DNA of 64,000 nucleotides from Acanthornis magna (taxonomy: Eukaryota; Chordata; Aves; Passeriformes; Acanthizidae), in NCBI GenBank assembly GCA_036785705.1, contig JAWUZG010000139.1:832938-896937 (forward strand), given 5' to 3'. The position numbers were made by a program, and so were the translations under genes. Shown here one piece after another: positions 1 through 64,000 of the stretch; position 1 is the first letter of the stretch; every line of letters begins with the position of its first letter. Under the pieces are notes generated by a model, which searched no databases, was not told where the DNA came from, and was given only the letters and a program-made list of their open reading frames with translations.

Positions 1-834
1 GGTGAAGCCAGCCCACTGCTGAGGTGGGCTGTGCCATTCAGCTTTCTATGCAGGGTCTCCAAAGGAGTAGCGGGTCAGTCGTGGTGGTTTTGGGTTGCAG
101 CACAGGGCCCTTTCTTGAGGCATTGCCTGATGATCTGTGAAGTCCCAGTGTACCTTTAGCCATCGTTTCCCCGAGCTCTAAAGCAGATGAGTGAAATCCA
201 GCAGCTGCCTGCCTTTTATAATAAGGATGAGTGTGGTCTTTTCCTGCTGTGCCCAGAGTCAAACTTGTTTGGGATCCCCAGCAGCAGTGGTTGAACAGCC
301 ATTCTGATTAATTCCCGTTCTCCTAGGTGCCTTGCCAGTGTTGTTTCCTTTGAACACTGCCAGTGTTCTTTCCTTAAGAAGCATTGGACTCTTGTAAGAA
401 TGATGCTGCCGTGGCTGCAGAGACTGGCTGGCTGAAGAGCTGAAGGCACTAGGACTGTTTTGGGTTAACAGGGGCAGGTCCAGCACAGGCTTGCCTTGCC
501 TCATAGAGGATTATTGCATTCATATTTCTGGAAAAACTGTGATAGACATGGTTATTTTCATGTCATAAACTGTACCTGTTTCAGTTTTTCATTGTCTTTT
601 TGCACTTTTCAGCATTGCTGGAATATTTTCAAGATAACTTTTTAGAAATAAAAGCTAATGAAATGCTTATTCTCTTCATGAGCCAGTTTTTACAAAAATG
701 GCTGTATGTATGCAGCTCTTTAATAATATTTGAATTGTTCTGTGAATTGGATTGTTTGAGTTTGAGAAAGTGATTGGCTTTGTTTGTTTGTTTGTTTGTG
801 CTTTTTGTTTTTGTTTGTGCTTTGTTTCCTTTAG
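1..834 (+). other. SEMA4D-like intron (upstream part)
   Basis: No exon of the semaphorin domain could be recognised here, so this is probably the intron before the PSI exon, or a longer non-coding stretch. Its end looks like a 3' splice site: a T-rich tract with TTTG repeats (about 777-830) runs into TTTCCTTTAG at 825-834. The short open frames on both strands show no recognisable domain. Confidence 0.5.
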
Positions 835-1007
835 GGCAGAAGATGCCTCTTTGCTGGTACACATTCTGGTGTGGTGCAGTCTGCAGTGGCATTCTGTGAC
901 AAGTACACCACTTGTGTTGACTGTGTTTCAGCAGGGGATCCTTACTGTGCTTGGAAACCCCTTGAAGCTTCCTGCACTGATGTTTTTAAAGAAGGTGGAA
1001 TGGAAAG
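835..1007 (+). CDS. SEMA4D: Semaphorin 4D-like exon: end of sema domain and PSI domain
   Basis: This internal exon encodes the last strand of a sema domain and the start of a cysteine-rich PSI module. In class-4 semaphorins these form the extracellular, plexin-binding part of a type I membrane protein. In the frame starting at 835 the peptide has [12 protein letters not shown], then [12 protein letters not shown], then the semaphorin signature DPYCAW, then a further Cys. Four of the usual PSI cysteines are visible. The usual ARDPYC of the family reads AGDPYC here. A 3' splice site (TTTCCTTTAG) precedes it and a donor (AAAG|GTAATC) follows, making a 173-nt exon that ends after two bases of a codon. 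The upstream residues GRRC before LFAG are unusual, so the exact start is less certain than the core. Family identity is strong from the PSI motif; the choice of 4D over other class-4 members rests on the linked last exon. Confidence 0.82.
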
Positions 1008-2635
1008 GTAATCGTATCCTTTGATTAGCTTGCAGTTACAATCAGTATTTAATCAGTCTTGCCCCTTACTGATAAATGGAATTTTAAAAACTGAATGTTT
1101 TCAAATACAGACTTATTCCTATCCATATATGTCTGCTAGCGCTGTTCAAATAAGATGACTCTTAATTGAGTCCAAGGGGATGGGCAGACTTCAGGAAACA
1201 AGATTTGAAGTTGTAATGGTTGGACATCCTTTTACAGGAACTGGATTCAAAACACAGGTGGAGATGCTTCTTCTTGTTCTGGTGAGTTAGTCTTTGAAGA
1301 GCTCTTTCATAAATGTCTAGGTGGAGTGGCAGAAGAGTTCTGTTTAGTCCAGCTTTGCTCTTGTGATTATCTCGACATTAATTTCTATTTTAATAGTTAT
1401 GAGATTCTGCCTTGAATATTTGAGAATCTGTACAAACTTGCATGTTGTCTTAAAAACTGTAGTGTATGGAATGAGAACTACTTGCTGTATGCGACCTGAA
1501 TTCTGCCTTTATTACAAAGGCAACAGTATATATGCTTTTCAGCATGAGAAGTTGTCTCTTAGTTGTTTTCTCAGTCTTTCACAATTCCTCAATACATCTG
1601 TCAGGTTTGACAGCTTGTTATTCTTCTCAGGAGTGAGCAGGAAGTCTGCTCATCTGCTTCAGATCCTGTGCTGATCCATACCCTTCTGCATTCAGTCCTT
1701 CTGATTCTCATGGGATTTCGGGGGCCCTTTCCCCTGCAACTCCACAAAAACTGCCTGTGTTTGTGTGCATTTCAGTGTGCAGTGCACGAGCCCCTGAAAT
1801 GAATGGGGGCACTTCCACAGCGACTCGTGAATGAAAGCAATACCAGAAGTGCTTCTATTGCAGAGGCCTCTGTCTCTTTGATGCAGCATTTGACATTTCT
1901 GCTGCGAGCTTTAACAAGTGCTTGCTTATTGCTGCTAGATCAGATGAAACAATTCTGAAAAAACCTGGTTTTACCGTGAGAGGGGAGGGGGAACTCAGAA
2001 CATGATACAGAGCAGCTAAAGTACCTTCCATAGTGCTTTAAGACAAGTAACCACAGGTCCTTTCTTTATAGTCTGTGCTGCTGCCACCAGATCCGGGCGA
2101 TCATAAAGAGGAGTGGAGTTACAGGCGATTTGAGCTGCAGTGAAAAAAGCTCTTAAGAGTTTGATGTAATCGCTTTTTATTTCTAATCCAAGCAAAGCAT
2201 GGACCGCCATGAGAGCTTTGCTTGTTACTTTTTTTGTTAACTTATGGGGTGGCATTGTGGGTGTGCCATAAGTGCAAATATCCTTTTTTTCAGAAGAGAG
2301 TTCCTAGTTCAGTTTCCTCTTGGATATTTTGTAGTTGCTGATTTACTTAAAGTGCACTAATTGGATAGAAAGTGAGACCAAGTACAGTGTCTTTTCCCAA
2401 ACAGTGACTTCTCTCAGGTGCACCCTCAGTTGTGGATCAGTGAGGTCTTGCCTTTATCTAGAAGCGCAGGCTGTCTTAGAGTTGAGTGTCCTCTCTCTTA
2501 GTTTGTCATGATGTTTTACGTGCAGCTTGGTATTTCACTGAGATTCTTGCATGCTGTCCACTGGTCTTGTGAGGTGAATGCCATAATCTCCATGCTTCCA
2601 GTAAGACTGAAACACAGTCTGGTGAAGCTGTACAG
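1008..2635 (+). other. SEMA4D-like intron between PSI exon and last exon
   Basis: The interval runs from the GTAATC donor at 1008 to a possible AG acceptor at 2634-2635. That acceptor has the correct phase (one base completes the split codon), but its polypyrimidine tract is poor; 2616-2617 is another AG of the right phase. Ig-domain coding sequence, which should lie downstream of the PSI exon in SEMA4D, was not found anywhere in this interval. A protein-like open frame on the minus strand at 2016-2318 lies inside it and is listed separately. Confidence 0.5.
2016..2318 (-). other. Unidentified protein-like open frame inside intron, minus strand
   Basis: A minus-strand frame of about 97 codons is open from a stop near 2310 down to 2016, with an internal ATG at 2253-2255. 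Its composition is protein-like, with amphipathic segments such as LMAVHALLGLEI and LLRAFFTAAQIACN, rather than low-complexity. I do not recognise the family. It could be a remnant of a mobile element or an unrelated gene fragment antisense to the semaphorin intron, or chance. No splice sites or partner exons were found. Confidence 0.2.
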
Positions 2636-3263
2636 ATTGGAGCAAACTGGAATCATTGCTGATACTCTGCACGTTTATTTTGATGTTCCAGATAAAGTAA
2701 GAGAGAATCCCCTACAGCATACATTCAAGCATGGGAGCACAGAAGGTGATAGCGATGCGCCAACAGTACCAGCTGTATCAGCCGAGGGGGTCCTGGAAAA
2801 GACAACGTTCCTCAAGTCAAACAATAACTTCCTGTTGATCTTCCTCTTCCTCTTCTTCTTCCTCTTCTTTTTCATTCTCTTTTTGTGCCTGCTCTCCTAC
2901 AACTGTTACAAAGGTTACTTGCCAGGGCAATGCTTGAAATTTCACTCTGTGCTGCTGCTTGGTAAGAAGAAAACAAAGTCATATTTTTCTGATTGTGAGA
3001 AAAGCATGAAAGAGATGCTGGTGGAGCAGGGCAGTGCCAGCCACCAGAGCGGGGAGCAGCCCAAGCCCGCGCACAGCCCCAGCTACGAGATGGAGCCTGA
3101 CTGCAGGAACAGCCAGCGGCAGGCTGGGGACTCGCGGGCATCCTGCCAGGCCAAGGACAAGCCCTTCGACTCAAGTGTGAACTCAAGGACGCTGACTCAA
3201 ATGTGGAGGGGGGGAATGAAGGACCTCATCGTCCCTCTCAGTGGCGGAATTGAGCTGTGGTAG
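2636..3263 (+). pseudogene. SEMA4D: SEMA4D-like last exon, Ig domain missing and tail frameshifted
   Basis: The frame encodes the end of a class-4 semaphorin: juxtamembrane stretch, one transmembrane helix (about 2827-2901) and a cytoplasmic tail. Tail motifs such as YNCYKGYLP, QCLKF, GKKK and DKPFD match my recollection of SEMA4D, a type I receptor-ligand that signals through plexin-B. Two defects are visible. First, a segment resembling the start of the Ig domain (PDKVRENPLQHTFKHGST, from about 2689) is followed within about 15 codons by the membrane-proximal LEKTTFLKS. About 100 or more codons of Ig domain and linker, including its cysteines, are therefore absent. The Cys normally before PDK is also missing. 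Second, after DKPFD at about 3170 the family-like tail KCELKDADS continues only in the next frame, which fits a 1-nt deletion; the present frame runs on to a TAG at 3261 instead. The copy is probably a decaying paralogue or gametologue. An assembly error could explain the frameshift but hardly the Ig loss. The 5' edge is uncertain. Confidence 0.75.
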
Positions 3264-4560
3264 TCCTGCTGGCTGTTTGAGCATGGAGAGCCTGGCTGTG
3301 ACAGCTGAGCCGTAGCAGGGTTACATGCTCAAGCTGTAGAGCAAGCCCATTTTTGTTCAGATCTCAGCAGACGAGAGAAATGGTGTACTTGTCTGGAGAC
3401 CAGAGCATCTTGTGTTGTACTGTCTTTATTCTGGGTTTTTTTTTCAAATGGCCAGTTTCAGATCACCGCTTGTTTATTCCCAATTTTCGCCCCTACTGAG
3501 CGCTTTGCTCTAGTGAAGCTACTTGCTTGTTCTTTGGCCATATTCTTCGATAGAATAAAAGTAACTTTATAGTTCAGTTGGCTTTTAAAAGGACTTTGGT
3601 TTACGAATATTTTTAGTTGCCGTTACAAAAAGATCTACTTTCATTTTAATTCCAAATTGGAAATCGAGTTTAGTTTATCAGATTGGTAAATTACAGACTT
3701 TTGTCCAATTGGGACTTTTTTTCTTTGCTTCTAGTGACTGTTTTTAGTTTTATGTTTTGTGTTCTGGCACACTAGATCTCTTTAGTTGGTTAATTTTTTT
3801 AACTGCTCTTTAAGTACCTTAGATTTTAAGGTATAATGGGGATAGCATTGCCTTGATTTGTGTAAGACTCAGGGATAATCTTGTTTAAAGGCTTTTTTCT
3901 TTGCTGCTTTTAATGGTAAAAAAAAAAGCAGCACCACCGCCAGCCAGATGGACATAGGTCCCATTTTACTTTCTGTACAAAACTGGACTTTGGAAGAATT
4001 AACTTCAACAATTCAGCTAGTGACTCGCTGGAATGGACTGTTAGGACACAGCCTGATGAGAAAACGTTGCTGATTTTTCTCTTTTTTTCGCATTCAGAAA
4101 TAACTCAGCTTCTTTTTGTGACAAATACTTGCAGCCTCACCCTTTCTGGATGATACCTTCACTCTCCTATGCAACTGGAGACTGAAACGGAAGCTGCGTA
4201 AACAATCAGTCTTTTGAACCATTTTTGTGAGGTGAAAGTGTGCATTTGTTCTCAGCCTGGTTCACAGCAGCACTGTTTGTCTGAAAAAGCATTTTGTGTG
4301 CAGTATAGTCCTGAAGAATTGTTCCTCTCACTGCTTCTTTCTGTAAATATTGTTAGAAGTAGAATTCATCATTTTAACAGTAAATAGCAGTATGCCTGGG
4401 CTGCTTTTCTGTGTTGAACTTACATGCAAACATAATTTAGACCATCTTAGCGTAAACAGTTTATATTTTGTAAGATTCAGTTTGGTTTTATTTTTCTGTT
4501 TTTAATTATGTACGCATAACAGAATAAATATTACAATAAATTGTATTCTATCTTGGCTTT
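3264..4560 (+). other. 3' untranslated region of the SEMA4D-like gene
   Basis: AT-rich non-coding sequence follows the last exon. AATAAA hexamers occur at about 3554, 4523 and 4535; the last pair, followed by T-rich sequence, is the likeliest main cleavage signal. No convincing open frame is present. The 3' end is inferred from these signals only. Confidence 0.55.
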
Positions 4561-4989
4561 TATGAAATGTGACACAATGACACTCCTTTCCATTTGGGAA
4601 GCACTAATGTACCTTGTGGTTTCCTTTCGGGGCGGGGGGATGTAAAGACTTTGTAATTAATTTGGGGCAGCCTCTCAGCTTCAATTGAATGGCTTACAAC
4701 CCAGGGTGGGGAGATGGAAAGGATGGGAGGAAAAAAAGGTGGGTGAAGGAGGAAAGTGCTCCTCTCTAGGGGCCTAGGGACACTTCATCTTACTGCCTTT
4801 CTAAATCTCATTTGTCTTTTTGCATTATTTCTTCATTGCGTGATGCATTTCTTGCAACATTTTTCCTTAGTTCCCTTTTACTTTCTTTTCTGTCCTCTTG
4901 TGTCACACAGCCTCATCTCCGATACCTTTCCCTTCTGCTGGTGCCTCCTTTTTTGTCCTGTGTGGGAAGTGACTCTCCTCCTTCCCCCC
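4561..4989. other. Intergenic, nothing recognised
   Basis: This stretch contains a G-rich segment near 4630 and 4700 and a T/C-rich segment from 4800 to 4985. The open frames here are low-complexity and show no domain. Confidence 0.5.
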
Positions 4990-5680
4990 TGTCCTGGGGT
5001 GGCGTAAATGATATTTCGTATTCCCTATCGTTTGTATACTTGACCAGAATATGGTCCTGTAGCTTTAACTGTGTCCTGCAGCCAAGAGAAGCTCTGCCAG
5101 CGTGGGATGTTTTGGGAATTTTGGGAATTTTGGGGGGATTTTTTTGGGTTTTTTCCCCAGCTGTTCTACAGGGGAGGGAGAAGGAAGGGACACTGTTTGT
5201 TTTATTATTTTTTTTGAGTCAGTTGCTGCTGCTGGTTGCTGCTGCTACTGGTGTGGTTGCTGCTTGGGTTTTCTTTTTTATTTCTTTTTCCCTTTTTCCC
5301 CCAGGATTGGGTTTTTTTCGTCATTTTTGGACCTTTTTCTTCAACTTGCTTTCTCATCTGAGAACCTGAGGAGCCCCGGAGGACAGCGGACGAGAATCCT
5401 CCAGGGAGCCACCGGAGGAACTCCACCCGGCCCCTCCGGGGACCCCAGAAAGGGGAAGCTACGCCTGAGGAAAAGGACACTAAAGTTCATCAGCTGTTTA
5501 TTCAGGTTTAATGACCCTTTTTTTCGTTTCCCTTTCTGCTGTGTGGTCTGTTAATTAAACAGTTCTTCCCACTTTAGGCTGAGATATTCTGTTGTTGTGG
5601 GAGGAAGGGATGCCTTTGCTGTGGGGGAGGCACCTGTTCAGAGTGCTTTCTACCTGGGATATTTGTCTCTAACCAAGGCA
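4990..5680 (+). mobile_element. Probable ERV-type LTR (solo or fragment)
   Basis: The block starts with TGTCCTGGGG and ends near CCAAGGCA, as LTRs start with TG and end with CA. It has the composition I associate with passerine-type ERV LTRs: T-rich and TGCTGC-rich runs, then a GC-rich leader-like part (5370-5470), then an ATTAAA polyadenylation signal at about 5554. Similarity is from memory of dispersed bird LTRs. No clean target-site duplication was found, and no internal retroviral genes adjoin it, so the edges are approximate. Confidence 0.5.
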
Positions 5681-7131
5681 GGGAAGCAGGGGAGGACTGG
5701 ACTTGGTATTATGGGTTGGCATTTTGCTCCCCTTGTGCAGATATTTTGCCTCTTTCTGGGTCCTGCACATGAGGTTGCATGAATTCATCTTAGTTGGGGG
5801 GGGGGGGGGGGGCGCTAAGCAATTGCTTTTGCAAGAAAGGTCTCTGCTTGGATTTGTTCACATTTGCTCAGTGTCTGTCGATATTTGTTTCTATTAACAG
5901 AGCTGTAATGGACCTTTATTTCCCTCAGCTATGAACAGAAGGTAAAATGTGTTTTCAAGGAGAAAAAGGTTAAACGAGACTGTCAGAGAGGTGAATGTTG
6001 TGCCTGGTTGTCTGCAAAACGGATATGGCATCACTAAATGTATGATGCAAATACAGAGATTGCTGCATCATCCAGTCCAAATCCTCAAGCTTATTTTTAA
6101 TTAAGTTTCTAACTTAATTGTTATTTTATCAGAATTGCTAAATCTCTTCCTATTTTTAATTGTAAATATCTGTTTCAAGCTGTCTGGAAACTCAGCAGGA
6201 GTTGGTGAGTTCTTTTGGTCATCTCTTACTCATGGCACATGTTTTAAGCTGAAAGCTCGCCTAAGGATAGCACTTTACAACCTTGTGTCTCGTTTCTAGA
6301 AGGTAAAGCTGAAGTGGGTACAGCACAAACAGCACTTGTGGCAGACCACTACTTTTTTTCTGAAAAATAAGTTTTTTCGAACATGGAGTACTCCTGCCCT
6401 TTTGGGAAAGGAAGGAATAAATCTGCCTTCAGAAATTTTCTCCCAGTTTGTCCCTCTCTACTCCCCCGAAGTCTTCCATTTCTCAGAGATCTGTCCACTG
6501 GATGTGCACAGGCAAACAGGTTTCTTGTATGCTATCTCTATTGGAACTATTCTGTCCCACTACAGAATTTTAAAAACCTTTAGAGGCAGTTGAGGCAAGC
6601 TTCATGTGAATTGAACAAAATACTACACCATCTGGCTCAGGGGAGAGACGGTGATAATTTCTCTGGTGTGCTCTGTTGAAATTAGACAGAGCAGGAACAG
6701 CTTTTCCTTGGGTTTTGGTTCTACTCGAAGATGTTTCACTGGCACCTCCTTCCCCAGCTCCATGTCCATAACATCACAGACCAATGACATAACTAAAGTA
6801 TTTGGAGTGTGCTGAGCAACAATTTAAATGCTTTTATAATCAGAAACACTGCAAAACACTGTGCTTTAGCTGCAGATCCAGACTCTGTGTCTGTGGTGTG
6901 AACATGACTCCGTTCCTCCCTTAGTTCATCTGCAGCTGAAGGTTTTACATGTTGGATTATTTTCAGTCTTGGTGAAATAACCCCAGGACTGTGAACATAA
7001 AAATTCTGTGAACTTGGCAATATACTTTAAAGGAGTGATTATTTCATGGAGATATTGAGATGGGTATGTGGTAACACCCACATCCAATGCCTGTTCCCTG
7101 TGGTTATCCTTTTTTAGGAGTACAAGAAAGT
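5681..7131. other. Intergenic left flank of the array
   Basis: No gene was recognised. The stretch includes a run of 17 G at 5796-5812 and otherwise mixed AT-rich sequence. Similarity to the tandem units begins abruptly at 7132, after TACAAGAAAGT. Confidence 0.5.
5796..5812 (+). repeat. Poly-G run (17 G)
   Basis: Uninterrupted G homopolymer followed by CGC. It is a likely site of length error in the assembly and of quadruplex formation. Confidence 0.9.
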
Positions 7132-7648
7132 TGCTGGGGAAGTGGACAGCAAGCAAGGGCACTGTTGGTGGTGAAGGGAGAGAGAGCTGCCCAGGAGTGT
7201 TGGTGTGGTGAGTTACATGGAGCTCTACTTGGGAATTGGGTTTTTTTGCTTGCTGTAAGATATGACTGCTTTCCTATTGTTTTCATAGAGTACACTCCAT
7301 TGTACTCTGTGTAGGCTCCCAGGAGTAGGTTTAGCTTTTCTATGGAGTGGTCAGTAATTGGGATTGAGTTGTCTGTGTCGAATCATTTGTGTTAGGGAAG
7401 AGCTGCTTTTCTAGGAATAGATCAGATGGGCCATTTGTAAGTGCTGCGGGACAGAGTTACTTAAAGCACTGGCTTTAAGTGTGAGGCTGGGATTGGATGC
7501 AGCCGCCGCCAAGGCTCCTGTGTCTGAGAAGGAGTTGAGAAAGCCAAGGGCTGCTCTCTGGCCCTCGTGACTCAGTGGCCAGGCTGCTCTGGGAGGCTTT
7601 GTGTGAATCTGCCAGCACAGCAGCGACAGATGTCCCCGAGGAGCTTGT

Positions 7649-8220
7649 GTGAGTGCAGGTGAGATCAGAGCTCTTGAGCAGCCTGGAGAGCCTGGGGATG
7701 TGGCCACGGAGCCGCCAGGATATCTGGTGACCTCGGGGTTCCTATGAGCAGAGGGAGCACTAAGATGTGCCCATGGCACCTGTGTAAGTGCCTGTGGCTA
7801 AAGGGCTCTTTTGCAGCCTGGAGAGCCTTGGCATGTGGCCATGAAGCCACAGTGCGTGTCTGTGACATCAGAGCGCTTTGGCAGCATGGAAAGGCCTGGA
7901 ATGGCTGCAGGGGCCAGAGGTGAGTGCCTGTGACATCAGAGCTGTCCAGCAGCAGCAGGGAGACGGAGGGAATGTCACAGGCCATGCCCTGTGAGTTGCT
8001 GTGACAGCGTGGCTCCTTAGCAGTGTGCAGATTGCCGGGATGTTACCCTGCAGGCCCTGGCATTGCCCTTGTTGTGTGTGTTGTTTAGGAAGATAGAGAG
8101 AGCCCTGGCATGTCCCCCTGGAAGGCCAGGGAGTGGCAGTTGCAAAAGAGCTCCTTAGCACTTAGAGACACGTGGGATGTCCCCATGGAGGCACTGTGAG
8201 AGCCCGTGACCTCAGAGGTC
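7649..8220 (+). repeat. Degenerate ~70-bp monomers, basal level of the array
   Basis: GTGAGT-like starts occur at about 7649, 7782, 7852, 7920, 7991, 8062, 8130 and 8199. The step is 68-71 bp, with one double step where a monomer is degenerate. Each monomer has the form GTGAGTGCCTGTGA, then CATCAGAGCTC, then TTTNGCAGCCTGGAGAG, then a GGGATGTCCCCATGGA-like end. Similar monomers make up blocks M, M' and the tail of each unit. Confidence 0.75.
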
Positions 8221-9482
8221 TTTGGAAGCTGAGAGAGCCCCGGGATGCCATGGGATGTGAGCATGGGGAGCCTGTGGGCAGGTGTGATGTCCCTGCTTGT
8301 GCTGGTGCATCCCCCCCTGCCCTTTTTTCAGGCTGCAGCATGATATGAGAAATGCTGCTGAGGCCTTGGCCTTGACGAATACAGCGGGGCTGAGGTGCTG
8401 TGGAGCTTCTGAGAAACGCTGTGTGCTGCCAGGAAGTGCTGTGTTCTAAGGTGCTCCTGCTTTTTTTGCCTGTTGAACAGACTTTGAAATTTGTTTTTGC
8501 CTGGATGGCATCACATTGGTGTTGTCCTGTGTTCAGGGAAAGCTGCCGATGAGAAGTGGGGCCATGCTGAAGGCTTGTTGTGACTAAAGGCCATGCCTTG
8601 GGGCCCTGTAAGCAGGGGTGCCAAAGGAGGCCCTGGCAGCTGTGCTGGGCCGCAGCAGCGGTGAGCAGCAAAGTCCCTGTGCGTGGGGCCTCTGCCAGCC
8701 GGCAGCTGTCCCGTTTGCTGCACTCGGGGGATCCGCGAAGGAGCACGGCTCCTGGGCCCCCGATCCTGCTGCTCCCCGAGGCCTCAGGCTTTGGCCGCTG
8801 AGAAGATGGCAAGGCACGTGAAAGGAGTATTTCAGTAGCTTGGAGGGGAATTTTGCCTCGTAGAGCCTCTTTGTGTGCTTGTGGGAGTGCAGGTGTGCAT
8901 GCGCTCTCTGCAATGTGGGAGAGGGGCTGCTCTGGTGGATTCAGAAGTGCTTTAGGTTTGTCCCTAAGTTAGGTCTCGAAGTTCCTGCAGTGCTAATGTA
9001 AGGGCTGTGTGGATCCTTTGCTGAGGTCTTGGGTTCCAGCTCAGTTCTAAGTGAAGCGTTGTGTAGTTGAAGTCCAGTTCAGTTGAAATGCTCTTAACTG
9101 CTGTTCCTGCCCTAAGCTGTTCATTTGAATTTGAGTTATCAAGTGAAGTGTTGCTCAAGCTGAAGTGCTCTTAAGGGAAGTGCTCTTGAGCCTTTGGGCC
9201 ATGTTCTTCTTATCCTGACCCTTTCTCTTCTTTAGAGACACAGCCTCACGCACACGGACAGACAGACAGAGATAATTTGGGTTTGATTTCATTTTGGATT
9301 GATTGACTCTGGATTTTTGTTTGTTGCTTTTCCTCACTGTGCTTTAAGCATGGTATAAGTAGTAGAGTGAAGCTTAGCAAGGAAGCTTGTCCTGCTGTGG
9401 CTTTTCCATGAAATCTTTCTTTCCCGATAGCTTTCCTATGATTCTTGGAGTGATGTAAAAGTGCCTGTGCCATCACATCTCT
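8177..9482 (+). repeat. Block A of unit 1
   Basis: Block A is an older relative of block A' (9781-10734). Both contain in order GAGAAATGCT, GCCTTGAGGAA or GCCTTGACGAA, GTGTGCTCCCAGGAAGTGCT-like sequence, a TTTTTGCCTG segment, a GACAGACAGACA run and a segment with CCCGATAGCTTTCCTATGATTC. Block A carries about 360 bp of GC-rich sequence (about 8521-8880) that A' lacks. Equivalent A blocks occur in all six complete units. Confidence 0.75.
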
Positions 9483-9780
9483 TTAGCAGCGTGGAGCCGC
9501 CTGGGATGTCAGCACCGAGGTGCTGGGAGTGAGTGCTTGTGACACCAGGGCTTCTGGGCAGCGTGTGGACTGCTGGCATGTGCCTATGGCTGTCCTGGGA
9601 CAGCCTGTGAGCTCAGTGCTCTTTTGAAAGCTGGATATCTCTGGCGTGTCCCCAGGGAGTTCCTGTGCCAAGATGTGACCTGCTGGCTCTTTGGCAGCCT
9701 GGAGATGGCTGGAGTGTGCCCAGGGGGCAAGTGTGAGTGTCAGGGACTTGCCAGCTCTTGAGGAGGATGGAGAGTGCAGA
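9483..9780 (+). repeat. Block M of unit 1
   Basis: About 300 bp made of four or five 70-bp monomers. It is very similar to M' at 10861, about 1374 bp downstream. M copies in long units start at 9483, 17783, 22620 and 27458. Confidence 0.8.
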
Positions 9781-10734
9781 GATGTCCCCATGGAGCCCCT
9801 GTGAGTGCCTGTGAGCTCAGAAGTCTATGGAGGCTTAAGACAGCTGTGATGAAATGGGATGTCAGCAGGGGGGCATGTAATGAAATTTGATCTCCCAGCT
9901 TGTGGTGGTGCATTCCTGTCTCCTCCCCTTTTTGAGCCCCACCATGATCTGAGAAATGCTCCTTAGGCATCGGCCTTGAGGAACTGCAGCTTGGCTGAGC
10001 AGCTCTTGAGCTTATGAGAAACACTGTGTGCTCCCAGGAAGTGCTGCTGTCTAACGTGGTCCTGTTTTGTTTTTTTTTATCGTAACAGCCTTGGAAAAAA
10101 ACAGCCTTGTTTTTGCCTGAATGGTAAACATTGCGTGCCAGTGTGCGTGTCCTCTCCGGAATGTGGCAGAGGGGCTGCTCTCCTGGATTCTGAAGTAGTT
10201 TAGAAGCGCAAGGAAGTTCTGCCTGTAAGTAAAATTACTATTGAGAGATGGTAAATCCTGTGGGGGTCCTTTTCTGAGGTGTTGGGCTTGAGTTCATTTC
10301 TATGTGAAGTCTTATTAACTTGAAATATGGTTAGGATTAAATGCTGTTAAGTGTTGTTCCTCTGCTAGGTGGTTAATTTGAAGGTAGAAATTTAAATGTT
10401 GCTCAAATGGACGTACTGTTAAGTGAAGTGCTCTTGAGCCTTTCAAGCGTGTTCATGTAATCCCGACACTTTCTCTCCTTTGGAGACACTCGCACACATA
10501 CACAGACACAGACAGACAGACATAGGTAATTTTGGTTTAATTTCATTTTGGATTGATTGGATTTATTTTGTTTCATTTCCTCGCTGTGCCTTAAGCATGG
10601 TGTAGGTAGTAGAGTGGAGCTTGGCAAGGAAGCTTGTCCTGCTGTGGCTTTGCTATGAAATCTTTCTTTCCCGATAGCTTTCCTATGATTCTTTGAGTGA
10701 TGTGCAAGTGCCTGTGCCATCACATCTCTTTAGT
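9781..10734 (+). repeat. Block A' of unit 1
   Basis: A shortened, diverged copy of block A, present only in the four long units. It has its own T8 run (about 10071) and a CACACATACACAGACACAGACAGACAGACA tract around 10493-10520, abbreviated here as a CA/GACA microsatellite. Short units lack it entirely. Confidence 0.75.
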
Positions 10735-10860
10735 GAGTGAGTGAAGCTTGGCAAGGAAGCTTGTCCTGCTGTGGCTTTTCCATGAAATCTTTCTTTCCCG
10801 ATAGCTTTCCTATGATTCTTGGAGTGATGTAAAAGTGCCTGTGCCATCACATCTCTTTAG
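10608..10860 (+). repeat. 127-bp direct duplication before M'
   Basis: The segment from AGCTTGGCAAGG at 10618 recurs at 10745, an offset of 127 bp. The second copy matches the end of block A (GCTTTTCCATGAAATC, GGAGTGATGTAAAAG) better than the first copy, which has GCTTTGCTATG and TTTGAGTGATGTGC. The second copy is therefore an A-type end placed directly before M'. The same arrangement is seen in units 3, 4 and 5. Confidence 0.85.
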
Positions 10861-11968
10861 CAGCGTGGAGCCGCCTGGGATGTCAGCACCGAGGTGCTGG
10901 GAGTGAGTGCCTGTGACACCAGGGCTTCTGGGCAGCGTGTGGACTCCTGGCATGTGCCTATGGCTGTCCTGGGACAGCCTGTGAGCTCAGTGTTCTTTTG
11001 AAAGCTGGATATCTCTGGCGTGTCCCCAGGGAGTTCCTGTGCCGAGATGTGACCTCCTGACTCTTTGGCAGCCTGGAGATGGCTGGAGTGTGCCCAGGGG
11101 GCAAGTGTGAGTGTCAGGGACTTGCCAGCTCTTGAGGAGGATGGAGGGTGCAGGGATGTCCCCATGGAGGCCCTGTGAGTGCCCGTGAGCTGGCGGCGCC
11201 TTAGCAGCGTGAGACTCGTGGGCTGTCAGCCCTGAGAGCCTGTTGAAGGCCGTGATGTGCGTGCAGAGAGGTTTGTCAAATGGGAGAGTCGTGGCATGTC
11301 CCTATGGAGCCGCTGGGGTTGTGTGTGCCCTCAGTGTTCTTGAGGAGCCTCGAGAGCCCTGGGATGGCCCCGTGGAAGCGCAGGGAGTGCCTGTGCCATA
11401 GCAGCGGTGCCTGATGAGATCAAAGGGCCCTGGGATGTCAGCTTGGAATGGCTGTGAGTGCCTGAGAGCACACGTCTGTCTCTCATGGCTGGAGAGGTGT
11501 GGCAGGTGCCCATGGTAGGTGTGTGAGTGCAGGTGAGCTCAGGGCTCTGCAGAAGGCTGTAGGCCTGTGGGCTGTGAGGCTGGAAGGCCTGGGAGTGCTT
11601 TGGAGCTGAGTGCTCTGTAGCAGTCGGGAGCCGCCTGGGAGGTTGTAGCAGGATGCTTTGGGCCGGCTGCTTTGCCTTGGAACGTGGTGCAGGCACTTGG
11701 AGCATGTGCTATTTGCAAATGTCTCCAGGTGTCTTTCAGAGGGTCAGCGTGTGTTGTTTTGGCCTTGAATTCTGCTGAAAGTCCTTCTGGCAAGGAAGCC
11801 TGCATGAAGGTGCTGCTAGTGAGGCAAAGATTTGGCAGCTGAGCTGCTGCCGGGAGTTGCAGGCGTCTGCCTGACAGTCAGTCCCTTGAGAGTGTCAATG
11901 TGCAGTCAGTCCCCTTTCCTAGGGGAGGTTTTTCTAGCGTGTTCCTCCTTGGAGTGTGTGAGGGCTCC

Positions 11969-14900
11969 TGCTGGGGAAGTGGACAGCAAGCAAGGGCACT
12001 GTTGGTGGTGAAGGGAGAGAGAGCTGCCCAGGAGTGTTGGTGTGGTGAGTTACATGGAGCTCTACTTGGGAATTGGGTTTTTTTGCTTGCTGTAAGATAT
12101 GACTGCTTTCCTATTGTTTTCATAGAGTACACTCCATTGTACTCTGTGTAGGCTCCCAGGAGTAGGTTTAGCTTTTCTATGGAGTGGTCAGTAATTGGGA
12201 TTGAGTTGTCTGTGTCAAATCATTTGTGTTAGGGAAGAGCTGCTTTTCTAGGAATAGATCAGATGGGCCATTTGTAAGTGCTGCGGGACAGAGTTACTTA
12301 AAGCACTGGCTTTAAGTGTGAGGCTGGGATTGGATGCAGCCGCCGCCAAGGCTCCTGTGTCTGAGAAGGAGTTGAGAAAGCCAAGGGCTGCTCTCTGGCC
12401 CTCGTGACTCAGTGGCCAGGCTGCTCTGGGAGGCTTTGTGTGAATCTGCCAGCACAGCAGCGACAGATGTCCCCGAGGAGCTTGTGTGAGTGCAGGTGAG
12501 ATCAGAGCTCTTGAGCAGCCTGGAGAGCCTGGGGATGTGGCCACGGAGCCGCCAGGATATCTGGTGACCTCGGGGTTCCTATGAGCAGAGGGAGCACTAA
12601 GATGTGCCCATGGCACCTGTGTAAGTGCCTGTGGCTAAAGGGCTCTTTTGCAGCCTGGAGAGCCTTGGCATGTGGCCATGAAGCCACAGTGCGTGTCTGT
12701 GACATCAGAGCGCTTTGGCAGCATGGAAAGGCCTGGAATGGCTGCAGGGGCCAGAGGTGAGTGCCTGTGACATCAGAGCTGCCCAGCAGCAGCAGGGAGA
12801 CGGAGGGAATGTCACAGGCCATGCCCTGTGAGTTGCTGTGACAGCGTGGCTCCTTAGCAGTGTGCAGATTGCCGGGATGTTACCCTGCAGGCCCTGGCAT
12901 TGCCCTTGTTGTGTGTGTTGTTTAGGAAGATAGAGAGAGCCCTGGCATGTCCCCCTGGAAGGCCAGGGAGTGGCAGTTGCAAAAGAGCTCCTTAGCACTT
13001 AGAGACACGTGGGATGTCCCCATGGAGGCACTGTGAGAGCCCGTGACCTCAGAGGTCTTTGGAAGCTGAGAGAGCCCCGGGATGCCATGGGATGTGAGCA
13101 TGGGGAGCCTGTGGGCAGGTGTGATGTCCCTGCTTGTGCTGGTGCATCCCCCCCTGCCCTTTTTTCAGGCTGCAGCATGATATGAGAAATGCTGCTGAGG
13201 CCTTGGCCTTGACGAATGCAGCGGGGCTGAGGTGCTGTGGAGCTTCTGAGAAACGCTGTGTGCTGCCAGGAAGTGCTGTGTTCTAAGGTGCTCCTGCTTT
13301 TTTTGCCTGTTGAACAGACTTTGAAATTTGTTTTTGCCTGGATGGCATCACATTGGTGTTGTCCCGTGTTCAGGGAAAGCTGCCGATGGGAAGTGGGGCC
13401 AGGCTGAAGGCTTGTTGTGACTAAAGGCCATGCCTCGGGGCCCTGTAAGCAGGGGTGCCAAAGGAGGCCCTGGCAGCTGTGCTGGGCCGCAGCAGCGGTG
13501 AGCAGCAAAGTCCCTGTGCGTGGGGCCTCTGCCAGCCGGCAGCTGTCCCGTTTGCTGCACTCGGGGGATCCGCGAAGGAGCACGGCTCCTGGGCCCCCGA
13601 TCCTGCTGCTCCCCGAGGCCTCAGGCTTTGGCCGCTGAGAAGATGGCAAGGCCCGTGAAAGGAGTATTTCAGTAGCTTGGAGGGGAATTTTGCCTCGTAG
13701 AGCCTCTTTGTGTGCTTGTGGGAGTGCAGGTGTGCATGCGCTCTCTGCAATGTGGGAGAGGGGCTGCTCTGGTGGATTCAGAAGTGCTTTAGGTTTGTCC
13801 CTAAGTTAGGTCTCGAAGTTCCTGCAGTGCTAATGTAAGGGCTGTGTGGATCCTTTGCTGAGGTCTTGGGTTCCAGCTCAGTTCTAAGTGAAGCGTTGTG
13901 TAGTTGAAGTCCAGTTCAGTTGAAATGCCCTGAACTGCTGTTCCTGCCCTAAGCTGTTCATTTGAATTTGAGTTATCAAGTGAAGTGTTGCTCAAGCTGA
14001 AGTGCTCTTAAGGGAAGTGCTCTTGAGCCTTTGGGCCATGTTCTTCTTATCCTGACCCTTTCTCTTCTTTAGAGACACAGCCTCACGCACACGGACAGAC
14101 AGACAGAGATAATTTGGGTTTGATTTCATTTTGGATTGATTGACTCTGGATTTTTGTTTGTTGCTTTTCCTCACTGTGCTTTAAGCATGGTATAAGTAGT
14201 AGAGTGAAGCTTAGCAAGGAAGCTTGTCCTGCTGTGGCTTTTCCATGAAATCTTTCTTTCCCGATAGCTTTCCTATGATTCTTGGAGTGATGTAAAAGTG
14301 CCTGTGCCATCACATCTCTTTAGCAGCGTGGAGCCACCTGGGATGTCAGCACCGAGGTGCTGGGAGTGAGTGCCTGTGACACCAGGGCTTCTGGGCAGCG
14401 TGTGGACTCCTGGCATGTGCCTATGGCTGTCCTGGGACAGCCTGTGAGCTCAGTGTTCTTTTGAAAGCTGGATATCTCTGGCGTGTCCCCAGGGAGTTCC
14501 TGTGCCAAGATGTGACCTCCTGACTCTTTGGCAGCCTGGAGATGGCTGGAGTGTGCCCAGGGGGCAAGTGTGAGTGTCAGGGACTTGCCAGCTCTTGAGG
14601 AGGATGGAGGGTGCAGGGATGTCCCCATGGAGGCCCTGTGAGTGCCCGTGAGCTGGCGGCGCCTTAGCAGCGTGAGACTCGTGGGCTGTCAGCCCTGAGA
14701 GCCTGTTGAAGGCCGTGATGTGCGTGCAGAGAGGTTTGTCAAATGGGAGAGTCGTGGCATGTCCCTATGGAGCCGCTGGGGTTGTGTGTGCCCTCAGTGT
14801 TCTTGAGGAGCCTCGAGAGCCCTGGGATGGCCCCGTGGAAGCGCAGGGAGTGCCTGTGCCATAGCAGCGGTGCCTGATGAGATCAAAGGGCCCTGGGATG

Positions 14901-15431
14901 TCAGCTTGGAATGGCTGTGAGTGCCTGAGAGCACACGTCTGTCTCTCATGGCTGGAGAGGTGTGGCAGGTGCCCATGGTAGGTGTGTGAGTGCAGGTGAG
15001 CTCAGGGCTCTGCAGAAGGCTGTAGGCCTGTGGGCTGTGAGGCTGGAAGGCCTGGGAGTGCTTTGGAGCTGAGTGCTCTGTAGCAGTCGGGAGCCGCCTG
15101 GGAGGTTGTAGCAGGATGCTTTGGGCCGGCTGCTTTGCCTTGGAACGTGGTGCAGGCACTTGGAGCATGTGCTATTTGCAAATGTCTCCAGGTGTCTTTC
15201 AGAGGGCCAGCGTGTGTTGTTTTGGCCTTGAATTCTGCTGAAAGTCCTTCTGGCAAGGAAGCCTGCATGAAGGTGCTGCTAGTGAGGCAAAGATTTGGCA
15301 GCTGAGCTGCTGCCGGGAGTTGCAGGCGTCTGCCTGACAGTCAGTCCCTTGAGAGTGTCAATGTGCAGTCAGTCCCCTTTCCTAGGGGAGGTTTTTCTAG
15401 CGTGTTCCTCCTTGGAGTGTGTGAGGGCTCC
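11969..15431 (+). repeat. Array unit 2, short form (3463 bp)
   Basis: This unit has leader, monomers, block A, a single M-type block from 14320 and the tail. It is exactly 1374 bp shorter than unit 1. The M block carries M'-type variants (for example GTGCAGGGATG near 14612 and AGGCCCTGTG after it), so A is joined directly to M' and the interval M plus A' is absent. Confidence 0.92.
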
Positions 15432-18400
15432 TGCTGGGGAAGTGGACAGCAAGCAAGGGCACTGTTGGTGGTGAAGGGAGAGAGAGCTGCCCAGGAGTGT
15501 TGGTGTGGTGAGTTACATGGAGCTCTACTTGGGAATTGGGTTTTTTTGCTTGCTGTAAGATATGACTGCTTTCCTATTGTTTTCATAGAGTGCACTCCAT
15601 TGTACTCTGTGTAGGCTCCCAGGAGTAGGTTTAGCTTTTCTATGGAGTGGTCAGTAATTGGGATTGAGTTGTCTGTGTCAAATCATTTGTGTTAGGGAAG
15701 ACCTGCTTTTCTAGGAATAGATCAGATGGGCCATTTGTAAGTGCTGCGGGACAGAGTTACTTAAAGCACTGGCTTTAAGTGTGAGGCTGGGATTGGATGC
15801 AGCCGCCGCCAAGGCTCCTGTGTCTGAGAAGGAGTTGAGAAAGCCAAGGGCTGCTCTCTGGCCCTCGTGACTCAGTGGCCAGGCTGCTCTGGGAGGCTTT
15901 GTGTGAATCTGCCAGCACAGCAGCGACAGATGTCCCCGAGGAGCTTGTGTGAGTGCAGGTGAGATCAGAGCTCTTGAGCAGCCTGGAGAGCCTGGGGATG
16001 TGGCCACGGAGCCGCCAGGATATCTGGTGACCTCGGGGTTCCTATGAGCAGAGGGAGCACTAAGATGTGCCCATGGCACCTGTGTAAGTGCCTGTGGCTA
16101 AAGGGCTCTTTTGCAGCCTGGAGAGCCTTGGCATGTGGCCATGAAGCCACAGTGCGTGTCTGTGACATCAGAGCGCTTTGGCAGCATGGAAAGGCCTGGA
16201 ATGGCTGCAGGGGCCAGAGGTGAGTGCCTGTGACATCAGAGCTGTCCAGCAGCAGCAGGGAGACGGAGGGAATGTCACAGGCCATGCCCTGTGAGTTGCT
16301 GTGACAGCGTGGCTCCTTAGCAGTGTGCAGATTGCCGGGATGTTACCCTGCAGGCCCTGGCATTGCCCTTGTTGTGTGTGTTGTTTAGGAAGATAGAGAG
16401 AGCCCTGGCATGTCCCCCTGGAAGGCCAGGGAGTGGCAGTTGCAAAAGAGCTCCTTAGCACTTAGAGACATGTGGGATGTCCCCATGGAGGCACTGTGAG
16501 AGCCCGTGACCTCAGAGGTCTTTGGAAGCTGAGAGAGCCCCGGGATGCCATGGGATGTGAGCATGGGGAGCCTGTGGGCAGGTGTGATGTCCCTGCTTGT
16601 GCTGGTGCATCCCCCCCTGCCCTTTTTTCAGGCTGCAGCATGATATGAGAAATGCTGCTGAGGCCTTGGCCTTGACGAATGCAGCGGGGCTGAGGTGCTG
16701 TGGAGCTTCTGAGAAACGCTGTGTGCTGCCAGGAAGTGCTGTGTTCTAAGGTGCTCCTGCTTTTTTTGCCTGTTGAACAGACTTTGAAATTTGTTTTTGC
16801 CTGGATGGCATCACATTGGTGTTGTCCCGTGTTCAGGGAAAGCTGCCGATGAGAAGTGGGGCCAGGCTGAAGGCTTGTTGTGACTTAAGGCCATGCCTCG
16901 GGGCCCTGTAAGCAGGGGTGCCAAAGGAGGCCCTGGCAGCTGTGCTGGGCCGCAGCAGCGGTGAGCAGCAAAGTCCCTGTGCGTGGGGCCTCTGCCAGCC
17001 GGCAGCTGTCCCGTTTGCTGCACTCGGGGGATCCGCGAAGGAGCACGGCTCCTGGGCCCCCGATCCTGCTGCTCCCCGAGGCCTCAGTCTTTGGCCGCTG
17101 AGAAGATGGCAAGGCCCGTGAAAGGAGTATTTCAGTAGCTTGGAGGGGAATTTTGCCTCGTAGAGCCTCTTTGTGTGCTTGTGGGAGTGCAGGTGTGCAT
17201 GCGCTCTCTGCAATGTGGGAGAGGGGCTGCTCTGGTGGATTCAGAAGTGCTTTAGGTTTGTCCCTAAGTTAGGTCTCGAAGTTCCTGCAGTGCTAATGTA
17301 AGGGCTGTGTGGATCCTTTGCTGAGGTCTTGGGTTCCAGCTCAGTTCTAAGTGAAGCGTTGTGTAGTTGAAGTCCAGTTCAGCTGAAATGCTCTTAACTG
17401 CTGTTCCTGCCCTAAGCTGTTCATTTGAATTTGAGTTATCAAGTGAAGTGTTGCTCAAGCTGAAGTGCTCTTAAGGGAAGTGCTCTTGAGCCTTTGGGCC
17501 ATGTTCTTCTTATCCTGACCCTTTCTCTTCTTTAGAGACACAGCCTCACGCACACGGACAGACAGACAGAGATAATTTGGGTTTGATTTCATTTTGGATT
17601 GATTGACTCTGGATTTTTGTTTGTTGCTTTTCCTCACTGTGCTTTAAGCATGGTATAAGTAGTAGAGTGAAGCTTAGCAAGGAAGCTTGTCCTGCTGTGG
17701 CTTTTCCATGAAATCTTTCTTTCCCGATAGCTTTCCTATGATTCTTGGAGTGATGTAAAAGTGCCTGTGCCATCACATCTCTTTAGCAGCGTGGAGCCGC
17801 CTGGGATGTCAGCACCGAGGTGCTGGGAGTGAGTGCTTGTGACACCAGGGCTTCTGGGCAGCGTGTGGACTCCTGGCATGTGCCTATGGCTGTCCTGGGA
17901 CAGCCTGTGAGCTCAGTGCTCTTTTGAAAGCTGGATATCTCTGGCGTGTCCCCAGGGAGTTCCTGTGCCAAGATGTGACCTGCTGGCTCTTTGGCAGCCT
18001 GGAGATGGCTGGAGTGTGCCCAGGGGGCAAGTGTGAGTGTCAGGGACTTGCCAGCTCTTGAGGAGGATGGAGAGTGCAGAGATGTCCCCATGGAGCCCCT
18101 GTGAGTGCCTGTGAGCTCAGAAGTCTATGGAGGCTTAAGACAGCTGTGATGAAATGGGATGTCAGCAGGGGGGCATGTAATGAAATTTGATCTCCCAGCT
18201 TGTGGTGGTGCATTCCTGTCTCCTCCCCTTTTTGAGCCCCACCATGATCTGAGAAATGCTCCTTAGGCATCGGCCTTGAGGAACTGCAGCTTGGCTGAGC
18301 AGCTCTTGAGCTTATGAGAAACACTGTGTGCTCCCAGGAAGTGCTGCTGTCTAACGTGGTCCTGTTTTGTTTTTTTTTATCGTAACAGCCTTGGAAAAAA

Positions 18401-20268
18401 ACAGCCTTGTTTTTGCCTGAATGGTAAACATTGCGTGCCAGTGTGCGTGTCCTCTCCGGAATGTGGCAGAGGGGCTGCTCTCCTGGATTCTGAAGTAGTT
18501 TAGAAGCGCAAGGAAGTTCTGCCTGTAAGTAAAATTACTATTGAGAGATGGTAAATCCTGTGGGGGTCCTTTTCTGAGGTGTTGGGCTTGAGTTCATTTC
18601 TATGTGAAGTCTTATTAACTTGAAATATGGTTAGGATTAAATGCTGTTAAGTGTTGTTCCTCTGCTAGGTGGTTAATTTGAAGGTAGAAATTTAAATGTT
18701 GCTCAAATGGACGTACTGTTAAGTGAAGTGCTCTTGAGCCTTTCAAGCGTGTTCATGTAATCCCGACACTTTCTCTCCTTTGGAGACACTCGCACACATA
18801 CACAGACACAGACAGACAGACATAGGTAATTTTGGTTTAATTTCATTTTGGATTGATTGGATTTATTTTGTTTCATTTCCTCGCTGTGCCTTAAGCATGG
18901 TGTAGGTAGTAGAGTGGAGCTTGGCAAGGAAGCTTGTCCTGCTGTGGCTTTGCTATGAAATCTTTCTTTCCCGATAGCTTTCCTATGATTCTTTGAGTGA
19001 TGTGCAAGTGCCTGTGCCATCACATCTCTTTAGTGAGTGAGTGAAGCTTGGCAAGGAAGCTTGTCCTGCTGTGGCTTTTCCATGAAATCTTTCTTTCCCG
19101 ATAGCTTTCCTATGATTCTTGGAGTGATGTAAAAGTGCCTGTGCCATCACATCTCTTTAGCAGCGTGGAGCCGCCTGGGATGTCAGCACCGAGGTGCTGG
19201 GAGTGAGTGCCTGTGACACCAGGGCTTCTGGGCAGCGTGCGGACTGCTGGCGTGTTCCTATGGCTGTCCTGGGACAGCCTGTGAGCTCAGTGTTCTTTTG
19301 AAAGCTGGATATCTCTGGCGTGTCCCCAGGGAGTTCCTGTGCCAAGATGTGACCTGCTGGCTCTTTGGCAGCCTGGAGATGGCTGGAGTGTGCCCAGGGG
19401 GCAAGTGTGAGTGTCAGGGACTTGCCAGCTCTTGAGGAGGATGGAGGGTGCAGGGATGTCCCCATGGAGGCCCTGTGAGTGCCTGTGAGCTGGCGGCACC
19501 TTAGCAGCGTGAGACTCGTGGGCTGTCAGCCCTGAGAGCCTGTTGAAGGCCGTGATGTGCGTGCAGAGAGGTTTGTCAAATGAGAGAGTCGTGGCATGTC
19601 CCTATGGAGCCGCTGGGGTTGTGTGTGCCCTCAGTGTTCTTGAGGAGCCTCGAGAGCCCTGGGATGGCCCCATGGAAGCGCAGGGAGTGCCTGTGCCATA
19701 ACAGCGGTGCCTGATGAGATCAAAGGGCCCTGGGATGTCAGCTTGGAATGGCTGTGAGTGCCTGAGAGCACACGTCTGTCTCTCATGGCCGGAGAGCTGT
19801 GGCAGGTGCCCATGGTAGGTGTGTGAGTGCAGGTGAGCTCAGGGCTCTGCAGAAGGCTGTAGGCCTGTGGGCTGTGAGGCTGGAAGGCCTGGGAGTGCTT
19901 TGGAGCTGAGTGCTCTGTAGCAGTCGGGAGCCGCCTGGGAGGTTGTAGCAGGATGCTTTGGGCCGGCTGCTTTGCCTTGGAACGTGGTGCAGGCACTTGG
20001 AGCATGTGCTATTTGCAAATGTCTCCAGGTGTCTTTCAGAGGGCCAGCGTGTGTTGTTTTGGCCTTGAATTCTGCTGAAAGTCCTTCTGGCAAGGAAGCC
20101 TGCATGAAGGTGCTGCTAGTGAGGCAAAGATTTGGCAGCTGAGCTGCTGCCGGGAGTTGCCGGCGTCTGCCTGACAGTCAGTCCCTTGAGAGTGTCAATG
20201 TGCAGTCAGTCCCCTTTCCTAGGGGAGGTTTTTCTAGCGTGTTCCTCCTTGGAGTGTGTGAGGGCTCC
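15432..20268 (+). repeat. Array unit 3, long form (4837 bp)
   Basis: Same order as unit 1, with M at 17783 and M' at 19157. A CTTAAGG variant near 16883 introduces a stop into the longest minus-strand frame found in the other copies. Variants shared with unit 2 include the GTGCACTCC near 15592 in place of GTACACTCC. Confidence 0.92.
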
Positions 20269-23200
20269 TGCTGGGGAAGTGGACAGCAAGCAAGGGCACT
20301 GTTGGTGGTGAAGGGAGAGAGAGCTGCCCAGGAGTGTTGGTGTGGTGAGTTACATGGAGCTCTACTTGGGAATTGGGTTTTTTTGCTTGCTGTAAGATAT
20401 GACTGCTTTCCTATTGTTTTCATAGAGTGCACTCCATTGTACTCTGTGTAGGCTCCCAGGAGTAGGTTTAGCTTTTCTATGGAGTGGTCAGTAATTGGGA
20501 TTGAGTTGTCTGTGTCGAATCATTTGTGTTAGGGAAGAGCTGCTTTTCTAGGAATAGATCAGATGGGCCATTTGTAAGTGCTGCGGGACAGAGTTACTTA
20601 AAGCACTGGCTTTAAGTGTGAGGCTGGGATTGGATGCAGCCGCCGCCAAGGCTCCTGTGTCTGAGAAGGAGTTGAGAAAGCCAAGGGCTGCTCTCTGGCC
20701 CTCGTGACTCAGTGGCCAGGCTGCTCTGGGAGGCTTTGTGTGAATCTGCCAGCACAGCAGCGACAGATGTCCCCGAGGAGCTTGTGTGAGTGCAGGTGAG
20801 ATCAGAGCTCTTGAGCAGCCTGGAGAGCCTGGGGATGTGGCCACGGAGCCGCCAGGATATCTGGTGACCTCGGGGTTCCTATGAGCAGAGGGAGCACTAA
20901 GATGTGCCCATGGCACCTGTGTAAGTGCCTGTGGCTAAAGGGCTCTTTTGCAGCCTGGAGAGCCTTGGCATGTGGCCATGAAGCCACAGTGCGTGTCTGT
21001 GACATCAGAGCGCTTTGGCAGCATGGAAAGGCCTGGAATGGCTGCAGGGGCCAGAGGTGAGTGCCTGTGACATCAGAGCTGTCCAGCAGCAGCAGGGAGA
21101 CGGAGGGAATGTCACAGGCCATGCCCTGTGAGTTGCTGTGACAGCGTGGCTCCTTATCAGCGTGCAGATTGCCGGGATGTTACCCTGCAGGCCCTGGCAT
21201 TGCCCTTGTTGTGTGTGTTGTTTAGGAAGATAGAGAGAGCCCTGGCATGTCCCCCTGGAAGGCCAGGGAGTGGCAGTTGCAAAAGAGCTCCTTAGCACTT
21301 AGAGACACGTGGGATGTCCCCATGGAGGCACTGTGAGAGCCCGTGACCTCAGAGGTCTTTGGAAGCTGAGAGAGCCCCGGGATGCCATGGGATGTGAGCA
21401 TGGGGAGCCTGTGGGCAGGTGTGATGTCCCTGCTTGTGCTGGTGCATCCCCCCCTGCCCTTTTTTCAGGCTGCAGCATGATATGAGAAATGCTGCTGAGG
21501 CCTTGGCCTTGACGAAGGCAGCGGGGCTGAGGTGCTGTGGAGCTTCTGAGAAACGCTGTGTGCTGCCAGGAAGTGCTGTGTTCTAAGGTGCTCCTGCTTT
21601 TTTTGCCTGTTGAACAGACTTTGAAATTTGGTTTTGCCTGGATGGCATCACATTGGTGTTGTCCCGTGTTCAGGGAAAGCTGCTGATGAGAAGTGGGGCC
21701 ATGCTGAAGGCTTGTTGTGACTAAAGGCCATGCCTTGGGGCCCTGTAAGCAGGGGTGCCAAAGGAGGCCCTGGCAGCTGTGCTGGGCCGCAGCAGCGGTG
21801 AGCAGCAAAGTCCCTGTGCGTGGGGCCTCTGCCAGCCGGCAGCTGTCCCGTTTGCTGCACTCGGGGGATCCGCGAAGGAGCACGGCTCCTGGGCCCCCGA
21901 TCCTGCCGCTCCCCGAGGCCTCAGGCTTTGGCCGCTGAGAAGATGGCAAGGCACGTGAAAGGAGTATTTCAGTAGCTTGGAGGGGAATTTTGCATCCTAG
22001 AGCCTCTTTGTGTGCTTGTGGGAGTGCAGGTGTGCATGCGCTCTCTGCAATGTGGGAGAGGGGCTGCTCTGGTGGATTCAGAAGTGCTTTAGGTTTGTCC
22101 CTAAGTTAGGTCTCGAAGTTCCTGCAGTGCTATGGTAAGGGCTGTGTGGATCCTTTGCTGAGGGCTTGGGTTCCAGCTCAGTTCTAAGTGAAGCGTTGTG
22201 TAGTTGAAGTCCAGTTCAGTTGAAATGCCCTGAACTGCTGTTCCTGCCCTAAGTTGTTGATTTGAATTTGAGTTATCAAGTGAAATGTTGCTCAAGCTGA
22301 AGTGCTCTTAAGGGAAGTGCTCTTGAGCCTTTGGGCATGTTCTTCTTATCCTGACCCTTTCTCTTCTTTAGAGACACAGCCTCACACACACGGACAGACA
22401 GACAGAGATAATTTGGGTTTGATTTCATTTTGGATTGATTGACTCTGGATTTTTGTTTGTTGCTTTTCCTCACTGTGCTTTGAGCATGGTATAAGTAGTA
22501 GAGTGAAGCTTGGCAAGGAAGCTTGTCCTGCTGTGGCTTTGCTATGAAATCTTTCTTTCCTAATAGCTTTCCCGTGATTCTCTTGAGTGATGTGCAAGTG
22601 CCTGTGCCATCACATCTCTTTAGCAGCGTGGAGCCGCCTGGGATGTCAGCACCGAGGTGCTGGGAGTGAGTGCTTGTGACACCAGGGCTTCTGGGCAGCG
22701 TGTGGACTCCTGGCGTGTGCCTATGGCTGTCCTGGGACAGCCTGTGAGCTCAGTGCTCTTTTGAAAGCTGGATATCTCTGGCGTGTCCCCAGGGAGTTCC
22801 TGTGCCAAGATGTGACCTGCTGGCTCTTTGGCAGCCTGGAGATGGCTGGAGTGTGCCCAGGGGGCAAGTGTGAGTGTCAGGGACTTGCCAGCTCTTGAGG
22901 AGGATGGAGAGTGCAGAGATGTCCCCATGGAGCCCCTGTGAGTGCCTGTGAGCTCAGAAGTCTATGGAGGCTTAAGACAGCTGTGATGAAATGGGATGTC
23001 AGCAGGGGGGCATGTAATGAAATTTGATCTCCCAGCTTGTGGTGGTGCATTCCTGTCTCCTCCCCTTTTTGAGCCCCACCATGATCTGAGAAATGCTCCT
23101 TAGGCATCGGCCTTGAGGAACTGCAGCTTGGCTGAGCAGCTCTTGAGCTTATGAGAAACACTGTGTGCTCCCAGGAAGTGCTGCTGTCTAACGTGGTCCT

Positions 23201-25105
23201 GTTTTGTTTTTTTTTATCGTAACAGCCTTGGAAAAAAACAGCCTTGTTTTTGCCTGAATGGTAAACATTGCGTGCCAGTGTGCGTGTCCTCTCCGGAATG
23301 TGGCAGAGGGGCTGCTCTCCTGGATTCTGAAGTAGTTTAGAAGCGCAAGGAAGTTCTGCCTGTAAGTAAAATTACTATTGAGAGATGGTAAATCCTGTGG
23401 GGGTCCTTTTCTGAGGTGTTGGGCTTGAGTTCATTTCTATGTGAAGTCTTATTAACTTGAAATATGGTTAGGATTAAATGCTGTTAAGTGTTGTTCCTCT
23501 GCTAGGTGGTTAATTTGAAGGTAGAAATTTAAATGTTGCTCAAATGGACGTACTGTTAAGTGAAGTGCTCTTGAGCCTTTCAAGCGTGTTCATGTAATCC
23601 CGACACTTTCTCTCCTTTGGAGACACTCGCACACATACACAGACACAGACAGACAGACATAGGTAATTTTGGTTTAATTTCATTTTGGATTGATTGGATT
23701 TATTTTGTTTCATTTCCTCGCTGTGCCTTAAGCATGGTGTAGGTAGTAGAGTGGAGCTTGGCAAGGAAGCTTGTCCTGCTGTGGCTTTGCTATGAAATCT
23801 TTCTTTCCCGATAGCTTTCCTATGATTCTTTGAGTGATGTGCGAGTGCCTGTGCCATCACATCTCTTTAGTGAGTGAGTGAAGCTTGGCAAGGAAGCTTG
23901 TCGTGCTGTGGCTTTTCCATGAAATCTTTCTTTCCCGATAGCTTTCCTATGATTCTTGGAGTGATGTAAAAGTGCCTGTGCCATCACATCTCTTTAGCAG
24001 CGTGGAGCCACCTGGGATGTCAGCACCGAGGTGCTGGGAGTGAGTGCCTGTGACACCAGGGCTTCTGGGCAGCGTGCGGACTGCTGGCGTGTTCCTATGG
24101 CTGTCCTGGGACGGCCTGTGAGCTCAGTGTTCTTTTGAAAGCTGGATAGCTCTGGCGTGTCCCCAGGGAGTTCCTGTGCCAAGATGTGACCTGCTGGCTC
24201 TTTGGCAGCCTGGAGATGGCTGGAGTGTGCCCAGGGGGCAAGTGTGAGTGTCAGGGACTTGCCAGCTCTTGAGGAGGATGGAGGGTGCAGGGATGTCCCC
24301 ATGGAGGCCCTGTGAGTGCCTGTGAGCTGGCGGCACCTTAGCAGCGTGAGACTCGTGGGCTGTCAGCCCTGAGAGCCTGTTGAAGGCCGTGATGTGCGTG
24401 CAGAGAGGTTTGTCAAATGGGAGAGTCGTGGCATGTCCCTATGGAGCCGCTGGGGTTGTGTGTGCCCTCAGTGTTCTTGAGGAGCCTCGAGAGCCCTGGG
24501 ATGGCCCCATGGAAGCGCAGGGAGTGCCTGTGCCATAACAGCGGTGCCTGATGAGATCAAAGGGCCCTGGGATGTCAGCTTGGAATGGCTGTGAGTGCCT
24601 GAGAGCACACGTCTGTCCCTCATGGCCGGAGAGGTGTGGCAGGTGCCCATGGTAGGTGTGTGAGTGCAGGTGAGCTCAGGGCTCTGCAGAAGGCTGTAGG
24701 CCTGTGGGCTGTGAGGCTGGAAGGCCTGGGAGTGCTTTGGAGCTGAGTGCTCTGTAGCAGTCGGGAGCCGCCTGGGAGGTTGTAGCAGGATGCTTTGGGC
24801 CGGCTGCTTTGCCTTGGAACGTGGTGCAGGCACTTGGAGCATGTGCTATTTGCAAATGTCTCCAGGTGTCTTTCAGAGGGCCAGCGTGTGTTGTTTTGGC
24901 CTTGAATTCTGCTGAAAGTCCTTCTGGCAAGGAAGCCTGCATGAAGGTGCTGCTAGTGAGGCAAAGATTTGGCAGCTGAGCTGCTGCCGGGAGTTGCAGG
25001 CGTCTGCCTGACAGTCAGTCCCTTGAGAGTGTCAATGTGCAGTCAGTCCCCTTTCCTAGGGGAGGTTTTTCTAGCGTGTTCCTCCTTGGAGTGTGTGAGG
25101 GCTCC
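20269..25105 (+). repeat. Array unit 4, long form (4837 bp)
   Basis: M starts at 22620 and M' at 23994. Diagnostic variants include GACGAAGGCAGCG (about 21512), CCTGCCGCTCCC (about 21902), GCTATGGTAAGG (about 22129) and CCCGTGATTCTCTTGAG (about 22570). A 1-bp deletion near 22336 (GGGCATG for GGGCCATG) is balanced by a 1-bp gain near 22580. Nearly all of these are shared with unit 5. Confidence 0.92.
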
Positions 25106-28100
25106 TGCTGGGGAAGTGGACAGCAAGCAAGGGCACTGTTGGTGGTGAAGGGAGAGAGAGCTGCCCAGGAGTGTTGGTGTGGTGAGTTACATGGAGCTCT
25201 ACTTGGGAATTGGGTTTTTTTGCTTGCTGTAAGATATGACTGCTTTCCTATTGTTTTCATAGAGTGCACTCCATTGTACTCTGTGTAGGCTCCCAGGAGT
25301 AGGTTTAGCTTTTCTATGGAGTGGTCAGTAATTGGGATTGAGTTGTCTGTGTCGAATCATTTGTGTTAGGGAAGAGCTGCTTTTCTAGGAATAGATCAGA
25401 TGGGCCATTTGTAAGTGCTGCGGGACAGAGTTACTTAAAGCACTGGCTTTAAGTGTGAGGCTGGGATTGGATGCAGCCGCCGCCAAGGCTCCTGTGTCTG
25501 AGAAGGAGTTGAGAAAGCCAAGGGCTGCTCTCTGGCCCTCGTGACTCAGTGGCCAGGCTGCTCTGGGAGGCTTTGTGTGAATCTGCCAGCACAGCAGCGA
25601 CAGATGTCCCCGAGGAGCTTGTGTGAGTGCAGGTGAGATCAGAGCTCTTGAGCAGCCTGGAGAGCCTGGGGATGTGGCCACGGAGCCGCCAGGATATCTG
25701 GTGACCTCGGGGTTCCTATGAGCAGAGGGAGCACTAAGATGTGCCCATGGCACCTGTGTAAGTGCCTGTGGCTAAAGGGCTCTTTTGCAGCCTGGAGAGC
25801 CTTGGCATGTGGCCATGAAGCCACAGTGCGTGTCTGTGACATCAGAGCGCTTTGGCAGCATGGAAAGGCCTGGAATGGCTGCAGGGGCCAGAGGTGAGTG
25901 CCTGTGACATCAGAGCTGTCCAGCAGCAGCAGGGAGACGGAGGGAATGTCACAGGCCATGCCCTGTGAGTTGCTGTGACAGCGTGGCTCCTTATCAGCGT
26001 GCAGATTGCCGGGATGTTACCCTGCAGGCCCTGGCATTGCCCTTGTTGTGTGTGTTGTTTAGGAAGATAGAGAGAGCCCTGGCATGTCCCCCTGGAAGGC
26101 CAGGGAGTGGCAGTTGCAAAAGAGCTCCTTAGCACTTAGAGACACGTGGGATGTCCCCATGGAGGCACTGTGAGAGCCCGTGACCTCAGAGGTCTTTGGA
26201 AGCTGAGAGAGCCCCGGGATGCCATGGGATGTGAGCATGGGGAGCCTGTGGGCAGGTGTGATGTCCCTGCTTGTGCTGGTGCATCCCCCCCTGCCCTTTT
26301 TTCAGGCTGCAGCATGATATGAGAAATGCTGCTGAGGCCTTGGCCTTGACGAAGGCAGCGGGGCTGAGGTGCTGTGGAGCTTCTGAGAAACGCTGTGTGC
26401 TGCCAGGAAGTGCTGTGTTCTAAGGTGCTCCTGCTTTTTTTGCCTGTTGAACAGACTTTGAAATTTGGTTTTGCCTGGATGGCATCACATTGGTGTTGTC
26501 CCGTGTTCAGGGAAAGCTGCTGATGAGAAGTGGGGCCATGCTGAAGGCTTGTTGTGACTAAAGGCCATGCCTTGGGGCCCTGTAAGCAGGGGTGCCAAAG
26601 GAGGCCCTGGCAGCTGTGCTGGGCCGCAGCAGCGGTGAGCAGCAAAGTCCCTGTGCGTGGGGCCTCTGCCAGCCGGCAGCTGTCCCGTTTGCTGCACTCG
26701 GGGGATCCGCGAAGGAGCACGGCTCCTGGGCCCCCGATCCTGCCGCTCCCCGAGGCCTCAGGCTTTGGCCGCTGAGAAGATGGCAAGGCACGTGAAAGGA
26801 GTATTTCAGTAGCTTGGAGGGGAATTTTGCATCCTAGAGCCTCTTTGTGTGCTTGTGGGAGTGCAGGTGTGCATGCGCTCTCTGCAATGTGGGAGAGGGG
26901 CTGCTCTGGTGGATTCAGAAGTGCTTTAGGTTTGTCCCTAAGTTAGGTCTCGAAGTTCCTGCAGTGCTATGGTAAGGGCTGTGTGGATCCTTTGCTGAGG
27001 GCTTGGGTTCCAGCTCAGTTCTAAGTGAAGCGTTGTGTAGTTGAAGTCCAGTTCAGTTGAAATGCCCTGAACTGCTGTTCCTGCCCTAAGTTGTTGATTT
27101 GAATTTGAGTTATCAAGTGAAATGTTGCTCAAGCTGAAGTGCTCTTAAGGGAAGTGCTCTTGAGCCTTTGGGCCATGTTCTTCTTATCCTGACCCTTTCT
27201 CTTCTTTAGAGACACAGCCTCACACACACGGACAGACAGACAGAGATAATTTGGGTTTGATTTCATTTTGGATTGATTGACTCTGGATTTTTGTTTGTTG
27301 CTTTTCCTCACTGTGCTTTGAGCATGGTATAAGTAGTAGAGTGAAGCTTGGCAAGGAAGCTTGTCCTGCTGTGGCTTTGCTATGAAATCTTTCTTTCCTA
27401 ATAGCTTTCCCGTGATTCTCTTGAGTGATGTGCAAGTGCCTGTGCCATCACATCTCTTTAGCAGCGTGGAGCCGCCTGGGATGTCAGCACCGAGGTGCTG
27501 GGAGTGAGTGCTTGTGACACCAGGGCTTCTGGGCAGCGTGTGGACTCCTGGCGTGTGCCTATGGCTGTCCTGGGACAGCCTGTGAGCTCAGTGCTCTTTT
27601 GAAAGCTGGATATCTCTGGCGTGTCCCCAGGGAGTTCCTGTGCCAAGATGTGACCTGCTGGCTCTTTGGCAGCCTGGAGATGGCTGGAGTGTGCCCAGGG
27701 GGCAAGTGTGAGTGTCAGGGACTTGCCAGCTCTTGAGGAGGATGGAGAGTGCAGAGATGTCCCCATGGAGCCCCTGTGAGTGCCTGTGAGCTCAGAAGTC
27801 TATGGAGGCTTAAGACAGCTGTGATGAAATGGGATGTCAGCAGGGGGGCATGTAATGAAATTTGATCTCCCAGCTTGTGGTGGTGCATTCCTGTCTCCTC
27901 CCCTTTTTGAGCCCCACCATGATCTGAGAAATGCTCCTTAGGCATCGGCCTTGAGGAACTGCAGCTTGGCTGAGCAGCTCTTGAGCTTATGAGAAACACT
28001 GTGTGCTCCCAGGAAGTGCTGCTGTCTAACGTGGTCCTGTTTTGTTTTTTTTTATCGTAACAGCCTTGGAAAAAAACAGCCTTGTTTTTGCCTGAATGGT

Positions 28101-29930
28101 AAACATTGCGTGCCAGTGTGCGTGTCCTCTCCGGAATGTGGCAGAGGGGCTGCTCTCCTGGATTCTGAAGTAGTTTAGAAGCGCAAGGAAGTTCTGCCTG
28201 TAAGTAAAATTACTATTGAGAGATGGTAAATCCTGTGGGGGTCCTTTTCTGAGGTGTTGGGCTTGAGTTCATTTCTATGTGAAGTCTTATTAACTTGAAA
28301 TATGGTTAGGATTAAATGCTGTTAAGTGTTGTTCCTCTGCTAGGTGGTTAATTTGAAGGTAGAAATTTAAATGTTGCTCAAATGGACGTACTGTTAAGTG
28401 AAGTGCTCTTGAGCCTTTCAAGCGTGTTCATGTAATCCCGACACTTTCTCTCCTTTGGAGACACTCGCACACATACACAGACACAGACAGACAGACATAG
28501 GTAATTTTGGTTTAATTTCATTTTGGATTGATTGGATTTATTTTGTTTCATTTCCTCGCTGTGCCTTAAGCATGGTGTAGGTAGTAGAGTGGAGCTTGGC
28601 AAGGAAGCTTGTCCTGCTGTGGCTTTGCTATGAAATCTTTCTTTCCCGATAGCTTTCCTATGATTCTTTGAGTGATGTGCGAGTGCCTGTGCCATCACAT
28701 CTCTTTAGTGAGTGAGTGAAGCTTGGCAAGGAAGCTTGTCGTGCTGTGGCTTTTCCATGAAATCTTTCTTTCCCGATAGCTTTCCTATGATTCTTGGAGT
28801 GATGTAAAAGTGCCTGTGCCATCACATCTCTTTAGCAGCGTGGAGCCACCTGGGATGTCAGCACCGAGGTGCTGGGAGTGAGTGCCTGTGACACCAGGGC
28901 TTCTGGGCAGCGTGCGGACTGCTGGCGTGTTCCTATGGCTGTCCTGGGACGGCCTGTGAGCTCAGTGTTCTTTTGAAAGCTGGATAGCTGTGGCGTGTCC
29001 CCAGGGAGTTCCTGTGCCAAGATGTGACCTGCTGGCTCTTTGGCAGCCTGGAGATGGCTGGAGTGTGCCCAGGGGGCAAGTGTGAGTGTCAGGGACTTGC
29101 CAGCTCTTGAGGAGGATGGAGGGTGCAGGGATGTCCCCATGGAGGCCCTGTGAGTGCCTGTGAGCTGGCGGCACCTTAGCAGCGTGAGACTCGTGGGCTG
29201 TCAGCCCTGAGAGCCTGTTGAAGGCCGTGATGTGCGTGCAGAGAGGTTTGTCAAATGGGAGAGTCGTGGCATGTCCCTATGGAGCCGCTGGGGTTGTGTG
29301 TGCCCTCAGTGTTCTTGAGGAGCCTCGAGAGCCCTGGGATGGCCCCATGGAAGTGCAGGGAGTGCCTGTGCCATAGCAGCGGTGCCTGATGAGATCAAAG
29401 GGCCCTGGGATGTCAGCTTGGAATGGCTGTGAGTGCCTGAGAGCACACGTCTGTCTCTCATGGCCGGAGAGCTGTGGCAGGTGCCCATGGTAGGTGTGTG
29501 AGTGCAGGTGAGCTCAGGGCTCTGCAGAAGGCTGTAGGCCTGTGGGCTGTGAGGCTGGAAGGCCTGGGAGTGCTTTGGAGCTGAGTGCTCTGTAGCAGTC
29601 GGGAGCCGCCTGGGAGGTTGTAGCAGGATGCTTTGGGCCGGCTGCTTTGCCTTGGAACGTGGTGCAGGCACTTGGAGCATGTGCTATTTGCAAATGTCTC
29701 CAGGTGTCTTTCAGAGGGCCAGCGTGTGTTGTTTTGGCCTTGAATTCTGCTGAAAGTCCTTCTGGCAAGGAAGCCTGCTAGTGAGGCAAAGATTTGGCAG
29801 CTGAGCTGCTGCCGGGAGTTGCAGGCGTCTGCCTGACAGTCAGTCCCTTGAGAGTGTCAATGTGCAGTCAGTCCCCTTTCCTAGGGGAGGTTTTTCTAGC
29901 GTGTTCCTCCTTGGAGTGTGTGAGGGCTCC
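25106..29930 (+). repeat. Array unit 5, long form (4825 bp)
   Basis: Closest sibling of unit 4. It carries the same variant set but not the 1-bp deletion, and it has a 13-bp deletion near 29776 (between AAGCCTGC and TAGTGAGG). M starts at 27458 and M' at 28832. Confidence 0.92.
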
Positions 29931-32900
29931 TGCTGGGGAAGTGGACAGCAAGCAAGGGCACTGTTGGTGGTGAAGGGAGAGAGAGCTGCCCAGGAGTGTT
30001 GGTGTGGTGAGTTACATGGAGCTCTACTTGGGAATTGGGTTTTTTTGCTTGCTGTAAGATATGACTGCTTTCCTATTGTTTTCATAGAATGCACTCCATT
30101 GTACTCTGTGTAGGCTCCCAGGAGTAGGTTTAGCTTTTCTATGGAGTGGTCAGTAATTGGGATTGAGTTGTCTGTGTCGAATCATTTGTGTTAGGGAAGA
30201 CCTGCTTTTCTAGGAATAGATCAGATGGGCCATTTGTAAGTGCTGCGGGACAGAGTTACTTAAAGCACTGGCTTTAAGTGTGAGGCTGGGATTGGATGCA
30301 GCCGCCGCCAAGGCTCCTGTGTCTGAGAAGGAGTTGAGAAAGCCAAGGGCTGCTCTCTGGCCCTCGTGACTCAGTGGCCAGGCTGCTCTGGGAGGCTTTG
30401 TGTGAATCTGCCAGCACAGCAGCGACAGATGTCCCCGAGGAGCTTGTGTGAGTGCAGGTGAGATCAGAGCTCTTGAGCAGCCTGGAGAGCCTGGGGATGT
30501 GGCCACGGAGCCGCCAGGATATCTGGTGACCTCGGGGTTCCTATGAGCAGAGGGAGCACTAAGATGTGCCCATGGCACCTGTGTAAGTGCCTGTGGCTAA
30601 AGGGCTCTTTTGCAGCCTGGAGAGCCTTGGCATGTGGCCATGAAGCCACAGTGCGTGTCTGTGACATCAGAGCGCTTTGGCAGCATGGAAAGGCCTGGAA
30701 TGGCTGCAGGGGCCAGAGATGAGTGCCTGTGACATCAGAGCTGTCCAGCAGCAGCAGGGAGACGGAGGGAATGTCACAGGCCATGCCCTGTGAGTTGCTG
30801 TGACAGCGTGGCTCCTTAGCAGTGTGCAGATTGCCGGGATGTTACCCTGCAGGCCCTGGCATTGCCCTTGTTGTGTGTGTTGTTTAGGAAGATAGAGAGA
30901 GCCCTGGCATGTCCCCCTGGAAGGCCAGGGAGTGGCAGTTGCAAAAGAGCTCCTTAGCACTTAGAGACACGTGGGATGTCCCCATGGAGGCACTGTGAGA
31001 GCCCGTGACCTCAGAGGTCTTTGGAAGCTGAGAGAGCCCCAGGATGCCATGGGATGTGAGCATGGGGAGCCTGTGGGCAGGTGTGATGTCCCTGCTTGTG
31101 CTGGTGCATTCCCCCCTGCCCTTTTTTCAGGCTGCAGCATGATATGAGAAATGCTGCTGAGGCCTTGGCCTTGACGAAGGCAGCGGGGCTGAGGTGCTGT
31201 GGAGCTTCTGAGAAACACTGTGTGCTGCCAGGAAGTGCTGTGTTCTAAGGTGCTCCTGCTTTTTTTGCCTGTTGAACAGACTTTGAAATTTGGTTTTGCC
31301 TGGATGGCATCACATTGGTGTTGTCCTGTGTTCAGGGAAAGCTGCCGATGAGAAGTGGGGCCATGCTGAAGGCTTGTTGTGACTAAAGGCCATGCCTTGG
31401 GGCCCTGTAAGCAGGGGTGCCAAAGGAGGCCCTGGCAGCTGTGCTGGGCCGCAGCAGCGGTGAGCAGCAAAGTCCCTGTGCGTGGGGCCTCTGCCAGCCG
31501 GCAGCTGTCCCGTTTGCTGCACTCGGGGGATCCGCGAAGGAGCACGGCTCCTGGGCCCCCGATCCTGCTGCTCCCCGAGGCCTCAGGCTTTGGCCGCTGA
31601 GAAGATGGCAAGGCACGTGAAAGGAGTATTTCAGTAGCTTGGAGGGGAATTTTGCCTCGTAGAGCCTCTTTGTGTGCTTGTGGGAGTGCAGGTGTGCATG
31701 CGCTCTCTGCAATGTGGGAGAGGGGCTGCTCTGGTGGATTCAGAAGTGCTTTAGGTTTGTCCCTAAGTTAGGTCTCGAAGTTCCTGCAGTGCTAATGTAA
31801 GGGCTGTGTGGATCCTTTGCTGAGGTCTTGGGTTCCAGCTCAGTTCTAAGTGAAGCGTTGTGTAGTTGAAGTCCAGTTCAGTTGAAATGCTCTTAACTGC
31901 TGTTCCTGCCCTAAGCTGTTCATTTGAATTTGAGTTATCAAGTGAAGTGTTGCTCAAGCTGAAGTGCTCTTAAGGGAAGTGCTCTTGAGCCTTTGGGCCA
32001 TGTTCTTCTTATCCTGACCCTTTCTCTTCTTTAGAGACACAGCCTCACGCACACGGACAGACAGACAGAGATAATTTGGGTTTGATTTCATTTTGGATTG
32101 ATTGACTCTGGATTTTTGTTTGTTGCTTTTCCTCACTGTGCTTTAAGCATGGTATAAGTAGTAGAGTGAAGCTTAGCAAGGAAGCTTGTCCTGCTGTGGC
32201 TTTTCCATGAAATCTTTCTTTCCCGATAGCTTTCCTATGATTCTTGGAGTGATGTAAAAGTGCCTGTGCCATCACATCTCTTTAGCAGCGTGGAGCCGCC
32301 TGGGATGTCAGCACCGAGGTGCTGGGAGTGAGTGCCTGTGACACCAGGGCTTCTGGGCAGCGTGTGGACTCCTGGCATGTGCCTATGGCTGTCCTGGGAC
32401 AGCCTGTGAGCTCAGTGTTCTTTTGAAAGCTGGATATCTCTGGCGTGTCCCCAGGGAGTTCCTGTGCCGAGATGTGACCTCCTGACTCTTTGGCAGCCTG
32501 GAGATGGCTGGAGTGTGCCCAGGGGGCAAGTGTGAGTGTCAGGGACTTGCCAGCTCTTGAGGAGGATGGAGGGTGCAGGGATGTCCCCATGGAGGCCCTG
32601 TGAGTGGCCGTGAGCTGGCGGCACCTTAGCAGCGTGAGACTCGTGGGCTGTCAGCCCTGAGAGCCTGTTGAAGGCCGTGATGTGCGTGCAGAGAGGTTTG
32701 TCAAATGAGAGAGTCGTGGCATGTCCCTATGGAGCCGCTGGGGTTGTGTGTGCCCTCAGTGTTCTTGAGGAGCCTCGAGAGCCCTGGGACGGCCCCGTGG
32801 AAGCGCAGGGAGTGCCTGTGACATAGCAGCGGTGCCTGATGAGATCAGAGGGCCCTGGGATGTCAGCTTGGAATGGCTGTGAGTGCCTGAGAGCACACGT

Positions 32901-33393
32901 CTGTCTCTCATGGCTGGAGAGGTGTGGCAGGTGCCCATGGTAGGTGTGTGAGTGCAGGTGAGCTCAGGGCTCTGCAGAAGGCTGTAGGCCTGTGGGCTGT
33001 GATGCTGGAAGGCCTGGGAGTGCTTTGGAGCTGAGTGCTCTGTAGCAGTCGGGAGCCGCCTGGGAGGTTGTAGCAGGATGCTTTGGGCCGGCTGCTTTGC
33101 CTTGGAACGTGGTGCAGGCACTTGGAGCATGTGCTATTTGCAAATGTCTCCAGGTGTCTTTCAGAGGGCCAGCGTGTGTTGTTTTGGCCTTGAATTCTGC
33201 TGAAAGTCCTTCTGGCAAGGAAGCCTGCATGAAGGTGCTGCTAGTGAGGCAAAGATTTGGCAGCTGAGCTGCTGCCGGGAGTTGCCGGCGTCTGCCTGAC
33301 AGTCAGTCCCTTGAGAGTGTCAATGTGCAGTCAGTCCCCTTTCCTAGGGGAGGTTTTTCTAGCGTGTTCCTCCTTGGAGTGTGTGAGGGCTCC
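29931..33393 (+). repeat. Array unit 6, short form (3463 bp)
   Basis: Second short unit, with a single M-type block from 32282. Over the M region it carries the same variants as M' of unit 1 (for example TGCCGAGATG), so its M block is of M' type. It has the same length and junction position as unit 2. Confidence 0.92.
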
Positions 33394-33931
33394 TGCTGGG
33401 GAAGTGGACAGCAAGCAAGGGCACTGTTGGTGGTGAAGGGAGAGAGAGCTGCCCAGGAGTGTTGGTGTGGTGAGTTACATGGAGCTCTACTTGGGAATTG
33501 GGTTTTTTTGCTTGCTGTAAGATATGACTGCTTTCCTATTGTTTTCATAGAGTGCACTCCATTGTACTCTGTGTAGGCTCCCAGGAGTAGGTTTAGCTTT
33601 TCTATGGAGTGGTCAGTAATTGGGATTGAGTTGTCTGTGTCGAATCATTTGTGTTAGGGAAGAGCTGCTTTTCTAGGAATAGATCAGATGGGCCATTTGT
33701 AAGTGCTGCGGGACAGAGTTACTTAAAGCACTGGCTTTAAGTGTGAGGCTGGGATTGGATGCAGCCGCCGCCAAGGCTCCTGTGTCTGAGAAGGAGTTGA
33801 GAAAGCCAAGGGCTGCTCTCTGGCCCTCGTGACTCAGTGGCCAGGCTGCTCTGGGAGGCTTTGTGTGAATCTGCCAGCACAGCAGCGACAGATGTCCCCG
33901 AGGAGCTTGTGTGAGTGCAGGTGAGATCAGA
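33394..33931 (+). repeat. Array unit 7, partial (538 bp)
   Basis: Only the leader and the first monomer are present. Similarity stops after GGTGAGATCAGA at 33931, where ATATAAAATC replaces the GCTCTTGAGC of full units. Confidence 0.93.
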
Positions 33932-35027
33932 TATAAAATCACATAAAAATTCATCTACTTTAATTAATTTTTCAGGATACAAATGAAATTGCTTTTGTTA
34001 TGGTGCGTCTTCGTTATAATCAACTTCTTGAGAGAAGCATTTTGGGTTCTGCTGTTGTGTAAGCTTGGTTTTCCTTTGTGGGTAATAAAGATAACCTTTT
34101 GAATAAAGCTTTGAGTTTCACAGTTAAAATTGACTGCTGTTAGAGGTTTATATTTAGGCAGTAATTAACTATTCTTGTTTAATATAAACAAGTTACAGTA
34201 ACGATTTACAAAAGTGTAGAAGCATTTTCATACTACGATATTGCCATTGTTATGCTATTAAGGAGATAATTTAGTTATACAACTGTAGTAATACTTGCAG
34301 TATTGAGAAAGTTAGACTTTATCTTTCAGTCCTATTGAGAACCTAGCTGGATTTCCTATGACGTGTTTGTATATGTGTATATTGCAGTATATAATATAAT
34401 ACAATACTTGTTTATACACTGTAAGCTGTTTCAAAAGATGGAGTTTTTTAGCTTTAGAACATTATTTGGGGAATTTATTTTCCCCTCAGCTTTCTGGTCA
34501 GATATTGTTGTACCTAACCAGTAGTCTTAAGTGCCCATGGTAACTTAGTGTGGCTCTTCTGCCACAGAAGGTGAGATTTTACACAATCTCCCTTAGTGCC
34601 CACTTGGATCCTTTGTAGAAGCTGTGCAGTTGCCTCTGGCATTTGGTCTCTTCAGGTCATTTGTGTGTGGTAGTTACTCATTTACTTAGGCACAAACAAA
34701 ATTATTCCAATAATTGCTGTTTCAGAGAAGTTTCTAGCTAGTGGGCTTTTAGATTTGTAGTTAAGCTGATGCTTTTTTCTTTTTCGTAGACAAGTCCATG
34801 TTTTGAAGTTTAACAGATGTGCCTTTTAAAGCTGACTGCCATATTTTCTGCCTTTGGCTAGGCCAAGCAGCTGATCAGCAGTATTAGACACTGTATTAGC
34901 TGAAAAGAAGCATGAGGAACTAGAGATGTTTGATTTCAAAACTCTCTCAAGATGATCGTGTACAGCCATGTATTTAATTTCTTTCTATTAAGCCATCCCC
35001 ATTGCTAAATTCTATTTTTTTTTCAAG
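33932..35027. other. Right flank of the array, no gene assigned
   Basis: AT-rich sequence begins abruptly. A TTTTTCAG acceptor-like site at about 33967-33974 is followed by about 80 open bases and a GTGTAAGC donor-like site near 34058. Two frames are open across it, so it remains an unassigned exon-like patch. The rest shows no recognisable gene. Confidence 0.35.
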
Positions 35028-35173
35028 CCAATCCACCCCTCCACCTAATGGACCTTTACTGGATGATACTGACCCAGACTGTGGACTCCATCACTACAGC
35101 CTGCACCTGGATCTGCATGGCAGAAGCTGCAGGTACCTGTGTGGAACATTCAATGGCCACTTCTGCAGAAAAG
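35028..35173 (+). other. Candidate internal exon, product unknown
   Basis: A T-rich tract ending in TTTTTTTTCAAG is followed by a GC-richer patch of about 146 bp that ends at AAAAG|GTAAAG, a good donor. Two of three frames are open. One reads DLYWMILTQTVDSITTACTW and has protein-like helical character; the other is rich in Pro, His and Cys. I do not recognise either. AAG is a weak acceptor, and no connected exons were identified. Confidence 0.25.
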
Positions 35174-35639
35174 GTAAAGTTGATGGAACAATAATGTCTG
35201 CTTTAGAAATGATCCCTGCTGCCGTGTCTTCTTATATCCAGTGTCACTGTTTTAAGGGGAGAAACTGAATTGGAATTTTAAGAGTAAGTGATCTCTCTGT
35301 TTGTTGTGTGGCTTCTTTATATCTGCATGGCAATTTGTGTGGTGTGCTCAGCCTGCTCTGTCACATTGACAGTGTCAGGCCTGGGACACAAATTTTGCAA
35401 ATTGTCAGGGTCTTTTCTTTTGCTTCACTGCAGCATTAATAATGCAGTGGCACAGGTTTTGGTGCAGGTTGATGTTTCTTCCACTTGTATTTTATAAAGG
35501 AGAGACAATTTGTCCTCATACGTTTTGGAGGCTTGTTTCGGTAGAATTCTCCTCGAGTATACTTTGGGTGCACTGACAGATTAAATATATAAATATATTT
35601 GTAGAAGTTACTGTGAACTTTAAGAACTTTAAGATGGAT

Positions 35640-35995
35640 AGACCTCCAGCATAGACCTCCATGGGCTGCAGGGGGACAGCCAGCCTCACCATGAGATGCA
35701 GGGGAATCTCTACTCCGGTGCCTCTTTTTTCACTGACCCGAGTGTCTGCAGGGCTGTTTCTCCCGTTCTTACGCCTTTGTCTGGCTGCAATTGTGCAGGT
35801 TTTTTTACCCCCCTTCTTAAATCTGGTATCCCAGAGGCACTACCACCATTGCTGATGGGCTTGTCCTTGGCCAATGGTGGATTTTTGGAGCTGGCATTTG
35901 CAGTGTTCAACATAGGGGAAGCTTCTGGCAGCTTCTCACAGAAGCTGTCCTTGTAGCCCCTCTGCTATCAAAACCTGGTCACACAAACCCAACAC
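35640..35995 (+). mobile_element. Dispersed ERV-related repeat fragment
   Basis: The stretch with CATGGGCTGCAGGGGGACAG, then TGTCTGCAGGGCTGTTTCTC, TCCCAGAGGCACTACCACC, GCTGATGGGCTTG and GCAGCTTCTCACAGAAGC matches a repeated sequence I recall from many bird genomes in ERV-type contexts. Strand and family name are not secure. No retroviral gene is readable here. Confidence 0.5.
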
Positions 35996-37080
35996 AGTTA
36001 CAAAGGCCTGCTGTGATTCTCTATCAGAATGAAGCATGTTAGGATCCTTGTCCTGAAAAATCCAGAGTGGCTCTACTCGCCTGACATGCCTTGCTCCAGG
36101 ACAGTGAAACTTGTAAACGTGCATTGGAAACATGACAGCTGTGACACTGTTGTGTTTCTGCCCTGCGGTCTTCAGGTGTTTCAAGGAAAAAGTGATGCTT
36201 TCTTAGCCTGTTTGCTGGAGTTGTGTGGTACCAAGACACTGTCTTACTTCCATGCAGAGAGTTCTAGGGTAAGGTCTTAAAATTGTTTTTCTGAGGTGTG
36301 GAGAGCAACTGAAGTTAAAGTACAGTGGATTGCTTGTACTTCAGGATTGCTTTCTTGTGTACGCTGGAAGTCTTTATTCTCAAAGAGAATTTTTATTAGC
36401 ATGTCAGCTGTGGGTACTTCCTCTGTCCTTATTTTATTGTAGTTTGGCTGATTTTATCCAGATCTGTTAGGAAAACAAAGGTTTTCAACCTTTCCCTGTT
36501 GCTGTCAGGGAAACACTCCCCTGACTCCCTGTCAGGAGTGTTTTAAACCCATCACTGCCTTTGGCAGGAAGCTGAAGGTCTCACAGTTATAATGTTTGCG
36601 TGAGCTTCCTCAGCAGTATCACTGTTGGGATAGGTTGGTTGGGGAGTGCCAGTGCTGGAAAAGGCTGGAGTGTGGACTGCTTTTAGCACCAGAGATGTCA
36701 GTGAATGCATGTGAGAAAAGGCCTCAGAAGCCAGAAACCTGCTGTCAACTTAGCAGGGAACGGCCTTGGGCTTTCCAGTGCTCTGGGAGGTGGGACAAAC
36801 CTCACAGATGGGACATGTCCTCCTTGTTCAGTCCAGACAATCTGCGTTGGAAAAATGACTTCATTCACACAAATCTTCCTCATGAAATAAAGATCTGATG
36901 TAGTAAACCCAGTGATTGAACTGCATCAGAGCTTTATTTCATGATAGGGTGAGTCGTTATTGATGATGTGATGATTTTTATGTCATGATGTGTTACGAAT
37001 GGGTTTAAACACAGAAGAGCAAAGATAGCTAGATCTCTGTGAATAAAATGGATTGAACCCAGAAAGGTTTGAAATATAGC
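35996..37080. other. Intergenic, nothing recognised
   Basis: Short open frames overlap on both strands between 36029 and 36900, without a domain or splice context. A 14-A run (37081-37094) follows it. Confidence 0.4.
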
Positions 37081-37157
37081 AAAAAAAAAAAAAAGGTTAA
37101 AACCAAACGAGGTTAGATGTTGCTGCCAAAAAAATCGATATATTTTATGTAACAGTA

Positions 37158-37321
37158 AAAAAGGCAAAGAGAAAGAAGGAAAGGAAGAAGGAAAGGAAGA
37201 AGGAAGGAAAGAAAGAGAGAAAGAAAGAGGGAAAGATAGAAAGAAAGAGAAGAAAGAGAAGAAAGAGAGAGAGAAAGAGAGAGAAAGAAAGAAAGAAAAA
37301 GAGAGAAAGAAAGAAGGAAGA
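37158..37321 (+). repeat. Polypurine GAAA/GGAA microsatellite tract
   Basis: About 160 bp are almost purely A and G on the + strand, built from imperfect GAAAG, GGAAG and GAGA repeats. The serine, phenylalanine and leucine-rich minus-strand frames across it are artefacts of this composition. Confidence 0.9.
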
Positions 37322-38371
37322 GTAGGGCAGTTGGGCTCCTCTGTCTGCACAGCCTCGGACCAGAGGCTTTTTCACTACACACCCAAAACCTCTCTTCCCC
37401 CCACCCTTTGGTGTCAGGGTCTGTGCTGGCCTGGCAGCTGATAGCCCTGGGGCTATGGTCTCTACCCCAAAGGTGCTAAGCTTGACCCCTCTGTGAATGT
37501 ATTCTTTTCCCCCAGCCTGGAGTTTTTACTTTATCTTATCTCCATCAGCGCACAGTTCAGAGCTCCATTCAGGGTTTTGGTGGTTTGCTCTGCAGCTTTT
37601 CTGTACAGTTCTGTACAGTTTTTTTGTACAGTTTTGCTACAATAGCCAAAAGTCCTTCATGAAGATGTTTAAGCCATAAATTATAACATTTCAGTCTCCG
37701 ATGTGATTTGAAGCCACCATTGATTTAACTGGTGGTCTTGTCCTTTGCTATCCTGTAAGGGGAGTAACTTGTATCAGATATGATAGAGCATATGGTGTCC
37801 ATTCCCTGCCTCACCTATCCTTGCTTGTCCCTTGTGCAGAGGGGCTGCATGATATTGGTTATCCCCCCAAAAATAGAGCAAATGCTCTACACATCGCTTT
37901 CCAGGCCTTTCATTGCCACTGAAGTCCAACAAAATGTTGGTATCTAGAGGTATGTGCTCTAACTCAGAAAGCAGCACCAAAGCTGATTATAATTTTTCTT
38001 CAGAAAATATTTAGTCTTAATGACTGTAAACAGCTTGCTGTTTGCATTTGGGGGATAAAAAGAAGAAGCGATCCTCAAGAGAGCAATATCAGATTATTTG
38101 TTAAGGAAAAAGCTTTAATACTTGTTAATTGCATGATTTAGAGTCTTCTGTCATTATCATAGTTGTTTAAAGACAAGTCTTTCCCTTTAAGTAGTGCAAA
38201 CCCCCCCAATTTTTAAAAATCCATTCCTTAAAAAGCAAACAAAAAACCACCTTGCTTCTCCTGAGGGCAAGGCAATGCCACATCAAAGAAGGTGGATAAT
38301 GAGAGAACGTAGGATGTAATGTTGAAATTTGAAAAAACAATCCAAAAAACGTTCCGCTGACCGAGCTATGT
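37322..38371. other. Intergenic, nothing recognised
   Basis: Includes a short direct repeat of CTGTACAGTT (three or four copies, about 37599-37636). No coding signal was found. Confidence 0.4.
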
Positions 38372-38690
38372 GTTGAGCCTGGAGACAGGAAGGCTCAGGG
38401 GCAATTTTATCACTGTGTATAAATACCTAATTAGAGAGAATGAAAATGGTGGAGCTATACTCTTCTCAGCAGTGCCCACTGATGGTACAGGAGGCAATGG
38501 GCAGAAATAAAAACCCCATGAAGTTCCATCTGAACAAAAGAAAAAGCTTTTTCTCTCTTAGGGTGATCAGCTACTGGAAAAGGTTGTATAAAGTCTCCAT
38601 CTGTGGAGATACTCAAGACCTGATGGGGCACGGTCCTGGGCAGCCTGCTCTAGGCAGCCTGTCTGAGCAGGGGCAGAAGCTCTCTCCAGC
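38372..38690 (+). mobile_element. CR1 LINE 3' end fragment
   Basis: The order of short motifs matches the avian CR1 3' region as I recall it: GAGCCTGGAGACAGGAAGGCTCAGGGG, split here only for description, then TATAAATACCT, AGTTCCATCTGAACA, AGGGTGATCAG, TACTGGAA, GTCTCCATCTGTGGAGATACTCAA and CAGCCTGCTCTAGGCAGCCTG. It lacks reverse transcriptase sequence and the usual 3'-terminal short repeats, so it is a 5'-truncated and 3'-worn copy. Confidence 0.8.
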
Positions 38691-41600
38691 CGTCATCAAT
38701 GTTTTTGTGAATTGCATTGGAATTCACTGTGTGCAAAAGATGCGAACTGTCCATACCATGTAGGGTGGGTAATTGCTTAGGAGGTAAGCAGCTGGTTTTC
38801 AGCACTGTTTCAGACTTTCTGAGGTGCAGGGACTTGCATGAAGTTAGGCTCTGAGAAAGTTTCCTTGCTACGAACTTCTGCATGTGGCACATGTCCCTGA
38901 ATTCATACCAGAGTCCTCCCAGTGGAGGAGCATGTTGTGATACAGAGCATATTGCAGGCTCTGTACAATGTTGTCGAGGCTGGTTGGGCTCTCTAGAATG
39001 AGAAGCTCTGGTTTTCCATGGGTGTGCAGGTTGGTCTGAGCTTGGTCTTCCAAATATTATCATGCAGCTGAAAACAGAGATCTATGCTCAACAGATGGTC
39101 AGAGAGCACATCTTTGGGGTTTTTTTAACCCATATTTATAGATTCCCCAAATAAGTATTTGGAAGGTTTGAGCTAAGGCCTGAATCAACTCATACCTTCC
39201 TTTCAATACAGATCATATGCTTAATTCTTAGAGAGCTTTATAAGTAGTGGTTTCAGAGAAATTAGTAGTTCTGTACACATAAGCTTGTTGGCATCTTTTC
39301 CAATATAATTGTTGGTATTTTAATACGGTACTGCTTTGGAGTGGGACAGGACTAAACCACATCAAATACATGCTCTATTTGCCCAAATGAGTTTATTCCT
39401 GCAGCTTTTTTTGGTTGTTTGTTTGTTTGTTAATTTTTTTCTTTTTCTTTTTTTATTCTGATGAATAGCTAACTACTAGCAGACCAACATTCTGTAGTAG
39501 AAGCTTATATCAACCTCAATTTTTGTCATTTTGGCTTTTAGTCATCATAATGTTATCTTCTGCAGTTGTTTTAATGAAAACACAGCACATCCTGTCCAGA
39601 CGTAAAAAAACATTCTCTCAATGAAAGATTTGGTGCAGAATGTTCTTTCTACAGATTTCTATCACTATTCATACTTCTAAACAAATATTTACCTTACAAT
39701 GAGATTCATTCTGAGAGCTTCTAAACACATATTGTTTTTCAGGCTATATATGCAGAATCTAGTAAAGGAGAGAAATATAATTTCTAAGTGCTAAAATGCA
39801 TACCAGCATATACAAACCAATAACCAGCCCAGTATGATCTGAAGAAATGACTTCCCCCTATACAGTGCATGTTCTTTAAAGAGAGCAACCACTGCTTTCT
39901 TGCTCATTGTAATTCACACTGCGTCCAGCACTACTGGAAAACTAATGAAAATGCTGGGAGTATAAGGCTTTATTTTACTGTTGAGAATTCTCAGTGGTTA
40001 CAATATTATGTTGTGCCTAATTCTCCTGGTACCCCATTTTTTTAACGGTGATTGCTATTTTCAACCCAGTGATCCATTTCATGCATTAGCCCCCTAAGAG
40101 CTGGATGTACCATGTAGCACAAAGGAGCTTTCAGAGCAAAATGCTTTTACTGGATAATTTGTAAACAGGAAAAATCTGCTCAATCAGTTAGAAATCTTAT
40201 AAGCAGAGGCTCACTGGCATGGAAATCTGGGAAGCAGAGCCTTTTAAGTCCACCTCAAGGAAGATCAAAGTGAAAGAATAAAGGGAGGAGGTGCTGGTTT
40301 AATTTTTTCATCTGAGACTGCATGATATGAAGTCATGCAACTGTTGCCATAGTAAAGTTATATCGAATTGACTACAAGCCAGTCAACACCACTGTGTAAT
40401 ATTCCCCCCCACCCCCACAAGCAAAGCAGGATAAACACTTCTTGATTGATTTTGTTTTCCCCCTTATAATAAGAAATTATAGGAACTGATTTCAGAACTC
40501 TCTTAAAACTATAATTGCCAGCAGTGAAAAGTCAGCTAATATTTTTTGGATTGGGGCATACTGTTTCAGATACTGTTTCAGCTATAATTCATCTTTTTCT
40601 CAAAATTGTCATTCATGAAGCACCTTCAGTTGTCAACTGTGAGATAAAGGAGTCATCTGCTCAGTTAACTGGGGGAGTATTAAAATATGGAAGATAATAC
40701 CACTAGAATATTTTAAATGGTATCTATACACATCTGTTTAAGTTTTGGCAGAATTTACTTTCATCCTTGCCTTGTTACTCAAGTGTAATTTATAATGCAT
40801 CTGAAGAATTCCCTTATCTCCCTCTCTACTTCACCCAGCATATGCATACATGCAGGCATTGAGAGACCAGGAAATATCATGTCATGGCCTCTGTTACACA
40901 GTGTCTAATTTTACAGGATGTCTAGGAGGGTGTGGCAATAAAATGTGGTGGCTATAAAATAAAAAATAACTTCTGGTTGTGTTAGTGTTCATATTTGCAT
41001 GGTTCAGGAGTTCAGTTGAGATTATACAGTGGGGTCAATATCTGAAGTGTTGCTACACTGTCAAAGCCATTAAAACATCAAACAAATTTGAATTCCTGTG
41101 ACCAGAGCAGCCAGACACACAGAGGCTCATCGATATTAAGATCTATTTCTAACAGTGCCCTCCTGCTGTGTAGGAGGTGAGGGGCGACAGCCTTATTCAG
41201 AGGCCTTCTTTTACTTCAGAGGTTCTTAATTTCTTCTTGTTGCAGCACTTGAAAACTTTGAGGAACACCTTAGGGGCCAGATGCTGCAGTGTGAACCGAA
41301 ACTTCCACCTCCACTTGAGAGTGTTGAGTGCCCCAGCTGACCTCCAGGTGCTGTTTTCTGTCAGCTGCTGTGCCTGTGCCATGTCTGCTGCTCTCCAGGG
41401 TTGTTTGAGAAGCACAGTGCATCTCTCGTGGCTCTCAATTGTGACTAATCTTGCTTCAGGCAACTGATACCCTCACTAATGCGATTTGCTCTTTCAACTC
41501 TTCCGGAGAGGCAGGTGTACTTTAAGGGACTTTATTTTATTTGAAAGGGCTTCATGTGCTTATTTTGTGCTGTTGCTTTAGAGGGGGGAGGAGGCAAATT

Positions 41601-44470
41601 GGATAAGCGTTTCTTGCCCACTGAGGGCAAGGGATGCTGATGTTGCTCCTAAACTTGCTGAAGCACTATCTCCCTCATGGCTGTATGGCACAGACAGGCT
41701 TCTCCATCAATGCTGAAGGCTTGGCCGTGGCAGGAGGGTTGACCATGGCCATTATTTTGGAGAATAGGTGGTGCCCTCTATGCCTAAAACCTGTCTTTGT
41801 TTGTCCCAAATATCCAGGTTGAAAATAGATGAGTGATTAACTTTTTTAAAATGAAAACTGCAGCAATCTCCTTCCTACATCATTAGCTGTCTGAGAAATC
41901 ACAGGTGTTCTCTATTTTTGCAGTGAAGTTATGCAGGTGTTAAACTTGCCTGGTTTTGTGATAGAGCTAAGTATCTTAAATCAGCAACAAGCTGAACTCC
42001 CTGCTTGCAATTGGCCCCAAGACTTTGAATTTGATTGGATACTTTAAAGGGAGCAGGCTTTAAGAACAGCTTTCTTGTGTTAGAAGCTTAGAATCCACTT
42101 AAAAGATGAGAAACAAGAAATAAAAGCAATAAAAATATTATTTGAAGGGAGCCTGGGAGAAGTGGAACAGCTGTAGATACTTGTGGCCCATCCCATCGTT
42201 CAGAGAGTGCAGTGTGACACAGCAACAGCGAAGCCCTAGAAAATTAAATGCTGCTCATTGATGTGCACAGGAAAGTGCAGATTTGAAAATTTCACAAATA
42301 AGCAGTGGACATCCTTATCCTTGGCAAACTGGGAAGCAAAAGCTCAGGGGTATAGAGAGAAATGAGAACAGGCCAGAGAGCACTTGGTGGTGAAAGAGCC
42401 TTTGTGAGTGGAGAGAACAGGAGAAACCAAAGTGAGCCCAAAAAGTCAGGTGGCCTGGTCACAGTGATGTAGCTAGGATCCCCCACAGCATCATGTGGAA
42501 ATGGATAGGAGTGAGGAACAACCTCATTTGTAAAAGGTAAGACTTATTCTTGCAGCCTGTTGTAGCTAAAAAAGTTTTTTTATTGTTTAAGTCTGCACAC
42601 ACACACAGATAAGTTTCTGCTGTGAAAGTGTATGAATATGCTTGAAAAATTGGTCAACCTGGGTGTTTGCTGTTTCATTTCATTTAAAACAAATGTCTAG
42701 TAAATAACTTTTCCTTATTTTTTCTTTACCTCTTTATTAGAGACAGCTCTGGTTAGGTGTGGTTTATTAGCTGTGGTTTATTAGCTGTGGTTATTCAGAT
42801 GTCCCCTTTCTTCGCTAGCTGATGTTTTTCTGCATTCTCTGAAAGCATGTCAGAGTGCTGCAGCATTCAATTGCTTTTGACAAGGAATGTTGATTCTCCT
42901 TATGTCCTCCACCCTCATATAAAAATAAGGCTTTGGTAGTCAGCAGTGTCCCCGGGGAGGCCTTGTTCTGCAAAATATAGAAGAGATTGAGGTGATTGGT
43001 AAGGGGGTGGTATGGTACCATCTTCATTCTGCTGCCATGTTATCTACTGAAGAGCTTTCTTATTAAGGCATTGGCCTGATATGTTTATGCTAGTGAGGTA
43101 GGAATTAGAAAAACTGTTGTTGAAGAAGCATCTGTCAGCTGAGTTGCACTGACTTATCACTATTGATTAGCCAGTGCTTATCGTTATGTCTATCGACTGC
43201 TTTTGTGGTCTGGCATTTTTAAGGGATTGTTTTCTTTTATGGCATCCTCTGGCTGTTACCAGTAAGACAAAGCCTCCTGTATTTCAAATGAGCTCACTCA
43301 TTATTTTTCATTGTATTTTCTATTACAACCATTATCTTAGATCATGTAGATGTAATAGAAACAATGTTTATAGGAAACAGTTCAATCTCTATGAAAAGGA
43401 AACCTTTCTAGATTCTACCCTATGAGAAAGAAAGATTGTTGTTCTTTTAAGGAGATAAAATGGGAAAAAAATAACAGGCCACAAATAAAGCATGTGTTAC
43501 AGAAAGAGCACCATATCTCGTACTTCTTTAAGGCAAAATTTGGCCCCTTAATTTACATAATAAGAATGTAACCAGAGTAGCACCACCAACATCAATGTTA
43601 CGCTGGGCTGACTCTGGATCAGAACTGCACACAAAAATTTAGCCTTCTTGTGAGCAAGTGGTGAAGGTAATGTGGAATATGCGTATTATTGGTGGGCTCT
43701 GTTTGTCTTGATGGTTGAGATTATATTTTCAAGATTATGGAGGGCCTTTGTGTAAAGAGCCTACTGCCCCTCTCCTGCCAAGGATTTTCTCTGCTCCTTT
43801 TCCTAGTATTTTGCTAACTTTTACAAAGGCGGAATACATGGAGTTGACATTTTCACCACTAAACCTTAGTGGATTCAATGCTCATATTCTAGCCTTGTGT
43901 TTGGAGGAAAAAACCCAAAAACTTTAAAAAAAAAAAAAAAAAAAGTTAGATGTCTCTTTCCTGATTATTGATGAGAGCTGTATTTTGGGTGATAAAATAC
44001 AGAGGAGATGCAAAGGTTACTTCATCAGAAGAAAACAGCAGGAGCAAGTCTGTTGAGGATTGCCCCCCTCTGTAGCTGTTGCAGAGAAAGCAGACCTTGA
44101 TAAACCCTGTGCACAGGTCAGAGCTTTCTCCAAGCCTGAGAATTACTAATGGGAATCCATTTTTCCCTCTAGAGATAGCCAAAGGAGGAATGGGCTGACT
44201 GGCTATTAAATGAATGTGGCTTTAAATGTAGACAGGCATTTAAAGCCTTCTGCCATACATATTAGAATTTCTGCTTACGGAATCACATTTTCATGGAATA
44301 TTTTTCATATGAAAATGCGGTTAGCCTAAACCCTCCACTTTCAGACAGTGTTTAGAAAGAAGTGTTATGCTCCTAGAAAGGAAAAGAAATGCTGTTCTTT
44401 TCATTATGCACTTTAACTTTTCAGTGTCTTTATGCATTCACTTTTATTTATTATTGCAGGTGAAAATGAT

Positions 44471-44471
<1 letters not shown>
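38691..44471. other. AT-rich non-coding DNA
   Basis: No gene was recognised over about 5.8 kb. Minor features are GTTT repeats near 39416, a 15-bp TGTGGTTTATTAGC motif repeated about three times at 42754-42791, a short CA run at 42598, and a 19-A run at 43926-43944. Confidence 0.4.

Positions 44472-44511
<40 letters not shown>
44472..44511 (+). repeat. Poly-T run (40 T)
   Basis: Forty consecutive T follow TGAAAATGATG, then TGGTTGGGG and a second T-rich run. It could be the A-tail of a minus-strand retroposed copy, but no element body was recognised next to it. The length may be unreliable. Confidence 0.9.
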
Positions 44512-44512
<1 letters not shown>

Positions 44513-47500
44513 GTTGGGGTTTTTTTTCTTTTTTTGTTAAGTGGCCTGGAGAAAGAGTATGCATTGGTGGGAACTTCAGACAGTAATGGTAAATATTGAG
44601 ATATCTGTGTCACTAATCTGTTTGCACTTACATGAAACTTAGGTAATGGCAATGTAGTTCCTGATCAGTGAATGAAGGACTTAGAAATTAGAAAATAACT
44701 TCTGTCAGGAAAGATGAAAAACTAAATGGACTTTGTCTCCTTTATAAAATGTTGTAGTGTCATTGATTCAAAATTTTTATGTGATGGATGAGCTCACATA
44801 TATAGCAAAGAATTGCCAAAGCTTACTGTAAAGTCTCATAAACTCTCTATATGGAGAAATGCTGCAATGGTAACTTTCTCAGACCAAGGAGTTTAGAATT
44901 ATATGCTATCTGTGTCTAACACCGCTGACAATCAGTACAGATATAGAACCCAGTTCTACAAATTTCTCTTTGATTTTATGGATGTTGGGATTTAACAGAA
45001 AATTTTTTTTTGTTCAAATCTCAGCACAGTAGGCTAAAGGCTTCTTGCCACCAAGAGAGGTGAAATAAGGGCAGTAAAATGTTGGTAAGCAAGCAATTTT
45101 TCACCTTCTCTTTCAGATTTCACTCTCCTATAATTATTTTAGACATTTCATACTGCATGGCAATAATAATAGTACTGAAATTTATCTGAATGAAATGAGA
45201 TTTTTTTTTCTTATTATTTAATTCACTTTCTGTGAGTCTTTATTTTCCTCTTTCCCTCTGCATTTTTTTTAATCGTTATTCATTTTTGTTCAGTGCTAGT
45301 AGTGTAACAATTCCTGGAATATACTTTAGAGATTGTGCAGTGAAGGCTCAGAAGATTTCTGAAGTTTGAAAAACACTGAAATTTCCAGTAGACCAGAGAG
45401 GCTTATAAAAAATTTCCTATAAAATATTTTCATAGCTTATTCTTACCTCTCCAGTGGGCTGCCCAAAAGAGCTTTCATGGCTGCATGCCATTAGTCACTG
45501 AAACTATACGATAAAATAGTTTTGCTGTAGTTTTGGAGAACCCCAAGAAGCAAGGACTGAAGTTACTTCCACACTTGCCTTCCGTGTCTGTACATAGAAG
45601 CAGATGATTGTCCTCTAATGTAGGGCCTTGAGAGGGATGTAGCTTTGAGAGGGAGAGAACAGTTGCTGTGAGACTGGTGTTTTGGGTTTTCTGTAGGGGT
45701 AGTCAGACCTGTGTGAGATGGGAAAAGCTCCTGGTGGAGACATGGAGGGTTCAGCTCTGGTGAATATGGGAGAAAGCACTTTGCATTGACTTCATGTTTA
45801 CAAAATTGAAATATTTCCAAAACCTACTGTAAAGTGGAGATAAAATAATATGTAAGATTTTATCTTATATAAAGATGTAAAAACACTCCAGGTGTGAATT
45901 GAAATTAGTTAATAATACTTAGCAAAAGCACAATGCCTTCAAAGATGTACTGTCATTGAAAACTGTTTTAATGATAATTTTTTGGTCAGCTGTTGTAGCA
46001 TTTCTCTTTGAAAGGAAAACTTTAATGGCAATTTATATATGCTTTTAAATGTAGTGGGTCTCTCTGAAAGAAATTTGAAAGCCAACAAGATAGGATAGGT
46101 TGACATAAGAAAAACAGTGCTAATGAATAATAATATGCATTATGCCATTAATGATAAGTCGTCCCTTACAGTGCAGGAAAATAAAGGGGAGGTCACCAGA
46201 GAGAAAAGAATGAACAAAAATGTGTCTGTATATACAGAGAGGCTGTCCTCTCTCCCTCCTCCTCAGGCATCCTACATCTGAAATCCTTTCTCTTGATAGG
46301 AAACTAATTACACAGAGGTTGCCAACCCTGTTCTCTTTCAAGTATTAAAACAGTGGAGCATCTTTCTCAGTCCAGGTAGTAATTAGTAGTCACCTAGTTG
46401 CAAGGCAAGCGCAGTGTTATAGGTGTTCTGCTCAGAGAGAATTGATTTGAATGAGAGCAGTAGAAGAGTTCACTTAAATTCCTGATGAAATTTTTTTAGT
46501 TCTTCATCATGTGCCTGATTTCCCCTGTAGTACATTGCTTTTTCTCATGCCCCCTGTCTCTATGCTACCTACTGCTTATTTTGCTGTCTGCTGTGTAGTC
46601 ATTCATGGAACTCGTGGGTCTGTGAGATGTGCAGTCTTCCCTCCCTTTGGCTGATGGATTATTACTGTTAATACTTCCACTCAAGTCTGGGGACTGTTTT
46701 GGGCGAAGCAGCCGTGAGCTAGAGGAACAGTTCTCTTCATCTGTGAAGAGCTGAACATGCACTTGGTAGTCCCCATGATGTTAAATAGAGAAGCTGCTTT
46801 AATAAGCCGATTCTGGCCAAATCAGTCTAAAAGGCTGCAGTCTAGAAGGCTGTTTCTCGTTTTTAATGCTTTTGGAAAGCCAGAGATTAATTAACTTCAC
46901 TCCTCTTGAAAACAGGAAATCTGTGCAACAGCTACCAACTATATCTTTAATTATTGCATGCTCTGGAATCAAAACTGTATGTGGTTTATGAAGTCAGCTC
47001 TGTTTCAACAGCATAAACAATTTCTTGAAATGGAATTTTAAAACTTAGCACTGTAATGCTATTGTTTGCCTTGCTGATCATAAATGACTGACACGTTCTG
47101 GTGTGTTCCCTTCACTTTCTCAATCCTTTCCTATTTACTCATGGACTGTAGTTGGTTAATAGGACACTCATGCCAAGGAGGATCTTTATAGATCTCAAGA
47201 CCTGGCTATGTGTCCATGTATGAACACACAATTTCACATGCCTGAAATCAATGTCAGGATTTCTTCAAAATTCTATAGTAGACATTCTACAATGTCTGCA
47301 ATTTAGACCATTCTCTAAATTTGTAGAAAAGAAATGGAGAAAAGGAAAGAGAACCACATGTGGAAAAAAAAATCCCATGAAACAAAATTATTATAAAATC
47401 AGGCAAATATTCAAATAATGGCAGGGTTTGTTCTTACAGTTTGCCTGAACTCTCTTTCTCTTTTATTCTACTGGTGTGTATTGTATGGAGCTGGCGCTTG

Positions 47501-49889
47501 CTGGTATTGTCTGCTAGAGTATTGAACAAAGTCCTGGTGAAGTGAGCAGTCTCCTAGAAACTTGTGGTTTAGCACCCAGCCTTTTCTTTGTCTGCTTCTG
47601 AAACATCACATGTTCCATTTTTCACTGTTGAGAGAAGTCTGTACTATGCTTAAGAAAGTCGATGTCATTGAAGAAGTACTTGTAACAGTTTCTGAATTTT
47701 CTTTTCAGACAAGACTGGCTATGTATTTAATTATTAATTTTAATTATTTATAGATTTGGAACCAAATATTCGAGTCTCTCTACAAATGATTCTTCTGGAT
47801 ATGAAAGACTTCTCCATGTGCACCTTGAAGCATGGACCGCTTCATGGCAACACTTTCTGTTGAAAGCGTGCTTTAGATGGCTGTATTGAGTAATCCTTCT
47901 TATCACTGTTTTGTTTCATCCTGTGCAAACCAATAAGTCCTAATTCTCAATGTGCATTTTTCAGAATATCTGGGGGTTTGTTTCAGAGTTTTGGAAAATT
48001 GATAAAAATTTGGGAGGGCTTTTAGGGGGAAAGAGGGGAAGGCAGCAGATGATTTAGGTGAGTGACAGACTTGGCTTGGTGCTATATGACTTTGTACACT
48101 TAGATAAACTCTTTTCTGTGTACTGTTATGTGTATGTTATTGTTCAGGGTGGCTGTAGAAGTAAGTTTGGTGATTTCTTTAGATCTCAGTTCTTCCCTGG
48201 GCTATTCTGTAAGTGGGATTACATTGCAGCAGGAGCAGTGTCAGTATGCAGAATCAATGTATGCCAGCAACAGGAGAGGGCCACAATGCAGGGGTGGTTT
48301 TCCAGACGCTTATATGAGGGACTCCATATTTTTTGTCCCAGTTTCAGTGGATGTATAACAGATAGTTAAAAGAGGATTTATTAGTCACTGGCCATTCTGA
48401 AGGCTAGAGGACATGGAAAGTGACCCACTTCCCACTTCTCCAGGTGACTTTTTTTTTCAAGAGTGGTGCTTCTATTTTATTCATTTTTATAGATAAATAC
48501 ATGGAGCTTAAAGGATGGTTATCCTATTCCTCCCATGAGTAGTGTGCTTGTTTTAAAATACATAAATAAATGAAACATTGTTATTCTATATGTTGGTTTG
48601 GTTCTCTCTAGTTATTCTTTGGGATTTAAAATGTGCACCTTTGTGTGTTTGTATATACAGAAGTACATGCTTTTAGTGATTGAAGGCTTTGTTAATAGTG
48701 TGGAAAATTTTCATTTAAACTTTGCCACCCATAAAAATTGGTATAGTTTACATTCAGAGTTGTCTTCTGTTTTTTGGTGTTTTCTATGGTTGTGTGGGCT
48801 TTTGAGATCAGCTTTATGCCATTACAATTGTTGGCAGGTATTCAAGCCTTAAAATAGTTGCCCATCTGTGTGACTCTCAGTGAAAAATTAACCATTCAGA
48901 AAGAGTAGCTGTGACATAATTTGAAGTCTGATTTGACAACATGTAAGATAACAGAGGAAAGTGAGAGGTAACATAATACACAGTCTATCAAGTAAGATTG
49001 TTCATACATCTCTGAATTAATGATTCACAGAAATGGCAACTTCAAGAAGCAAGAGCCAAAAAAATCCAAGCAGAATTTAAAGAAAACTCTGAACATGAAA
49101 GAAGATGTAATCAAATGTTTCTTAGCAGAAAAAACTGTACAGAGAGGAACACAAAATTTGTGTGTGTGTTGGGGGGCAGTCAGGGGGTCAGAAAGGGCTG
49201 GAGGGGAAAAGAAAAAGTAGTATTGGAGAGAAATAGGGAGAGAAAAAAGTATTCTTGCTATTTGTGGGAAGCCAAAGTTTGTGAGAATCAGTTTTCCGAT
49301 AAACTGCTGGTTTTGGTCAGTGATTAAGGGACGATAATATCTTTCTCTGAACCCTTAACTCTCGTAACTCATTACTTGGATGAATGTCAAGATGCTGATA
49401 GGGGTTTCTACTGCAGCTGTGTGTCTGAATGTTACCTGTTTGCTCTAATCCATTCAGAGTGAGCTGAAAAAAAGTGTCACCTCTTTTGGGGTGATCCGTG
49501 CTGCATGTAGCATCCTCCTGTGCCTGAAGCATATAGACTAGACAGGAACTTCTCTGTCTTCAGATACCAAAACTCTGTACCATTAACAATTCCACCCCCA
49601 CACCTGTATTAGAACCTAATGTTTCCTCAAGGTCTGAGGTCAGGCCCACTAGTGGAGAAATTGCCGTGGTTAAAGACAGAGCAGTAGGGTTAGATGGGAC
49701 TGGTTGCAGCAAGTACAGCAGAGGTGTATGGTTTGGTCTTTGAAGCCCCAGCTCTATTTCCCACCTCCAGGTTATGAAGTGCTTTGAGGCAGTTGAAAGA
49801 CCTTTGGCTGCACCGGAAACTCCAATTATGTCAAAATTGAGTACTCTTGTTTCCTCCATGTTTGAAAAATATATCTTCCCAATCAGCTC
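44512..49889. other. AT-rich non-coding DNA
   Basis: No gene, RNA gene or recognisable mobile element was found. Open frames are short and low in complexity. Confidence 0.4.
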
Positions 49890-50426
49890 TGTTTTCATGG
49901 TTTAGCCCCAGCCAGCAGCCAAGCCCCAGGCAGGCACTCAGTCCCTCCCCATCAGCAGGATGAGGGAGAGGATCAGAAGAGAAAAAATGAGAAAACTCAT
50001 GGGTTGAGAAAAAAATAGTATAATAGGAAAAGCAGAAAACGCTGCAAAAAGCAAAGCAAAACAAGGAATACATTCATTGCTTCCTGTGGGCAGGCAGGTG
50101 TTCAGTGACTCAGGAAGACAAATGCATTGCTCCAAATGTCCTGCCCTCCTCCTCCTTTCCCCACCTTTATATAGCGAGCATGAGCTGTATGGTATGGAAT
50201 ATCCCTTGGGTCAGCTCTGTCACCTCTCCACTTCTCGTGCACCCCCAGCCCACTTACTGCTGGGATGGGGTGACAAGCAGAAAAGGCCTCGGCTCTGTGC
50301 AAACACTGTGCAGCAAAAGCTAAAACATCCCTGTATTATCAATACTGTCTTCAGCATAAATCCAAAACAGCCCCATACCAGCTACTATGAAAAAAAAAAA
50401 ATTCTGTGCCATCCAAAACCAGCACA
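49890..50426 (-). mobile_element. Solo ERV LTR, reverse orientation
   Basis: Read on the minus strand, the block begins TGTGCTGGTTTTGG (ending at 50426 on +). It contains the promoter-like CTATATAAAG (about 50165-50174 on +) and a downstream GAACACCTGCCTGCCCA segment. It ends GGGGCTAAACCATGAAAACA near 49890. This matches an LTR common in many birds, as I recall it. There are no flanking retroviral genes and no second LTR, so it is a solo LTR. The polyadenylation hexamer region (TATTATAC) appears mutated, and a clean target-site duplication is not evident. Confidence 0.8.
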
Positions 50427-53400
50427 GCTTTGCATCTCTAAAGGGGAAAGGTGCGGCTTCAACTGCTGGGGCAAAGGCATGTCTTTAGCTGTCTGAGATG
50501 ACTGTATAACCACAGCCTTACTGTTTGTCCTTCTCACTTCTTGGCCTTGGCAAGAAATTCATATGAGATGTGAGCAATATTGTTCTGTCCATTTAGCAAA
50601 TAACCCAAGATAAGTTGGGAAAGTATCTTGGGAAAGGCATCTTCTAGTCTGTTAAATTGTCTCTGTAATGAGCTTTCCTGGAGTACTAATGGTTTGGATT
50701 CAGCCATGTTCCAGAAATGCTTAGATGTGAAAAGTCTGTAATTTGTAAATGATGTGTTATTTTATATGTGTGTGTGATATAGTCCCACATATGACTCACG
50801 TCTAAGAGCATATGTTCACAAACTGCCAGAGAGAAAGCATTTCCTTTCCAGGCCAGTGGCTGATCTTCAGATCTGCCGATTCCTATATATTCTGTTTCTT
50901 CTTGTGCTTTGCTTAAATGTTCGAGTGCATTTGGGTCTCTGAAAGGTTATTTGTGTCTATAGAAATGTGTGCATATGTGTGTGTGTATACATATATGTAT
51001 CTAATATGTATAGGGCTATAAATGTACACGTACCTGCTAGTTCCAATATGCAGCCTTCATGGATTGAACCATTGCTAGTAAAATCTGTCGTCTAGAACAC
51101 GAGATGCATGAGGAAAACAAAAAATCCCAAGGAACTCCATTTATAACTAAAAAGTAAATTTATCCATTTACTGATTCATTGATTTACATATTTTTGCCGA
51201 ACACCAAATTTGTGAATTTTAAACAGCTTTTAATTATTTTCATCATTAGACTTTTTGTGAATGTTAACCTGTTGCATTAAGTAAAGAGAGCAATGTGTTG
51301 GAAAGAGTAAATGATGGAGAAATGCATGAATAGTTTTACAGATTAGTCACCAGAGCTCCAGTAAGGCAGAAGGAGAAAGCACAGCTCTACTTCAGAACAT
51401 TGTTGCTTTCCAGGTGCTTTGATCAGTTTGTCAGTTCCAATGGCAGCTTCAATAGTTTGGCTGTGTGCAAGATTTTGTAAGAGCAGCATGTAGTGAATAT
51501 GTATATGGTGTATTAATTTAAATATTGCCACCTAATTTTCTCATTTCTATGTCCAGAAATGTATGTTGTGGACAGCAGAGATTACAGTGGAACAGTAATG
51601 ATTAGTTACTGGTTCACGTTTGTTAAGACTGTAGATTCTTAAATTTTTTTTCTTTAATACATTGTGCATGTTAACTATTTGAGATGTTGCACAAGGTGGA
51701 GTGTAAAGGCCAAGCAAACTTTTATGTTTTATGTATGAGTTGTTCTGTCATTAACCAGAAATGATGTTTGACTGAGCAACTTGCACATGCCCTTTGTAGC
51801 TAGAATAGGCATCCACACAGGGATTATAACCAAATAAAAGGCTTACCTTGGTATCCAATTTGCTTGTATTCACTTAGCAAAATTATTTTGGGAGTACATG
51901 GCTATGTTTGTTTCATTACTTATCTCTTGGAAACAAGAGTGATTCTTATCAGAAGTTGTGTTTTGTCTCAGCATCTATGCAAACTACAAAAAATGGGCTA
52001 CTTTTGGAGGTCTGCAATAGCAAAGGTGTCCCTGCAATACTGTAACTGCTGTGTTAATTGTGTGAGCTTGGGTCGCTGTTATTTGAGGTATATTGAGTGT
52101 ATGTGTGCAGTGAACAATGAATTTTTGAATTTTCAGAATATGCAAATATTTTAGCAAAGCAAGCCACATTCCAATTTGAAAGGAGATGATGACCTAATTA
52201 GAGCTGCAATGTCCCACCACCAAGGATTACCCATGAGCTTCCTTCCACTTGTACAAACAAAATCAATAAATCAGTAAGAAATCTTCATTTGAGAACAAAG
52301 GTAAAATAATGTAAATCCTTGGTTGTTGGATTATATAATGCCACTGACAAGCCCTAAGTCCAAATAAAACCCTTTTGTAACCTTGGGTTATGCTCTGAGC
52401 AATGTAACCTGTAATTTAGCTGTACACCTGTTTCTTTTCTTGACATACTTAATTTAGAATCATAAAATTAAGGTTGGGTGAGCCCAGATTAGGTGAGGAA
52501 AATATTCTGGTTCATCTCTAAAATAGTCCACATCAGCATATTTCTCTCTGCCTCATGACCTTCGGGCAGAGACTTTTGCAGGTGATGCCTCTAAGGAGCA
52601 ATTTCTGTTTCAGAAAGGTTACCGTGGTGCCTCCATCGCTCATGTGTCACTAACCCAGCTGGTGCCAGGGTTCTCGTGTGACTGTGGGCAAACATGAACC
52701 ATCCCTGGCCTCTCCTTGTTGTTGCCTCCTCTTCAGCCCCCGGCCAGCGAAGATCTGCCACCATTTCCCATCTCTGCAGCAGGAGAGGCTGCTCCCAGGG
52801 CTGGCACTCAGTGCCAATATCCTACGAGTCCAGGGTCACCTCCTGACCCCGTGCTGTAGGCCACCAAGTTGGTCTCACCATACAGCGGAAATGCAGTTGT
52901 CTCTCTAGGGTTTGTGCAGCTCTCCTATTACTTAGGTGTCAACATAGATAAATTTTTACTTTTCATTGTTGTTCATGGATATGGCAAGTCATAGTTTAGT
53001 TATTAAAGAAATCAGGTGCAGGGAAAATGAACTGTGTGAAAGGTACTGGATGAAAAAAATTAAAAGCCAGCTTGTAAAGATCTTGCTATAAATATTATAA
53101 TGAAAGAATAAAAAGTAAGAATGCCATAGGAGAATCTCAGTAGCATAATTCTTACATACAATAATCCATGATAGCAAAATAAAATAATGCCATACAGAAA
53201 AGATATGGGAGACTCCACAGGGAGTGGAAATAGAGACTGTGGAAGTATTTAGATGACTTTTCCGAGGAAATTGCAGGAGAAATTGTTGAGAGAGTAAACT
53301 CATTTTGTGAAATTATAATCCAATACACCATCTGGGAATGTGCACAGTTCCAGCTGAGCAAGACGTCTTAGTGGTTTGGTGTGATAAATGCTAACTCATT

Positions 53401-56400
53401 GTAAAATCCCATTTTCATGATGTTGTGAATTTATTTCTTCTGTTGAGGGGGAAAAATAGACATAAATATACACAGCTTTATGTCTGAGAGTAGTAAGGGT
53501 AGAGAATAAATGAAAATATTTTCAGTACCTTAAATTGCTGAAAAGTCTTGTCAGGCAACCTAATTAGTGTTTCAAATACATTGCATTACACAAACAACGT
53601 TGATTTAAATGTTGGACACAAAATGCATATTTTCATTTATGTATTTTAAAAGAAGTTGATGCAATTTGCTGTGATATGGGATGTCTATAAAATGCCCTTT
53701 GCAAAATCATAATTTTCAATATATTTCTAGTACAGCATGTATCACAGGGCCTGAATCAAGTCTTTAAAAACAAATAGATTAGGATTAAATTGGCAGTAAG
53801 TGAGAAATAAGAGTTTTGCAGATCCTGGCTTTTGGATGCCTTTCAACCTCAAGTAAGTTACCATTGCCATAGCAATTCCTTTTTCTTGTGAGTTAGCAAA
53901 ATGGGGAAAAGCACTGACTTCTTGGAAAACAAAAGCTTTAGCAGTCAAATGTGACTATGTTAGTGTGCTCTAGTTATGCAGCATGTAATTTATTTTTCAT
54001 TAGTATACTGTGCACATAAAACCAAATAGTATTGTTAATTATAAAAGAAAATACTTATTGATGGTTACAGGTGCTTTGCATGTGGAGCCTCTAAAGAGTA
54101 TTGTTGATCTAGATATTTACGTCTTTTTAAACTTGGTTTGTTACGTCAGCAAATAATTTTGGGTGTTCTCTGGATCTGCCCCTGCTGCCCCAGGGCTGTG
54201 AGCACCATGCTCACCTGGGAGGTCACTGTAATCATCTTCTCCATAAAAAACCATCCCAGCTGTACGCTAATTCCTTTCAGCGGATGCTTTTATTCATCAA
54301 TTATATTTTCAGCAAAACACTAACCAAAATGGATCCTCTCTCAGTTCTGCCTGCTTTTCCTGTTCCCATGCCCATTGGGCTCTGCCTCTCACCCCTTCCT
54401 TCCATGTTTGTCCCTCCCCCCCAAGCGCTCCCCAGGACTCTGAGCTCTGGTGCCCTTCCTACCTGAGAAGTGTGAGAGGGGCTGCCTGATCCTTGGCTTC
54501 TGAGCTCACAAAGGTGCAGACTGTGCCTCTTGCCCCAGTGCTCCTTGGGGAGGAGAGGAGGGAGATGGGGCTGTTGACTGTGGCCCATCTCCTGCAGGAG
54601 ATTGTGGGAAATACGGAGCAAGATGCAAAATGGGAAGCTGATTGCCATAAGGTTTGTCAGATGTATTAAGTGTGGCGCACTAGGATTGCAATGGAAAGGT
54701 TTGTAATTAGCAGCTCTGAAGTGCACTGAGTTGAGTCTGTGGGTGAACACCTTTATCTCCTGGGCCGAATTCTCAGTTGGTACCAAGTCACAGTGATTTT
54801 TCAAGGGCTGCACTGAGTATTGCTTGTGGTAGTAGCAGTACAGATGAGAATATAGAGAAGACAAATAAGGAAAAAAACCAACCTTAAAGTTTTGGAAGAA
54901 TTATATTGACAGTTAGGTGTGAATGTCTGAAATATGACATGCCTCTTTTGCTTGATCTTGGTTTGCCTTCTAGTGCAACAGGTCCTACTTATCTTCCAAG
55001 TTGGTTTTGGGAGGAAAGATGTGTTGTTTTTTTTTTTAAGAGCAAAAAAATAATAAGTAAGATAACAAAAATATGCCTATTCTTCTCTTTTTTCTTTGCT
55101 TCACTCTTGGGTGGTTTTGTAATGGTCAAATGAGATTAGTTATAAATTTCACGCATCAGTACTTTTTTCATATTTCCTCCTGAACTGCTTAAGATCTTTG
55201 ATTGTGGACAAAGACTAGATGGTACTAGATAATGCAACAATTAAAAAAACAAACAAAGACAACAAAAAAAACCCCCACCCCTTGTTCCTTGCAGTCAAGC
55301 AGTTCCACCCCTGTGTCTCACTCACATCAAACAAGCTCTCAGGTTATTAATATTGTTAATAACAGTTTTTGAATTGCCTACTCATATGTGGAGATGTATA
55401 AACACCAGGAGAGCTGAAGGTGAGGAATAATAAATAACGTGCCATCAGAAAATATTTAATTACAGTGCAAAATTGAGATAGCAAGCCTTGTGTGCAGGGA
55501 GGAGTGGACCAGTAGCAGCAGCTATAATTCATGATAGGTCAAGCCATCTATGAAGGAAAAGCTTTAATTTGTAAACCTTGTCAAGCCCAGGGGGAAGCAA
55601 TTACTGATGAGAAAGAAGTTTCTTTCATGTCAATCTCATCATGAGGGGCTTTTTTGTTTGTTTTTAAATAAGGGCGGCTGCTGCTGCTTTTTTTCCCCAG
55701 AAACCAACAGAAGTAACATGCAATATAATGTAGATTGAAGAGGAAATTCACCTGTCAGCTTAATGAACAAATCAGTACTCATTAAACAGACTTAGGTCTG
55801 TGAATGTATTTTTTGCAAAGGTAAGGCTAGATTTAATTTCTGAGTGCATCTCTGAGCCAGTACAGCTGCGAGGTCTTACCAGACCGGTAAAAGCCTTCAG
55901 CAGCTGTGTTGCCACCAAGGCACTCCGAGGTACAACTTTGTCCCGTTCTCTTTTGCTGTGCACGTGTGTAGCAGTTTGCCCTTGGCCCATCCCAGTCTCA
56001 CATTTTGGTTTCTCTGAGCATCCCAGCTGCAATGGCTGACTCTTTCAGTGTGATAAAATCCAGCATCTGTCTGTCCTTCCCTGCCTGCTCACAGAGTGAA
56101 ACCTCAGTGCCTGGACATTCCTCCCTTGGGCCCCAGAGGGACTCACTCCACGTCACAGTCCTGCCTCAGGGAAGGAGATGGAGTCTCGTGGAGTTGGCTA
56201 CAGAGACAAGCAAATATGCGCTATTTTTTGGGGGGAAAAAGTACTCATAGAATTCTGTTTTGTTTGGCGTGAAAGTGTTTCTTTCATATGAGATCAAAGA
56301 ACAAAAAGCACCTTTTCAAGATATTTGTGCTGCCTTGTGTCTTTGCCATAATTAATTTGTTACTAGTTTTTATCTCAGTAAAAGACTCTGAGCTTTTCTG

Positions 56401-59400
56401 AAACTCATGTTTATGTATATGTCTTTGTAAAAGAACTACATAAATAAGGTAAATTTAGGTGTTGTGGGGCTGTTCTGTGCAAAATTTTCTTTATAATTTT
56501 TAACAGCATTCTAGAAGGCATTAGTTCCAACTCGGTCTCCTTTAAAGGAAATATCAGTTTCGATTTGAACAGCTGATACGCAAGGGTGTGGATCCAATAG
56601 GAAAAATTAACAGGGCATTGTTACTATGAATGTGAAGAAGTAGCTAAAGCATTTAGTGTGCAACTTGCTGTTGAAAGCCACTTTGTTACCTTGTGACTTC
56701 AAGAGGCTAATGACATGTTAGTTAAAAAAAGAAAAAAAGAAAAAAAGAAGCTCCAAGGTAAATCACAAAACAGTATTTCAGAGGAACTGAATAGGAATTG
56801 TGGTAAAAATTGAAAATTACGGGCATGTGGCTCTTAATTAATGTGAATTTAAAGGCCATATGGAGAAGAGCCAACACAGCATTTGTAAAGAGAAGTCATG
56901 CTTCAGAAATCAGTGTAATTCCCTGATGGTCTCTGCAAGTGTATGCAAGGGAAGTCTCTCATTAAAGGCTCTCAAAGATATTAAATTCCTGTGAAGTAAG
57001 AGAATTAACCATTGGTTGAAAGATAAAACAGAAAAGGTATATTTGTTAGCTCAGCTGAAGGAGAGAGGGCAGCGGTGAAGTCCAGTATGGGTGCACGCAG
57101 CACAGCATACTCATACATGGTAACGGAAAGAGCTTGCATACTGTGGGGATTAATGCTGGATCCAATTCTGTGTAGAGAAATCTTAAATGGTGCACAAGAG
57201 AGGGGAACACATCAGAACCACAAAAGGAAGAGTAGAAATTATTGGAAAAGAAATTAGAAAACAGAGCAGGGAACATCAGTACCAGATCGTGGGTTGGTGG
57301 TTCTCTCACATTTGGACCCTTCTTCCCTCTCCATTCACAGAGGCGTGGTAGAGCTGAATGAAGTATCTAGAAGAAGGATTGAAATTATGGAACAGTTTAC
57401 ATTCTAGAGAATCCTCAGTTTAGGACTCTCCAGGCTGGATAAGTCGACTGTGGAGAAATATATTTTTAAGCTGAGTTTTGTCAGCATTTACCACCTATAC
57501 ATTTCCTGGATTGAAAATACAAAAATTGAACATGCCTCTTTAAACAAACAAACCAGCCCCCATCTCTAAAGAGTTTATGTATTATTTTAAAGTACATTTT
57601 CAAGAGAGTTGTGGAATTATTAAGCAATCTTGCATCAAACTTCTGGATCTTTAGCTGCTACTCTCACAGGATATACCTCAGTTCTCTTGCTGAGGGAACT
57701 GCACAAATATAGTGCAAATTTTAAGAGTATGAAAACTGATATAAGCACAGATGGTGCTAAATTGTAGTTGCTGCATCCACGGCTTGAGCCTGCAGTAGTT
57801 TCTGGAAGTACCAAGAGTCCACCTTGCATCTTACTGTTTTGGTGGTTTTGTGTGAATTCCTGCCCTCAGATAAAGTGCTGTTTACATTAAAGTTCACGCT
57901 TTAATCAGAGACAAGCACAGCAGAAAAATTAAGGAGCTGTTTTGGCTAGAGTTGCTTTTGATGTTGGATTGCATGGAGTACAGAGCACTGATATGAGGGA
58001 GGAGAAGTGTGGAGGGCTCCTCTAAGCAAAGCACTTTCAACTTCCTCACCTTTATTACAGTTATGGACAAAACAAATGAAAGCTTGCTTGTTTTGTTGTT
58101 TCCTGGCTTTGCCTGGGTTCTTCTAGGAGGTTTCTGTTTGAGTACAAGTGTATTCTTCTCTGTGTTGCTGCTTCACACTTGGTTTTGTTCCATCAGGATG
58201 TTTGTTTAACAACCTGCTCCGCTGGCTGCTGTCCCGGTGAATGCTGGCATCTAGCAAATAGCAAAGCCATTTTCCCTCCAAGAATTAATATGTGTAAGGT
58301 TGTGGGGAGACAGATGGAGGAATTTAAATAATTGCATACCATTTAAATACACATGGACCATGGGTGTGGTGTGGAATGTGGAGAGCAAAGGGCAGCTGGA
58401 ATAGAGGACAGTTTGAGGGCTGGCTGTAGACCAGGACATTTGCAGGCTCAGATGCACACCTGGTGAAAGTATGTCTGGACATAGTGGAAGAAAGGAGGTA
58501 TATGGGCTCATCTGGGTTCTACCAGCCTTTTTGATCCTCCTGCTACTAAAAGCTATTTCGTGATGAGGAGAGTATGCGACCTTTAATGTTCACCAATAAG
58601 TCCCAGCTTTTTTGCTTCAGTGTCCTCAGTAAAAGCCTTTTAAATCAAAATTCTGCTCCATTTCAGCATGGCTGGAAATGAAACTTGCTAAAACCTGATG
58701 AATAGGCTCTACCAGCTTTCTTTGCTCCATGTTTGATTGTTTCCTCGCTTGCATAGCCTGTTTAATGTCTCAGATATACTAATTTCTTTTCTATGTGTTG
58801 ACATGCACTCTGCAGCACACCTTCTGGTATTCAGCTATTACATATATGATAAATGAACACTCCAGTGTCAGGTATACTGAAAATCAATGCTGTTAATATG
58901 CAAACAAATGGCAGACCTGTAACCTCTCGAAAGGGAAAGCATCTCAGTAGCTACAGGAATCAAAACCTTCATGATTTGGTGTTACCTTGTGAAATTTGCA
59001 TTCAGAATGATAATTCGGGCTAATGGCTTCATGCTCCCGTGGGGCAGCTGAAATAGATTCTGAAATGGCATAAGAAAAGGGTATAGTAAATAAACGCAAT
59101 GAGCTGTCAAAGAATATTTCTACAGCAAACAAGTCTCTGAACCTTTTTGTGCTTCATAATATGACCTTTTCTAGCTGCTCTGTTTTTTGCCTGAATCAGA
59201 TCATGAAATGAAACACATTAGCTACAAAATAAAAATAATAATAATAATAAACAACCATTTATATAGCCACTAAAAGTGTTAGAATATGGTAGAGAGAATT
59301 CTATTAATTTACAGTAGATTGGTGAGGATAAAACACCCTTTGATTGCAGTTGCTAAGCAACCCTTTTCTGAGCAGATGTAGGTACCATTCCTGTTTGTTT

Positions 59401-62400
59401 AACACCAGCCGTACTGGAGTCTGGCCGCAAAATATGTTACAGCAGCAGCAGGGAATAGCGAAGGAGAACAATTTTAGCATTGTGATGCTGAAGGATCTTT
59501 CTCTTGCATCCTTCATGCATGAATAATACAAATGAGATTGCACGGAGAAAGCTTGACACATTGGATAAAATAAGCTTGTATTACCGTGTTTTCACCTGTT
59601 GCTCACAAGATTATTTGTTAAAAAAAAAAGTCATTATTCCCATTCTGCATGTGTGGAAATGGGACACAGAAATGTTAGACTTCCCTATCAAAAGCTGCTG
59701 TAGCTGCTCATTAGGCAGCATCAGGGCTGAAAGCAGACCCCTGGTCTTCTCAGCCCCATACTCAGTGGTCTGTGTAGAGTTCAAAAGATATATTTGTCCT
59801 CAGAGTAATACACTCCAGCCAGCTATGTAGGATGATTTTGTGGTATTTATTTTACAGGAAACATCATTCATATTCAAGGGATTGTATCAGTGCTTCGAAA
59901 GACAATAACCAGAGTGTATAAAGAAATGTGATCTATGCTTCTGTATAAACACTGGTGTAACATATGTTTTTGTCATTTATACTTAACTCCCAGAATGTAC
60001 TTACTTATGTTATTTACTTTTACAATCCAAAATTAAGTATATTTTATTCCAGACAAAGAGTGAGAGAGCAGTCTGTTTGGATGTCTATTGAAAATTCATG
60101 TTCAGGGTGTTAAAGTGTAGTGATTTCCTTCCAGAAGACCTCAGACTCAGAAGGCCAAATGTATGCAAAGAACACTTGCTCCAGAGGATCTTTGCCATTG
60201 GGAGTGGTGAAAATAACACTCTTTTGCTGCATGTTGTGATGGCTTTTGGCATGGGCATGTGAATGAGGCAAAGATGTAAAAGAGGAAAAGGGTTCATCAT
60301 CCCATCCAATTTTTATACTACAAATAATTAAACCGTAATTTAGAGAATATGAGGTTCAATTACTGCCGTCGGTACTGAGTACAAGGTGATATCTGTGATA
60401 GTGTTCAGTTTGTCTTTTGTTAGTTTCACAGGTTGTGAGCAGGCTTTTTGTTTTTAACCCCTGGATATAGGAGGGGGGATCTGCCTACTTTTTGGCAGGG
60501 GAAAGAGAATTTGGAGACGGGACGTTTTCCTCAGCTTAAAAGAAATAATGATCTCTTCAGAAGAAACTAATCTGGGTTTGATGGTTTGGGTTTATGGTCT
60601 GTACCCTTTCATGTGTGCAGCTGTGGCTGCTTGTAGGAAAGCTGGGGTGTCCCAGGAGTGACATAGGCAGGGCATCCTTAGTTATTCTGAAAAGTGCCTA
60701 TTTCCACAGCCTGGGAGGGTAAGGGGAGGACTGAGTGCTGGGGGAGAGCTGGAGGCAGAAGTCCCCAAAGAGTTTTAGCCACAGGTATTCTGGTTTTGTT
60801 TCTTTAATTAATCAGTGCATGGTAAACTTCCTTCCCAATTTGTCATCATTTGAGTAATTATATCTAATATAGCTGAGGGTTCCCGAGGTGATCGGTGTTT
60901 TCAGTACCATGCAGACAAGCTATAAGGTGAGAGCTCTGGGCTGGGGACAGCCCACAAACAGGTCTGAGCTGCTGCATGGTGAAAGAACTTCTCAGGGAGA
61001 AATGGGACTTCTCAGGACTGAAATCCAGTAGGCAGAGAAAACACATGCCCAGAATTATAATTTGAGCTTGGTGATATTTATTATAATGCTAGCTGTTTTG
61101 TTTGTTTGTTTATTTTCTTATTTTTTGAAAAGGTAAATGCTTAAAAAAATGGCTTTGCCTGGGAATTCAGAAGTTTTGAAGTGGAAATTCTGTGTTGTGA
61201 TAGGTATTTTTAAAGCTTATGCAGCTCCAGAGGAATGGAGTTGACCTCTTAAATAAGTTTACGCAATAATACCATCTATATGTTCAGAAAATAAATGAAT
61301 GTTCAAGAAGGAACGAGCTTTCAGTACAGCTGCAGCTTTGACAAAAGAAAATGTAGTTTTATAAAGGCCCACATAAGGGTGAAAGAACACTGATTATTAA
61401 CCTGCCCATCGAGTCATTGTAGTGCTTTCATCAGAACTAACAGTGAAGATGTTTTATAAACATAAATACACAAATATTTATGAAACAGGACTTGCAATGT
61501 ATTTCTGTTCATAACAATCTTGACCTCACTGTTCAACCCTTACCAGAGTTCTTCTAGTTTCTCTTGCATAGCATAGTATCTGTTTGTTTTTCTCCAGTTA
61601 ATCAGTTAATCAGGTGGGGTTTAAGTGTTGTACTAATCACAAACAATGTTAATGAAGATGGCTTACAGTCCTTTTGCATGTTGTAAATTCTTTCTTTTTC
61701 CTCCCCAGAAGACAGGTAAGAAGGAGCCTCTGAGGTATGAGAAATGAAAGTGTATTTTAAAAAAATTATTAGAAATACACATTTATATTTTTGAGTAATC
61801 TTTTCTTTAAATTGTCTGTGAATATATTTCGGTCATGAAGCTTAAGGGAATAACTCCGTTATGTCTAAGAGGTCCTTTTAGAGCTCAGTTTCTATCATCC
61901 CAACTATTAAAACCTCATGAAATGAACAGGTGTAGTGCCACCAAGAAAACCCTCATCTCTGGAGCACACTTTGATATAGTTTTGGTACAGTGTAAAAGAA
62001 ATGTTTGTACTTCAGTTGCTTGGTATGAATGGCAGTAACTTTTCAGTTTCATGGAGCAGTGCAATACTTGGTCTCAAGGTGTATAGTCTCCTTCCTTTAC
62101 ACATGTACTTTACATTAATAATAATGAGTATTACACATTTGGATTATCATTAGGCTATTTTGAAAAAACTTTCAGTAATTTCTTAGATGAATTCTTATTT
62201 AGTGTTTGAAGTGTGTTGAAAGGTACAGATGATTTTGACCATGAGAAAAGGAAAGGAATTCTGCAGAAATTAGCTGTTTTCAGTGCTTTATTCCAGTTGA
62301 GAATTAGATAATGTATTAAAAAGACAAAAGCTAATCTTTCCCCTCTGTAAAAGTCATTACCATTTAACAACTGCTGGAGGACTTGTATGAAGTACTTTAG

Positions 62401-64000
62401 AGGTCTCAATTCAGTTTCTAGAGTGCAGATGTCTTTAAAGTACCACAAATATCCTAGAAATTATGGTATTTTAGCCCTTGTGTTTTGAGCAGATGATCTA
62501 CGTGTTATGGATGTGGAGAGGGAAGCTGACTAATTTTGCCAAACCAGGCATGTCTTTTGTCCAATACCTTATAATCTGGGTTCGAGTGAGAAGTGAAGAA
62601 GTGCTGAGGCAGCAATTGCAGTCATCCAGTTTAACACAGAGCAGAGGGAGTGTGACTGTGATTTAGGAATAAAAGAACGTGATAAGTAAGTTTTGGACAT
62701 TAGCTGCTCTGCTAATGTACTATTTTGTGTGACAGGAATGGGTCCTGTAGATTTCTGTCCCTGAAATTGTTCATTTTTTGCTTCACTGAATGAAAGTTGT
62801 TGAAATCATAACTTTTGTCTCTGTCAGCTTACTTTCATTAGCCTTATTCATAATACAAAATCTCCTCAGTCTATGATAGTTTATGTTTAAAAGATCTGTA
62901 GTTATTTTCAGATTGCTTTTATTCAGTTCCCCATCCATTAAGCTTTTTTGTAACATCCTGTTTTTTCACTAGTGGCTGTAATTTTCATGTGCTTTGTTTA
63001 AGTTCTGCTTGTTATTTTTGTTTTCCTGTCTCCTGAATTTGTGACTGTAGAGCATCTCCTGTATAACTTCCTCTGGTTTAAACTTTTCACTGATTTTGAT
63101 GGACAGTCCTCCTTTTTATTGATTATTTTCATCTGAATCGAGTATGAAAACACACTAGGCAGATGCTACAGTCCATCTAGTCATGTGTTTCAGCTTGCTA
63201 TTTATTTTCAGTACCAGGCAATTTGTGTGTTTGCCCTTACTGTTTAATGGGATTCCTTCTCCTGGAGCTGGGACTAATTTTCTTTTCATTGTGCTGCAAT
63301 TTCAAGAGATTCTGAAAAACAAATAGTAACACATGAATTTCATAGACATCATACTGCGTACTGAAAATGGAGGAGGACAGGAACATGAAGGAAATGGATG
63401 AAAAATTAGAGTCCTTGATACAGGCAAAAGGCAAAAGCTCGGTTTTTTGGATACAACGTGGACAATTAGTGTAGTCGACACTGTTCAAAAGATAGAAGGG
63501 TAACACAGATTAAGGTGAACAGAATGTTAAAAATCTTTGTTAGGAAAAAAGTACTCTTAGTTGACTTAAAGTGTGGTCAGATAATTAGAATATAATTTGA
63601 TAATTTTAAAATTAGATGGTACACTTGACTGCAGCCAAAATTCAGCACCCAAACTGTCTCATCCTGTGAGGGGACCAGAGTATTTTGATGTAATTTGTGG
63701 TTAAAATTTTCATGTCTCTTCTGTAGACCAGCATAAATCTGTTTCTTTCTTGTTTCTATAGCTTTAGTCTGCAAACCAGTCAACATCACTGTGAGAGAAT
63801 GATGGTCTCCATACAGGGTGGTCTTGAACACACAGTGATTATTCAAAGTTGTAGAACAGTCAGCTAATCATGACACCAGCCTTTCTTCCTCATTTTCTAG
63901 TGGCAACATTTTAGAAAGCCCGTGGACTCCTGTAATATGAGTGGTTTTGGTCATGGTTAATAATGGCTGATGCTTTTTCTGACTCTTGCCTCTCCTAGCA
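50427..64000. other. AT-rich gene-poor DNA to the window end
   Basis: No gene was recognised. A GC-richer patch lies at 52640-52910, and a further one at about 54150-54480. A degenerate segment at 52458-52500 (GAATCATAAAATTAAGGTTG) faintly resembles a CR1 3' end on the minus strand but is too short to call. Short ATA repeats occur at about 59228-59250. Confidence 0.4.

What the first reader, a model, noticed from the sequence alone, without database searches (positions are those of the whole stretch)
7132..33931. Three-level higher-order tandem array next to a SEMA4D-like gene
About 70-bp monomers build 1.3-kb duplicated blocks, which build 3.46-4.84-kb units, repeated seven times with few differences. 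I do not recognise the family. The recurring unit boundary (TGCTGGGGAAG) and constant spacing are read directly. Large, locus-specific avian arrays can be transcribed and regulatory, as with the chicken Z-linked MHM repeat; that analogy is inference only.
Basis: partly seen in the sequence, partly recalled or inferred. Interest (0 to 1): 0.8.

Follow-up and report, generated by a model that had tools for sequence, protein, structure and literature searches.

The report
Tandem array inside a giant SEMA4D amplicon
The repeat array is real, but it is only the inner layer of a roughly 0.43-million-base block carrying a changed copy of the SEMA4D gene, which this bird-like genome holds in several hundred nearly identical copies, perhaps a tenth of its assembled DNA.

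Summary
The array is there as described: six full units (3463 or 4825-4837 bp) plus a 538-bp partial one at 7132-33931, 98.6-99.9% identical, built in part from ~70-bp monomers. The reading as a locus-specific satellite is wrong. In the window's own 1.48-Gb assembly the array and its left flank recur at 99-100% in 40 of 40 scored places each, and sampled points up to 800 kb upstream are colinear with other contigs. An exact 30-mer at the end of the window's SEMA4D copy occurs 233 times (reversed control 0). A second SEMA4D subtype adds at least 117 copies. Copies typically lie about 428 kb apart (79 of 110 spacings): roughly 150 Mb, about 10% of the assembly, if haplotypes are not double counted. 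An ordinary SEMA4D on a 9.9-Mb contig is ~10% diverged, and similarity there stops exactly where the array begins. The array is thus a variable-length tandem layer of the amplicon lineage. Its chromosome is unproven: no second cpeb1 (against a songbird germline-restricted chromosome), no extra CHD1-type match (against W). I favour a Z-linked or other heterochromatic block. No function of the array was shown.

The parts
835..975 (+). PSI-domain exon of the amplicon's SEMA4D copy
   Evidence: tblastn with recalled human SEMA4D, 59.6% over 47 aa, E 3.6e-13
2688..3258 (+). Last coding exon of the SEMA4D copy (transmembrane and cytoplasmic part); most of the Ig-coding stretch of recalled human SEMA4D is not found in it
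   Evidence: tblastn 56.8% over 95 aa, E 4.9e-25, plus a weak 18-aa match (E 0.73) next to the lost Ig part; sequence
3155..3190 (+). One base fewer than the human-like reading frame near the C terminus; the frame changes after KDKPFD. The 30-mer spanning it is present 233 times in the genome
   Evidence: 13 of 13 copies compared carry it
7131..7132 (.). 5' junction of the array; similarity with the ordinary SEMA4D locus stops here
   Evidence: the same junction in 16 of 20 fetched regions, the other 4 being all array
7132..11968 (+). Unit 1, long form, 4837 bp
7652..8293 (+). Monomer cluster 1 of unit 1 (10 profile matches)
9377..10750 (+). 1374-bp block present in long units and absent from short units (borders approximate)
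   Evidence: alignment gap
9460..9867 (+). Monomer cluster 2 of unit 1 (6 matches)
10612..10860 (+). 127-bp tandem duplication, 2 copies
10707..11643 (+). Monomer cluster 3 of unit 1 (13 matches, the first one partial)
11969..15431 (+). Unit 2, short form, 3463 bp
15432..20268 (+). Unit 3, long form, 4837 bp
20269..25105 (+). Unit 4, long form, 4837 bp
25106..29930 (+). Unit 5, long form, 4825 bp; 5 mismatches in 4824 to unit 4
29931..33393 (+). Unit 6, short form, 3463 bp
33394..33931 (+). Unit 7, first 538 bp only
41465..48901 (.). 3' flank stretch of which an inverted copy (98.3-99.0% over two pieces) lies about 60 kb upstream of the window start
   Evidence: L031 against the window
49087..52086 (+). 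3' flank stretch repeated in direct orientation 849 kb upstream on the same contig, 99.6%
   Evidence: L043 against the window

Best explanation
The array is a higher-order tandem repeat nested inside a very large amplicon. A segment around SEMA4D was duplicated long ago (now ~10% diverged from the ordinary locus) and rearranged: most of the Ig-coding part was lost and the 3' flank was replaced by new sequence at window 7131, where the array grew. That ~0.43-Mb block was then copied several hundred times and kept about 98-99.9% identical. Within each copy the array lengthens and shortens by whole 3.46- or 4.84-kb units. Shown: array anatomy, recurrence of array and flanks, copy numbers, spacing, no array within the 137 bp read beyond the junction at the ordinary locus, different array lengths between copies. 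Inferred: the copying and homogenising process (unequal crossing over and gene conversion), that the array has no role of its own, and that the block sits in one heterochromatic region, most likely on the Z chromosome, from which SEMA4D comes in birds (recalled).
For: Array piece: 40 of 40 scored places (of 202 first-look candidates) match at ~100%, on 24 contigs. Left flank: all of window 1-7131 in 12 of 20 fetched regions at 99.78-99.89%, part of it up to the region edge in 4, array only in 4. 3532-bp flank probe: 40 of 40 scored (of 2150 candidates), full length, 99-100%, on 39 contigs. Colinearity of C139 with C115 at -10, -60 and -200 kb and with C345 at -400, -600 and -800 kb: 98.6-99.9%, 6 of 6 points. 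Right flank: window 57472-61467 on C115 at 99.65%, window 47813-50815 on C345 at 98.6%. Exact 30-mer: 233 places, reversed control 0. SEMA4D exon: 150 of 150 scored places (of 1364 candidates) match, 148 read as amplicon copies. Adjacent spacings 380-500 kb in 79 of 110, median 428 kb, on partial lists. All 28 array hits on contigs up to number 279 lie downstream, on the same strand, of a window-type SEMA4D end. Array length varies: copy 2 on C115 about 8.3 kb shorter, C115 copy 1 still array 38 kb past its start, C186 hits reach 60 kb past the SEMA4D end. Ordinary SEMA4D on C147: 89.94% over 1203 bp; similarity ends at window 7130 and the next 137 bp score 15 against the first 600 bp of the array (shuffle maximum 26) and 21 against a whole unit (shuffle maximum 31).
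Against: Haplotypes may be counted twice: ordinary SEMA4D appears at two places with equal score (C147, C1439). Assembly errors in such repeats cannot be excluded without reads. Only 137 bp beyond the junction at the ordinary locus were read, so an array further away is possible. Two copies on C115 are only 97.96% alike 200 kb upstream, and 31 of 110 spacings fall outside 380-500 kb. Two of 11 window-type exon hits on contigs up to 279 have no 30-mer near them (C8, C75). Z linkage is untested: the DM-domain search did not complete.
Confidence: 0.72

Rival explanations
1. The amplicon lies on the W chromosome: a W-linked SEMA4D copy, degenerate and amplified in palindromes and tandem blocks like Y or W ampliconic genes.
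For: ~10% divergence from the ordinary gene, loss of the Ig part, a C-terminal frame change, an inverted copy of a flank stretch nearby and hundreds of near-identical copies fit a non-recombining chromosome.
Against: The CHD1-type C-terminal family gives 2 matches among 6 scored candidates, which I read as CHD1 and CHD2 (recalled), with no extra W copy. The ordinary SEMA4D has a second, equally scoring place (C1439), as a ZZ male with a leftover haplotig would. The flank pieces measured have GC 0.39; repeat content was not measured.
Confidence: 0.15
2. The amplicon is on a germline-restricted or supernumerary chromosome, sequenced because gonad DNA was used.
For: Passages of PMC6884545 describe A-chromosome genes amplified on the zebra finch GRC up to 308 copies per gene and very similar to the originals, the pattern seen here.
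Against: CPEB1 N-terminal family: 5 of 7 scored candidates match and all 5 lie on one contig, so no second cpeb1 was found; passages of PMC10387091 place a cpeb1 paralog on both nightingale GRCs and the zebra finch GRC, diverged before the oscine/suboscine split. Tissue and species are unknown. A GRC without cpeb1 or another B chromosome stays possible.
Confidence: 0.17
3. The array itself is a regulatory element (MHM- or DXZ4-like: transcribed, or a chromatin anchor), and selection on it drives the amplification.
For: Constant position behind window-type SEMA4D (28 of 28 hits); strand asymmetry (GC skew 0.13-0.28 in every 1-kb bin of the array).
Against: No RNA family match. CpG observed/expected 0.27, like the left flank (0.26; right flank 0.16), and no four-run G-quadruplex motif in the array. 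No expression data.
Confidence: 0.08
4. Assembly artefact or unpurged haplotypes.
For: The assembly is large for a bird (1.48 Gb, 1515 contigs; usual size recalled); C1439 looks like a haplotig of C147; the window ends at its contig's end.
Against: Two haplotypes cannot make 233 exact copies. Copies differ in array length, in private variants (26 singleton columns of 42 variable) and in order and orientation along multi-Mb contigs.
Confidence: 0.05

Closest known systems
Chicken Z amplicon (tandem testis-gene amplicons on distal Zq; recalled, no call)
   Same: Large tandem amplicon blocks carrying changed gene copies in a bird genome, plausibly on Z.
   Different: Different source gene, a unit of ~0.43 Mb instead of tens of kb (recalled), and a total that looks several times larger.
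Amplified genes of songbird germline-restricted chromosomes (PMC6884545 and PMC10387091, passages read)
   Same: A-chromosome genes copied up to hundreds of times, near-identical, many fragmentary.
   Different: No second cpeb1 found here; long assembled contigs; tissue unknown.
Chicken MHM repeat (recalled)
   Same: Kilobase-scale tandem unit near a Z-linked gene in birds.
   Different: MHM is one locus; here the array was found on 24 contigs among only 40 scored hits. Methylation and transcription untested.
Mammalian macrosatellites such as DXZ4 (title and start of abstract of PMC6985041 seen; rest recalled)
   Same: Kilobase tandem units with copy-number variation.
   Different: DXZ4 is a single X-linked locus with CTCF sites; CTCF sites not tested here.
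Enlarged Z chromosome of woodpeckers (PMC5230766 and PMC12478393, passages read)
   Different: Species here unknown; no chromosome assignment.

Membership tests
Higher-order tandem repeat (macrosatellite) | Kilobase units head to tail, each made of diverged smaller repeats, units far more alike than monomers | tested here: met
   units 98.6-99.9% alike, 29 diverged monomers in one long unit (part of the unit is not monomeric)
Locus-specific macrosatellite (MHM or DXZ4 kind) | Restricted to one locus | tested here: not met
Locus-specific macrosatellite (MHM or DXZ4 kind) | Sex- or allele-specific methylation and transcription | not testable with these tools
   No methylation or RNA data held
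Ampliconic gene block | Large segment with a gene, many copies, near-identical | tested here: met
Ampliconic gene block | Copies carry expressed genes | not testable with these tools
   Frame of one Sema exon open in 148 of 148 amplicon hits; exon divergence 13/315 against intron 103/882, Fisher p 5e-5; but Ig part lost and C-terminal frame changed; no RNA
Songbird germline-restricted chromosome | GRC paralog of cpeb1 present | tested here: not met
   all 5 exon hits on one contig
Songbird germline-restricted chromosome | Absent from somatic DNA | not testable with these tools
   Tissue unknown, no reads
W-linked amplicon | Assembly contains a W chromosome (extra CHD1 copy) | tested here: inconclusive
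   2 matches only; one exon, one of them with a stop inside; W could be missing
Transposable element | Defined ends with target-site duplications, insertion at unrelated sites | tested here: not met
   The 5' flank of the array is shared in all 16 fetched loci that reach its edge; similarity extends at least 800 kb upstream at sampled points. Target-site duplications were not searched for
Z amplicon | Linkage to Z-chromosome genes | not tested
   DM-domain search did not complete

The most novel reading that the evidence does not exclude
A bird carries a ~150-Mb block made of about 350 or more copies of a ~0.43-Mb amplicon that encodes a changed, possibly still constrained SEMA4D-like protein lacking most of its Ig domain, a giant ampliconic system (perhaps a sex-chromosome or supernumerary drive conflict, as with Slx/Sly or Stellate, recalled) with an internal higher-order array that varies from copy to copy.
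Probability: 0.2. Interest if true: 0.93.

Novelty: new variant of a known kind. Interest (0 to 1): 0.74.

Why it matters
Bird genomes are thought of as small and repeat-poor. A single amplicon family holding around a tenth of an assembly, with a changed copy of a signalling gene in each unit, would be, as far as I recall, among the largest gene-bearing amplifications known in a vertebrate. It would make gene-amplification conflicts, concerted evolution over hundreds of kilobases and chromosome enlargement directly testable. My paper searches (open-access PMC papers only) showed no listing whose title or abstract start describes a SEMA4D amplicon; that is not proof that none is in print.

Tried and rejected
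Transposon: at first the repeated 5' flank suggested an LTR-type element with an internal array; rejected when the shared sequence was found to run through the SEMA4D exon and beyond and no long repeat joins the two flanks inside the window. Downstream neighbour: recalled SECISBP2 C terminus gave no credible match (best E 3.8 in the window, 0.68 in L029 and L030). Rfam and tRNA scans empty. Sex-linked satellite by literature: 0 papers hold SEMA4D, Z-linked and bird together. Species: not determined; that it is a bird rests on the finding's own wording and on my reading, not on a test.

Not achieved: probe window:60001-63500 (and many repeats), the Ig-segment search, the genome-wide count of array units and the DM-domain family search did not complete by the server. 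A probe with window:33700-36700 was sent once, not answered, and not repeated.

The split into 117 (86 or 133 aa frames), 30 (104 aa), 1 (95 aa) and 2 (138 aa) was counted by eye, twice. The position lists in the scripts were typed and are partial: one search left out part of the hits (mostly on contigs above number 279) and the hits after C197, and labels as B every hit without a listed 30-mer near it, including two of the 104-aa kind; one search used the 28 of 40 hits on contigs up to number 279, with the second-type positions known for those contigs.
Full report
Observation. The array exists at the stated coordinates. Seven unit starts (7132, 11969, 15432, 20269, 25106, 29931, 33394) define six complete units of 4837, 3463, 4837, 4837, 4825 and 3463 bp and a last piece of about 538 bp. 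Full units are 98.6-99.9% identical; units 4 and 5 differ by 5 substitutions in 4824 bp. The long form is the short form plus a 1374-bp duplicated block, and holds a 127-bp tandem duplication. A profile of ~70-bp monomers matches 29 times in one long unit, in three clusters with non-monomeric stretches between them. Shared variants change partners along the unit (for example the pattern 000110 in one stretch and 001110 in another), as exchange between units would leave. Both ends are abrupt. No Rfam family and no tRNA is found.

Neighbour gene. The gene on the left is a SEMA4D copy on the + strand: two Sema-domain exons in the 10 kb before the window (L029; 98 aa against PDB 1olz, E 8.8e-44), a PSI exon at 835-975 and the transmembrane and cytoplasmic exon at about 2688-3258. 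Against recalled human SEMA4D most of the Ig-coding stretch is not found and one base is absent near the end, so that the frame changes after KDKPFD. All 13 copies compared carry that 30-mer. Exons further upstream were not looked for.

The array is not alone. In the window's own assembly (1.48 Gb, 1515 contigs; the window is the end of contig C139, 896,937 bp) a 1001-bp array probe matched at about 100% in 40 of 40 scored places, of 202 first-look candidates, on 24 contigs. I fetched 20 stretches upstream of such hits: 12 hold the whole left flank, window 1-7131, at 99.78-99.89%, 4 hold part of it up to the edge of the stretch, and 4 are array only. The 5' junction is the same in all 16 that reach it. 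Beyond the window start the 12 full ones have 2.2-2.3 kb more; 11 of 11 compared with one of them (L012) are 99.4-99.96% alike there. Among 13 copies of the flank (window included) 42 columns vary, 26 of them in one copy only. A 3532-bp flank probe found 40 of 40 scored places (of 2150 candidates), full length at 99-100%, on 39 contigs.

Size and number of the amplicon. Sampled points of C139 and C115 are colinear at 10, 60 and 200 kb upstream of the window (99.73, 99.64 and 99.93%), and of C139 and C345 at 400, 600 and 800 kb (99.94, 99.89 and 98.61%). The right flank was found on C115 (window 57472-61467, 99.65%) and C345 (window 47813-50815, 98.6%). Window 49087-52086 recurs 849 kb upstream on C139 in direct orientation, and window 41465-48901 recurs about 60 kb upstream in inverted orientation. 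Two copies on one contig (C115) are 97.96% alike 200 kb upstream, so copies are not all of one age. A human SEMA4D piece found 150 of 150 scored places (of 1364 candidates): 148 that I read as amplicon copies of one exon, with open frames, and 2 places of an ordinary gene. An exact 30-mer at the frame change occurs 233 times, control 0. By frame length splits into 30 window-type hits, 117 of a second type, 1 other and the 2 ordinary ones. On contigs up to number 279, 9 of 11 window-type hits have the 30-mer about 7.2-7.4 kb away; two (C8, C75) do not. Where both lists were compared by script (partial lists) 6 hits lay within 10 kb of a 30-mer, all of window type, so the two sets add up to at least 350. 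Put together along contigs, 79 of 110 adjacent spacings are 380-500 kb, median 428 kb; of the rest some are about twice that and a few much shorter (for example 135 and 190 kb). At 428 kb per copy 350 copies make about 150 Mb, 10% of the assembly.

Array and amplicon. On contigs numbered up to 279, where the list is complete, 28 of 28 array hits lie downstream, on the same strand, of a window-type SEMA4D end, 27 within about 60 kb and one at 142 kb. Seventeen of them are on contigs with a listed second-type copy; the nearest such copy is 388 kb away. Array length differs between copies: about 8.3 kb shorter than the window's in copy 2 of C115, still array 38 kb past the start in its copy 1 (positions), and on C186 hits 5 to 60 kb past the SEMA4D end, if each is one continuous array. 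So whole units come and go.

Ordinary locus. C147 (9.88 Mb) carries a SEMA4D whose Sema exons are nearer to human. It is 89.94% identical to the amplicon over 1203 bp, with 103 of 882 intron and 13 of 315 exon positions different (Fisher p 5e-5); dN 0.038, dS 0.059 over 105 codons, on only 9 and 4 changes. With the human sequence as outgroup, 7 of 9 amino-acid changes fall on the amplicon side (my reading). This suggests a gene that was constrained for part of its amplicon history and is now relaxed; part of the low exon divergence comes from the ordinary gene's own constraint, and it does not prove function. Downstream of the gene similarity runs to window 7130 (91.4% over 502 bp and 84.4% over 1449 bp, with a break at 4989-5681) and stops; the next 137 bp match neither the array nor the window's right flank beyond shuffled levels. 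The array therefore arose, or arrived, at a breakpoint in the amplicon lineage; an array further along at the ordinary locus was not excluded.

Which chromosome. Not settled. A passerine germline-restricted chromosome should bring a second cpeb1 (passages of PMC10387091); the CPEB1 N-terminal family gives 5 exon hits, all on one contig. A W chromosome should bring a second CHD1; the family gives two places only, which I read as CHD1 and CHD2 (recalled), one with a stop inside. The equal-scoring second place of ordinary SEMA4D (C1439) looks like a haplotig, as expected in a ZZ male if SEMA4D is Z-linked (recalled from chicken). These tests are single genes in one assembly. I therefore rank a Z-linked or otherwise heterochromatic block first, germline-restricted or supernumerary second, W third. 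Passages of PMC5230766 and PMC12478393 describe woodpeckers with enlarged Z chromosomes; that is context, not identification.

How it works. The best-supported account is mechanical: unequal exchange and gene conversion within and between ~0.43-Mb blocks multiply the blocks and keep them alike, and the same process at unit level makes the array grow and shrink. The array looks like a passenger: CpG depletion is like the left flank (0.27 against 0.26; right flank 0.16) and no RNA family is found. One stop-to-stop frame of 268 aa on the - strand is open in 5 of 6 units and broken in unit 3; it and 7 other frames of the array have no Pfam match. Such frames are expected in G+C-rich near-identical copies, but I did not test coding potential further. 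Strand asymmetry (more G and T on the + strand) is compatible with transcription from SEMA4D but also with the composition of the founding monomer. If anything is selected it is more likely the SEMA4D-like gene than the array; that is inference.

Verdict. Observation confirmed; interpretation partly supported.

Noticed in passing
window 4989-5681: This stretch, with T-rich and G-rich runs, is not matched at the ordinary SEMA4D locus, which has about 1.37 kb of other sequence there. It may be a mobile-element insertion in one or both lineages.
   Followed up: partly
window 8165-8968 (- strand) and the same place in other units: Stop-to-stop frame of 268 aa open in 5 of 6 units, broken in unit 3; no Pfam match.
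   Followed up: partly
G000 C57:3773000-3911000: Array hits at 3776408 and 3910733 and array-only sequence at 3901300-3911200 behind a single window-type SEMA4D end: either an array of more than 130 kb or a second array without its gene.
   Followed up: no
G000 C1439:12326-12565: Second place of the ordinary SEMA4D exon with the same score as C147, probably a haplotig.
   Followed up: no
G000 C45:14591098 and C93:12723635: Amplicon SEMA4D copies on contigs longer than 12 Mb: candidate junctions between amplicon and ordinary chromosome.
   Followed up: no
window 5796-5813: Poly-G run whose length varies among the copies.
   Followed up: no
window 34978-35265: Open frame of 96 aa with a pyrimidine-rich acceptor-like stretch at its start, no Pfam match.
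   Followed up: partly
window 37170-37319: AGAA microsatellite of 37 units, 76% matches.
   Followed up: no
G000 C372:878707-878892: CHD1-type C-terminal match with one stop inside; may be an exon end or a decayed copy, which matters for the sex of the sample.
   Followed up: no
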